Source of the DNA: Siphonodentalium dalli
Lineage: Eukaryota; Mollusca; Scaphopoda; Gadilida; Siphonodentaliidae
DNA length: 64,000 nt
Assembly (NCBI GenBank): GCA_032622095.1
Contig: CP136061.1
Location: 251,297,582-251,361,581, forward strand
Direction: 5' to 3'
Shown here: positions 1 through 64,000 of the stretch, one piece after another
How the letters are laid out: each line of letters begins with the position of its first letter
Position numbering within the stretch: position 1 is the first letter of the stretch
The notes under the pieces: generated by a model
Database searches by the model: none
What the model was told of the DNA's origin: nothing
Seen by the model: the letters and a program-made list of their open reading frames with translations, nothing else
Position numbers and translations under genes: made by a program

Positions 1-677
1 TGTTTCACATCACTTTAAGATTATTATCACTTTCTATTTGATCACCCTACCGGAGTGTTTCACATCACTTTAAGATTATTCTCACCTTCTATTTGATCAC
101 CCTACTGGAGTGTTTCACATCACTTTAAGATTATTCTCACTTTCTATTTGATCGCCCCACCGGAGTGTTTCAGATCACTTTAAGAATATTCTCACTTTCT
201 ATTTGATCACCCTACCGGAGTGTTTCAGATCACTTTAAGATTATTCTCACATTCTATTTGATCACCATACCGGGGTATTTCACATCACTTTAAGATTATT
301 ATCCAATTCTATTTGATCACCCTACCGGAGTGTTTCACATCACTTTAAGATTATTCTCACTTTCTATTTGATCACCCTACCGAGTGTTTCACATCACTTT
401 AAGATTATTCTCACTTTCTATTTGATCACCATACCGGAGTGTTTCACATCACTTTAAGATTATTATCACTTTCTATTTGATCACCCTACCAGAGTGTTTC
501 ACAACACTTTAAGATTATTCCCACTTTCTATTTGATCACCATACCGGAGTGTTTCACATCACTTTAAGATTATTCTCACTTTCTATTTGATCACCCTACC
601 GGGGTCTTTCACATCACTTTATGATTATTATCCATTTCTATTTGATCACCTTACCGGAGTGTTTCACATTACTTTAA

Positions 678-850
678 TGTTGTACCAGGCAGAAATTTTC
701 AACTGTTGACAATTTTGACAAAAGTTGGAAGGAGGGAAAACACAAATGATTTCGCCATCGAGAGTCATTGCATTTAATTCATATATAAGATTTGTGGTGT
801 GTATTGTCAATTCTGATTAATAATCGTAAACAAATAACTACTTTGAGCAA
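678..850. repeat. 173-bp block inside the 55-bp satellite, copy 1
   Basis: Unrelated sequence replaces the satellite between the motifs ACTTTAA and GATTATTC. It contains TGTTGTACCAGGCAGAAATT and a stretch ending in ACTACTTTGAGCAA. The same block recurs at 1403-1575. A shortened relative borders the array at 3007-3050, so the block probably began as flanking sequence and was pulled into the array by unequal exchange. Confidence 0.9.
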
Positions 851-1402
851 GATTATTCTCACTTTCTATTTGATCACCCTACCGGAGTGTTTCACATCAC
901 TTTAAGATTATTCTCACTTTCTATTTGATCGCCCTACAGGAGTGTTTCAAATCACATTTAAGATTATTCTCACTTTCTATTTGATCACCCTACCGGAGTG
1001 TTTCACATCACTTTAAGATTATTATCACTTTCTATTTGATCACCCTACCGGAGTGTTTCACATTACTTTAAGATTATTCTCACTTTCTATTTTGATTACC
1101 CTACCGGAGTGTTTCACATCACTTTAAGATTATTCTCACTTTCTATTTGATCACCCTACCGGAGTGTTTCACATTACTTTAAGATTATTCCCACTTTCTA
1201 TTTGATCACCATACCGGGGTGTTTCACAACACTTTAAGATTATTCCCACTTTCTATTTGATCACCATACCGGAGTGTTTCACATCACTTTAAGATTATTC
1301 TCACTTTCTATGTGATCACCCTACCGGGGTCTTTCACATCACTTTATGAGTATTATCCATTTCTATTTGATCACCTTACCGGAGTGTTTCACATTACTTT
1401 AA

Positions 1403-1575
1403 TGTTGTACCAGGCAGAAATTTTCAACTGTTGACAATTTTGACAAAAGTTGGAAGGAGGGAAAACACAAATGATTTCGCCATCGAGAGTCATTGCATTT
1501 AATTCATATATAAGATTTGTGGTGTGTATTGTCAATTCTGATTAATAATCGTAAACAAATAACTACTTTGAGCAA
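1403..1575. repeat. 173-bp block inside the 55-bp satellite, copy 2
   Basis: Second copy of the block at 678-850, offset by 725 bp and identical by eye. Together with about ten intervening 55-bp units it forms a 725-bp higher-order repeat present roughly twice. Confidence 0.9.
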
Positions 1576-3006
1576 GATTATTCTCACATTCTATTTGATC
1601 ACCCTACCGGAGTGTTTCACATCATATTGAGATTATTCTCACTTTCTAATTGATCACCCTACCGGAGTGTTTCACATCACTTTAAGATTATTCTCCCTTT
1701 CTATTTGATCACCATGCCGGAGTGTTTCAGATCACTTTAAGATTATTCTCACTTTCTATTTGATCACCCTACCGGAGTGTTTCACATCATATTGAGATTA
1801 TTCTCACTTTCTATTTGATCACCCTACCGGAGTGTTTCAGATCACTTTAAGATTATTCTCACTTTCTATTTGATCACCCTACCGGAGTGTTTCACATCAC
1901 TTTAAGATTATTCTCACTTTCTATTTGATCACCCTACCGGAGTGTTTCACATCACTTTAAGAATATTCTCACTTTCTATTTGATCACCCTACCGGAGTGT
2001 TTCACGTCACTTTAAGATTATTCTCACTTTCTATTTGATCACCCTACCGGAGTGTTTCACATCACTTTAAGATTATTCTCACTTTCTATTTGATCACCCT
2101 ACCGGAGTGTTTCACGTCACTTTAAGATTATTCTCACTTTCTATTTGATCACCCTACCGGAGTGTTTCACGTCACTTTAAGATTATTCTCACTTTCTATT
2201 TGATCACCCTACCGGAGTGTTTCACATCACTTTAAGATTATTCTCACTTTCTATTTGATCACCCTACCGGAGTGTTTCACGTCACTTTAAGATTATTCTC
2301 ACTTTCTATTTGATCACCCTACCGGAGTGTTTCACACCACTTTAAGATTATTCTCACTTTCTATTTGATCACCATACCGGAGTGTTTCACGTCACTTTAA
2401 GATTATTCTCACTTTCTATTTGATCACCCTACCGGAGTGTTTCACGTCACTTTAAGATTATTCTCAATTTCTATTTGATCGCCCTACCGGAGTGTTTCAC
2501 GTCACTTTAAGATTATTCTCACTTTCTATTTGATCGCCCTACCGGAGTGTTTCACATCAGTTTAAGATTATTCTCAATTTCTATTTGATCACCCTACCGG
2601 AGTGTTTCACATTACTTTAAGATTATTCTCACTTTCTATTTGATCACCCTATCGGAGTCTTTCACATCACTTTAAGATTATTCTCACTTTCCATTTGATC
2701 GCCCTACCGGAGTGTTTCACATCACTTTAAGATTATTCTCACGTTCTATTTGATCATCATACCGGAGTCTTTCACATCACTTTAATATTATGATCCATTT
2801 CTATTTTTATCACCCTACCGGAGTGTTTCACATCACTTCAAGATTATTCTCACTTTCGATTTGATCGCCCTACCGGAGTGTTTCAGATCACTTTAAGATT
2901 ATTCTCACTTTCTATTTGATCACCCTATCGGAGTCTTTCACATCACTTTAAGATTATTATCCATTTCTATTTTATCACCCTACCGGAGTCTTTCACATTA
3001 CTTTAA

Positions 3007-3050
3007 TGTTGTGCCAGGCAGACAATTTTGACCAAAGTTGGGAGGAGGGG
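3007..3050. repeat. Truncated relative of the 173-bp block at the satellite edge
   Basis: TGTTGTGCCAGGCAGACAAT follows the last satellite unit. It matches the start of the 173-bp block but lacks an internal piece of about 16 bp, then diverges. It marks the right boundary of the array. Confidence 0.8.
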
Positions 3051-3104
3051 GTGTGGGATAGACATCACACGTGCAAGTCCTGTCGCCACGTCCCTGCTTA
3101 TGCG

Positions 3105-3192
3105 GTGTGAAACCATGCCCCCCCCCCCACAAACAATCTCACCGGGCGCAGTGTGAAACCATGTCCCCCCACAAACAATCTCACCGGGCGCA
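3105..3192. repeat. Two-copy tandem duplication with poly-C
   Basis: A unit of 42-46 bp (GTGTGAAACCATG, a C run, ACAAACAATCTCACCGGGCG) occurs twice in a row. The copies differ mainly in C-run length (13 versus 6). The rest of 3193-3697 holds nothing I can assign. Confidence 0.85.
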
Positions 3193-3697
3193 TCATTATG
3201 GACAATTTGTGCGTGGGTTTCACTGGCATTTGCGTGTTTAATTTGTTTTGCAGAATCTGATCAGGTTGAAAAACCTCATGTAGCCCCAGGTAACGCTGAC
3301 GAATAGATGGAACCAAAGTGGAATTACTGAGATCATATGAAGACCTGAGAGTTTAGCATTTGCAATAAGTGCGATTCTCACTATAAATTGTCATATAATC
3401 AGAGCCATATATTCCCCCGAGTGAGTAACAAAGACTGCTTCGCTATTAGTTGGTGAAATGAAAATTACCATAATGTCTGGATTGTATAGGTGATAAATGT
3501 ATTTTTCATCTCTGATAGCCATTGGCACAGCAAATAGCGTTCCGGATATTCGATTACAACTCAATAATTAAATCCCACGTTACTGCCCACGTCGAGTCGT
3601 GTGACGCAATAATTACGTCATATCTCCCGCGCCAAAGGTGTCACTTTTCAGTATCAGTTTATTGCAAAACCTATGATTTAACTGGTAGCGTTCTCTG

Positions 3698-3800
3698 TTC
3701 CGAAGGTTCTCTATTATGAAGGTTCATTATTCCAAAGGTTCGCTATTCAGAAGCGAACCTATTCCGAAGGTTCGCTGATCCGAAGGTTTTCTATTCTGGG
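3698..3800. repeat. 17-18 bp minisatellite, TTCCGAAGGTTCGCTA type
   Basis: About five degenerate units of the type TTCCGAAGGTTCGCTA. The reverse complement of the same unit is repeated at 6240-6306, so the two patches are related and oppositely oriented. Confidence 0.75.
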
Positions 3801-3873
3801 CGTATTTAGCCAGATATTGACATGCCCCTCCCACAAAAAACCATAGTAGGAATGAGTAATACTAGTACTCTAG

Positions 3874-3909
3874 TCTCATATATATTTTGAAGACCTCTGT
3901 CTGTATGTT

Positions 3910-3945
<36 letters not shown>

Positions 3946-4395
3946 ATTAATACAAATCTACGATTCTCGACCGATCGGGACGAAACTTGGTACGTGTGTG
4001 TAGTTTGACCAGGCGGTGAACGTTGTCGTATTGGCGAGCCCGTGCGGCGCCCGCTTCGCGCATGCGCAGACGAGATCTCGGAACCGGGTGGAGCTATCGA
4101 CTTGAAATTTGCTATGTGAATGTATCTTGCCCCGGATACGAATTTTATCGGGTCGCCGAGCCCGTGCGACACCAGCTTCGCGCATGCGCAGACGAGATCT
4201 CGGAAACGGGTGGAGCTATCGACTTGAAATTTGCTATGTGAATGTATCTTGCCCCGGATACGAATTTTATCGGGTCGCCGAGTCCGTGCGACGCCAGCTT
4301 CGCGCATGCGCAGACCAGATCTCGGAAACGGATAGAGCTATCGACTTGAAATTTTGTTTTTGAATAGCCCGGACAACGTCGGGCTCATCGGCTAG
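3874..4395 (+). mobile_element. Helitron-like element 1a, non-autonomous
   Basis: It starts with TCTCATATATATTTTGAAGA and ends with an imperfect hairpin (GCCCGGAC...GTCGGGC, 4367-4384), a 7-nt spacer and CTAG (4392-4395). That is the Helitron signature: 5' TC, 3' hairpin plus CTRR, no target duplication. Inside are a (GTCT)n run (3915-3945) and about 2.7 copies of a 122-bp unit containing CGCGCATGCGCAGACGAGAT. There is no Rep/helicase coding sequence. The next element starts at the following base. The Helitron assignment rests on the ends only. Confidence 0.72.
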
Positions 4396-4832
4396 TCTCA
4401 TATATATTTTGAAGACCTCTGTTTGTTTGTCTGTCTGTCTGTATGTTTGTCTGTCATTTATACAAATCTACGATTCTCGACCGATCGGGACGAAACTTGG
4501 TACGTGTGTGTAGTTTGACCAGGCGGTGGACGTTGTCGTATTGGCGAGCCCGTGCGGCGCCCGCTTCGTGCATGCGCAGACGAGATCTCGGAAACGGGTG
4601 GAGCTATCGACTTGAAATTTGCTATGTGAATGTATCTTGCTCCGGATACGAATTTTATCGGGTCACCGAGCCCGTGCGACGCCAGCTTCGCGCATGCGCA
4701 GACGAGATCTCGGAAACGGGTAGAGCTATCGACTTGAAATGCATGCGAACACCAGATCTCGGAAACGGGTGGAGATATCGACTTGAAATTTGGTTTTTGA
4801 ATAGCCCGGACAACGTCGGGCTCATCGGCTAG
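4396..4832 (+). mobile_element. Helitron-like element 1b, tandem to 1a
   Basis: It has the same TCTCATATATATTTTGAAGA start and the same hairpin plus CTAG end (4829-4832) as element 1a, joined without spacer. The base after CTAG is T, as expected for insertion into an AT dinucleotide. It is shorter than 1a because it carries fewer, partly deleted 122-bp internal units. Head-to-tail arrays are known for Helitrons and fit rolling-circle transposition. Confidence 0.72.
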
Positions 4833-5046
4833 TACTCACATATATATAGTACAATTAGACACATTCTAATTTCCAAATTGTCCCAATGTCGGTCAATAAT
4901 AGCAGGAAGATAGTATCAGTTTATCGTTTATTATGGTAAGTTGAAATCACAAGGAGTGCATGACTGAAATAAAATACATGTGCAAATATATCTCAATAAC
5001 GAGCGTTGTATGTTTGCATTCTGGGTTGTCAGCCATCTGTAACATA
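4833..5046. repeat. Dispersed direct repeat F, copy 1
   Basis: About 214 bp starting TACTCACATATATATAGTAC and ending in GCCATCTGTAACATA recur in the same orientation at 7619-7836, with only small differences such as a longer (TA)n run. Copy 1 begins exactly where Helitron-like element 1b ends. I recognise no coding content. Confidence 0.88.
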
Positions 5047-5134
5047 GTCTCATTCTCGCTGGTTATCAGCCATCTGTAACATAGTCTCATTCTCGCTGGT
5101 TATCAGCCATCTGTAACATAGTCTCATTCTCGCC
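5021..5134. repeat. 37-bp tandem repeat
   Basis: Roughly 2.7 copies of a 37-bp unit (GTCTCATTCTCGCTGGTTAT plus CAGCCATCTGTAACATA). It grows from the right end of repeat F copy 1. The second copy of F (7619-7836) has not expanded this unit. Confidence 0.9.
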
Positions 5135-5385
5135 GATTGGCTCTAGCTCTCTATATAATGAAAATCTCGTGATTTTTTTCTACGAAGCAGAGAATATAGA
5201 AAACAACAACACCATTTGAGTAGAGTCTCCCTTTCCTTCGGCCATTTATATAAGATAGATGTAACATATATACAACGCACATACGTATGTTTTGAATTAA
5301 TTATACAACAATATCCTTTACACCATTCATGTGACTGACGCATTATTATGTATTATATGTATCATATATAGAGGATATGAAATGA

Positions 5386-5505
5386 GTGTTTCTCTCATAT
5401 GATATTTATGAAACGAGTCTAAGAATCTTTAGTTTTCTCGAGCCTCCGGCGAGAGAAAACTGAAAATTCGTGACGAGTTTCATAAATATCATATGAGAGA
5501 AACAC
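5386..5505. repeat. Perfect-arm palindrome (foldback)
   Basis: Arms 5386-5414 and 5477-5505 are exact reverse complements over 29 bp (core CTCTCATATGATATTTATGA). A second inner inverted repeat (AGTTTTCTCG...CGAGAGAAAACT) sits in the loop. This is typical of a small foldback or MITE-type element. Motifs like TTTATCATATGAC recur near 5521 and, inverted, near 5990, so it may be one end of a larger element at about 5360-6010. Confidence 0.75.
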
Positions 5506-6239
5506 GAATTACATATTCTATTTATCATATGACACCTATAAATTGATAATGATGTCCAAAACGCACACAAATCACTAAATAGCTATATGACATCGGCAGA
5601 AAAAGGTTAATGTGACGTCACTTCATTGCACCGGAAACCCACTTACACCTAGTGAACTAGCAGAAATAATATGCACGCGAAGATATAGTGCGCTATTCTG
5701 TTCTCAGTTTGTGACATTATATCGTATGTTTATTAGATAAATACGAATTACATGTCCAAAACTATATATTTCAAGATTATAATTGCGAGAATTTCGGCAT
5801 CGCGTTGATTGACGCGCACGAATTTGACCTGCATTTAGTTAGAGATACGGCTCGGCCCCGGCTGCCATTCAGCCAATAAGAACCCACTTTTTGTCAACAA
5901 ACCAATCAAATTATCGGAAGGTGATATGAACTAGTAGTTCATATGAAATTGATTTATGACATACTTTCCAACGTAAATAATGATTGAGTCATATGATAAA
6001 TTTATGTATTTATTATGTGTATTAGTTATCTCGTTCACTGAGTCTATTTATATATTATTGCGTGACGTAAATTATTGAGAAATAAAGTCATACGTATTGA
6101 CATTAAATATTATGGAAACCCACGACAATAAACAAATCACATTTATTGTTTCAAGTTATTTTTTTTCATAAAAAGAGTCTTCGGGATAAAGAACCATCTC
6201 AATACTTTAGAATATAGAATTAACATTTAAAATAATAAA
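5506..6239. other. AT-rich sequence without an assignable feature
   Basis: No open frame with recognisable similarity. It contains a near-palindrome around 5930-5945 and an inverted TTTATCATATGAC motif pair (about 5521 and 5990). It may be the interior of a degenerate DNA element. Confidence 0.5.
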
Positions 6240-6306
6240 AACCTTCCGGATAGCAAACCTTCGGAATAGCGAACTTTCGGAATAGCGAACTTTCGGAATA
6301 GAGACA
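6240..6306. repeat. 17-bp minisatellite, reverse complement of the 3698-3800 type
   Basis: About 3.5 units of CGGAATAGCGAACTTTC. Reverse-complemented they match the TTCCGAAGGTTCGCTA units at 3698-3800. Confidence 0.8.
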
Positions 6307-6320
6307 TATCACCGATTTAA

Positions 6321-6394
6321 CTAGTCCAAGTCTTCTCGTACTAAAACCGGCTAAGATATTGGGATGGAGGTGCCGGTCTTTAGTCCGAGTTCCA
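6321..6394. repeat. Dispersed inverted repeat G, left arm
   Basis: About 65 bp including ACTAAAACCGGCTAAGATAT and GGTGCCGGTCTTTAGTCC occur as a nearly perfect reverse complement at 7409-7477, about 1 kb away. Between the arms (6395-7408) I see only AT-rich DNA without a supported gene. Confidence 0.88.
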
Positions 6395-7408
6395 GGCCCA
6401 TGCATTCTTATGACACGACTTAAGCGTTAGTGACCCGCTCAAATAAAACCACAAGTATATGAAATAAAATATCACAATTGCGACAATAAACGGATATTTT
6501 CCGCAGAAGACATGCTATTTTATCTGAAACCCACATCAGTTGTGAATTTAAAACGGTAATTTAATGCGAAAAGAGACATTTACCTCAATGTTTACAATTT
6601 TTTAAAAGTATGCGAACTCGGTTGACCTCGCGAACTGTGTTCGGCATTTTCCGTTGAAAATATTCCGTAGATTTTGGACAACAACGCAAATTACGATGAA
6701 TTCTCCATTGTAATCGTAATTATGTGTGTCAATAAATAAAATAATAAATAGATTAATTAAACATTGGAGATATAAATGTAATACACTAAATAAAGTCCCA
6801 CTAAAACGGAAGAACTATATTTCGAAACTGTGTGATTCGGTTCTCCGATTATTTTATCAACACAGATGTTAAAATGCACATCACACGCATGGCAACTTGG
6901 CAAGTCAGACACAAGAGTTCTAATTTGCTCCAATTTTGACAAGTTGCTTGCGAAAATAGTCAACAAAACTACCGTTCTGATCCTCCATTATGTCATTAAG
7001 TTTTTAGTGCGGGAATTGTTCTGAAAGCACATAGAAAACTGGACTTTCGGGGGATCGGTTTTCGCCATTTTTGTTCGGAAAACCCGCGCTATATATAGAA
7101 ACGGAAAGTAGAATTCCCAGAACAAACAGCGGATTATGCCGAACTTATTCGGACCACTTCGGCTTTCGGTTAAAACGTAAACAAACAGATAAACAAATCG
7201 ATGTTTGTGTCAATCAACCGGAATATTCTATGTGTAATTTAACATTAAAGTTAGATTATTATACACCATTATGACCATAAGATGTAAGCCTTTCCGATGT
7301 ATATAGCATCATGTATTGATTTGCTAGGTAAATCGAGTAAAATACACCACAAATTCCCGCCACAGATCGTGGGCGTAAGTCGTGTCATAGGATTGGTATA
7401 CAAGCGGT

Positions 7409-7477
7409 CTTGGACTAAAGACCGGCACCTCCATCCCAATATCTTAGCCGGTTTTAGTACGAGAAGATTTGGACTAC
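7409..7477. repeat. Dispersed inverted repeat G, right arm
   Basis: Reverse complement of 6321-6394 with two or three mismatches. The short open frames crossing both arms translate to the same peptide only because the DNA is shared. There is no independent support for coding. Confidence 0.88.
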
Positions 7478-7485
7478 GATTTAAC

Positions 7486-7618
7486 ATATACATTGTTAGA
7501 AAAAAGCCCGTCGCTTTAACGGTCTGAGACCGCGCAACATCGCTGCCAACCTTTGACCGTTAAACATACGGTCAGGCTGTAGCATGTTCCACGGTACTAA
7601 ACCGTTTGAGTAAGCTAG
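7486..7618. repeat. ACGGT/ACCGT-rich repeat with a CATTGTTAGAAAA end
   Basis: It begins ACATTGTTAGAAAAAAGCCC and holds scattered ACGGT/ACCGT pentamers. The reverse complement of 10287-10378 starts ACACTGTTAGAAAATACTGT, and 13216 starts ACACTGTCAAAAAATACTGT; both are followed by similar pentamers. I infer a small transposon family sharing one terminus. The superfamily is not resolved. Confidence 0.45.
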
Positions 7619-7836
7619 TACTCACATATATATATATAGTACAATTATACACATTCTAATTCCCAAATTGTCCCAATGTCGGTCAATAGTAGCAGGAAGA
7701 TAGTATCAGTTTATCGTTTATTATGGTAAGTTGAAATCACAATGAGTGCATGACTGAAATAAAATACATGTGCAAATATATCTCAATAACGAGCGTTGTA
7801 TGTTTGCATTCTGGGTTATCAGCCATCTGTAACATG
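7619..7836. repeat. Dispersed direct repeat F, copy 2
   Basis: Second copy of 4833-5046 in the same orientation, with one ATCAGCCATCTGTAACAT end and no 37-bp expansion. It is preceded by AAGCTAG where copy 1 is preceded by the CTAG end of the Helitron-like element. The following 7837-8616 has nothing assignable except poly-T around 8133-8160. Confidence 0.88.
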
Positions 7837-8616
7837 GTATAATTCTGTAATCAGTAAATGTCAGACCGTTGTATTTTTCACTGTTCAACACCGTTTAATT
7901 AATATCAAGACCGTAACTAATAAAGGTGAAACCAATGGTATTTTTCATGGGTCAACGCCAATTTTTTGCTCTTAATTTGCTAATTTACCGTAGAACTAGC
8001 CAGGTTACGATCATAGTTTTGATGAAATGTAAATCTTCAATGCATAAAATGATAGACAATATTTATGAAACTTTTCAGTTTGCAGAGGATCAAACTTGTT
8101 ATCTGCCTCGTGGAATTTAATCTAAAAAAAAATGCTCTTTTTTTTTTCTTTTTTTTTTTTCTAAATTAAAGGCGAAAAACATGAGGGGTTAAGAGGAGGA
8201 CCGTTCGGTCCTTCTGAAAATCCCGGCGTTAGCCCCCCCAAATCACTTTCCTGTGGTGGAATTTAATCCGGAAAAAGGCCGCGCACCCGTAATGTGTTCG
8301 CCTTTCACTGTATACTGTATAAATATGGCTGTAAATAAAAACAAACGATACTAGTAATAACTGATAGGCCAACCCAGTACTATTCAGTTACGAGTAATAC
8401 TAATTTCGACCATTCTAAAACATGAACCGGCTTGCCCTTTTAAGACATAAAAAGAACAAATCTACATGTGTCACAGTTAAAACTCAAATTTATGTAAATG
8501 TAAAAGTAGAACATCATAATGGCATACTTTTTGGTAACATGTAAAACGTGAAATTGTCCAGTCACTTGTAAACACAGTTTTTGTTTTAACAGGTGAATCC
8601 GTACATCATGACAATA

Positions 8617-9111
8617 CAGTACCAGTCAGAAGAAGTGGTATTTTCGGCGCACCTATATTGCGATATTGAGCGCGCTTAATTTAAAAAAAAGGCCTGATTA
8701 TAGCACAATACCAAAATTCTGTCGCGATTATTATTGCGATATTGAACGCAAAATATTTCGATACCAAGTGCGCTAAATTACATACAGACCCGATAGTGTT
8801 ATATTTATATGAGATAAATACTGTGCATATAGTGTACATATACCAATTACAACTATAATTATATACAAATTTAAAACATTGTATCGATGTATACAATAAA
8901 CAATATATAAGAAGCAATAATTTCATTTAAATGTCACAATTTTAAGCGCAATATGTCGCAATAGTAAGCGCAAAATATTGAGATATTAAGCGCAAAATAT
9001 TGCAATAATATCACAAGCGACACGCTTATAAACGTTTCCACTTGCAATAGTATTGCGATATTGGTCGCGAAAATAGCGCGCTTAATATACCACTTCTTTT
9101 CACTGGTACTG
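8617..9111. mobile_element. TA-flanked TIR element (Tc1/mariner-like MITE)
   Basis: Terminal inverted repeats of about 28 bp begin CAGTACCAGT and continue into AGAAGTGGTAT on both ends. TA lies just outside each end (8615-8616 and 9112-9113). A TA target duplication and a CAGT terminus fit the Tc1/mariner group. The interior is built from short motifs such as TTGCGATATT and AAGCGCAAAATATTG in both orientations and has no transposase frame, so it is non-autonomous. Confidence 0.8.
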
Positions 9112-10286
9112 TATATCAATAACAGCTAATTGGGATTGAAACCTTCAAGAAAACAGCATATCCCATAATAACTGTGCGTGATGACTTGGCGACAATGTTC
9201 TCCTGTAGTCGCACATTTTTCGATGAAATTTTACAGCATGATGCACCAAACTGTATACTGGTATCACGACACGTAGTATCTATCAATATCAGTGAGTCAG
9301 CCAAAGATAGTTTGATAAGAAACATCCAACCAATAGGGCGCTCCCGGAATATTGTCGTAATAACTTGACGATAACATGGCGAATGATGACAATGTCTCAT
9401 ATCCACACGTGTCAATGAGAATTGATGAACACGGGATGAATTGGTCCGTGTAATTGTAAAGTTGTACTTGTAAGTTGGAATTGTAGATATGTGATCATCC
9501 GTCACTGCGCGGTGTCAGTTCATTGTTTACTGGTGTTGTTGTTGACATTGAAGCTTTTGTGAATTACACTGGTGCGTAAAGTACATGTATATCATCTCTT
9601 GTAAATGTACATGAATGTGCTTTGAAACAATCAAAACACTGTCAACTGGATTGAACAACAGGTCCTTGTCAACATTCTAATAGTAAAAGCTGCTCGTTGT
9701 TGCTATTATTGTCAATATTGGATGATAACCGAAGCTCGTGTTAATTGTACCTGTAACCTGTGTCAGTAAATGTGCCAGTGTTTTGATAGTCATAGCACTG
9801 TCTATTTCAACATCAGCACTGAGTCCAATGATGTCAGGTTACAGCCGACCTCAGATCATGCCATGAATCTCTACTCCAAATCGTATACGGCCCATTGGTC
9901 ACAATTTAGTGGAAAATTTCAATGATTAAGCCGGTTTTCGCAGAATTGAAACCTGTCCGGTTAACAAAGGAACGGAAAATGTTACATTTTACCAATAAAC
10001 AATAGTTTGTAAAGCGATCAATTACACAAAATGGCGTTCGATATAAATAGGTGAGTGCTAAAGCAAGGAGCTTATCTTAATTCGGACTCAACATAAGACG
10101 GACCCGCATAACACAGAATGAATGCCGATCATTGTATTGAATACAAACAATTAATAATACATATTAAATGTCAGCAGAATCAGATTCAGTCATACTGCAT
10201 GCCGTATATAATTTGGTCGCCGATAAATATAAACTTTGAATCACGGAAATTTTTAACTTAGACAATTTTCATGGGCACATAAAATA
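9112..10286. other. Unassigned sequence
   Basis: A 129-codon minus-strand open frame (9116-9505) lies here. It has no motif I recognise and runs up to the edge of the adjacent MITE, so I do not call it a gene. No repeats were noticed. Confidence 0.5.
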
Positions 10287-10378
10287 ACGGTAAAAAACCG
10301 TAAAACTGATTAAACGGTATGGGACCGTCGGTTATGACGGTCTGAAACTGTCAAACCGACAGTATTTTCTAACAGTGT
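10287..10378. repeat. ACGGT/ACCGT-rich repeat, inverted relative of 7486-7618
   Basis: Several ACGGT/ACCGT pentamers followed by TATTTTCTAACAGTGTATAT, the reverse complement of the terminal motif at 7486. It probably belongs to the same small element family. The stretch 10379-10967 to its right has no feature I can support. Confidence 0.45.
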
Positions 10379-10967
10379 ATATGACATGCATAATACATAT
10401 ACAAGTGTGTATATATCAACCCCTCTGTGTGAAGGCACGACCAATCCTATTGTGTCACTCATATCGAGTAATGCAGGGGAACTACAGTTAGGTACCCCCG
10501 GTCTCAACAAATGGTTTGTGTTTATAAATGGGGATTTTCTGCCCAGACTGGGTGGGGTCTTCGGTGTCTCAATTTGTTGTAAAGGCACAATTCAAGTATT
10601 ATGACAATCTCCGCAGTATGCTGATATTTTCAATCGATGGTAGTCTATAACCATTGTATTCGCTTGAATACGTTCAGTAGTAATCAGGGATATATTTGAG
10701 GCGGATTTCCCTATTAATGTGTGAAATATAATTACAAAGTTGTACTCGTCTCCTATGTCGTCTTTACATATTGTACTAAAACCTCTGTTATTCCGTTTCG
10801 ATTTTTTCTACCGTCCAGTTTCTGTTGGCAATCGATTATTTGATATCCTAATCTTAACAATGGAATTGGATATAAGTACAACGGAATTTCATTTAGCTAT
10901 CTTCTGATTCCCGGGTGTGTAGAAATAGTACCATATTCCGTCATGTGCGCTCCGTCCAAACTTCACA

Positions 10968-12530
10968 ATCGCCAACGACTATACAGACCAAATAGTGGCC
11001 TGTCTCCGACCCTCTCGCTGGCCAATAGGCATACGGGTAAATATGTAACACGAACAGGCAGCGATCGTGGCGCGCTAACAGACCAAATAGTATCCTATCT
11101 CCGACCCTCTCGCTGGCCAATAGGCATACGGCTAAATATGTAACACGAACAGGCAGCGATCGTGGCGCGCTAACAGACCAAATTGTATCCTATCTCCGAC
11201 CCTCTCGCTGGCCAATAGGCATACGGCTAAATATGTAACACGAACAGGCAGCGATCGTGGCGCGCTAACAGACCAAATTGTATCCTATCTCCGACCCTCT
11301 CGCTGGCCAATAGGCATACAGCTAAATATGTAACACGAACAGGCAGCGATCGTGGCGCGCTAACAGACCAAATAGTATCCTATCTCCGACCCTCTCGCTG
11401 GCCAATAGGCATACGGCTAAATATGTAACACGAACAGGCAGCGATCGTGGCGCGCTAACAGACCAAATAGTATCCTATCTCCGACCCTCTCGCTGGCCAA
11501 TAGGCATACGGCTAAATATGTAACACGAACAGGCAGCAAGCGTGGCGCGCTAACAGACCAAATAGTATCCTATCTCCGACCCTCTCGCTGGCCAATAGGC
11601 ATACGGCTAAATATGTAACACGAACAGGCAGCGATCGTGGGGGCTAACAGACCAAATAGTATCCTATCTCCGACCCTCTCGCTGGCCAATAGGCATACGG
11701 CTAAATATGTAACACGAACAGGCAGCGATCGTGGCGCGCTAACAGGCCAAATAGTATCCTGTCTCCGACCCTCTCGCTGGCCAATAGGCATACGGCTAAA
11801 CATGTAACACGAACAGGCAGCGATCGTGGCGCGCTAACAGACCAAATTGTATCCTATCTCCGACCCTCTCGCTGGCCAATAGGCATACGGCTAAATATGT
11901 AACACGAACAGGCAGCGATCGTGGCGCGCTAACAGACCAAATAGTATCCTATCTCCGACCCTCTCGATGGCCAATAGGCATACGACTAAATATGTAACAC
12001 GAACAGGCAGCGATCGTGGCGCGCTAACAGACCAAATAGTATCCTATCTCCGACCCTCTCGCTGGCCAATAGGCATACAGCTAAATATGTAACACGAACA
12101 GGCAGCGATCGTGGCGCGCACTAACAGACCAAATAGTGGCATATCACCGATCCTGTTGCTGGCCAATAGGCATACAGGCATACATCTAAATATGTAACAC
12201 GAACAGGCAGCGATCGTGGCGCGCGCTAACAGACCAAATAGTATCCTATCACCGATCATGTTGCTGGCCAATAGGCATACGGCTAAATATGTAACACAAA
12301 CAGACCGCGAGCGTGGCGCGCACCAACAGACCAAATAGTGGCATATCACCGATCCTGTTGCTGGCCAATAGGCATACAGGCATACATCTAAATATGTAAC
12401 ACAAACAGACCGCGAGCGTGGCGCGCGCTAACAGACCAAATAGTGGCCTATCACCGATCCTCTTGCTGGTCAATAGATGTACGGCTAAATATGTAACACA
12501 AAGAGACAGCGAGCGTGGCGCGCTAACATC
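10968..12530. repeat. 95-bp tandem satellite array
   Basis: About 16 units with a 95-bp period, measured from successive GCCAATAGGCATACGG motifs at 11021, 11116 and 11211. Each unit carries a CCAAT-type motif (CTGGCCAATAGG), TAAATATGTAACACGAACAG and GATCGTGGCGCGC. In the last third a longer variant with a duplicated GCATACAGGCATACATC alternates with the normal unit, giving a two-unit period near 204 bp. Open frames on both strands are repeat artefacts. Confidence 0.96.
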
Positions 12531-12597
12531 CCTATACTCTTCACATAAATAATTGGTCCCCTATGGTACGTATAATATCGAAATGAAGAATGAAGAG

Positions 12598-12700
12598 GGA
12601 CGTATAATCGAATTGTGTCAAGTCTGACCGATCGGATATCATGTTATAATATATCCTTTGGATAGCAATCCTGTCCGTTTGATCCATTCCAACGTGAAAT
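12598..12700. repeat. Paralogue of 14005-14150
   Basis: Shared landmarks in order are TGTGTCAAGT, a TGAC..CGGA block, TGTTATAATA/ATTACAACGT, CTTTGGATA and GATCCTGTC/AATCCTGTC. Divergence is substantial but the order is kept. It is an old dispersed duplication without coding signal. Confidence 0.6.
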
Positions 12701-12748
12701 TTCCAACTCGACCCCATTGAACCAGACCAGGTCCATGAAATTCCATTT

Positions 12749-12948
12749 GTACCACCGTGGGTTGGTGTGTACCACCATGGGTTGGTTTGTGCCATCGTGG
12801 GTTGGTTTGTACCACCGTGGGTTGGATTGTACCACCGTGGGTTGGTTTGTACCATCGTGGGTTGGTTTGCACCACCGTGGGTTGGTTTGTACCACCGTGT
12901 GTTGATTTGTACCACCGTGGGTTGGTTTGTACTACCGTGGGTTGGAAT
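12749..12948. repeat. 20-bp minisatellite, ten units
   Basis: Ten units of GTACCACCGTGGGTTGGTTT with a few substitutions. Since 20 is not a multiple of 3, every frame cycles through the same three peptides. The overlapping frames on both strands here are therefore not genes. From 12949 to 13383 there is only an isolated ACACTGTCAAAAAATACTGT motif at 13216. Confidence 0.97.
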
Positions 12949-13383
12949 TTTCCAACAGCAGCTCAAGCTTTCAACAGTAGGAATATCCTCGACTTTTGGT
13001 CCAAACTTTGACATAAAGTGGGAATATACTCGACTTTTGAAAGTATTGGATCAATTTCAAATCAATTTTGACTGAAATTTTCAACTAATGTTCTGCCCAC
13101 TGTCAGTTCAAATCCAGCTAATTGACGTTGCTTCATTTTTGGGAAATGATCAGACAGAAACCGTGTATATAATATAATTGTTCTTCAAAGAGATTAATTT
13201 ATTTCAATCCAGTTACACTGTCAAAAAATACTGTCGTAATCCGAAGGTCCTATACCTTTTCATCAGTTGTACGCTGAACCACCGTTGTTTTATGAACCCT
13301 GGAAATGGTCTAAGTTAAACGTTTTCGTGACTCAAAATTCATGCCGTCAAAATACAATAATCGCGGTGTCTTTATCGAATTTT

Positions 13384-13649
13384 CTTTTATTTAACATATA
13401 ACATTCTATATAATTATTCCATATCTTCAAATACTGTCAGATTTCTTTAATCCCACCATTTACTTAATAATATTCCACTATCCACTATTTACCATTCAGC
13501 CGTAAGACAGACAACGGATTCATTAGTGTTCTCATTACTATCTTATTGCAGATTAGCAGATGATCATACTATAACTTTGATTATCATGTCGCTCTCGCTA
13601 CAAAATCAATTTGGGTTTTTGAATTAGATTTCCGATCTTGGGGTAAAAA
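13384..13649. repeat. Long inverted repeat, left arm
   Basis: About 266 bp whose reverse complement lies at 14652-14988. Landmarks are TTTATTTAACATATAACATT, TTTAATCCCACCATTTACTT and TCGCTCTCGCTACAAAATCA. The arms are diverged by scattered substitutions, and the right arm has about 70-80 extra bp near 14750-14830. The interval between arms is about 1 kb, so the structure could be an old large TIR element or an inverted duplication. Confidence 0.88.
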
Positions 13650-13659
13650 ATGTTTTTTT

Positions 13660-13730
13660 GCAGTCGGTTAATAGCTCTTCAGAGCTAGTGTTTGTAATAT
13701 GCTTAAATACCTCAGACTTTTAAATAAAAT

Positions 13731-13762
<32 letters not shown>
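13660..13762 (+). mobile_element. Probable LINE 3' end with (TATC)n tail
   Basis: AATAAAATT precedes a pure TATC microsatellite (13732-13762). The same arrangement, AATAAA or similar followed by (TATC)n, closes the two minus-strand LINEs at 20171-20205 and 28691-28706. I read this as the 3' terminus of a related LINE, truncated to about 70 bp. It lies inside the long inverted repeat. Confidence 0.5.
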
Positions 13763-14039
13763 GTGAGTATTAGCTTGTGCCTCGCTTGTGAAACTTCCAT
13801 CTAATGTTGTATGTGTCTCGCATGATATGTCCATCTAATGCTGCATGTTTCCCCCATGAAATTTACATCCCCCATGTCGCTACGTCCCTGTGACCATCAA
13901 GTCAATCCAAAAAATAAATCCAAGATAAAGTAAGAATCAATTGAAGCATTAGTGGCTTCCAATTTCGAGAAATAGTGCACTGTAATCAGTATTATAACAT
14001 TCCTAAATGAAAAGTACAATCGATATGTGTCAAGTTTGA

Positions 14040-14121
14040 CAGCTCGGACATGGAATTACAACGTAAGCGGTATGCTTTGGCAGCTCGGACATGGTATTAC
14101 AACGTAAGCGGTATGCTTTGG
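14040..14121. repeat. 41-bp tandem duplication
   Basis: Two copies of a 41-bp unit (CAGCTCGGACATGG, then ATTACAACGTAAGCGGTATG) with one substitution. It sits within the paralogue of 12598-12700. Confidence 0.95.
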
Positions 14122-14302
14122 ATACCGATCCTGTCTACATAATCCTGATTTATACTAAAACTGGACAAAATATCCGAATCTCAATCAATCATTGTGCGAT
14201 GCGACCAACACTCAGCGACCTGTCGGCCTTCACAAATACCTCAATCTGTACAAATTAATCATCGTGATCTCTCGAGTTGTTTTGTCCACCTCGAGTTGTC
14301 GG

Positions 14303-14526
14303 ACTTTGTTGTTTTGTCCACCTATTCTTATGGTGTAATTAGTTCGTGTGGTTTGGTGGTCACTAGTTCTGTTTCGTTGGCCGACCCGATAAATAATTCA
14401 TATTTGTTCATTGTGACTTTGTTGTTTTCACCATCTATTCATAGGTGTAATTAGTCCATGTGATTTGATGGTCAAGAGTTCTGTTTCGTTGGCTGACACC
14501 CATAAATAATTCATATCAGTTCACTC
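14303..14526. repeat. 113-bp tandem duplication
   Basis: Two diverged copies of about 113 bp. Each starts ACTTTGTTGTTTT and contains GTGTAATTAGT, GTTCTGTTTCGTTGGC and ATAAATAATTCATAT. No gene is supported. Confidence 0.88.
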
Positions 14527-14651
14527 AACGGGAGAAACGTAATTCCGCGTAGGACATAAATTCCAGAAGCAGAATAAATTGGCAGAAGCAGGGTTCAGCT
14601 GTCATTGACATAGAAAATAGCAACAACAAATATCATTAGGCCAAACTTTCT

Positions 14652-14988
14652 TTTTACCCCAAGATCGGAAATTTAATTCAAAAACCCAAATTGATATTGT
14701 AGCGAGAGCGACATGATAATCAAAGTTATAGTATGATCGTCTGCTAATTGATTGGGTAGTATAGCTTAATATGTGACAAATGGCACTTATTGTAGTGCAC
14801 TATCAAACAATGGGTCACCAGATGCAATAACATAGTAATGAGAACACTAATGAATCCATTGTCTGTCATAAGGCTGAATGGTAAATGGTGGATTGTGGAA
14901 TAGTATTAAGTAAATGGTGGGATTAAAGAAATATGACAGCATTTGAAGATATGGAATAATTATATAGAATGTTATATGTTAAATAAAA
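14652..14988. repeat. Long inverted repeat, right arm
   Basis: Reverse complement of 13384-13649, interrupted by an insertion at about 14750-14830. See the left arm for landmarks. Confidence 0.88.
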
Positions 14989-15195
14989 CAACAATTCATT
15001 CATGCAAATGTTATACTAATCACAATATTAATCACAATACTATCTTACAGTGTTTACGCCATGTCACACGCATGCGATCGGGTTCTGACATTTTCAAGTT
15101 TCAAGTGTTAGTGAGGTCAGTGATAATCTAATATAGGACTTAGAAATGGGAAGGCATACATAGACATACTTATACAAGATACCAGCCATCACATC

Positions 15196-15326
15196 TCCTA
15201 TCTACCGAGATACCTGCTCCAAGCATGTAATCCCAACCAGGCCCATGTACTATAGAACTCTATCTCCTGAGTTACCTGCTCCAATCATGTAATCCCAACC
15301 AGGGCCATGTACATGTACTATAGAAC
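15196..15326. repeat. 62-bp tandem duplication
   Basis: Two copies of about 62 bp, each containing TACCTGCTCCAA, CATGTAATCCCAACCAGG and TACTATAGAAC. The second copy has an extra ATGTAC. Confidence 0.9.
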
Positions 15327-15399
15327 ACTGAGCAGTTGTGCTTATAGGAAATTTGCCGCTATTCCCAAGCGTAAAGCCAAATGAATAATATGAACTTAC

Positions 15400-15522
15400 C
15401 AGTCCTGTTACGACTGGCGGATACAAGAGTCTGTTTACAGTTGTGTACGAACCATGATGTAGCTGAGTACTAAAACGGTATACAACTGCAGAGTCCTCGA
15501 ATGTCTTGAAAGACGCCATCAT
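15400..15522 (-). CDS. Weak candidate first coding exon
   Basis: A minus-strand open segment begins with two ATGs at 15522 (protein start MMASFKTFEDSAVVYRF). It runs 41 codons to a textbook splice-donor sequence CTG|GTAAGT at about 15399. Its composition is less repetitive than that of neighbouring frames. I recognise no domain, saw no partner exon or splice acceptor, and the donor match could be chance. A perfect 9-bp-arm palindrome (GGCGACGAG...CTCGTCGCC) lies just upstream on the coding strand. Treat it as a lead only. Confidence 0.12.
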
Positions 15523-15561
15523 TGTGTCGGCGACGAGATAACTCGTCGCCCAACACACCAC

Positions 15562-17036
15562 ATCACAATTTCAATGTGGGTTCACATGATTAGAACCATG
15601 CATACATTTTGGGAGATATGTCAGTTTAGTTTTTAACGGGGCGGGGGCAGCTCTGCACGTCGAGGCGTTCGTGAGATACAGATACAGATGATAATTGATA
15701 TGCTATGTGGGCGTGACTAAGTCTTGCATAGTTCAAGCTCTCTGAAGGTCAACATATACAGCGTACACATATGTTAATTGGAACCGATTTTAATTTTGTA
15801 AAGGTCGATTCCTATCAAGTCGGGCATGCCCTGATCCATCGTATAGACTTGGTTTGACGCCAAACGACATAAGAACGCTGATGTCGAAAACTGGTTCATT
15901 ATGTCAATCAAAGTCTGTACCTTAAGGGGTTCGCCAAATTACAATGAAAATTTACTATAGAAAATATTGTCGATAGACTGCTTTGACGGTGTTTACGGTA
16001 TGGAACTGAAATTTGGTATTGAGGGATTTTTCGATGCGCTGAATCAGATAGAATTGTCACGGGGTTAATTCGATGGGCCACAAAATAATGTGTCATTGAC
16101 ACCGTAGCTACAGCACGAACTGGGAGTACGCCGCATTGCGGATAGTGCGACTATTGTAGGCCTATAGAACGGGAAAAACTCGTTTTCATCAAATAGCTTT
16201 CAGTTTTGTTATCTTCTTCTCGGAGATCGTTTATTATAAACATCCCATTTAGAAAATTCGTTTGGTCTCGCCGATTAGCGCCCTTCCCCATTCTCCGGAT
16301 CCTTGCCGTAACAAACTTCTATGTTATTCCACCAGCAAAATAAATGTCTAAAACTGCACTGAATAAATTATTTAGTTGGCCACATAAAACAACAAATATT
16401 TTGTAGTTTCACACAATCGGTGTCAATTTGAAGTCAACGTTGTAAATGACAACATGAATATTTTTACCTATGATGACCCTCTATAGTACCGGACATGGAC
16501 ATTCAAAGCAGGTCATGGGTAGGGCATATACTAGCAATGTCTGCTGTTAATTCGATTCTTTCCAATTTGAATAATCAAACTAAATATATATTAGTGTGAA
16601 TAATGTTTTTTTTCATTGGGAGACCTGGCACACAGATATCGCCCCCCCCCATGAGACGTGGAACTGAATGATTTAAAGAATAGATGTATATAATGTATCT
16701 AATTTACAGCCATTATTAAAGAGCGTGTGTCAGTCTTTACAAACAGGAAAGAGCCAAGGCGTAAAGTTGAAATTAACACATTGTAGAATTATCGATCGAT
16801 CAAGTGGTGTCATGAATTCGTCGCTTTTGATTGGCTAGTGGACAGTGCACACACACCGATCATTCGGCGGCACATGTGTTCCTGGTAGTTTCGACTCAGC
16901 GAGTTACAGTGGAATATCTGAGCTTACAGTGAAATAACAAAACGCGATTTGACTGTGGCTCCGAAGAGATAGACACGACGATCTACATTACGGTATTTTT
17001 CCTCTATTCCATATGCAAGCATGTAATAAACTAATA
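15562..17036. other. Unassigned sequence
   Basis: AT-rich DNA with short C/G runs (for example near 16645) and no supported gene, RNA or repeat. It contains a TTTTGATTGGCTAGTGG CCAAT-type motif near 16830, which has no supporting context. Confidence 0.5.
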
Positions 17037-17081
17037 TTAAAGGCCCGCTCAATGTTTGAACCCCCAGATCACATACATGTA

Positions 17082-17991
17082 TCTATTATATATTTTGGAA
17101 GATCTGTTTGTGTGTTTGTGTGTTTGTGTGTAATCGATGGACTCGAAAATGGCCCAGCCGATTTCGATGAAACTTGGTATGTGGGGGTATTTTCGGGTCA
17201 GGACTAACATATGCCTATTAATTTGTCCGTGCGAGGTCAACTTTTCACGTGCCGAGGTCAAATCTGTTTTTACGCCGTTTTGCGCTAATATATTTCAGTT
17301 CGGTGCTTACAAATCGATTCGAAACAGCGCGAATAATAACATGCCAGTTATAATAATGACACTATGAGAATCTTTCGTGTTTCCCCTTTCCAACGATATA
17401 TAATATGTATGTATCCGTTTTAGTTATCTGCCTCAATTATTAAGAAGAAGTGGTACGATCTTCTATCAGGGTAAAAACAATGCGTAACTTCTATGACGTC
17501 GTTAGAGGTCATACAGTTAGATCACGTTAACTCTTAACAGGCCGATGCATTTGACTGTTTCAGACGTCTTGGCGATATCTCGGGCACCGATGGTAATTTT
17601 TCTTTACGTTGAAACTTGATAATTAATGAGCGTGTGTATATGAGGCGCGTTTATATACTTGAGTGGAAATCAAATCGGGTTAAACTGGCGGATTTTTACG
17701 GACGAAATTTGATGCATAGGGTATCTCGGTATCCGCTGGGCCGATTTCCCGGTATCCGCTGGGCCGATTTCCACCATTTTTGGGGTGTTGGTCCACCTGA
17801 CCTTGACCTTCAAAATGGTCAATTCAAGGTCAAATCGGGTAAAACCGGATGGATTTCGACGGGTACTTTTGTCGGGTACTTTTGTTCGGGCACTGTGTTT
17901 TGGACGGGTCAAATCGTGACCCCACTTCACCTTGGCCTTCAAAATAGACAATTCAATGTCAAAGCCCGGACGAAGTCGGGTCACCTTCTAG
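17082..17991 (+). mobile_element. Helitron-like element 2, non-autonomous
   Basis: It starts TCTATTATATATTTTGGAAG after an A. It ends with hairpin CCCGGAC GAA GTCGGG (17965-17980), a 7-nt spacer and CTAG (17988-17991), followed by T. Insertion into an AT dinucleotide without duplication is the Helitron pattern. The interior shares the GACGAAACTTGGTA/GATGAAACTTGGTA type motif with elements 1a/1b. It also has a 22-bp duplication (CGGTATCCGCTGGGCCGATT) at 17730-17775 and no Rep/helicase frame. Overlapping open frames are short and unrecognised. Confidence 0.75.
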
Positions 17992-18007
17992 TATAATATA
18001 TATAGAT

Positions 18008-18170
18008 AGAACCGCATGACTGTCTGGATTTGGACGAAATTATCGCACGAGATTTGTTGGCGGAGCGAGTATACCTCGAGTGCTGGACGCAGTCCCGCAC
18101 GAGAAGTATCGCGTTCCGCCAACAAATCGAGTGCGATAATTCGTCAAAATCCATACACTCATGCGGTTCT
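18008..18170. repeat. 163-bp foldback element
   Basis: Arms of about 61 bp, starting AGAACCGCATGA and including ATTTGTTGGCGGA, are inverted copies with a few mismatches around a loop of about 40 bp. It begins 17 bp after the Helitron CTAG end. It is probably a MITE; the target duplication is not clear. Confidence 0.82.
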
Positions 18171-18578
18171 ATTTTTATTACATATCTCCGTATCATAGTA
18201 AGTTGACTCACAATCGTACATCTCCGGTACAGAAAATGTGAATTTAATTGAATTTTAACGGCATTTAGGGTTAACGCAACAATCAGACAGGGAGCCCATC
18301 TATCCGCGAGTGACCTTACCCATCTTTAATGATGCGCTTGAAATTAAATTCTGTGCCTCGACAAACATATTCTTGAAATGAAACTACTTGAATGAATCAT
18401 CTCATCGATTGATCGCTTATTGCTTCTTTATTGTCGTGATTGAAAAAGTAAAAATAGTAATGGCGAGAACCAGTCTAACAACACTGAATGAAATAGTTCC
18501 GTCGACAGATTGCACTAGTGCGATTCTGAGAATTATCACACGCCTGGAAACTCGTGCGATCATGTGAATTACGTTCAT
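18171..18578. other. Unassigned insert within element E'
   Basis: This stretch is absent from the relative at 25856-26338, so it arrived after that element family formed or was lost from the other copy. I see no TIR, repeat or coding signal. Confidence 0.5.
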
Positions 18579-19047
18579 AGATATGTAATAAATGCCATAG
18601 TATAACCATTTGAAAGAGGAATCTCCAAAACATTGTATTTTCAACTTATTAGATGTAATAAACTGTGAATATGTTGTTTTTGTTGAGAAACCGACGTCTG
18701 TTCTGTTCTGAAGTTCCTACAGAAAGTCTTATTATGTTTAATGGAAGGGAAATAGCTCTATACATTTAGATATATAATTATTCCCCTTCCATTGAAAATA
18801 AACCATAGTTTGAATTATGTTGCATTGTGGGAACCATAACGGGGGGGGGGATGATTTATTATTTCAGCTTTTTTTCTATTACACACAGACGTTCCAAATG
18901 GTGATAAATGATTGTATGATAATCATAATTTATGGCATATATTGTTATTAAAACCATATATCAAGGCACTATAAAAAAAAATCGGTGGCTCGAAAATGAA
19001 ATGGGCCTTTAACAAAAATCCTATCATAAGAAAGCACAAGCGCCCAT

Positions 19048-19109
19048 GTATTGTTATTTATTATTTATTAGTTATTATGTATTGTTATTTATTATTTATT
19101 AGTTATTAT
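19048..19109. repeat. 31-bp tandem duplication
   Basis: Two exact copies of a 31-bp AT-rich unit (GTATTGTTATTTATTATTTA and following bases). The surrounding 19013-19751 has only poly-G at about 19618-19629 and no supported gene. Confidence 0.95.
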
Positions 19110-19751
19110 GTATTGTTGCCGAATCTTGTACCCAATATTTTACCGAGTTGTATATTACAAATCTAGAAGTTTATATGACTGACTCCAAGACTAAACATAC
19201 ATCCCTGTTCTTGCGCAGACCTCTATTGCCCATGCATAGATGATTAGTACACAAACACTGGGTCAGTAAAATTGCCCTCTCGTAGATTCCAGGCACGTGA
19301 AATGTCACACAGGACAAGCGAATTAGCTTGGCCGGAATGACTAAGATTCGATTTCAATTTGCCGCTGCCACACTGGTCGACATATCCATTTGTGATTCCG
19401 AATTAAGTATTATCTTGATTTCCTGACTTCTGCGTTCGGCAAACAAGACGATTAAGAAGGAGTAGTCCGCTGTCAGATTGTGGTCGACAATTAAGACACG
19501 CAGACAATACAACGATTTCCCATTATAAAATAAAATAGTTCGTTATTATCGAGTCCGTGCCCGGACTATGGTAACGTGTGTGTTGGGCACTGTACAATAA
19601 TTCCCACCAGAGATGCGGGGGGGGGGGGAATGTTGAGTGCATGGCTGTGGCTACGCGAATTTTGGACGTGGGTTGAAAATGCATTAATTGTAACTGGCTA
19701 TCATAAACAACCCTGTTGTGCATGCCTCATGCAGTGAGAGCTTTCCGATGA

Positions 19752-19823
19752 ATGGCAACAAGCCATATTTCCGACTAAATCCTGAAAAGTTACCCATAAT
19801 TCTGCTGTGGTTAAGGTGTCGAT
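19752..19823. mobile_element. Half copy of the 24172-24346 palindromic MITE
   Basis: GGCAACAAGCCATATTTCCG, CTAAATCCTGAAAA, and CTGCTGTGGTTA match the right half of the 175-bp element at 24172-24346. The left half is missing. It is a decayed fragment. The sequence to 20170 is AT-rich and unassigned. Confidence 0.75.
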
Positions 19824-20170
19824 TATTGTGTCATGATACAACAATGACATATAATTGGCTACTTGGACGTGGATATCCAGATCCAGACTGATGAGGAAGT
19901 CTGACAATAAATACCCTCCACGAACCGACCTCGCCAAAGATATTAAGCTATATCGCGATACAAATTCATAACAATTAAGTTATTGTGCTATTGCGATCAA
20001 AATTCACAAAACAATATTGAGTAAGTCTCATTTACCGAATGTCAACAAAACAAGTTGATAATTGTTCAAGTTATCGCGCTAACGAGATAAAAATTCACGA
20101 ACATGAACTAATTAAATATGGATTATGTCTTTAAATAACAATTTTGAAATAGTTTCGTGGGTATATAATA

Positions 20171-20204
<34 letters not shown>

Positions 20205-20636
20205 TTATTAGCATAAAGACGCTCATGGGAGCCGTATTCATGTATACATAATGGTGACACAATATAATGTAAAACACATTTTAACACAATACATATATAC
20301 ATCTATACAATAAATATTTGTATTATCTAACTACAGCTGTTTCACGAGCTATGAAAAAGTTGCTCATAGCTTTGCTGATCACATCACTGGATTGCTCCTT
20401 ATCGTTTCGCATGATATATATAAAGTTCTCCAAATCACTGGCTTCTGTGAACATAATGTTTTTCGCTGCTAGTTTCTCGAAAAGGTCTTTTCTCAATTCG
20501 ACATATTTTTGACAATAAAGAACGAAATGTATTTCAACTTCAACGGATCCTGAGTCATAATATTTGCATACTCGTTCATTAGCGGGCGTTTGGGGCCGCA
20601 TATGTCTGCCTTTTTCAATTGCCAATGCGTGAGAGC
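20171..20636 (-). pseudogene. LINE ORF2 C-terminus and 3' end (3' piece)
   Basis: Reading the minus strand, the frame encodes SSHALAIEKGRH, a cysteine/histidine cluster (VCKYYDSG...EIHFVLYC, then ELRKDLF) and a stop at about 20323. A short 3' UTR ends at an (TATC)n tail (20171-20205 on the plus strand as GATA repeats). The Cys-His cluster downstream of the RT is typical of several non-LTR retrotransposon clades. The second Cys of the first pair appears as Tyr (CKYY), so the knuckle is damaged. Its 5' continuation lies beyond two inserted elements, at 21661-21790. Confidence 0.8.
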
Positions 20637-20639
20637 TAA

Positions 20640-21341
20640 AGCCGCTTTCACACATGTCCGTTTCTCGGATGCGTTTCGGTGCGTTATAAGTAACGCAAGT
20701 CAGTTGCTTTCACACATGTGCGTTTCCTCCGTGCGTTTCTCAAACTAACGGACGTGCGTTTCTACTGATTTTCTAGTATTTAAAGGGATTCCTCTCTTTC
20801 AAAATGGAATCTTCAGGCGATGAGGATATATTTCTGTTGAGTTAAAACAAACTGATCTCGTGTCACATGCACGCAGGTAGGCTATAAACTTCTGCTCGTG
20901 GAAGTATACATATCGGCAATGATAAGGTTCACAAACGCCCCTTGCTCCTTGCGCCTCTTCACTATCGGATGTTCACGAAAACGTAGGTGGCCGTCTTTTT
21001 CTTTCGTTGTGCCAATGCACCAACCATTTTATATCAGAAGATATCACCAAGATGAACAGGATGAGGGAAGTTATTTGCCTCAAGCAGAGGCTTGCCATCT
21101 GTTTAAGGTATGTTGGCTCATATCATATCATCCCGGTGTGCGTTTCTTTTTGAGAAACGCAGGCGAAACGCAGCATTTCAAGTCCGAGACATGAAAAAAA
21201 AGAAACGCATCCGGCAAACGCACATGTGTGAAGGACCCAGTGATATTATCACTGTTTCGACCGATGCGTTTTCAGGATGCGTTAAAATATTAGAAACGCA
21301 AGGAAACGCATCCGAGAAACGGACATGTGTGAAAGCGGCTT
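20640..21341. mobile_element. TIR element Hb1a (PIF/Harbinger-like), long form
   Basis: Inverted termini of more than 35 bp start AGCCGCTTTCACACATGTCC and end with its reverse complement. TAA lies outside each end (20637-20639 and 21342-21344), though TA is also possible. A TWA duplication fits PIF/Harbinger. It is inserted in a LINE codon. The interior has a short RKRRWP-containing frame that faintly recalls the basic/aromatic N-terminus of Harbinger transposases, but no catalytic domain. It is non-autonomous. Confidence 0.75.
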
Positions 21342-21344
21342 TAA

Positions 21345-21657
21345 GCCGCTTTCACACATGTCCGTTTCTCGGATGCGTTTCCTTGCGTTTCTAATATTTT
21401 AACGCATCCGGAAAACGCATCGGTCGAAATAGTGAAGCTAGCCACATATGCTTGTGTACGCTTTTTTTAGAAACGCAGGCGAAACGCAGCATTTCAAGTC
21501 CGAGACATGAAAAAAAAGAAACGCATCCGGCAAACGCACATGTGTGAAAGACCCAGTGATATTATCACTGTTTCGACCGATGCGTTTTCAGGATGCGTTA
21601 AAATATTAGAAACGCAAGGAAACGCATCGGAGAAACGGACATGTGTGAAAGCGGCTT
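21345..21657. mobile_element. TIR element Hb1b, short form abutting Hb1a
   Basis: It has the same termini as Hb1a, starting one TAA after it and ending before TAA (21658-21660). Its right ~200 bp are nearly identical to the right end of Hb1a, so it is an internally deleted relative. Only one TAA separates the two, which suggests that one inserted into the duplicated target of the other. Confidence 0.78.
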
Positions 21658-21660
21658 TAA

Positions 21661-21790
21661 TTCGCAATCTACAAAATTGTTCTCGTTCTTTTATTGACTT
21701 TATATTTAGTAGATATTTAGTAGAATTGATGACCCATGTCCGGAAACGCTCCTGTCAATTAATATTGATTTTATTTCGAATATTTTATTA
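21661..21790 (-). pseudogene. LINE ORF2 fragment (5' piece)
   Basis: On the minus strand this segment reads through KEREQFCRLRI and, if the two Hb1 elements and one TAA are removed, joins in frame with SSHALAIEKGRH at 20636. The joined motif RLRISSHALAIEK parallels TRLRISNHNLAIEK in the LINE at 29105-30340. An in-frame TGA lies upstream near 21755, so the piece is either 5'-truncated or decayed there. Confidence 0.78.
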
Positions 21791-21830
21791 TGAATTGCGA
21801 TATGAGAATAAAACGGGTTTTTTACCCTGT

Positions 21831-21899
21831 GCCAATGCATTCTCTTATATATGCGAGTCGACCATAGGTCGCCTCGCATATATAAGAGAATGCATTGGC
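21831..21899. repeat. 69-bp hairpin H1
   Basis: Near-perfect palindrome from GCCAATGCATTCTCTTATAT to its reverse complement around the centre GACCATAGGTC. Sister copies are at 22118, 23027, 25270, 25555 and 31997. Confidence 0.93.
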
Positions 21900-22117
21900 C
21901 TAACAATTTTTTAATATTTTAATATATTTTTTTTGTATTCTTTAACAATTTTATAATTTCACCCATACAGAGCCCCAGACAAACATGAGCAGACGACACT
22001 CTTCTATATGCTTCTATATATGTGTGGGGCTCCCTGCAGGGTAATGGATGTTTTTTATTTTATGTCCTAAAAATTGTAAGAAACATTTATTTAAAAAAAA
22101 TGATAAAAAATTGTTAG

Positions 22118-22186
22118 GCCAATGCATTCTCTTATATATGCGAGGCGACCTATGGTCGACTCGCATATATAAGAGAATGCATTGGC
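22118..22186. repeat. 69-bp hairpin H2 (inverted orientation)
   Basis: Same palindrome as H1, with the asymmetric centre (GAGGCGACC...GACTCG) inverted. It forms the right end of element D. Confidence 0.93.
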
Positions 22187-22662
22187 ACAGGGTATACAAA
22201 TACCGACTTACGACTGGTGTTCCCATAGCTATGCTCCGAACGTCAAATGACCCAGATTGATTGTTTATATTGTTTTATTACATAGTTATAGGCGTTATGA
22301 GTCTAATTAACGTTTATTTGTGACAGATTTACACATAAAATGTCTAGTCTCTGTTAACAGTAATCACTATTGTTCGTTAGCTAAACAACCACACATTGTC
22401 ATACCAGAAAATACTCGAAATATGATAAGTATTAATCAATAGAAGCATTTCCGGACATGGTTCTTCGATTCATATCTAATATTTTATACCCCGGTAACTA
22501 TATAATACATGTTTACAAAGAGATAGACCATGTTTAAGGACCGTTACCCCGCCCGTACTAAGCTGATCTGAACTGGATCAAAACAGTGTTGAACAAATCA
22601 CATTTACCGAATATCAACAAAATCAGTTAGTTCAGATCCCCATTAGGCAATTATCCCTTTAA

Positions 22663-23142
22663 CCCTTTCAGTGCCAGGGGGCGATCTCATCGGCCCTAAT
22701 TTACGGTCTGTAAAATCGGCCCTAAATTTTTAATTTTGTTTGTGAGTGTCTGTGGAATTTTTTGGGTTGAATTTGTTTTGGGTATGCTTAAGCATACTAT
22801 AGCGAATTTAAAAACAAACTGGTTAAAACCTTAGGGGCATGTTATAACTCAAAACTATCACCAAGTATTCATAGTAATAATTTTGATGCCCATGAAAAAC
22901 GTAAGATTCCCTGGCACTAAACCTACAAAATAAGTCTGGCACTGAAAGAGAGTAGATTATAAGAAAAAATTTATTAAAATTGTAAAAAATTGTAAAAAAT
23001 AATAACAAATGATGAAAATTTGTTAGGCCAATGCATTCTCTTATATATGCGAGGCGACCTATGGTCGACTCGCATATATAGGAGAATACATTGGCACAGG
23101 GTATATGGGTTGATACAAGAATCGGACTTGGCACTGAAAGGG
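22663..23142. mobile_element. piggyBac-like MITE (TTAA, CCCTTTCAGTGCC ends)
   Basis: TTAA (22659-22662) precedes CCCTTTCAGTGCCAGG, and TTGGCACTGAAAGGG precedes TTAA (23143-23146). A TTAA target with a CCC terminus is characteristic of piggyBac. Copy 2 of repeat R keeps the unoccupied site CCCTTTAAATCG (31776-31787), which confirms the boundaries. TGGCACT-type subterminal repeats occur near the right end, and hairpin H3 lies at 23027-23095. No transposase frame is present. Confidence 0.87.
23027..23095. repeat. 69-bp hairpin H3 (inverted orientation)
   Basis: Same palindrome as H1, with two changes in the right arm (AGGAGAATACATTGG). It sits inside the piggyBac-like MITE. Confidence 0.92.
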
Positions 23143-23261
23143 TTAAATCGTCAGATATCCCTCCCCGAATGGAGATAATGTAGCACAATCGTTTTTGTAT
23201 CAAAAGCGACTCTGCAACATATCCTCGCGCAAATAGGTTCATAATCGAGCCATAATATTAA

Positions 23262-23590
23262 AGGGGTACTGTACACTAAATATCGCCATTTGTGTGACCA
23301 TCTCCTTTTATACTCAGCAGAATATATGCAACAAATGAATTAACTTGAGCCAAAGATTAGTACAAATACAATTGTGTGCTGCATGAACGATTCGAACAAC
23401 ATGGTAATTATAATGAAAACGAATTTATGACTTCAGCCATTTATTTATTTTCATTTTAATTACAATGTTACTTGCATTGTTCATAGAGCATTCTACACTT
23501 ATCCATAGCTCTAATTCATTCATTTGTTGCATAGTTGAGTACAAAAGGAGATGGTCTCATAAATGGCCGGATTTAGTGTACAGACCCCCT
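23262..23590. mobile_element. TTAA-flanked MITE T1, complete copy
   Basis: TTAA at 23258-23261 and 23591-23594. TIRs of about 80 bp start AGGGGTACTGTACACTAAAT and contain GACCATCTCCTTTTATACTC and GCAACAAATGAAT. It is 329 bp long without coding capacity. Repeat R copy 2 lacks it (AATATTCAAATAGGATG near 31891-31907). The interrupted copy at 28569-31614 and an end fragment at 33697-33738 are relatives. piggyBac or Kolobok are the candidate superfamilies. Confidence 0.87.
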
Positions 23591-23648
23591 TTAACATAGG
23601 ATGATATTGGATAATTTGATACCGAAATATGCAAATAGTGGGCCACAG

Positions 23649-25171
23649 CAGGGGGTGTCGGGAAAAATTTCCAGGCACGTATGATCATTTTAATTTTTTC
23701 CGGCCTCGGGGGACCCACCCACCCAATTTCTTCAGTTTCCGGTCTTTTTTTCCAGGCAATTTTGGACACCCACCCTTTTTTTCCCGTTTCAGGAAGTTTT
23801 TTCCGGTCAGTTTTGGACACCCACCACCCCCCCCCTAAATTTGAGAAAATTATCAATTGATCAACCAAATAGCTGATTATCCTGCATTATCATAATTTAT
23901 TGCGCGATATTTGAATAGAACAGTGCATAATGAGATAACGATACTATTTGAATTTATCATATAAGTGTCATTAATCAAGAAATGTGTCAACATAATCACA
24001 TTTCAAGGGATATATAGGCAGAGGGCCAAAGTTTTTTATTAACATTCATTTTCATAATATATAGTCACATGATCTAGTCACATAATCACATTTGATTATT
24101 CTACATAATACATGGTACCGGTACAACAAATTTCAGATTATTTGATATTTTGATATTTGCTATGTGATATACAGTAATGCCCTAATTAATCGACTCCATA
24201 ACCACAGCAGAATAATAGGTAATTTTTCAGGATTTAGTCGGAAATATGGCTTGTTGTCATGACAACAAGCCATATTTCCAACTAAATCCTGAAAAATTAC
24301 TCATTATTTGCTGTGGTTATGGAGTCGTTTAATTAGGGCATTACTGTATTGCTGGAATCAAATTGTTTATCAAAACATGTGGAAATACAACTGTTCATCC
24401 CAGTTTGAAGAATAATGCTAATACCAAACATAACAATGATATACCCGCGCTACTCTTCTTGGGGCATCTCAGAAACCAGAACTGAGGAAACATGTTATAA
24501 CGTGTAATGGCAGGCTGGTAGCCACTGCCTGAAGTAATAGGCTTCGTAATAATTGGGAATAATATGGATGGATAGCTCAATTTCACTTCTTTTTTGCTCA
24601 CGATATCAGTGACGATAAAATCTTCGTTACTGTGATTAACATTACAAGCTGATCCACATTAACATGGAAAACAATGTGAAATTGTTCAAGCTGGCCCGGC
24701 TGGCCTTCAATTTATTTGTTAAGATTTTATGTTTTACGTTGTCAAAAGTCTATTTTATTCCATTATTTATTATATCTTTATTTCCACGTCACATATGGTG
24801 AAGTGTGCTTTCATTTTATTACTTATTTTCAGCTGAGTTCTGCATAGTTATTCTTATTTTGTTGTATCAGTAGATGGAATCCTGATTAAATTTTATTTTT
24901 CCAATAGCGCAGTTTCTAGTTCTATCAAGTTGAATTTGGGTTATTGTTGGCCATTGTGCAACTGATCCAACTTCTGATAACCTCTATATGTAGTATAGCA
25001 TTACTATTAACTATATATGACCCGTTTCTGTTCAAAACACATCAAAATAAGACTCAATAACAGGAATGGAAAAAAAATTTGGCATATGGAAAAAACTGCT
25101 TTTTGGACCCAAGAGACACCCACCCACCCCATCATACGTGCCTGGAAATATTTTCCGACCCCCCCCCCCTG
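23649..25171. mobile_element. hAT-like element 1, about 1.5 kb
   Basis: Its inverted ends read CAGGGGGTGTCGG and ...CCGACCCCC...CTG, both followed inward by TTTCCAGGCACGTATGAT in inverted form. GCCACAG flanks both sides (23642-23648 and 25172-25178), a 7-bp match to the 8-bp duplication expected for hAT. The left end holds imperfect units with GGACACCCACC. I find no transposase frame, so it is non-autonomous. A palindromic MITE is nested at 24172-24346. Confidence 0.75.
24172..24346. mobile_element. 175-bp palindromic MITE (Tc1/mariner-like)
   Basis: The entire element is one near-perfect palindrome centred at about 24259, with ends CAGTAATGCCCTAATTAA and flanking TA at 24170-24171 and 24347-24348. 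The core is GGCTTGTTGTCATGACAACA. TA duplication and CAGT ends fit Tc1/mariner. A decayed half copy lies at 19752-19823. Confidence 0.9.
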
Positions 25172-25269
25172 GCCACAGTGCCATTCTACACCGATTATGA
25201 ATCTAAAATAAATCATACGTGACCCGCCGTATCAAATCCAGTCGTAAGTCGGGATTTTGTTTACCCTGT

Positions 25270-25336
25270 GCCAATGCATTCTCTTATATATGCGAGTCGA
25301 ACATGTCGCCTCGCATATATAAGAGAATGCATTGGC
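25270..25336. repeat. Hairpin H4 (67 bp)
   Basis: H1-type palindrome with a 2-bp shorter centre (TCGAACATGTCG). It is the left end of element C. Confidence 0.92.
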
Positions 25337-25554
25337 CTAACTTTTTTTTACAATTTTAATAATGTTTTCTTGTATTCTTTAACAATTGTATAATTTCACC
25401 CATACAGAGCCCCAGACAAACATGAGCAGACGACACTCTTCTATATGCTTCTATATATGTGTGGGGCTCCTTGCAGGGTAATGGATGTTTTTTATTTTAT
25501 GTCCTAAAAATTGTAAGAAACATTTATTTAAAAAAAATGATAAACAATTGTTAG

Positions 25555-25623
25555 GCCAATGCATTCTCTTATATATGCGAGGCGACCTATGGTCGACTCG
25601 CATATATAAGAGAATGCATTGGC
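25555..25623. repeat. 69-bp hairpin H5 (inverted orientation)
   Basis: Same as H2. It is the right end of element C. Confidence 0.93.
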
Positions 25624-25855
25624 ACAGGGTATACAAATCCCGACTTACGACTGGATTTGATATGGCGGGTCACATATGGAGAACAGACTGGGACAAGACT
25701 GCCGTATAATGCACCATACATACATGCAACAACATAAAATAACAGATAATGACAAAACGACAATTCCTCCCACCACGCTGGGATATATTGGCTTTGAGTT
25801 GAAGAGTAAATAATTATTTCCAGCGACCTATAAGAACAGCCTGTTCTCGTCATAA

Positions 25856-26338
25856 GCCCACTTAATTTTCGATTCACCGATTATTTTTGTTATAGTGCCT
25901 TGATGGGTTTAATAACAATCTATGCCATTAACTATGATTAAAATACTATAATTCGTCACCAATTGAAACGTCTGTGGCTCAGAAGATGTCCATAGAGAAA
26001 TAGAAAACAGCTGAAATCATAGAAAGATTCTCCCGTTAAGGCTCCCAGAATGCAACATAATTCAAACTAAAAATGTAATTTCAATGGAAGGGGAATAACT
26101 CTATCTTTAATATATACAGTTATTTCCCCTCCATTGAAAATAATACACTTTGCACTACAAAACAGATGAAACTTAAGCACAAAAACACGTCGGTAACGCA
26201 ACAAAAAGAACATGTTCATAGTTTAGTACAAGGGATGAGTTGATAATACAGTATTTTGGAGCTTCCTCTTTCAAATGGTATATAATATGGCATATATTTT
26301 ATATATGTGATCTGGGGGTTTGAAAATTAAGTGGGCTT
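25856..26338. mobile_element. TTAA-type TIR element E, uninterrupted copy
   Basis: Inverted ends GCCCACTTAATTTTC (25856) and GAAAATTAAGTGGGC (26322-26336). TTAA is kept on the right (26339-26342) and degraded to ATAA on the left. It is the reverse-oriented, uninterrupted relative of the 17041-19008 element. An inner palindrome (CAATGGAAGGGGAATAACTC...TTCCCCTCCATTG, 26082-26137) is shared with 18738-18803. No coding frame. Confidence 0.78.
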
Positions 26339-26453
26339 TTAAAATAAGCACAACACGTTCTTATTTCAATGAGCGAAATAAGCTCATATTGGCATTATTT
26401 AACCTCAATATACGCACTATATGGAACAAGGCGCGGTTTTTAAAACAGTCCAA

Positions 26454-26598
26454 TATTGGACTATTTCCATATGAAATAAGCCTACATTGGCAGATGATAT
26501 TGGACTATTTCCATATGAAATAAGCCTACATTGTCGGATGATATTGGACTATTTCCATATGAAATAAGCCTATATTGTCAGATGATATTGGGACTATT
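26454..26598. repeat. 44-bp tandem repeat, about three units
   Basis: Unit TATTGGACTATTTCCATATG plus AAATAAGCCTACATTG and GATGA, starting at 26454, 26498 and 26542, with a partial fourth. The following 26599-26990 is unassigned. Confidence 0.94.
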
Positions 26599-26990
26599 TA
26601 ATCTACCTTTCTTCGTCGACATGACTTACAAGATACACGCTCTTTATAATGTGTTTTCACTGCGACAGAACACAAAACCAAAAATTGTGTAAAATATTAA
26701 ATAATGTGAATATTTAGGTTCAATATGAACCTATAGGATACACATCATAGTTTGTGTATGGGACACTTGGAATACTGTGACAAATCCTTGTATGCATTTT
26801 CACTCAGTGCTTTTCACCATCAGTAGTACATGGGGGTAATTCATAAAACAAATATGTTGTAAGCCGTTTCGATTTTCACAAATTTCCTTCTTTGAGTTTC
26901 TAAAAGGCCCTTTGGTAGACCTTCCAGTGAATCACTCGATCTGAATTTGTCTCTGCCATTCGTGTGTGCTAGGTGTGTTGTTCGCTTACC

Positions 26991-27186
26991 CTGTCAGTCA
27001 TGTTACCTGGTCAGACACCACTTACCTATATGGTTGCATATAGCACACTTATCCTGATATCGAGTTACCTGGTCAGACACCCACTTACCCATACTGGTCA
27101 CATACAATACACTCATCCTGTCAGTCATGTTACCTGGTCAGACAGCCACTTACCATTACTGGTTACATATAATACACTTAATTGCA
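26991..27186. repeat. 62-65 bp tandem repeat, three units
   Basis: GTTACCTGGTCAGACA recurs at 27002, 27064 and 27129, each followed by CACTTACC and an ATACACTTAT-type end. The copies are diverged. Not coding. Confidence 0.88.
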
Positions 27187-27264
27187 GGCTTCAACCCGCC
27201 ATGTGGCTTTAATGATCAACTGGCCGATTGAAACCATTAACACTTTCTTTACTAAATGGAATAT

Positions 27265-27500
27265 CCCAGTTAGTTGTAGAGTGTACATCGGAATGGTTTA
27301 TTATTCATTTGGAGGGTTCGGAGGGTGATAAAAGCAGACAACAGATAACTAAAATTGTATTGAGGGATTGAGGGAAATACTTGGATAATAAGTTCAACAA
27401 ACGAGTCTCCCAGTCAGTTAACAAGAGGGTACATCGGAATGGTCTGTTATTGCTTTGGAGGGATGTTAAGGTGATACAAGCAGACGACAAATGAATAGAA
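27265..27500. repeat. Two-copy duplication, about 154-bp offset
   Basis: CCCAGTTAG...GTACATCGGAATGGT...TTTGGAGGG...GCAGAC at 27265-27350 recurs at 27419-27500. It lies just upstream of the 68-bp satellite. Confidence 0.8.
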
Positions 27501-27539
27501 GTACCGAATGTTTAGTTAACAAGTTCAAACACCATATGG

Positions 27540-28568
27540 TCGTTTGTTGAACTTATTATCTGAACATTTCGTATGGGATAACTATTAATCAATGATGCTT
27601 TAGTATAGAAAGGGTTAAACTTATTATCTGAACATTTCCTATGGGATAACTACTCATCAATGATGCTTTAGTATAGAGAGGGTTAAACTTATTATCTGAA
27701 CATTTCCAATGGGAACTACTCATCAGTGATGCTTTAGTATAGAAAGGGTTAAATATATTATCTGAACATTTCATGTGGGATAACTACTCATCAATGATGC
27801 TTTAGTATAGAAAGGGTTAAATATATTATCTGAACATTTCATGTGGGATAACTACTCATCAGTGATGCTTTAGTATAGAAAGGGTTAAATATATTATCTG
27901 AACATTTCGTATGTGATAACTATTAATCAATGATGCTTTAGTATAGAAAGGGTTAAACTTATTATCTGAACATTTCCTATGGGATAACTACTCATCAGTG
28001 ATGCTTTAGTGTAAAAGGGTTAAACTTATTTATTATCTGAACATTTCCAATGGGAACTACTCATCAGTGATGCTTTAGTATAGAAAGGGTTAAATATATT
28101 ATCTGAACATTTCCTATGGGACAACTACTCATCAATGATGCTTTAGTATAGAAAGGGTTAAATATATTATCTGAACATTTCGTATGGGATAACTATTAAT
28201 CAATTATGCTTTAGTATAGAAAGGGTTAAACTTATTATCTGAACATTTCCTATGGGACAACTACTCATCAATGATGCTTTAGTATAGAAAGGGTTAAACT
28301 TATTATCTGAACATTTCCAATGGGAACTACTCATCAATGATGCTTTAGTGTAAAGGGTTAAACTTATTATCTGAACATTTCTTATGGCATCATTACTCAT
28401 CAATGATGCTTTAGTATAGAAAGGGTTAAACTTATTATCTGAACATTTCCTATGGGATAACTACTCACCAGTGATGCTTTAGTGTAAAAGGGTTAAACTT
28501 ATTTATTATCTGAACATTTCTTATGGGATCACTACTCATCAATGATGCTTTAGTATAGAAAGGGTTAA
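27540..28568. repeat. 68-bp tandem satellite array
   Basis: About 15 units. TTATTATCTGAACATTTC is followed by GATAACTACTCATCA and TGATGCTTTAGTATAGAAAG, ending in GGTTAAAC. Some units carry small indels (GTGTAAAAGGG, TTATTTATTATC). The last unit's GGTTAAA supplies the TTAA next to MITE T1 copy 2. Minus-strand open frames here are repeat artefacts. Confidence 0.96.
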
Positions 28569-28690
28569 AGGGTTACTGAACATTAAATCCGGCCATTTAT
28601 GGGACCATCTCCTTTTATACTCAACAGAATATATGCAACAAATTAATGAATTTGAGCGCTATGGATTAGTGCAAAATGCACGTACGTGCT

Positions 28691-30346
28691 CTAGATAGAT
28701 AGATAGCTAACTTTATTGCAATATAGACATCCAAATGTGGACAGGTTCCAGAAATACGTGTACATAAAGACATTGAAACATGAAATAAGAGAACACAAAA
28801 ATACATATACACAAGATAGATACAACAATATGTTATGATATGGCACCCTTGGTAGCAGATCGAGTGATAATTTCGCGGATGTGAGCCTTTATGTATTCAT
28901 GGCTGATAACATTGATCTTTGTTTAAAACATAAGTTAATCTTACGGAATATTAACGAACAGACATTCGGGTCATTGTTACTCATAATAAATATAAATTTG
29001 TCAGTTTCTTTCCATTGTAAAAATCCCGGCTTATATAATTCTAACTGTGAGTAGAGATCATTTCTTATGGACTTATATGCGTTACATTCGGTTATAAAGT
29101 GAATCTAATTTTCTATAGACTTTCCTTCTTTGCAATATAAGCATATTCTAGCTGCTTCGGATTTAACAGGATAGATATGTCTTAGTTTTTCAATAGCAAG
29201 GTTATGATTACTGATTCGCAAACGTGTAAACATACTTCTTGCCTCATTGTTGATTGTATATTTGAGATAGGGTTCTATATAATATCCATGTTTGACAAGC
29301 GCATAGGTCCTCAATTTATTACCACCATCTCCTCTGATTGCGGTGGGTGCCATAAGTACTTTGGTGAATTCCGATCGGTATACCTCTTTCAGTTGGCTAC
29401 ATAAGTTTATCGCCGCGGGCCGAATCTTCGCATCTTTTGGGCATTTCTTCCGTATTATGTCATCTAATTGTACGTTCCCTTTGATAAGTTTATTATCGGT
29501 GTACGCATCATTAAGTAACGTGTGACGCTCGTGCCGTTGTAATTTGACATTGAAAGCGATTGTAATAGGATATCTGCCCAGCTCCGCCATCGCTGCGTAA
29601 TTTGACGCTTTGTTGCCTATTCCAAGAGCCATTTTACAATATTCAACGTGCAGCTTCTCTCCGTCCAAATCTTTTCTATTGAATATATGATGTTCATTTA
29701 TCCACAGTTCCGAGCCATATAATAGAATAGGCTTTATTAACTGATCGAAAAGTTTAACGAGAATCGGTGGTGATGGCGCATGTTTGCTTTGAAGTGATCG
29801 CTTGAGGCTATGCATTACTCTACATGCTTTATTAATCATTTCCGCTTGTGCCATAGCAAATTTGCCTTTCTTGTGAAATACGATACCTAGGTATGAGTAA
29901 TGATCCACGGGTGAAATTATATCATGAGCCAAGTTAAACGTGGGAGTTGTTACTGTTCGTTTATTTGTGAATAAGATAGATTTGGTTTTGTCGGTATTTA
30001 TTTGAAGTGCGTTCGATTCTGCGAAGTGTTGTAAATTATCAAGACATCTTTGCATGCCTCTGGGGGATGTGGATAGCAATACCAGATCGTCCGCGAATAA
30101 CAGGTGATTAATTGGGTTTTCATTTATTATAGCTGGTTTGCATTCTGTATCGAAAATGGATGATATACCGTTTATGTATATTTTGAATAACGTAGGTGAA
30201 ATTGAATACCCCTGTCTGACTCCAATTGTAGAAAGTAGCGGCGGGCCCACACCATTGCTAGTTTTCAGTTGATATGTACTTTTATGATAAATAGATTTAA
30301 TTACTCGGAGAATCTGGCCATCTATACCAAGCCGCCTCATGTTATA
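28691..30346 (-). mobile_element. 5'-truncated LINE inserted in MITE T1
   Basis: It is bounded on the right by the MITE sequence ATGAACGATGC and on the left by a (TATC)n-type tail (28691-28706 as TAGATAGATAGATAG). Its 3' UTR is roughly 28707-28888. Microsatellite tails and 5' truncation are usual for several non-LTR clades. I did not find a clear target-site duplication. See the ORF entry for the protein. Confidence 0.85.
29105..30340 (-). pseudogene. LINE reverse transcriptase (partial ORF2, one nonsense codon)
   Basis: The product would copy LINE RNA into DNA at the target site. The 411 codons inside the LINE begin at MRRLGIDG. They show RT motif B (GVRQGYSISPTLFKIYINGI), the catalytic FADD in LLFADDLVLL, and motif D (LQINTDKTKSILF). 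The thumb-like region with ILLYGSELW and YPVKSEAARICLYC follows. The fingers and first catalytic aspartate are missing through 5' truncation. The frame stops at 29105 in SIEN*, but continues past this single stop with IHFITEC and further residues to a TAA at about 28889. The Cys-His knuckle (CLYC...H...C) is therefore present but split by a nonsense mutation. Upstream residues of the longer open frame (30341-30451) come from MITE DNA. The element is dead; I did not resolve its clade. Confidence 0.9.
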
Positions 30347-30529
30347 TGAACGATGCATACAACATGGTATAATGAAAATGAATTTATGACTGATTTTCAT
30401 TATAATTACAATGTTATTTGCATCGTTCATTGAGCACACGAGTAAATCCATCGCTCAAATTTGTTGCATATATTCTACTGAGTATAAAAGGAGATGGTCC
30501 CATGAATGGCCGGATGTTGTGTACAGTAC

Positions 30530-31602
30530 CAGGGGCGTAGCAAGCAAATTTTATTGGGGGTATAACCATTCATCGCGAAGCGAAGACCCGACGCCTTTCG
30601 GCGTCGGTGGGGGAGAGCACGGGAGGGGGTCGCCCCCTCTCGATGTGGGGGGGGGGGGGTCCTGGGGTCGTCCCCCGGGAAAATTCTCTGACATTGGAAG
30701 CTTAAAGTGGCTCTCTGGTGGCTTCTGACCCATCTGGCATTGTTTTCCCACCCACTACATTATCATAGATTAGATCAACATTCTTATCATTTATCAATTG
30801 TAATTTAATTTCATAAAATGGTAGGCCGATTGAAAGTGTAATGAACAAATAGGTATATGGGAATTCATGTTGTGTTATTATCTAGTCATTAATTATGTGA
30901 AATTACTCCCATAACTGGGATCAGATATTCAGAAAGTAAATATGTCACAAACAACCACGAGAAAGTATACTACATGGATACACACATCACCATGGGTATG
31001 TATCGTGGGGTATTTATCGTGTGGGTATGAATAGTGTGGGTATGCATCGTGGGTATGTATAGTGGGTATGTATAGTGGGTAGGAATCGTTGGGGTATGTA
31101 TCCTGGGTATGTATAGTGGGGGTATGTATAGCGTGGTTATGTATAGTGGTGGTATGTATCGTGTGAGTATGTATAGTGTGGGTATGTATCGTGTGGGTAT
31201 GTATAGTGTGGGTATGTATAATGTGGGTATGTATAGTGTGGGTATGTATAGCGTGGGTATGTATATTGGTGGTATATATTGTGTGGGTATGTATCGTGTG
31301 GGTATGTATAGTGTGGGTATGTATAGTGTGGCTATGTATAGTGTGGTATGTATAATGTGGGTATGCATAGTGTGGGTATGTATAGTGTTGGTATTTATAG
31401 TATGGGTATGTATCGTTTGGGTATGTATAGTTTGGGTTTGTATCATGGAGGTATGTATGGTGTGGGTGTGTATCGTGGGGGTGTGCATTGTCGCGATCGT
31501 CGGCGATACTTCATTAGTTTGCCAAATTTGTTTTACTAACCTGTGGAAAATATTGGGGGGGGGGTAAATACCCCCTTGCCCCCCCCGGTTCCTAAGCCCC
31601 TG
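30530..31602. mobile_element. hAT-like element 2 with perfect 8-bp TSD
   Basis: Ends CAGGGGCGTAG and CTAAGCCCCTG (11-bp TIR, one mismatch), with an exact 8-bp duplication TACAGTAC at 30522-30529 and 31603-31610. Both the CAGGG terminus and the 8-bp duplication are hAT hallmarks. The interior has a GACGCC...GGCGTC hairpin near 30590, G-runs and a large minisatellite, and no transposase. Confidence 0.9.
30985..31480. repeat. 15-bp minisatellite GTGTGGGTATGTATA
   Basis: Roughly 30 units of GTGTGGGTATGTATA with variants (GTGGGTATGTATC, GTGGTGGTATGT), inside hAT-like element 2. A 15-bp period keeps frames open on both strands, producing Thr/Ile/His-Pro and Val/Met/Gly-Tyr repeats. I reject these as genes. 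Confidence 0.95.
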
Positions 31603-31952
31603 TACAGTACCACTTTAAACACCTTTACCCCCCTTTAAAGAAATAGAACGCATTTAATTACCGTTACTCCGCCCATACTAAGCTGATCTGAACTCGATCA
31701 AGACATTGTTGAACAAATCACAATTACCGAATATCAACAAAATCAGTTATTTCAGATCCCTATTGGGCAATTGTCCCTTTAAATCGTCATATACCTCTCC
31801 CCGAATATAGATCGTGTAGAAAAATCGTATTCTGCATCACAAACGACTAGGCAACATATCCGCGCACAAATATGTTCATAATCGACCTATAATATTCAAA
31901 TAGGATGATGGATTATTTGATTCTGAAATATTCCAACAGTGGAGTTATGTCC

Positions 31953-32138
31953 TTTCAGTGCCAGGTCCAATTTTTGTATCAACCCATATACCCTGTGCCA
32001 ATGCATTCTCTTATATATGCGAGTCGACCATAGGTCGCCTCGCATATATAAGAGAATGCATTGGCCTAACAATTTTTCATCATTTGTTATAATTTTTACA
32101 ATTTTTTACAATTTTAATAATTTATTCTTATATTCTTT
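31953..32138. mobile_element. Hairpin-bearing insert with 18-bp direct repeats
   Basis: The insert is the inverted equivalent of the right ~186 bp of the piggyBac-like MITE (TTTCAGTGCCAGG, TGTATCAACCCATATACCCT, hairpin H6, AT-rich tail). It is flanked by the exact 18-bp direct repeat AACAGTGGAGTTATGTCC (31935-31952 and 32139-32156), not by TTAA. Confidence 0.82.
31997..32065. repeat. 69-bp hairpin H6
   Basis: Same palindrome and orientation as H1, about 10 kb away and apparently unchanged. Confidence 0.93.
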
Positions 32139-32170
32139 AACAGTGGAGTTATGTCCGTAATTCCATTTTA

Positions 32171-33196
32171 GTGTATGTTCATACGCTGGCAATGTTGCAC
32201 CGCAAACCGCAAAAATGCCAGCTGCAAAATTTCCAAAACGGATTAATTTCTGCCAGCTGTCAACAAATCAGCGTTAGTAGTGATCATGTACGACAGCAGT
32301 TTTTCCCGTGATTGCTGATATCGCTGAGCTGTTGCAATATATTAACAACACAGTGCGTTTTGGTATTCTTAGGCCAGTCCAAATAATGTCACTTGATATG
32401 TTGGAATGTGAGATCGCCACGGCCCGCTCCATCGATGGAATGCTGCTGATATATGAATACCACCAACGTCACACAGAGAGGTGGTGGTTCCGCACTTAGC
32501 TCAACGAAGAAAACCGCATTGTATTGGTATTTTAACTGATACCACAAGCTTTCAAAATGTCGGTGGAAATTCCTAACCTAACATCAATGATTGGCAATTT
32601 ACTCAAAAATACCACTGCATGGATGCAGAGTCACCCTTTTGACACACATACATTACTTAATCTGAATCAGTATTATAAAAGTTTCCAACTATTGGAAATC
32701 ACATCGTAACACCACCTATGGTTGATAACTCTCAACTGATTGCTACATTTCAGTACAAACATTCGGTCTAAAAACAACAAATATCACACTTGATACTGTT
32801 TGGTATATCAAATTATTATCTTCTCCTAGCTCCAACATTTCTAAATAGTACCACTTTCGGAACTCTTTATACCACGTTATGAGATTCCTCGCGTTTAATT
32901 AATAATTAAGTATGAATATGACAGTAGCTGGGAACAAACTTTTCTATCAATGCCTCACACAATTCGAATCAAGGACAACACGGACACTCGTAATCATTGT
33001 TAGTGGCCTCGTTGTGTAGGCACCGGCAAAGAGATATATAGAGAACGTTATCATAAATCGTCGTTGATTGTTGTCAGCCAGCCACGACGGGGCACGAGCT
33101 AGTCGGCAGCCTGCAAAAATGCCAGCTTACAAAACGACCATGGGCATGGCATTTTTGCAGTTTGCAGTGCAATTTTGCCAGCGTATGAACGTACCC
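32171..33196. mobile_element. TIR element Hb2a (PIF/Harbinger-like), long form
   Basis: Termini GTTCATACGCTGGCAA...GCACCGCAAAC and inverted GCAAAAATGCC/TTGCCAGCGTATGAACGTAC, about 45 bp. TTA lies at 32168-32170 and 33197-33199. A TTA (TWA) duplication is the PIF/Harbinger pattern. A plus-strand frame at 32308-32499 ends in RHTERWWFRT, resembling the basic, W-rich N-terminal segment of Harbinger transposases. No DDE region follows, so this is a remnant at best. Confidence 0.75.
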
Positions 33197-33199
33197 TTA

Positions 33200-33610
33200 A
33201 GGTACGTTCATACGCTGGCAAGTTTGCACGGCATGGTTTGCAGGCACTTCATCATAGAAAACCACATGGTGCCATAATATGAAAGTAAACGTGCATATAA
33301 TATTCATCTTTACTAAAGCGAACGACATGAGAAGTACAATTTCTGTAGTCCCTCTTGTAACGACGCTACTGACATTTGCCTGCAAATACCTGTATGATTG
33401 ATTCTTGCGAGATAATTGCATGCTATTTACAGGCAAATTCCGGTAGCATGGCTACAGGTGGAACTACAGGGATTTTACTTCGCATGTAGTTAGGTGTGAT
33501 ACAGATGTGTTTTATATGCTTGTTTCCATTCATATTCTGGCACCATACCGAACGGTATCGAAATGCCCGCAAACCATACTGAGCAAACTTGCCAGTGTAT
33601 GAACGTACCA
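33200..33610. mobile_element. TIR element Hb2b, short form abutting Hb2a
   Basis: Starts AGGTACGTTCATACGCTGGC and ends TTGCCAGTGTATGAACGTAC plus CA. TTA is on both sides (33197-33199 and 33611-33613), the left one shared with Hb2a. Inner terminal parts (GCATGGTTTGCAGGC...CCGCAAACCATAC) extend the TIR. Non-autonomous, 411 bp. Confidence 0.78.
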
Positions 33611-33696
33611 TTAGGCGTGGGTCACATTGCGATTCTACGCCGATTATGAACCTAAAATAATTCATATTTATATGAGCTGATAGGGAGAACAGGCTA

Positions 33697-33738
33697 ATGA
33701 TGGTCCCATACATGGCCGGATGTTGTGTAAAGTACCCC
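33697..33738. mobile_element. Right-end fragment of TTAA MITE T1
   Basis: GATGGTCCCATACATGGCCG...TAAAGTACCCC followed by TTTAAA matches the right terminal repeat of the 329-bp MITE. The rest of that copy is missing. Confidence 0.7.
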
Positions 33739-34078
33739 TTTAAATTACAAGTGGTACGTTTTCCCGAAAATAATTAGATCGTGCAAATGACACATGCATT
33801 AATAGGATTTTGATCGGCAGATATCGATGTTTTGAATTTGATTTGAAAATATTTATTGTCACCTACACCAGACTTTCCGGAAATAACATTCTCACATTGT
33901 GAAAAATATCTGGGGATTCACATCGATGACCAGGGCGAAATTTGAAAAACATGTCAGCACCACCAGCAAAGCACCAACATTAGCAAAGCACCACCATTAG
34001 CAAAGCACCAACATTAGCAAAGCACCACCATTAGCAAAGCACCACCATTAGCAAAGCCAATCAGATTCTTGGAATCGT

Positions 34079-34396
34079 ATGCAGAACTTTCACGAACTAA
34101 ACTCAGAAACATTCACTAGACGTTACTCCTCAATGGTGCGACCAATTATTGATTATGGACATTGTATATGGAGCCCTCATCTGCTTAAACTTTCTAGGCC
34201 ATTAGAAAGTGTGCAGAGGCGAGCGACACGCATGGTTCCGTGGCTGCGGAAATATTCATATGAAGATAGACTCTCTATCCTTAGGCTAATGTCCCTTAAG
34301 TATAGGCGATTACGTGGCGACCTAATAGAGGTATACAAAATAAAGAGTGGGCATTACAACATCATAGACGAAACGCTATTCGCTGATGCGACATAA
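34079..34396 (+). pseudogene. LINE RT C-terminal region (105 codons), copy 1
   Basis: The translation includes SSMVRPIIDYGHCIWSPHL, SVQRRATRMVPWL, SYEDRLSILRLMSLKYRRL and RGDLIEVYKI. This is the conserved region after the RT fingers/palm in jockey/CR1-group LINEs. Upstream, QILGIVCRTFT is in another frame, so there is a frameshift at about 34075. The segment stops at TLFADAT, where the homologous continuation (MRHKYAPTRGHS) is in the next frame. It is a decayed ORF2 fragment with no catalytic YADD/FADD box. The same 105 residues recur unchanged at 43159-43476. Confidence 0.88.
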
Positions 34397-34622
34397 GTAT
34401 GCACCAACCAGAGGCCATTCGTGTAAAATGATGATCGAACACTGCAATAAAGATGTAAGAAAATACTTTTTTACACTGAGAATTCGACCAATCTGGAATA
34501 GGCTACCAAATGCGGTCGTTAGTGCTGAAACTTTAAACCAGTTCAAGGCATTGTTGAAATGCGTAAGCACCGGATCTAAGAGTCGGTCAGACTCGTTCCG
34601 TGAAATATATGATACAATGTAG
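34386..34622 (+). pseudogene. LINE ORF2 C-terminal tail (78 codons), copy 1
   Basis: MRHKYAPTRGHSCKM, DVRKYFFTLRIRPIWNRLP and a final NQFK segment match the usual C-terminal tail of jockey/CR1-group ORF2 (RGHS...FF..R....WN.LP.....A..L..FK). It is shifted one frame relative to 34079-34396. This tail is the only LINE-coding portion present in all modules of the array. Confidence 0.88.
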
Positions 34623-35026
34623 AATATATATTACACAGACTATATATAACAAATGATGATATGTGTATGGCCACAGAGGATCGGAGCCGAACATATCCGA
34701 GCTCCTCTACCCTGGCATCCAATTGCTAATAAATATAAGTATCAGATATGGTTTTTAATTCAGATGTATTGTAGAAGTTGCTGTTTAAGTGTGGCTGTTG
34801 TGGTGGCTATGGTCTCGCAGTATGGGGTAAGATAATTATGAGAAACGATCAGTAGATGAGATAATTATTGTGTATATACTGTCTCAAACAGGCACACAAT
34901 TCAGTGTTTCACCAAACAGACGATCATTTGTTCAGAGACAATGGTCACGTTAAGTTCATCCAAACGATAAAGATCGTCCATTTTTGCGTTTCCCAAGCGG
35001 TGGATAATAAAGAGAGTCCATGTTTT

Positions 35027-35155
35027 AGTTATCTCCACTGACATCGTGGGGTACATGGGTACCTGGATGTCTATTTTGAACCCCTCGGTTCCGCCTCTTG
35101 TTCAAAATAGACAGGTATTAAATATCCATGTACCCCGATGTTGCTGAAGATAACT
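35027..35155. repeat. Inverted repeat at the LINE-satellite junction
   Basis: Arms of about 55 bp: AGTTATCTCCACTGACATCG, GGGGTACATGG and GTCTATTTTGAAC, mirrored by GTTCAAAATAGACAG, CCATGTACCCC and CGATGTTGCTGAAGATAACT. It separates a lone diverged satellite unit (34966-35026) from the main block. It is repeated in every complete module (for example near 39347, 44107, 48387, 53950, 58267 and 59950), and only its last ~36 bp remain at 62488-62523. Confidence 0.88.
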
Positions 35156-38100
35156 AATATCGCCCATCTTTTCGTTTCCCGAACGGTAGATAATAAAGAG
35201 CGTCCATGTTTTCATTTCCCGAACGGTAGATAATAAAGAGCGTCGATGTTTTCGTTTCCCGAACGGTAGATAATAAAGATAACAAAGAGCTTCCATGTTT
35301 TAGTTTCCCGGAAGGTAGATAATAAAGAGCGTCCATGTTTTAGTTTCCCGAACGGTAGATAATAAAGAGCGTCCATGTTTTAGTTTCCCGAACGGTAGAT
35401 AATTAAGAGCGTCGATGTTTTCGTTTCTCGAACTGTATATCATAAAGATAATAAAGAGCGTCCATGTTTTCGTTTCCCGAACGGTAGATAATAAAGAGCG
35501 TCCATGTTTTCGTTTCTCGAATTGTAGATCATAAAGCTAATAAAGAGCGTCGATGTTTTCGTTTCTCGAACTGTAGATAATAAAGATAATAAAGAGCGTC
35601 CATGTTTTCGTTTCTCGAACGGTAGATAATAAAGAAAATAAAGAGCGTCCATGTTTTCGTTTCTCGAACTGTAGATAATAAAGGGCGTCCATGTTTTCGT
35701 TTCCCGAACGGTATATGTAGGTGATAACGATAATAAAGGGCGTCCATGTTTTCGTTTCTCGAACTGTAGATAATAAGAAAATAAAGAGCGTCCATGTTTT
35801 CGTTTCTCGAACTGTAGATAATAAAGGGCGTCCATGTTTTCGTTTCCCGAACGGTATATGTAGATGATACCGATAATAAAGGGCGTCCATGTTTTCGTTT
35901 CCCGAACTGTAGATAATAAAGAAAATAAAGAGCGTCCATGTTTTCGTTTCTCGAACTGTAGATAATAAAGAGCGTCCATGTTTTCGTTTCCCGAACGGTA
36001 TATGTAGGTGATAACGATAATAAAGGGCGTCCATGTTTTCGTTTCTCGAACTGTAGATGATAATGATAATAAAGAGCGTCCATGTTTTCGTTTCCCGAAC
36101 GGTATATGTAGATGATACTGATAATAAAGGGCGTCCATGTTTTCGTTTCCCGAACTGTAGATGATAAAGATAATAAAGAGCGTCCATGTTTTCGTTTCCC
36201 GGACGGTAGATAATAAAGAGCGTCCTTGTTTTCGTTTCCCGAACGGTAGATAATAAAGAGCGTCCACGTTTTCGTTTCCCGAACGGTAGATAATTAAGAG
36301 CGTCGATGTTTTCGTTTCTCGAACTGTGGATAATAAAGATAATAAAGAGCGTCCCTGTTTTCGTTTCCCGGACGGTAGATGATCAAGATAATAAAGAGCG
36401 TCCATGTTTTCGTTTCTCGAACTGTAGATAATGAAGATAATAAAGAGCGTCCATGTTTTCGTTTCTCGAACTGTAGATGATAAAGATAATAAAGAGCGTC
36501 CATGTTTTCGTTTCCCGAAAGGCAGATAATAACGAGCGCCCATGTCTTCGTTTCCCGAACAGTAGATAATAAAGAGCGTCGATGTTTTCGTTTCTCGAAC
36601 TGTAGATAATAAAGATAATAAAGAGCGTCCAAGTTTTCGTTTCTTGAACTGTGGATAATAAAGATAATAAAGGGCGTCCATGTTTTCGTTTCCCGAACGG
36701 CATATGTAGATTATACCGATAATAAAGGGCGTCCATGTTTTCGTTTCTCGAATTGTAGGTGACAAAGATAATAAAGGGCGTCCATGTTTTCGTTTCCCGA
36801 ACTGTAGATGATAAAGATAATAAAGAGCGTCCATGTTTTAGTTTCTCGAACTGTAGATGATAAAGATAATAAAGAGCGTCCATGTTTTCGTTTCCCGAAC
36901 GGTAGATAATAAAGAGCGTCCATGTTTTCGTTTCTCGAATTGTAGATCATAAAGATAATAAAGAGCGTCGATGTTTTCGTTTCTCGAACTGTAGATAATA
37001 AAGAAAATAAAGAGCGTCCATGTTTTCGTTTTCTCGAACTGTAGATAATAAAGGGCGTCCATGTTTTCGTTTCCCGAACGGTATATTTAGGTGATAACGA
37101 TAATAAATGGCGTCCATGTTTTCGTTTCTCGAACTGTAGATGATAAAGATAATAAAGAGCGTCCATGTTTTCGTTTCCCGAACGGTAGATAATAAAGAGC
37201 GCCCATGTATTCGTTTCCCGAACGGTAGATAATAAAGAGCGTCGATGTTTTCGTTTCTCGAACTGTAGATAATAAAGATAATAAAGAGCGTCCAAGTTTT
37301 CGTTTCTCGAACTGTGGATAATAAAGATAATAAAGGGCGTCCATGTTTTCGTTTCCCGAACGGTATATGTAGATGATACCGATAATAAAGGGCGTCCATG
37401 TTTTCGTTTCTCGAACTGTAGATGATAAAGATAATAAAGAGCGTCCATGTTTTCGTTTCTCTAACTGTAGGTGATAAAGATAATAAAGGGCGTCCATGTT
37501 TTCGTTTCCCGAACTGTAGATGATAAAGATAATAAAGAGCGTCCATGTTTTAGTTTCTCGAAATGTAGATGATAAAGATAATAAAGAGCGTCCATGTTTT
37601 CGTTTCACGAACTGTAGATAATAAAGATAGTAAAGAGCGTCCATGTTTTCGTTTCCCGAACTGTAGATGATAAAGATAATAAAGAGCGTCCATGTTTTCG
37701 TTTCACGAACTGTAGGTAATAAAGATAATAAAGAGCGTCCATGTTTTCGTTTCCCGAACGGTAGATAATAAAGAGCGTCCATGTTTTCGTTTGTCGAACG
37801 GTAGATGATAAAGATAATAAAGAGCGTCCATGTTTTCGTTTCCCGGACGGTAGATGATAAAGATAATAAAGAGCGTCCATGTTTTCGTTTCTCGAACTGT
37901 AGATAATAAAGGGCGTCCATGTTTTCGTTTCCCGGACGGTAGATGATAAAATAATAAAGAGCGTCTATGTTTTCGTTTCTCGAACTGTAGATAATAAAGG
38001 GCGTCCATGTTTTCGTTTTCCGGAGGGTAGATGATAAAGATAATAAAGAGCGTCCATCTTTTCCTTTCTCGAACTGTAGATAATAAAGAGCGTCCATGTT

Positions 38101-38455
38101 TTCGTTTCCCGGACGGTAGATGATAAAGATAATAAAGAGCATCCATGTTTTCGTTTCCCGAACTGTAGATAATAAAGGGCGTCCATGTTTTCGTTTTCCG
38201 GACGGTAGATGATAAAGATAATAAAGAGCGTCGATGTTTTCGTTTCTCGAACTGTAGATGATAAAGATAATAAAGAGCGTCCATGTTTTCGTTTCCCGAA
38301 AGTTAGATAATACAGATAATAAAGAGCGTCCATGTTTTCGTTTCCCGAACGGTAGATAATAAAGATAATAAAGAGCGTCCATGTTTTCGTTTCTCGAACG
38401 GTAGATAATAAAGAGCGTCCATGTTTTAGTTCCCGAACGTTAGATAATACATACA
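35156..38455. repeat. 40/49/55-bp satellite, block S1
   Basis: The units share GCGTCCATGTTTTCGTTTCC, a GAACGGTA/GAACTGTA part and an AT-rich linker. Three main lengths are 40 bp (AGATAATAAAGA linker), 49 bp (extra GATAATAAA) and 55 bp (TATGTAGGTGATAACGAT or similar). All are 1 modulo 3. The minus strand therefore cycles through MDALYYLPFGKRK, HGRSLLSTVRETK and TWTLFIIYRSGNEN in every frame without stops, giving long but spurious ORFs. Rare 48-, 41- and 38-bp units break the frames. Confidence 0.97.
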
Positions 38456-39474
38456 CTTCTTAATTATGTTCGTTTATACACGTTTTCAACGTAAAACTGA
38501 GGGATGCATTTATTGATTTTCGCGATATCCGTGTCATACAAATGAGTTGTCATCCCCCTCTTTTTGGCCATTTTCAGGCGCTACGCGAGATTCACAGCCC
38601 TCTGCTAACTTGTATATACTCGGCATTCGGGGTTGATTCGGAGTATACAAAATAAAGAGGGGGCATTACAACATCATAGACGAAACGCTATTCGCTGATG
38701 CGACATAAGTATGCACCAACCAGAGGCCATTCGTGTAAAATGATGATCGAACACTGCAATAAAGATGTAAGAAAATACTTTTTTACACTGAGAATTCGAC
38801 CAATCTGGAATAGGCTACCAAATGCGGTCGTTAGTGCTGAAAATTTAAACCAGTTCAAGGAATTGTTGAAATGCGTAAGCACCGGAACTAAGAGTCGGTC
38901 AGACTCGTTCCGTGAAATATATGATACAATGTAGAATATATATTACACAGACTATATATCACAAATGATGATATGTGTATGGCCACAGAGGATCGGAGCC
39001 GAACATATCCGAGCTCCTCTACCCTGGCATCCAATTGCTAATAAATATAAGTATATCAGATATGGTTTTTAATTCAGATGTATTGTAGAAGTTGCTGTTT
39101 AAGTGTGGCTGTTGTGGTGGCTATGGTCTCGCAGTATGGGGTAAGATAATTATGAGAAACGGTCAGTAGATGAGATAATTATTGTGTATATACTGTCTCA
39201 AACAGGCACACAGTTCAGTGTTTCACCAAACAGACGATCATTTGTTCAGAGACAATGGTCACGTTAAGTTCATCCAAACGATAAAGATCGTCCATTTTTG
39301 CGTTTCCCAAGCGGTGGATAATAAAGAGAGTCCATGTTTTAGTTATCTCCACTGACATCGTGGGGTACATGGGTACCTGGGTGTCTATTTTGAACCCCTC
39401 GGTTCCGCCTCTTGTTCAAAATAGACAGGTATTAAATCTCCATGTACCCCGATGTTGCTGAAGATAACTAATAT
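38456..39474 (+). repeat. Module L', copy 1 (LINE tail plus spacer)
   Basis: About 185 bp of unique sequence (TACACTTCTTAATTATG, CGATATCCGTGTCATACAAA, CATTTTCAGGCGCTACGCGA) joins the LINE at GTATACAAAATAAAGAG. This is a shorter LINE piece than in module L. The LINE tail ORF (38698-38934), its 3' UTR, the diverged satellite unit and the inverted repeat follow in the same order as in L. Near-inverted GTATATACTCG/CGGAGTATAC flanks the junction. Confidence 0.9.
38698..38934 (+). pseudogene. LINE ORF2 C-terminal tail, module L' copy 1
   Basis: Same 78 codons as 34386-34622 with a few replacements (ENLNQFKELL, STGTKSRSD). The upstream RT part present in module L is absent here. Confidence 0.85.
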
Positions 39475-42400
39475 CGCCCATCTTTTCGTTTCCCGAACGG
39501 TAGATAATAAAGAGCGTCCATGTTTTCATTTCCCGAACGGTAGATAATAAAGAGCGTCGATGTTTTCGTTTCCCGAACGGTAGATAATAAAGATAACAAA
39601 GAGCGTCCATGTTTTCGTTTCCCGAACGGTAGATAATAAAGAGCGTCCATGTTTTAGTTTCCCGAACGGTAGATAATTAAGAGCGTCGATGTTTTCGTTT
39701 CTCGAACTGTAGATGATAAAGGTAATAAAGAGCGTCCATGTTTTCGTTTCCCGAACGGTAGATAATAAAGATAATAAAGAGCGTCTATGTTTTCGTTTCC
39801 CGGACGGTAGATAATAAAGAGCGTCCATGTTTTCGTTTCCCGAACGGTAGATAATAAAGAGCGTCCATGTTTTCGTTTCCCGAACTGTAGGTGATAAAGA
39901 TAATAAAGGGCGTCCATGTTTTCGTTTCCCGAACTGTAGATGATAAAGATAATAAAGAGCGTCCATGTTTTAGTTTCTCGAACTGTAGATGATAAAGATA
40001 ATAAAGAGCGTCGATGTTTTCGTTTCCCGAACGGTAGATAATAAAGAGCGTCCATGTTTTCGTTTCTCGAATTGTAGATCATAAAGATAATAAAGAGCGT
40101 CGATGTTTTCGTTTCTCGAACTGTAGATAATAAAGATAATAAAGAGCGTCCATGTTTTCGTTTCCCGAACGGTAGATAATAAAGAGCGTCCATGTTTTCG
40201 TTTCTCGAATTGTAGATCATAAAGATAATAAAGAGCGTCGATGTTTTCGTTTCTCGAACTGTAGATAATAAAGATAATAAAGAGCGTCCATGTTTTCGTT
40301 TCTCGAACGGTAGATAATAAAGAAAATAAAGAGCGTCCATGTTTTCGTTTCTCGAACTGTAGATAATAAAGGGCGTCCATGTTTTCGTTTCCCGAACGGT
40401 ATATGTAGGTGATAACGATAATAAAGGGCGTCCATGTTTTCGTTTCTCGAACTGTAGATAATAAGAAAATAAAGAGCGTCCATGATTTCGTTTCTCGAAC
40501 TGTAGATAATAAAGGGCGTCCATGTTTTCGTTTCCCGAACGGTATATGTAGATGATACCGATAATAAAGGGCGTCCATGTTTTCGTTTCCCGAACTGTAG
40601 ATAATAAAGAAAATAAAGAGCGTCCATGTTTTCGTTTCTCGAACTGTAGATAATAAAGGGCGTCCATGTTTTCGTTTCCCGAACGGTATATGTAGGTGAT
40701 AACGATAATAAAGGGCGTCCATGTTTTCGTTTCTCGAACTGTAGATGATAATGATAATAAAGAGCGTCCATGTTTTCGTTTCCCGAACGGTATATGTAGA
40801 TGATACCGATAATAAAGGGCGTCCATGTTTTCGTTTCCCGAACTGTAGATGATAAAGATAATAAAGAGCGTCCATGTTTTCGTTTCCCGGACGGTAGATA
40901 ATAAAGAGCGTCCATGTTTTCGTTTCCCGAACGGTCGATAATAAAGAGCGTCCACGTTTTCGTTTCCCGAACGGTAGATAATTAAGAGCGTCGATGTTTT
41001 CGTTTCTCGAACTGTGGATAATAAAGATAATAAAGAGCGTCCATGTTTTCGTTTCCCGGACGGTAGATGATCAAGATAATAAAGAGCGTCCATGTTTTCG
41101 TTTCTCGAACTGTAGATAATGAAGATAATAAAGAGCGTCCATGTTTTCGTTTCTCGAACTGTAGATGATAAAGATAATAAAGAGCGTCCATGTTTTCGTT
41201 TCCCGGAAGGTAGATAATAACGAGCGCCCATGTCTTCGTTTCCCGAACAGTAGATAATAAAGAGCGTCGATGTTTTCGTTTCTCGAACTGTAGATAATAA
41301 AGATAATAAAGAGCGTCCAAGTTTTCGTTTCTTGAACTGTGGATAATAAAGATAATAAAGGGCGTCCATGTTTTCGTTTCCCGAACGGTATATGTAGATT
41401 ATACCGATAATAAAGGGCGTCCATGTTTTCGTTTCTCGAATTGTAGGTGATAAAGATAATAAAGGGCGTCCATGTTTTCGTTTACCGAACTGTAGATGAT
41501 AAAGATAATAAAGAGCGTCCATGTTTTAGTTTCCCGAACTGTAGATGATAAAGATAATAAAGAGCGTCCATGTTTTCGTTTCTCGAATTGTAGATCATAA
41601 AGATAATAAAGAGCGTCGATGTTTTCGTTTCTCGAACTGTAGATAATAAAGAAAATAAAGAGCGTCCATGTTTTCGTTTTCTCGAACAGTAGATAATAAA
41701 GGGCGTCCATGTTTTCGTTTCCCGAACGGTATATGTAGGTGATAACGATAATAAATGGCGTCCATGTTTTCGTTTCTCGAACTGTAGATGATAAAGATAA
41801 TAAAGAGCGTCCATGTTTTCGTTTCCCGAACGGTAGATAATAAAGAGCGCCCATGTATTCGTTTCCCGAACGGTAGATAATAAAGAGCGTCGATGTTTTC
41901 GTTTCTCGAACTGTAGATAATAAAGAAAATAAAGAGCGTCCAAGTTTTCGTTTCTCGAACTGTGGATAATAAAGATAATAAAGGGCGTCCATGTTTTCGT
42001 TTCCCGAACGGTATATGTAGATGATACCGATAATAAAGGGCGTCCATGTTTTCGTTTCTCGAACTGTAGATGATAAAGATAATAAAGAGCGTCCATGTTT
42101 TCGTTTCTCTAACTGTAGGTGATAAAGATAATAAAGGGCGTCCATGTTTTCGTTTCCCGAACTGTAGATGATAAAGATAATAAAGAGCGTCCATGTTTTA
42201 GTTTCTCGAAATATAGATGATAAAGATAATAAAGAGCGTCCATGTTTTCGTTTCACGAACTGTAGATAATAAAGATAGTAAAGAGCGTCCATGTTTTCGT
42301 TTCTCGAACTGTAGATGATAAAGATAATAAAGAGCGTCCATGTTTTCGTTTCACGAACTGTAGGTAATAAAGATAATAAAGAGCGTCCATGTTTTCGTTT

Positions 42401-42989
42401 CCCGAACGGTAGATAATAAAGAGCGTCCATGTTTTCGTTTCCCGAACGGCATATGTAGATTATACCGATAATAAAGGGCGTCCATGTTTTCGTTTCTCGA
42501 ATTGTAGGTGATAAAGATAATAAAGGGCGTCCATGTTTTCGTTTCCCGAACTGTAGATGATAAAGATAATAAAGAGCGTCCATGTTTTAGTTTCTCGAAC
42601 TGTAGATGATAAAGATAATAAAGAGCGTCCATGTTTTCGTTTCTCGAATTGTAGATCATAAAGATAATAAAGAGCGTCGATGTTTTCGTTTCTCGAACTG
42701 TAGATAATAAAGAAAATAAAGAGCGTCCATGTTTTCGTTTTCTCGAACTGTAGATAATAAAGGGCGTCCATGTTTTCGTTTCCCGAACGGTATATTTAGG
42801 TGATAACGATAATAAATGGCGTCCATGTTTTCGTTTCTCGAACTGTAGATGATAAAGATAATAAAGAGCGTCCATGTTTTCGTTTCCCGAACGGTAGATA
42901 ATAAAGAGCGCCCATGTATTCGTTTCCCGAACGGTAGATAATAAAGAGCGTCGATGTTTTCGTTTCTCGAACTGTAGATAATAAAATAA
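39475..42989. repeat. 40/49/55-bp satellite, block S2
   Basis: Same satellite as S1. Minus-strand open frames reach 622 codons (39654-41522) because no unit type contains a stop. It ends abruptly at 42989, in the middle of a linker, where module L copy 2 begins. Confidence 0.97.
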
Positions 42990-43158
42990 CTGGGGATTCA
43001 CATCGATGACCAGGGCGAAATTTGAAAAACATGTCAGCACCACCAGCAAAGCACCAACATTAGCAAAGCACCACCATTAGCAAAGCACCAACATTAGCAA
43101 AGCACCACCATTAGCAAAGCACCACCATTAGCAAAGCCAATCAGATTCTTGGAATCGT

Positions 43159-43476
43159 ATGCAGAACTTTCACGAACTAAACTCAGAAACATTCACTAGA
43201 CGTTACTCCTCAATGGTGCGACCAATTATTGATTATGGACATTGTATATGGAGCCCTCATCTGCTTAAACTTTCTAGGCCATTAGAAAGTGTGCAGAGGC
43301 GAGCGACACGCATGGTTCCGTGGCTGCGGAAATATTCATATGAAGATAGACTCTCTATCCTTAGGCTAATGTCCCTTAAGTATAGGCGATTACGTGGCGA
43401 CCTAATAGAGGTATACAAAATAAAGAGTGGGCATTACAACATCATAGACGAAACGCTATTCGCTGATGCGACATAA
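43159..43476 (+). pseudogene. LINE RT C-terminal region, copy 2
   Basis: Translation identical to 34079-34396. It marks very recent duplication, not constraint, because the surrounding non-coding sequence is equally unchanged. Confidence 0.88.
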
Positions 43477-43702
43477 GTATGCACCAACCAGAGGCCATTC
43501 GTGTAAAATGATGATCGAACACTGCAATAAAGATGTAAGAAAATACTTTTTTACACTGAGAATTCGACCAATCTGGAATAGGCTACCAAATGCGGTCGTT
43601 AGTGCTGAAACTTTAAACCAGTTCAAGGCATTGTTGAAATGCGTAAGCACCGGATCTAAGAGTCGGTCAGACTCGTTCCGTGAAATATATGATACAATGT
43701 AG
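43466..43702 (+). pseudogene. LINE ORF2 C-terminal tail, module L copy 2
   Basis: Translation identical to 34386-34622, in the same shifted frame relative to the preceding RT segment. Confidence 0.88.
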
Positions 43703-44235
43703 AATATATATTACACAGACTATATATAACAAATGATGATATGTGTATGGCCACAGAGGATCGGAGCCGAACATATCCGAGCTCCTCTACCCTGGCATCC
43801 AATTGCTAATAAATATAAGTATCAGATATGGTTTTTAATTCAGATGTATTGTAGAAGTTGCTGTTTAAGTGTGGCTGTTGTGGTGGCTATGGTCTCGCAG
43901 TATGGGGTAAGATAATTATGAGAAACGATCAGTAGATGAGATAATTATTGTGTATATACTGTCTCAAACAGGCACACAATTCAGTGTTTCACCAAACAGA
44001 CGATCATTTGTTCAGAGACAATGGTCACGTTAAGTTCATCCAAACGATAAAGATCGTCCATTTTTGCGTTTCCCAAGCGGTGGATAATAAAGAGAGTCCA
44101 TGTTTTAGTTATCTCCACTGACATCGTGGGGTACATGGGTACCTGGATGTCTATTTTGAACCCCTCGGTTCCGCCTCTTGTTCAAAATAGACAGGTATTA
44201 AATATCCATGTACCCCGATGTTGCTGAAGATAACT

Positions 44236-47200
44236 AATATCGCCCATCTTTTCGTTTCCCGAACGGTAGATAATAAAGAGCGTCCATGTTTTCATTTCCC
44301 GAACGGTAGATAATAAAGAGCGTCGATGTTTTCGTTTCCCGAACGGTAGATAATAAAGATAACAAAGAGCTTCCATGTTTTAGTTTCCCGGAAGGTAGAT
44401 AATAAAGAGCGTCCATGTTTTAGTTTCCCGAACGGTAGATAATAAAGAGCGTCCATGTTTTAGTTTCCCGAACGGTAGATAATTAAGAGCGTCGATGTTT
44501 TCGTTTCTCGAACTGTATATCATAAAGATAATAAAGAGCGTCCATGTTTTCGTTTCCCGAACGGTAGATAATAAAGAGCGTCCATGTTTTCGTTTCTCGA
44601 ATTGTAGATCATAAAGCTAATAAAGAGCGTCGATGTTTTCTTTTCTCGAACTGTAGATAATAAAGATAATAAAGAGCGTCCATGTTTTCGTTTCTCGAAC
44701 GGTAGATAATAAAGAAAATAAAGAGCGTCCATGTTTTCGTTTCTCGAACTGTAGATAATAAAGGGCGTCCATGTTTTCGTTTCCCGAACGGTATATGTAG
44801 GTGATAACGATAATAAAGGGCGTCCATGTTTTCGTTTCTCGAACTGTAGATAATAAGAAAATAAAGAGCGTCCATGTTTTCGTTTCTCGAACTGTAGATA
44901 ATAAAGGGCGTCCATGTTTTCGTTTCCCGAACGGTATATGTAGATGATACCGATAATAAAGGGCGTCCATGTTTTCGTTTCCCGAACTGTAGATAATAAA
45001 GAAAATAAAGAGCGTCCATGTTTTCGTTTCTCGAACTGTAGATAATAAAGAGCGTCCATGTTTTCGTTTCCCGAACGGTATATGTAGGTGATAACGATAA
45101 TAAAGGGCGTCCATGTTTTCGTTTCTCGAACTGTAGATGATAATGATAATAAAGAGCGTCCATGTTTTCGTTTCCCGAACGGTATATGTAGATGATACCG
45201 ATAATAAAGGGCGTCCATGTTTTCGTTTCCCGAACTGTAGATGATAAAGATAATAAAGAGCGTCCATGTTTTCGTTTCCCGGACGGTAGATAATAAAGAG
45301 CGTCCTTGTTTTCGTTTCCCGAACGGTAGATAATAAAGAGCGTCCACGTTTTCGTTTCCCGAACGGTAGATAATTAAGAGCGTCGATGTTTTCGTTTCTC
45401 GAACTGTGGATAATAAAGATAATAAAGAGCGTCCCTGTTTTCGTTTCCCGGACGGTAGATGATCAAGATAATAAAGAGCGTCCATGTTTTCGTTTCTCGA
45501 ACTGTAGATAATGAAGATAATAAAGAGCGTCCATGTTTTCGTTTCTCGAACTGTAGATGATAAAGATAATAAAGAGCGTCCATGTTTTCGTTTCCCGAAA
45601 GGCAGATAATAACGAGCGCCCATGTCTTCGTTTCCCGAACAGTAGATAATAAAGAGCGTCGATGTTTTCGTTTCTCGAACTGTAGATAATAAAGATAATA
45701 AAGAGCGTCCAAGTTTTCGTTTCTTGAACTGTGGATAATAAAGATAATAAAGGGCGTCCATGTTTTCGTTTCCCGAACGGCATATGTAGATTATACCGAT
45801 AATAAAGGGCGTCCATGTTTTCGTTTCTCGAATTGTAGGTGACAAAGATAATAAAGGGCGTCCATGTTTTCGTTTCCCGAACTGTAGATGATAAAGATAA
45901 TAAAGAGCGTCCATGTTTTAGTTTCTCGAACTGTAGATGATAAAGATAATAAAGAGCGTCCATGTTTTCGTTTCTCGAATTGTAGATCATAAAGATAATA
46001 AAGAGCGTCGATGTTTTCGTTTCTCGAACTGTAGATAATAAAGAAAATAAAGAGCGTCCATGTTTTCGTTTTCTCGAACTGTAGATAATAAAGGGCGTCC
46101 ATGTTTTCGTTTCCCGAACGGTATATTTAGGTGATAACGATAATAAATGGCGTCCATGTTTTCGTTTCTCGAACTGTAGATGATAAAGATAATAAAGAGC
46201 GTCCATGTTTTCGTTTCCCGAACGGTAGATAATAAAGAGCGCCCATGTATTCGTTTCCCGAACGGTAGATAATAAAGAGCGTCGATGTTTTCGTTTCTCG
46301 AACTGTAGATAATAAAGATAATAAAGAGCGTCCAAGTTTTCGTTTCTCGAACTGTGGATAATAAAGATAATAAAGGGCGTCCATGTTTTCGTTTCCCGAA
46401 CGGTATATGTAGATGATACCGATAATAAAGGGCGTCCATGTTTTCGTTTCTCGAACTGTAGATGATAAAGATAATAAAGAGCGTCCATGTTTTCGTTTCT
46501 CTAACTGTAGGTGATAAAGATAATAAAGGGCGTCCATGTTTTCGTTTCCCGAACTGTAGATGATAAAGATAATAAAGAGCGTCCATGTTTTAGTTTCTCG
46601 AAATGTAGATGATAAAGATAATAAAGAGCGTCCATGTTTTCGTTTCACGAACTGTAGATAATAAAGATAGTAAAGAGCGTCCATGTTTTCGTTTCCCGAA
46701 CTGTAGATGATAAAGATAATAAAGAGCGTCCATGTTTTCGTTTCACGAACTGTAGGTAATAAAGATAATAAAGAGCGTCCATGTTTTCGTTTCCCGAACG
46801 GTAGATAATAAAGAGCGTCCATGTTTTCGTTTGTCGAACGGTAGATGATAAAGATAATAAAGAGCGTCCATGTTTTCGTTTCCCGGACGGTAGATGATAA
46901 AGATAATAAAGAGCGTCCATGTTTTCGTTTCTCGAACTGTAGATAATAAAGGGCGTCCATGTTTTCGTTTCCCGGACGGTAGATGATAAAATAATAAAGA
47001 GCGTCTATGTTTTCGTTTCTCGAACTGTAGATAATAAAGGGCGTCCATGTTTTCGTTTTCCGGAGGGTAGATGATAAAGATAATAAAGAGCGTCCATCTT
47101 TTCCTTTCTCGAACTGTAGATAATAAAGAGCGTCCATGTTTTCGTTTCCCGGACGGTAGATGATAAAGATAATAAAGAGCATCCATGTTTTCGTTTCCCG

Positions 47201-47495
47201 AACTGTAGATAATAAAGGGCGTCCATGTTTTCGTTTTCCGGACGGTAGATGATAAAGATAATAAAGAGCGTCGATGTTTTCGTTTCTCGAACTGTAGATG
47301 ATAAAGATAATAAAGAGCGTCCATGTTTTCGTTTCCCGAAAGGTAGATAATACAGATAATAAAGAGCGTCCATGTTTTCGTTTCCCGAACGGTAGATAAT
47401 AAAGATAATAAAGAGCGTCCATGTTTTCGTTTCTCGAACGGTAGATAATAAAGAGCGTCCATGTTTTAGTTCCCGAACGTTAGATAATACATACA
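44236..47495. repeat. 40/49/55-bp satellite, block S3
   Basis: Near-copy of S1 at offset 9,080, falling to 9,040 after loss of one 40-bp unit around 45950. Single-base differences are few. Confidence 0.96.
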
Positions 47496-48514
47496 CTTCT
47501 TAATTATGATCGTTTATACACGTTTTCAACGTAAAACTGAGGGATGCATTTATTGATTTTCGCGATATCCGTGTCATACAAATGAGTTGTCATCCCCCTC
47601 TTTTTGGCCATTTTCAGGCGCTACGCGAGATTCACAGCCCTCTGCTAACTTGTATATACTCGGCATTCGGGGTTCATTCGGAGTATACAAAATAAAGAGG
47701 GGGCATTACAACATCATAGACGAAACGCTATTCGCTGATGCGACATAAGTATGCACCAACCAGAGGCCATTCGTGTAAAATGATGATCGAACACTGCAAT
47801 AAAGATGTAAGAAAATACTTTTTTACACTGAGAATTCGACCAATCTGGAATAGGCTACCAAATGCGGTCGTTAGTGCTGAAAATTTAAACCAGTTCAAGG
47901 AATTGTTGAAATGCGTAAGCACCGGAACTAAGAGTCGGTCAGACTCGTTCCGTGAAATATATGATACAATGTAGAATATATATTACACAGACTATATATC
48001 ACAAATGATGATATGTGTATGGCCACAGAGGATCGGAGCCGAACATATCCGAGCTCCTCTACCCTGGCATCCAATTGCTAATAAATATAAGTATATCAGA
48101 TATGGTTTTTAATTCAGATGTATTGTAGAAGTTGCTGTTTAAGTGTGGCTGTTGTGGTGGCTATGGTCTCGCAGTATGGGGTAAGATAATTATGAGAAAC
48201 GGTCAGTAGATGAGATAATTATTGTGTATATACTGTCTCAAACAGGCACACAGTTCAGTGTTTCACCAAACAGACGATCATTTGTTCAGAGACAATGGTC
48301 ACGTTAAGTTCATCCAAACGATAAAGATCGTCCATTTTTGCGTTTCCCAAGCGGTGGATAATAAAGAGAGTCCATGTTTTAGTTATCTCCACTGACATCG
48401 TGGGGTACATGGGTACCTGGGTGTCTATTTTGAACCCCTCGGTTCCGCCTCTTGTTCAAAATAGACAGGTATTAAATCTCCATGTACCCCGATGTTGCTG
48501 AAGATAACTAATAT
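47496..48514 (+). repeat. Module L', copy 2 (with LINE tail 47738-47974)
   Basis: Matches 38456-39474 at offset 9,040, with isolated substitutions (ATTATGATCG for ATTATGTTCG, GGTTCATTCGG for GGTTGATTCGG). The LINE tail frame 47738-47974 is intact. Confidence 0.92.
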
Positions 48515-51500
48515 CGCCCATCTTTTCGTTTCCCGAACGGTAGATAATAAAGAGCGTCCATGTTTTCATTTCCCGAACGGTAGATAATAAAGAGCGTCGA
48601 TGTTTTCGTTTCCCGAACGGTAGATAATAAAGATAACAAAGAGCGTCCATGTTTTCGTTTCCCGAACGGTAGATAATAAAGAGCGTCCATGTTTTAGTTT
48701 CCCGAACGGTAGATAATTAAGAGCGTCGATGTTTTCGTTTCTCGAACTGTAGATGATAAAGGTAATAAAGAGCGTCCATGTTTTCGTTTCCCGAACGGTA
48801 GATAATAAAGATAATAAAGAGCGTCTATGTTTTCGTTTCCCGGACGGTAGATAATAAAGAGCGTCCATGTTTTCGTTTCCCGAACGGTAGATAATAAAGA
48901 GCGTCGATGTTTTCGTTTCTCGAATTGTAGATCATAAAGATAATAAAGAGCGTCGATGTTTTCGTTTCTCGAACTGTAGATAATAAAGATAATAAAGAGC
49001 GTCGATGTTTTCGTTTCTCGAACGGTAGATAATAAAGAAAATAAAGAGCGTCCATGTTTTCGTTTCCCGAACGGTAGATAATAAAGAGCGCCCATGTATT
49101 CGTTTCCCGAACGGTAGATAATAAAGAGCGTCGATGTTTTCGTTTCTCGAACTGTAGATAATAAAGATAATAAAGAGCGTCCATGTTTTCGTTTCTCGAA
49201 CGGTAGATAATAAAGAAAATAAAGAGCGTCCATGTTTTCGTTTCTCGAACTGTAGATAATAAAGGGCGTCCATGTTTTCGTTTCCCGAACGGTATATGTA
49301 GGTGATAACGATAATAAAGGGCGTCCATGTTTTCGTTTCTCGAACTGTAGATAATAAGAAAATAAAGAGCGTCCATGATTTCGTTTCTCGAACTGTAGAT
49401 AATAAAGGGCGTCCATGTTTTCGTTTCCCGAACGGTATATGTAGATGATACCGATAATAAAGGGCGTCCATGTTTTCGTTTCCCGAACTGTAGATAATAA
49501 AGAAAATAAAGAGCGTCCATGTTTTCGTTTCTCGAACTGTAGATAATAAAGGGCGTCCATGTTTTCGTTTCCCGAACGGTATATGTAGGTGATAACGATA
49601 ATAAAGGGCGTCCATGTTTTCGTTTCTCGAACTGTAGATGATAATGATAATAAAGAGCGTCCATGTTTTCGTTTCCCGAACGGTATATGTAGATGATACC
49701 GATAATAAAGGGCGTCCATGTTTTCGTTTCCCGAACTGTAGATGATAAAGATAATAAAGAGCGTCCATGTTTTCGTTTCCCGGACGGTAGATAATAAAGA
49801 GCGTCCATGTTTTCGTTTCCCGAACGGTCGATAATAAAGAGCGTCCACGTTTTCGTTTCCCGAACGGTAGATAATTAAGAGCGTCGATGTTTTCGTTTCT
49901 CGAACTGTGGATAATAAAGATAATAAAGAGCGTCCATGTTTTCGTTTCCCGGACGGTAGATGATCAAGATAATAAAGAGCGTCCATGTTTTCGTTTCTCG
50001 AACTGTAGATAATGAAGATAATAAAGAGCGTCCATGTTTTCGTTTCTCGAACTGTAGATGATAAAGATAATAAAGAGCGTCCATGTTTTCGTTTCCCGGA
50101 AGGTAGATAATAACGAGCGCCCATGTCTTCGTTTCCCGAACAGTAGATAATAAAGAGCGTCGATGTTTTCGTTTCTCGAACTGTAGATAATAAAGATAAT
50201 AAAGAGCGTCCAAGTTTTCGTTTCTTGAACTGTGGATAATAAAGATAATAAAGGGCGTCCATGTTTTCGTTTCCCGAACGGTATATGTAGATTATACCGA
50301 TAATAAAGGGCGTCCATGTTTTCGTTTCTCGAATTGTAGGTGATAAAGATAATAAAGGGCGTCCATGTTTTCGTTTACCGAACTGTAGATGATAAAGATA
50401 ATAAAGAGCGTCCATGTTTTAGTTTCCCGAACTGTAGATGATAAAGATAATAAAGAGCGTCCATGTTTTCGTTTCTCGAATTGTAGATCATAAAGATAAT
50501 AAAGAGCGTCGATGTTTTCGTTTCTCGAACTGTAGATAATAAAGAAAATAAAGAGCGTCCATGTTTTCGTTTTCTCGAACAGTAGATAATAAAGGGCGTC
50601 CATGTTTTCGTTTCCCGAACGGTATATGTAGGTGATAACGATAATAAATGGCGTCCATGTTTTCGTTTCTCGAACTGTAGATGATAAAGATAATAAAGAG
50701 CGTCCATGTTTTCGTTTCCCGAACGGTAGATAATAAAGAGCGCCCATGTATTCGTTTCCCGAACGGTAGATAATAAAGAGCGTCGATGTTTTCGTTTCTC
50801 GAACTGTAGATAATAAAGATAATAAAGAGCGTCCAAGTTTTCGTTTCTCGAACTGTGGATAATAAAGATAATAAAGGGCGTCCATGTTTTCGTTTCCCGA
50901 ACGGTATATGTAGATGATACCGATAATAAAGGGCGTCCATGTTTTCGTTTCTCGAACTGTAGATGATAAAGATAATAAAGAGCGTCCATGTTTTCGTTTC
51001 TCTAACTGTAGGTGATAAAGATAATAAAGGGCGTCCATGTTTTCGTTTCCCGAACTGTAGATGATAAAGATAATAAAGAGCGTCCATGTTTTAGTTTCTC
51101 GAAATATAGATGATAAAGATAATAAAGAGCGTCCATGTTTTCGTTTCACGAACTGTAGATAATAAAGATAGTAAAGAGCGTCCATGTTTTCGTTTCTCGA
51201 ACTGTAGATGATAAAGATAATAAAGAGCGTCCATGTTTTCGTTTCACGAACTGTAGGTAATAAAGATAATAAAGAGCGTCCATGTTTTCGTTTCCCGAAC
51301 GGTAGATAATAAAGAGCGTCCATGTTTTCGTTTCCCGAACGGCATATGTAGATTATTCCGATAATAAAGGGCGTCCATGTTTTCGTTTCTCGAATTGTAG
51401 GTGATAAAGATAATAAAGGGCGTCCATGTTTTCGTTTCCCGAACTGTAGATGATAAAGATAATAAAGAGCGTCCATGTTTTAGTTTCTCGAACTGTAGAT

Positions 51501-53057
51501 GATAAAGATAATAAAGAGCGTCCATGTTTTCGTTTCTCGAATTGTAGATCATAAAGATAATAAAGAGCGTCGATGTTTTCGTTTCTCGAACTGTAGATAA
51601 TAAAGAAAATAAAGAGCGTCCATGTTTTCGTTTTCTCGAACTGTAGATAATAAAGGGCGTCCATGTTTTCGTTTCCCGAACGGTATATTTAGGTGATAAC
51701 GATAATAAATGGCGTCCATGTTTTCGTTTCTCGAACTGTAGATGATAAAGATAATAAAGAGCGTCCATGTTTTCGTTTCCCGAACGGTAGATAATAAAGA
51801 GCGCCCATGTATTCGTTTCCCGAACGGTAGATAATAAAGAGCGTCGATGTTTTCGTTTCTCGAACTGTAGATAATAAAGATAATAAAGAGCGTCCAAGTT
51901 TTCGTTTCTCGAACTGTGGATAATAAAGATAATAAAGGGCGTCCATGTTTTCGTTTCCCGAACGGTATATGTAGATGATACCGATAATAAAGGGCGTCCA
52001 TGTTTTCGTTTCTCGAACTGTAGATGATAAAGATAATAAAGAGCGTCCATGTTTTCGTTTCTCTAACTGTAGGTGATAAAGATAATAAAGGGCGTCCATG
52101 TTTTCGTTTCCCGAACTGTAGATGATAAAGATAATAAAGAGCGTCCATGTTTTAGTTTCTCGAAATGTAGATGATAAAGATAATAAAGAGCGTCCATGTT
52201 TTCGTTTCACGAACTGTAGATAATAAAGATAGTAAAGAGCGTCCATGTTTTCGTTTCCCGAACTGTAGATGATAAAGATAATAAAGAGCGTCCATGTTTT
52301 CGTTTCACGAACTGTAGGTAATAAAGATAATAAAGAGCGTCCATGTTTTCGTTTCCCGAACGGTAGATAATAAAGAGCGTCCATGTTTTCGTTTGTCGAA
52401 CGGTAGATGATAAAGATAATAAAGAGCGTCCATGTTTTCGTTTCCCGGACGGTAGATGATAAAGATAATAAAGAGCGTCCATGTTTTCGTTTCTCGAACT
52501 GTAGATAATAAAGGGCGTCCATGTTTTCGTTTCCCGGACGGTAGATGATAAAATAATAAAGAGCGTCTATGTTTTCGTTTCTCGAACTGTAGATAATAAA
52601 GGGCGTCCATGTTTTCGTTTTCCGGAGGGTAGATGATAAAGATAATAAAGAGCGTCCATCTTTTCCTTTCTCGAACTGTAGATAATAAAGAGCGTCTATG
52701 TTTTCGTTTCCCGGACGGTAGATGATAAAGATAATAAAGAGCATCCATGTTTTCGTTTCCCGAACTGTAGATAATAAAGGGCGTCCATGTTTTCGTTTTC
52801 CGGACGGTAGATGATAAAGATAATAAAGAGCGTCGATGTTTTCGTTTCTCGAACTGTAGATGATAAAGATAATAAAGAGCGTCCATGTTTTCGTTTCCCG
52901 AAAGGTAGATAATACAGATAATAAAGAGCGTCCATGTTTTCGTTTCCCGAACGGTAGATAATAAAGATAATAAAGAGCGTCCATGTTTTCGTTTCTCGAA
53001 CGGTAGATAATAAAGAGCGTCCATGTTTTAGTTCCCGAACGTTAGATAATACATACA
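48515..53057. repeat. 40/49/55-bp satellite, block S4 (longest)
   Basis: The first part parallels S2 and the last ~1.4 kb parallels the end of S3/S1 (offset 5,562 from S3). S4 therefore looks like a recombinant of two block types, with no LINE module between them. Confidence 0.95.
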
Positions 53058-54077
53058 CTTCTTAATTATGATCGTTTATACACGTTTTCAACGTAAAACT
53101 GAGGGATGCATTTATTGATTTTCGCGATATCCGTGTCATACAAATGAGTTGTCATCCCCCTCTTTTTGGCCATTTTCAGGCGCTACGCGAGATTCACAGC
53201 CCTCTGCTAACTTGTATATACTCGGCATTCGGGGTTCATTCGGAGTATACAAAATAAAGAGGGGGCATTACAACATCATAGACGAAACGCTATTCGCTGA
53301 TGCGACATAAGTATGCACCAACCAGAGGCCATTCGTGTAAAATGATGATCGAACACTGCAATAAAGATGTAAGAAAATACTTTTTTACACTGAGAATTCG
53401 GACCAATCTGGAATAGGCTACCAAATGCGGTCGTTAGTGCTGAAAATTTAAACCAGTTCAAGGAATTGTTGAAATGCGTAAGCACCGGAACTAAGAGTCG
53501 GTCAGACTCGTTCCGTGAAATATATGATACAATGTAGAATATATATTACACAGACTATATATCACAAATGATGATATGTGTATGGCCACAGAGGATCGGA
53601 GCCGAACATATCCGAGCTCCTCTACCCTGGCATCCAATTGCTAATAAATATAAGTATATCAGATATGGTTTTTAATTCAGATGTATTGTAGAAGTTGCTG
53701 TTTAAGTGTGGCTGTTGTGGTGGCTATGGTCTCGCAGTATGGGGTAAGATAATTATGAGAAACGGTCAGTAGATGAGATAATTATTGTGTATATACTGTC
53801 TCAAACAGGCACACAGTTCAGTGTTTCACCAAACAGACGATCATTTGTTCAGAGACAATGGTCACGTTAAGTTCATCCAAACGATAAAGATCGTCCATTT
53901 TTGCGTTTCCCAAGCGGTGGATAATAAAGAGAGTCCATGTTTTAGTTATCTCCACTGACATCGTGGGGTACATGGGTACCTGGGTGTCTATTTTGAACCC
54001 CTCGGTTCCGCCTCTTGTTCAAAATAGACAGGTATTAAATCTCCATGTACCCCGATGTTGCTGAAGATAACTAATAT
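53058..54077 (+). repeat. Module L', copy 3
   Basis: Matches copy 2 at offset 5,562-5,563. It is one base longer because of an extra G in AGAATTCGGACC (about 53400). Confidence 0.92.
53300..53537 (+). pseudogene. LINE ORF2 C-terminal tail, module L' copy 3, frameshifted
   Basis: Same tail as 38698-38934 but with a one-base insertion at about 53400, after FTLRI, that shifts the rest of the frame. The other four L' copies lack it, so this copy shows no selection for the tail. Confidence 0.85.
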
Positions 54078-57000
54078 CGCCCATCTTTTCGTTTCCCGAA
54101 CGGTAGATAATAAAGAGCGTCCATGTTTTCATTTCCCGAACGGTAGATAATAAAGAGCGTCGATGTTTTCGTTTCCCGAACGGTAGATAATAAAGATAAC
54201 AAAGAGCGTCCATGTTTTCGTTTCCCGAACGGTAGATAATAAAGAGCGTCCATGTTTTAGTTTCCCGAACGGTAGATAATTAAGAGCGTCGATGTTTTCG
54301 TTTCTCGAACTGTAGATGATAAAGGTAATAAAGAGCGTCCATGTTTTCGTTTCCCGAACGGTAGATAATAAAGATAATAAAGAGCGTCTATGTTTTCGTT
54401 TCCCGGACGGTAGATAATAAAGAGCGTCCATGTTTTCGTTTCCCGAACGGTAGATAATAAAGAGCGTCCACGTTTTCGTTTCTCGAATTGTAGATCATAA
54501 AGATAATAAAGAGCGTCGATGTTTTCGTTTCTCGAACTGTAGATAATAAAGATAATAAAGAGCGTCCATGTTTTCGTTTCTCGAACGGTAGATAATAAAG
54601 AAAATAAAGAGCGTCCATGTTTTCGTTTCTCGAACTGTAGATAATAAAGGGCGTCCATGTTTTCGTTTCCCGAACGGTATATGTAGGTGATAACGATAAT
54701 AAAGGGCGTCCATGTTTTCGTTTCTCGAACTGTAGATAATAAGAAAATAAAGAGCGTCCATGATTTCGTTTCTCGAACTGTAGATAATAAAGGGCGTCCA
54801 TGTTTTCGTTTCCCGAACGGTATATGTAGATGATACCGATAATAAAGGGCGTCCATGTTTTCGTTTCCCGAACTGTAGATAATAAAGAAAATAAAGAGCG
54901 TCCATGTTTTCGTTTCTCGAACTGTAGATAATAAAGGGCGTCCATGTTTTCGTTTCCCGAACGGTATATGTAGGTGATAACGATAATAAAGGGCGTCCAT
55001 GTTTTCGTTTCTCGAACTGTAGATGATAATGATAATAAAGAGCGTCCATGTTTTCGTTTCCCGAACGGTATATGTAGATGATACCGATAATAAAGGGCGT
55101 CCATGTTTTCGTTTCCCGAACTGTAGATGATAAAGATAATAAAGAGCGTCCATGTTTTCGTTTCCCGGACGGTAGATAATAAAGAGCGTCCATGTTTTCG
55201 TTTCCCGAACGGTCGATAATAAAGAGCGTCCACGTTTTCGTTTCCCGAACGGTAGATAATTAAGAGCGTCGATGTTTTCGTTTCTCGAACTGTGGATAAT
55301 AAAGATAATAAAGAGCGTCCATGTTTTCGTTTCCCGGACGGTAGATGATCAAGATAATAAAGAGCGTCCATGTTTTCGTTTCTCGAACTGTAGATAATGA
55401 AGATAATAAAGAGCGTCCATGTTTTCGTTTCTCGAACTGTAGATGATAAAGATAATAAAGAGCGTCCATGTTTTCGTTTCCCGGAAGGTAGATAATAACG
55501 AGCGCCCATGTCTTCGTTTCCCGAACAGTAGATAATAAAGAGCGTCGATGTTTTCGTTTCTCGAACTGTAGATAATAAAGATAATAAAGAGCGTCCAAGT
55601 TTTCGTTTCTTGAACTGTGGATAATAAAGATAATAAAGGGCGTCCATGTTTTCGTTTCCCGAACGGTATATGTAGATTATACCGATAATAAAGGGCGTCC
55701 ATGTTTTCGTTTCTCGAATTGTAGGTGATAAAGATAATAAAGGGCGTCCATGTTTTCGTTTACCGAACTGTAGATGATAAAGATAATAAAGAGCGTCCAT
55801 GTTTTAGTTTCCCGAACTGTAGATGATAAAGATAATAAAGAGCGTCCATGTTTTCGTTTCTCGAACTGTAGATCATAAAGATAATAAAGAGCGTCGATGT
55901 TTTCGTTTCTCGAACTGTAGATAATAAAGAAAATAAAGAGCGTCCATGTTTTCGTTTTCTCGAACAGTAGATAATAAAGGGCGTCCATGTTTTCGTTTCC
56001 CGAACGGTATATGTAGGTGATAACGATAATAAATGGCGTCCATGTTTTCGTTTCTCGAACTGTAGATGATAAAGATAATAAAGAGCGTCCATGTTTTCGT
56101 TTCCCGAACGGTAGATAATAAAGAGCGCCCATGTATTCGTTTCCCGAACGGTAGATAATAAAGAGCGTCGAGGTTTTCGTTTCTCGAACTGTAGATAATA
56201 AAGATAATAAAGAGCGTCCAAGTTTTCGTTTCTCGAACTGTGGATAATAAAGATAATAAAGGGCGTCCATGTTTTCGTTTCCCGAACGGTATATGTAGAT
56301 GATACCGATAATAAAGGGCGTCCATGTTTTCGTTTCTCGAACTGTAGATGATAAAGATAATAAAGAGCGTCCATGTTTTCGTTTCTCTAACTGTAGGTGA
56401 TAAAGATAATAAAGGGCGTCCATGTTTTCGTTTCCCGAACTGTAGATGATAAAGATAATAAAGAGCGTCCATGTTTTAGTTTCTCGAAATATAGATGATA
56501 AAGATAATAAAGAGCGTCCATGTTTTCGTTTCACGAACTGTAGATAATAAAGATAGTAAAGAGCGTCCATGTTTTCGTTTCTCGAACTGTAGATGATAAA
56601 GATAATAAAGAGCGTCCATGTTTTCGTTTCACGAACTGTAGGTAATAAAGATAATAAAGAGCGTCCATGTTTTCGTTTCCCGAACGGTAGATAATAAAGA
56701 GCGTCCATGTTTTCGTTTGTCGAACGGTAGATGATAAAGATAATAAAGAGCGTCCATGTTTTCGTTTCCCGGACGGTAGATGATAAAGATAATAAAGAGC
56801 GTCCATGTTTTCGTTTCTCGAACTGTAGATAATAAAGGGCGTCCATGTTTTCGTTTCCCGGACGGTAGATGATAAAATAATAAAGAGCGTCTATGTTTTC
56901 GTTTCTCGAACTGTAGATAATAAAGGGCGTCCATGTTTTCGTTTTCCGGAGGGTAGATGATAAAGATAATAAAGAGCGTCCATGTTTTCGTTTCTCGAAC

Positions 57001-57381
57001 TGTAGATAATAAAGAGTGTCCATGTTTTCGTTTCCCGGACGGTAGATGATAAAGATAATAAAGAGCATCCATGTTTTCGTTTCCCGAACTGTAGATAATA
57101 AAGGGCGTCCATGTTTTCGTTTTCCGGACGGTAGATGATAAAGATAATAAAGAGCGTCGATGTTTTCGTTTCTCGAACTGTAGATGATAAAGATAATAAA
57201 GAGCGTCCAAGTTTTCGTTTCCCGAAAGGTAGATAATACAGATAATAAAGAGCGTCCATGTTTTCGTTTCCCGAACGGTAGATAATAAAGATAATAAAGA
57301 GCGTCCATGTTTTCGTTTCTCGAACGGTCGATAATAAAGAGCGTCCATGTTTTAGTTCCCGAACGTTAGATAATACATACA
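54078..57381. repeat. 40/49/55-bp satellite, block S5
   Basis: Same satellite, with stretches parallel to S2/S4 at the start and to S3/S4 at the end (offset about 4,324 from the S4 end). Minus-strand open frames reach 543 codons. Confidence 0.95.
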
Positions 57382-58400
57382 CTTCTTAATTATGATCGTT
57401 TATACACGTTTTCAACGTAAAACTGAGGGATGCATTTATTGATTTTCGCGATATCCGTGTCATACAAATGAGTTGTCATCCCCCTCTTTTTGGCCATTTT
57501 CAGGCGCTACGCGAGATTCACAGCCCTCTGCTAACTTGTATATACTCGTGATTCGGGGTTCATTCGGAGTATACAAAATAAAGAGGGGGCATTACAACAT
57601 CATAGACGAAACGCTATTCGCTGATGCGACATAAGTATGCACCAACCAGAGGCCATTCGTGTAAAATGATGATCGAACACTGCAATAAAGATGTAAGAAA
57701 ATACTTTTTTACACTGAGAATTCGACCAATCTGGAATAGGCTACCAAATGCGGTCGTTAGTGCTGAAAATTTAAACCAGTTCAAGGAATTGTTGAAATGC
57801 GTAAGCACCGGAACTAAGAGTCGGTCAGACTCGTTCCGTGAAATATATGATACAATGTAGAATATATATTACACAGACTATATATCACAAATGATGATAT
57901 GTGTATGGCCACAGAGGATCGGAGCCGAACATATCCGAGCTCCTCTACCCTGGCATCCAATTGCTAATAAATATAAGTATATCAGATATGGTTTTTAATT
58001 CAGATGTATTGTAGAAGTTGCTGTTTAATTGTGGCTGTTGTGGTGGCTATGGTCTCGCAGTATGGGGTAAGATAATTATGAGAAACGGTCAGTAGATGAG
58101 ATAATTATTGTGTATATACTGTCTCAAACAGGCACACAATTCAGTGTTTCACCAAACAGACGATCATTTGTTCAGAGACAATGGTCACGTTAAGTTCATC
58201 CAAACGATAAAGATCGTCCATTTTTGCGTTTCCCAAGCGGTGGATAATAAAGAGAGTCCATGTTTTAGTTATCTCCACTGACATCGTGGGGTACATGGGT
58301 ACCTGGATGTCTATTTTGAACCCCTCGGTTCCGCCTCTTGTTCAAAATAGACAGGTATTAAATCTCCATGTACCCCGATGTTGCTGAAGATAACTAATAT
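57382..58400 (+). repeat. Module L', copy 4 (with LINE tail 57624-57860)
   Basis: Same order of parts as the other L' modules. A private variant CTCGTGATTCGG replaces CTCGGCATTCGG near 57546. Confidence 0.92.
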
Positions 58401-59063
58401 CGCCCATCTTTTCGTTTCCCGAACGGTAGATAATAAAGAGCGTCCATGTTTTCATTTCCCGAACGGTAGATAATAAAGAGCGTCGATGTTTTCGTTTCCC
58501 GAACGGTAGATAATAAAGATAACAAAGAGCGTCCATGTTTTCGTTTCCCGAACGGTAGATAATAAAGAGCGTCCATGTTTTAGTTTCCCGAACGGTAGAT
58601 AATTAAGAGCGTCGATGTTTTCGTTTCTCGAACTGTAGATGATAAAGGTAATAAAGAGCGTCCATGTTTTCGTTTCCCGAACGGTAGATAATAAAGATAA
58701 TAAAGAGCGTCTATGTTTTCGTTTCCCGGACGGTAGATAATAAAGAGCGTCCATGTTTTCGTTTCCCGAACGGTAGATAATAAAGAGCGTCCATGTTTTC
58801 GTTTCCCGGACGGTAGATGATAAAGATAATAAAGAGCATCCATGTTTTCGTTTCTCGAACTGTAGATAATAAAGATAATAAAGAGCGTCCATGTTTTCGT
58901 TTCCCGAAAGGTAGATAATAAAGATAATAAAGAGCGTCCATGTTTTCGTTTCCCGAACGGTAGATAATAAAATTAATAAAGAGCGTCCATGTTTTCGTTT
59001 CTCGAACGGTAGATAATAAAGAGCGTCCATGTTTTAGTTCCCGAACGTTAGATAATACATACA
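58401..59063. repeat. 40/49/55-bp satellite, block S6 (short)
   Basis: Only about 660 bp, with the standard first units and the standard last units (ending GAACGTTAGATAATA). It is the product of a large internal contraction. Confidence 0.95.
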
Positions 59064-60083
59064 CTTCTTAATTATGATCGTTTGTACACGTTTTCAACGT
59101 AAAACTGAGGGATGCATTTATTGATTTTCGCGATATCCGTGTCATACAAATGAGTTGTCATCCCCCTCTTTTTGGCCATTTTCAGGCGCTACGCGAGATT
59201 CACAGCCCTCTGCTAACTTGTATATACTCGGCATTCGGGGTTCATTCGGAGTATACAAAATAAAGAGGGGGCATTACAACATCATAGACGAAACGCTATT
59301 CGCTGATGCGACATAAGTATGCACCAACCAGAGGCCATTCGTGTAAAATGATGATCGAACACTGCAATAAAGATGTAAGAAAATACTTTTTTACACTGAG
59401 AATTCGACCAATCCGGAATAGGCTACCAAATGCGGTCGTTAGTGCTGAAAATTTAAACCAGTTCAAGGAATTGTTGAAATGCGTAAGCACCGGAACTAAG
59501 AGTCGGTCAGACTCGTTCCGTGAAATATATGATACAATGTAGAATATATATTACACAGACTATATATCACAAATGATGATATGTGTATGGCCACAGAGGA
59601 TCGAAGCCGAACATATCCGAGCTACTCTACCCTGGCATCCAATTGCTAATAAATATAAGTATATCAGATATGGGTTTTTAATTCAGATGTATTGTAGAAG
59701 TTGCTGTTTAAGTGTGGCTGTTGTGGTGGCTATGGTCTCGCAGTATGGGGTAAGATAATTATGAGAAACGATCAGTAGATGAGATAATTATTGTGTATAT
59801 ACTGTCTCAAACAGGCACACAATTCAGTGTTTCACCAAACAGACGATCATTTGTTCAGAGACAATGGCCACGTTAAGTTCATCCAAACGATCAAGATCGT
59901 CCATTTTTGCGTTTCCCAAGCGGTGGATAATAAAGAGAGTCCATGTTTTAGTTATCTCCACTGACATCGTGGGGTACATGGGTACCTGGCTGTCTATTTT
60001 GAACCCCTCGGTTCCGCCTCTTGTTCAAAATAGACAGGTATTAAATCTCCATGTACCCCGATGTTGCTGAAGATAACTAATAT
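59064..60083 (+). repeat. Module L', copy 5 (with LINE tail 59306-59542)
   Basis: Similar to the other L' modules, with private substitutions (CCAATCCGGAATAGG, ATCGAAGCCG, GAGCTACTCT). The LINE tail frame 59306-59542 is open. Confidence 0.92.
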
Positions 60084-62487
60084 CGCCCATCTTTTCGTTT
60101 CCCGAACGGTAGATAATAAAGAGCGTCCATGTTTTCATTTCCCGAACGGTAGATAATAAAGAGCGTCGATGTTTTCGTTTCCCGAACGGTAGATAATAAA
60201 GATAACAAAGAGCTTCCATGTTTTAGTTTCCCGGAAGGTAGATAATAAAGAGCGTCCATGTTTTAGTTTCCCGAACGGTAGATAATTAAGAGCGTCGATG
60301 TTTTCGTTTCTCGAACTGTAGATGATAAAGGTAATAAAGAGCGTCCATGTTTTCGTTTCCCGAACGGTAGATAATAAAGATAATAAAGAGCGTCTATGTT
60401 TTCGTTTCCCGAACGGTAGATAATAAATGGCGTCCATGTTTTCGTTTCCCGAACGGTAGATACTTAAGAGCGTCGATGTTTTCGTTTCTCGAACTGTAGA
60501 TAATGAAGATAATAAAGAGCGTCCATGTTTTCGTTTCTCGAATTGTAGATCATAAAGGTAATAAAGAGCGTCCATGTTTTCGTTTCTCGAACTGTAGATA
60601 ATGAAGATAATAAAGAGCGTCCATGTTTTCGTTTCTCGAATTGTAGATGATAAAGATAATAAAGAGCGTCGATGTTTTCGTTTCTCGAACTGTAGATAAT
60701 AAAGAAAATAAAGAGCGTCCATGTTTTCGTTTCCCGAACTGTAGATAATAAAGGGCGTCCATGTTTTCGTTTCCCGAACGGTATATGTAGGTGATAACGA
60801 TAATAAAGGGCGTCCATGTTTTCGTTTCTCGAACTGTAGATAATAAAGAAAATAAAGAGCGTCCATGTTTTCGTTTCTCGAACTGTAGATAATAAAGGGC
60901 GTCCATGTTTTCGTTTCCCGAACGGTATATGTAGATGATACCGATAATAAAGGGCGTCCATGTTTTCGTTTCCCGAACTGTAGATAATAAAGAAAATAAA
61001 GAGCGTCCATGTTTTCGTTTCTCGAACTGTAGATAATAAAGGGCGTCCATGTTTTCGTTTCCCGAACGGTATATGTAGGTGATAACGATAATAAAGGGCG
61101 GACATGTTTTCGTTTCTCGAACTGTAGATGATAATGATAATAAAGAGCGTCCATGTTTTCGTTTCCCGAACGGTATATGTAGATGATACCGATAATAAAG
61201 GGCGTCCATGTTTTCGTTTCCCGAACTGTAGATGATAAAGATAATAAAGAGCGTCCATGTTTTCGTTTCCCGGACGGTAGATAATAAAGAGCGTCCATGT
61301 TTTCGTTTCCCGAACGGTAGATAATAAAGAGCGTCCATGTTTTCGTTTCCCGAACGGTAGATACTTAAGAGCGTCGATGTTTTCGTTTCTCGAACTGTGG
61401 ATAATAAAGATAATAAAGAGCGTCCATGTTTTCGTTTCCCGGACGGTAGATGATCAAGATAATAAAGAGCGTCCATGTTTTCGTTTCTCGAACTGTAGAT
61501 AATGAAGATAATAAAGAGCGTCCATGTTTTCGTTTCTCGAACTGTAGATGATAAAGATAATAAAGAGCGTCCATGTTTTCGTTTCCCGAAAGGTAGATAA
61601 TAACGAGCGCCCATGTCTTCGTTTCCCGAACAGTAGATAATAAAGAGCGTCGATGTTTTCGTTTCTCGAACTGTAGATAATAAAGATAATAAAGAGCGTC
61701 CAAGTTTTCGTTTCTTGAACTGTGGATAATAAAGATAATAAAGGGCGTCCATGTTTTCGTTTCCCGAACGGTATATGTAGATTATACCGATAATAAAGGG
61801 CGTCCATGTTTTCGTTTCTCGAATTGTAGGTGATAAAGATAATAAAGGGCGTCCATGTTTTCGTTTCCCGAACTGTAGATGATAAAGATAATAAAGAGCG
61901 TCCATGTTTTAGTTTCTCGAACTGTAGATGATAAAGATAATAAAGAGCGTCCATGTTTTCGTTTCTCGAATTGTAGATGATAAAGATAATAAAGGGCGTC
62001 CATGTTTTCGTTTCCCGAACTGTAGATGATAAAGATAATAAAGAGCGTCCATGTTTTAGTTTCTCGAACTGTAGATGATAAAGATAATAAAGAGCGTCCA
62101 TGTTTTAGTTTCTCGAACTGTAGATGATAAAGATAATAAAGGGCGTCCATGTTTTCGTTTCCCGAACTGTAGATGATAAAGATAATAAAGAGCGTCCATG
62201 TTTTAGTTTCTCGAACTGTAGATGATAAAGATAATAAAGAGCGTCCATGTTTTAGTTTCTCGAACTGTAGATGATAAAGATAATAAAGAGCGTCGATGTT
62301 TTCGTTTCTCGAATTGTAGATCATAAAGATAATAAAGAGCGTCGATGTTTTCGTTTCTCGAACTGTAGATAATAAAGAAAATAAAGAGCGTCCATGTTTT
62401 CGTTTTCTCGAACTGTAGATAATAAAGGGCGTCCATGTTTTCGTTTCCCGAACGGTATATGTAGGTGATAACGATAATAAATGGCAT
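60084..62487. repeat. 40/49/55-bp satellite, block S7
   Basis: Same satellite. Near 61860-62290 it contains a local run of nearly identical 49-bp units, indicating recent small-scale amplification. Confidence 0.95.
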
Positions 62488-62523
62488 CCATGTACCCCGA
62501 TGTTGCTGAAGATAACTAATATC
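62488..62523. repeat. Remnant of a module (right end of the inverted repeat)
   Basis: ATCCATGTACCCCGATGTTGCTGAAGATAACT-type sequence, the last ~36 bp of the junction inverted repeat, is joined to satellite inside an AAATGGC linker. It shows a recombination that removed the LINE part of a module. Confidence 0.88.
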
Positions 62524-64000
62524 GCCCATCTTTTCGTTTCCCGAACGGTAGATAATAAAGAGCGTCCATGTTTTCATTTCCCGAACGGTAGATAATAAAG
62601 AGCGTCGATGTTTTCGTTTCCCGAACGGTAGATAATAAAGATAACAAAGAGCTTCCATGTTTTAGTTTCCCGGAAGGTAGATAATAAAGAGCGTCCATGT
62701 TTTAGTTTCCCGAACGGTAGATAATAAAGAGCGTCCATGTTTTAGTTTCCCGAACGGTAGATAATTAAGAGCGTCGATGTTTTCGTTTCTCGAACTGTAT
62801 ATCATAAAGATAATAAAGAGCGTCCATGTTTTCGTTTCCCGAACGGTAGATAATAAAGAGCGTCGATGTTTTCGTTTCTCGAATTGTAGATCATAAAGAT
62901 AATAAAGAGCGTCGATGTTTTCGTTTCTCGAACTGTAGATAATAAAGATAATAAAGAGCGTCCATGTTTTCGTTTCTCGAACGGTAGATAATAAAGAAAA
63001 TAAAGAGCGTCCATGTTTTCGTTTCTCGAACTGTAGATAATAAAGGGCGTCCATGTTTTCGTTTCCCGAACGGTATATGTAGGTGATAACGATAATAAAG
63101 GGCGTCCATGTTTACGTTTCTCGAACTGTAGATAATAAAGAAAATAAAGAGCGTCCATGTTTTCGTTTCTCGAACTGTAGATAATAAAGGGCGTCCATAT
63201 TTTCGTTTCCCGAACGGTATATGTAGATGATACCGATAATAAAGGGCGTCCATGTTTTCGTTTCCCGAACTGTAGATAATAAAGAAAATAAAGAGCGTCC
63301 ATGTTTTCGTTTCTCGAACTGTAGATAATAAAGGGCGTCCATGTTTTCGTTTCCCGAACGGTATATGTAGGTGATAACGATAATAAAGGGCGTCCATGTT
63401 TTCGTTTCTCGAACTGTAGATGATAATGATAATAAAGAGCGTCCATGTTTTCGTTTCCCGAACGGTATATGTAGATGATACCGATAATAAAGGGCGTCCA
63501 TGTTTTCGTTTCCCGAACTGTAGATGATAAAGATAATAAAGAGCGTCCATGTTTTCGTTTCCCGGACGGTAGATAATAAAGAGCGTCCATGTTTTCGTTT
63601 CCCGAACGGTAGATAATAAAGAGCGTCCACGTTTTCGTTTCCCGAACGGTAGATAATTAAGAGCGTCGATGTTTTCGTTTCTCGAACTGTGGATAATAAA
63701 GATAATAAAGAGCGTCCATGTTTTCGTTTCCCGGACGGTAGATAATCAAGATAATAAAGAGCGTCCATGTTTTCGTTTCCCGAAAGGTAGATAATAACGA
63801 GCGCCCATGTCTTCGTTTCCCGAACAGTAGATAATAAAGAGCGTCGATGTTTTCGTTTCTCGAACTGTAGATAATAAAGATAATAAAGAGCGTCCAAGTT
63901 TTCGTTTCTTGAACTGTGGATAATAAAGATAATAAAGGGCGTCCATGTTTTCGTTTCCCGAACGGTATATGTAGATTATACCGATAATAAAGGGCGTCCA
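62524..64000. repeat. 40/49/55-bp satellite, block S8 (runs off the window)
   Basis: Continues to the last base in the same register as S1/S3. The right end of the array is not seen. Confidence 0.95.

Follow-up and report, generated by a model that had tools for sequence, protein, structure and literature searches.

A LINE tail and an inverted repeat carried within a higher-order satellite array of Siphonodentalium dalli

The window analysed here, the whole stretch of 64,000 nucleotides of Siphonodentalium dalli DNA, contains from position 33903 to its end an array in which seven LINE-tail modules and one remnant are interspersed with eight satellite blocks, as established by self-comparison and module alignment. 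The array very probably arose by unequal exchange together with illegitimate tandem duplication, acting on a LINE-hairpin-satellite composite that had formed by chance, and the window would hold one edge of a young higher-order array. The initial annotation had proposed a higher-order satellite that includes a LINE 3' end in its repeat, and this proposal is borne out by a B-type junction that recurs in 5/5 cases, by a constant order of parts and by monomers that are far closer between blocks than between neighbours. Its module positions hold as well, since all eight starts lie no more than 7 bp from the recomputed ones. For the latter, A module starts were taken from BLAST and B module starts were placed by us at the satellite junction. 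The array is composed as follows, all parts on the forward strand:

33903-35163, forward: module A1, with LINE tail, 3' flank, diverged satellite units and inverted repeat; left edge of the array
35164-38449, forward: satellite block S1, 70 monomers, by satellite anchors
38450-39477, forward: module B1, in which 193 bp of non-LINE DNA precede a LINE that starts at the 34331 position; diverged units and inverted repeat follow
39478-42982, forward: satellite block S2, 75 monomers including a partial last one; ends at the duplication junction
42983-44243, forward: module A2, beginning at a LINE-satellite join with 3 bp in common (AAA)
44244-47489, forward: satellite block S3, 69 monomers
47490-48517, forward: module B2, by module alignment
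48518-53051, forward: satellite block S4, 96 monomers; apparent chimera with a 22-monomer duplication
53052-54080, forward: module B3, by module alignment
54081-57375, forward: satellite block S5, 70 monomers
57376-58403, forward: module B4, by module alignment
58404-59057, forward: satellite block S6, 14 monomers
59058-60086, forward: module B5, by module alignment
60087-62484, forward: satellite block S7, 51 monomers
62486-62525, forward: remnant R, the right end of the inverted repeat joined to a monomer with 7 bp in common (TCCATGT)
62526-64000, forward: satellite block S8, 32 monomers, running to the window end

Two types of module can be distinguished. In type A the LINE is present from 33903 onwards, and in type B 193 bp of other DNA precede a LINE that starts at the position equivalent to 34331. 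The LINE of A1 and A2 is 428 bp longer than that of the B modules, with a single difference between A1 and A2 within those 428 bp, while the 193-bp B fronts differ at two positions between B1 and B2 and at one between B5 and B2. As had been described, LINE tail, diverged satellite units, inverted repeat and satellite block follow one another in this order in all seven full modules; in the remnant, nothing is left but the inverted-repeat end and the satellite junction. The junction between inverted repeat and satellite is common to the seven full modules and the remnant. On the left side, A1 adjoins non-satellite DNA and a single satellite-to-module junction is shared by the five B modules, whereas A2 and the remnant each have one of their own. 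Junctions that differ between copies had been named beforehand as an observation against a common unit, and they do occur at these two of the eight left junctions, but not among the B modules. Within A1 the following parts were identified:

33965-34057, forward: 17-bp minisatellite of 5.5 copies inside the LINE, with a second copy at 43045-43137 in A2
34052-34396, forward: open LINE fragment of 114 amino acids from the post-RT region, with a 73-residue stretch in another frame at 34401-34619
34967-35030, forward: about 1.5 diverged satellite units, between LINE tail and inverted repeat
35027-35155, no strand assigned: 129-bp inverted repeat, a strong predicted hairpin

The LINE is frame-broken, and its tails are 98.6-100% identical across modules. 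Within the 833-835 bp common to both types, the A1 tail matches that of A2 exactly; no substitution separates B1, B2 and B3 over 835 bp (B3 has one added base), B4 and B5 carry 3 and 8 substitutions relative to B1, and A and B tails differ by 0.96-1.44%. On visual inspection, these differences can be placed in a conflict-free nested order: A, B5, B4 and finally B1-3. The tail is putatively CR1-like, and the identity of the segment as a LINE 3' end draws mainly on the pattern of its protein. Pfam searches, which covered two sets of 4 and 8 window frames as a subset of the open frames, returned no match above the cut-off for the LINE fragments (the second fragment came closest, with E = 0.024), and the sole tested window frame above the cut-off was a reverse transcriptase (RT) frame at 29105-30454. 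A LINE fragment matched this frame weakly by BLASTP, over 31 residues (E = 0.003, one comparison), and this match is the one computed indication of a CR1-like character. A comparison of the LINE with PDB chains gave no match (best E = 0.76), and the predicted fold of the 114-residue fragment has a mean pLDDT of 46.5. The 3' stem-loop that had been ascribed to the LINE is weaker than proposed, its fold being no better than that of shuffled sequences (z = -0.5; 56 of 200 shuffles equally stable). From frame reading, a LINE frame upstream of A1 seems to run on to about 33860, in non-satellite DNA.

The 129-bp inverted repeat, in contrast to that stem-loop, is confirmed by its predicted fold: the segment 35020-35160 reaches -61.3 kcal/mol (z = -9.3), and none of 200 shuffles was equally stable. 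It is possibly a MITE. A candidate TA target site was noted by eye, and beyond the array the window contains only chance-like short matches to the inverted repeat.

Satellite anchors number 485 on the plus strand, comprising 477 block monomers, 7 diverged units inside modules and one weak match at 27532 that was left out; at the same cut-off the minus strand of the window has none. The figure of 477 is an anchor count, and five terminal 71-bp "monomers" contain an extra shortened unit missed by the anchor. The satellite unit measures 40-55 bp, with anchor spacings inside blocks quantised at 49 (258 cases), 40 (145), 55 (49), 48 (9) and 41 bp (8). Five segments were considered as a source of the satellite and rejected: for LINE ORF, LINE 3' region, inverted repeat, B front and left flank (28600-33848), 31-77 of 100 letter shuffles score equally. 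Neighbouring monomers are clearly different from each other, with mean identities of 91.6-93.2% for adjacent monomers in the eight blocks; for all pairs inside blocks the means are 91.7-93.7%, with exact matches in 1.4-5.5% of them. Monomers aligned across blocks, however, are 96.8-99.9% identical and 29-96% exact (28 block pairs), which marks the arrangement as a higher-order repeat. Multi-monomer units are near-identical when in register, and a lag test covering three block pairs gave a single sharp best register for S3/S5 (0.986; median 0.918) and for S2/S4 (0.987; median 0.922). For S1/S3, lags 0 and -1 reached 0.958 each (median 0.918), a split expected from one missing monomer. The same transposable element fragment and the same junctions recur per unit, as in a composite tandem repeat that contains a transposable element. 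A higher-order repeat in the strict sense has a constant unit length; here intervals range from 1682 to 5562 bp and blocks from 14 to 96 monomers.

Module starts are separated by 4547, 4533, 4507, 5562, 4324, 1682 and 3428 bp. A base period near 4.5 kb, as suggested initially, was derived from the first four of these seven intervals and is not upheld by the other three; there is no fixed period. The first and third intervals are alike as a result of a tandem duplication of about 9 kb, and the second is the cut-off counterpart of the fourth. The second copy of this duplication is located as follows:

42983-51875, forward: second copy of the ~9-kb tandem duplication, the first copy being 33903-42982

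For the comparison of the copies the end of the second one was taken from BLAST (52183); the alignment places it at 51875, the value given here. The two copies differ by 15 substitutions in 8853 aligned bases. Six of these fall in a poorly aligned stretch (40151-40218), and the other nine correspond to a difference of about 0.1%. The copies also differ in length by stretches of 40, 187, 9 and 31 bp. At the join 42982/42983, satellite and LINE have only AAA in common, and an identity of 3 bp is insufficient to prove a mechanism.

Judged from its sequence, block S4 looks as if a B-type block had crossed over with an A-type block at a shift of 22 monomers. Its monomers 14-59 differ from S5 monomers 10-55 by 2 substitutions in 2188 bp, compared with 16 for S3 monomers 9-54, while monomers 60-95 differ from S3 monomers 33-68 by 3 substitutions in 1732 bp, compared with 16, as summed over the comparison track, for S5 monomers 34-69. 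Left of the switch, 16 of 18 informative sites side with S5, and right of it 14 of 15 side with S3 (Fisher p = 2e-6, with linked sites counted as independent); three of the 33 sites contradict a simple chimera. The switch lies somewhere between 51197 and 51343, and the register shift of 22 monomers amounts to 1061 bp. The same switch is present in S2 (57 monomers, 2 substitutions), which corresponds to S4 in the 9-kb duplication. Block S8 is closest to the A-type blocks S1 and S3 (99.3%), and the remnant in front of it is therefore probably derived from an A-type module. The earlier statement that the composite amplifies as one unit thus holds in part: the order of parts and the B junctions are constant, but the copied stretch varies by event, from A plus B in about 9 kb to a 22-monomer shift within a block.

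These data are best accommodated by a course of events in which a foldback element and a LINE copy truncated at its 5' end would have landed beside or within a small satellite, which would then have expanded. Comparison of the copies shows that module and block were subsequently multiplied as head-to-tail tandem copies. One step or more resembles an unequal exchange of misaligned blocks, with the change in S4 from S5-like to S3-like at a shift of 22 monomers, and at least one was the ~9-kb tandem duplication, with a near-blunt join at 42982/42983 and its left end at the array edge. The order of the older steps is one that we infer. Most likely, the LINE tail travels as a passenger: it is frame-broken and was presumably homogenised by the same copying as the satellite.

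Rolling-circle replication of an excised circle of module and block, with reinsertion, could in principle have produced LINE tails as uniform as those of B1-B3, without a substitution over 835 bp, and one left junction for five B modules. We regard it as improbable, although it is conceivable for older steps. A circle would predict equal units, but blocks range from 14 to 96 monomers (the A2 join clips S2, and the window end clips S8), the tails of B4 and B5 have departed from B1 by the substitutions given above, and the likeness of B1 and B2 is accounted for by the 9-kb duplication. That duplication might itself be in part an assembly artefact, with one haplotype falsely duplicated where the array begins, as its copies are so alike outside the one poorly aligned stretch. 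The length differences between the copies speak against this, however, as does the fact that they meet at a novel LINE-satellite join rather than through overlapping equal ends. Neither the other modules nor the chimera, for which the parents compared were S5 and S3, depend on this pair alone, and we consider an artefact unlikely.

If instead the satellite had been part of the 3' region of a LINE family and had spread with it, the modules would be separate insertions. Diverged satellite units do lie behind the LINE tail in every full module, and TCAST-like repeats are described inside a Tribolium CR1 element (PMC10218199). Yet one left junction in all five B modules is hardly expected from independent events, and the satellite consensus has no LINE similarity above letter shuffles, which makes this reading very improbable. 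Long higher-order arrays are typical of centromeres, and the array could be a functional centromere or another selected part of the chromosome. Block S1 (35164-38419) is indeed rich in CpG, with an observed/expected ratio of 2.12, as opposed to 0.84 in module A1 and 1.02 in 1-33848, so that no CpG loss is visible in the satellite. The CENP-B box, however, has no match in the window, where 0.39 would be expected by chance; many centromeres are without this box. A role of this kind seems rather remote to us. The pericentromeric or other heterochromatic location put forward in the initial annotation would be a putative one. Unequal exchange and illegitimate tandem duplication remain the preferred explanation.

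Searches in non-eukaryotic collections returned no confirmed relatives. One exact 33-base satellite pattern had no match in viral contigs and none in prokaryote genomes. For the 114-residue LINE fragment, 3 stretches in viral contigs and 33 in prokaryote genomes fit the peptide pattern, of which none was confirmed, and it had no confirmed relative in phages or in plasmids, the latter searched by DNA and protein. The second RT frame had no relative in viral contigs. Neither RNA families (at gathering score) nor tRNAs were found.

The array belongs to a known kind, as composite and LINE-derived satellites are already described in the sources considered (PMC9659126; PMC6947457). According to these descriptions, the chicken HinfI (SCR1) and Cen satellites derive from CR1 LINEs, including 3' UTR and partial ORF2, and they resemble the present array as tandem repeats with a LINE 3' region and partial ORF2. 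There, however, the LINE is the source of the satellite, whereas here it is one part and the main mass is a dissimilar short satellite. Composite tandem repeats visible in self-alignment dot plots are likewise described for ape sex chromosomes; compared with those units as described, the present unit is mostly a 40-55 bp satellite with a higher-order pattern of its own (PMC11168930). The satellite TCsat38 is presented as a dimeric higher-order repeat, and as in that account, diverged monomers are ordered here in multi-monomer units that are closer between copies (PMC10218199). Composite satellite monomers have also been traced to transposon graveyards, with duplication led by microhomology; as far as that description goes, transposable element remnants are reused within a tandem unit in both cases, as long, sharply bounded segments here and as multiple short stretches there (PMC12628747). 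Similarity to the higher-order organisation of alpha satellite extends to the same ordering of monomers. In repeats of the alpha-satellite type, diverged monomers form multi-monomer units whose copies are more alike. Unlike these, and unlike TCsat38 as it is outlined, the present units are of variable length and contain a non-satellite module.

The usual picture of satellite arrays is one of young centres and old edges. It is conceivable, though we think it doubtful, that this array extends outward where it meets non-satellite DNA, and that there the module with its cruciform-prone 129-bp inverted repeat may act as a break site that drives growth. The youngest duplications (A1/A2 and B1-B3) are indeed found on the left, at the edge, and divergence of the LINE tails increases rightward (B4, B5). 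Against this, only one array edge is contained in the window, the rightmost block S8 is 99.3% like the leftmost S1 and S3, and the 193-bp B fronts are without a gradient. If true, growth at the border would reverse the young-centre, old-edge picture and would make the hairpin module a testable break site. The array offers, in compact form, growth steps that can be told apart: a near-blunt tandem duplication, an apparent unequal exchange of known shift and a deletion remnant. Throughout these steps a LINE tail and a foldback element would have travelled with the satellite, whose turnover kept their copies alike.

The sequence to the left of the composite satellite array, which begins at 33903, carries several other tandem repeats, and a further one lies within the LINE part of the array itself:

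1-3006, 55-bp satellite, 54 copies, extending to the left end of the window
10983-12528, tandem array of a 95-bp unit
12746-12945, tandem array of a 20-bp unit
27546-28569, tandem array of a 68-bp unit
30993-31482, tandem array of a 15-bp unit
33965-34057, 17-bp minisatellite within the LINE, present in both A modules

A second retroelement is represented by an open frame of 449 amino acids on the minus strand (29105-30454), in which Pfam detects the reverse transcriptase domain RVT_1 (E = 1.4e-16). Immediately left of the array lies a long, MITE-like palindrome (33195-33615), imperfect (73%) and about 415 bp in length; related ends are found near 33163-33195 and 32173-32204. Two neighbouring stretches are probably dispersed elements: that at 33699-33747 recurs as copies of 38-50 bp near 23302, 23550, 28609 and 30493, and that at 33620-33666 has a second copy at 25171.

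Within the array, the non-LINE front of module B1 and the start of its LINE together form a perfect 10-bp inverted repeat (38554-38663; arms CCCCCTCTTT and AAAGAGGGGG). One arm contains a LINE position at which A and B modules carry different bases, possibly a templated change.

At the right end of the window, the remnant of the 129-bp inverted repeat and the satellite block S8 behind it (62486-64000) resemble A-type sequence, as represented by S1 and S3, the satellite blocks behind the two A modules. This likeness suggests a third A module on this right-hand side, most of which has been deleted.
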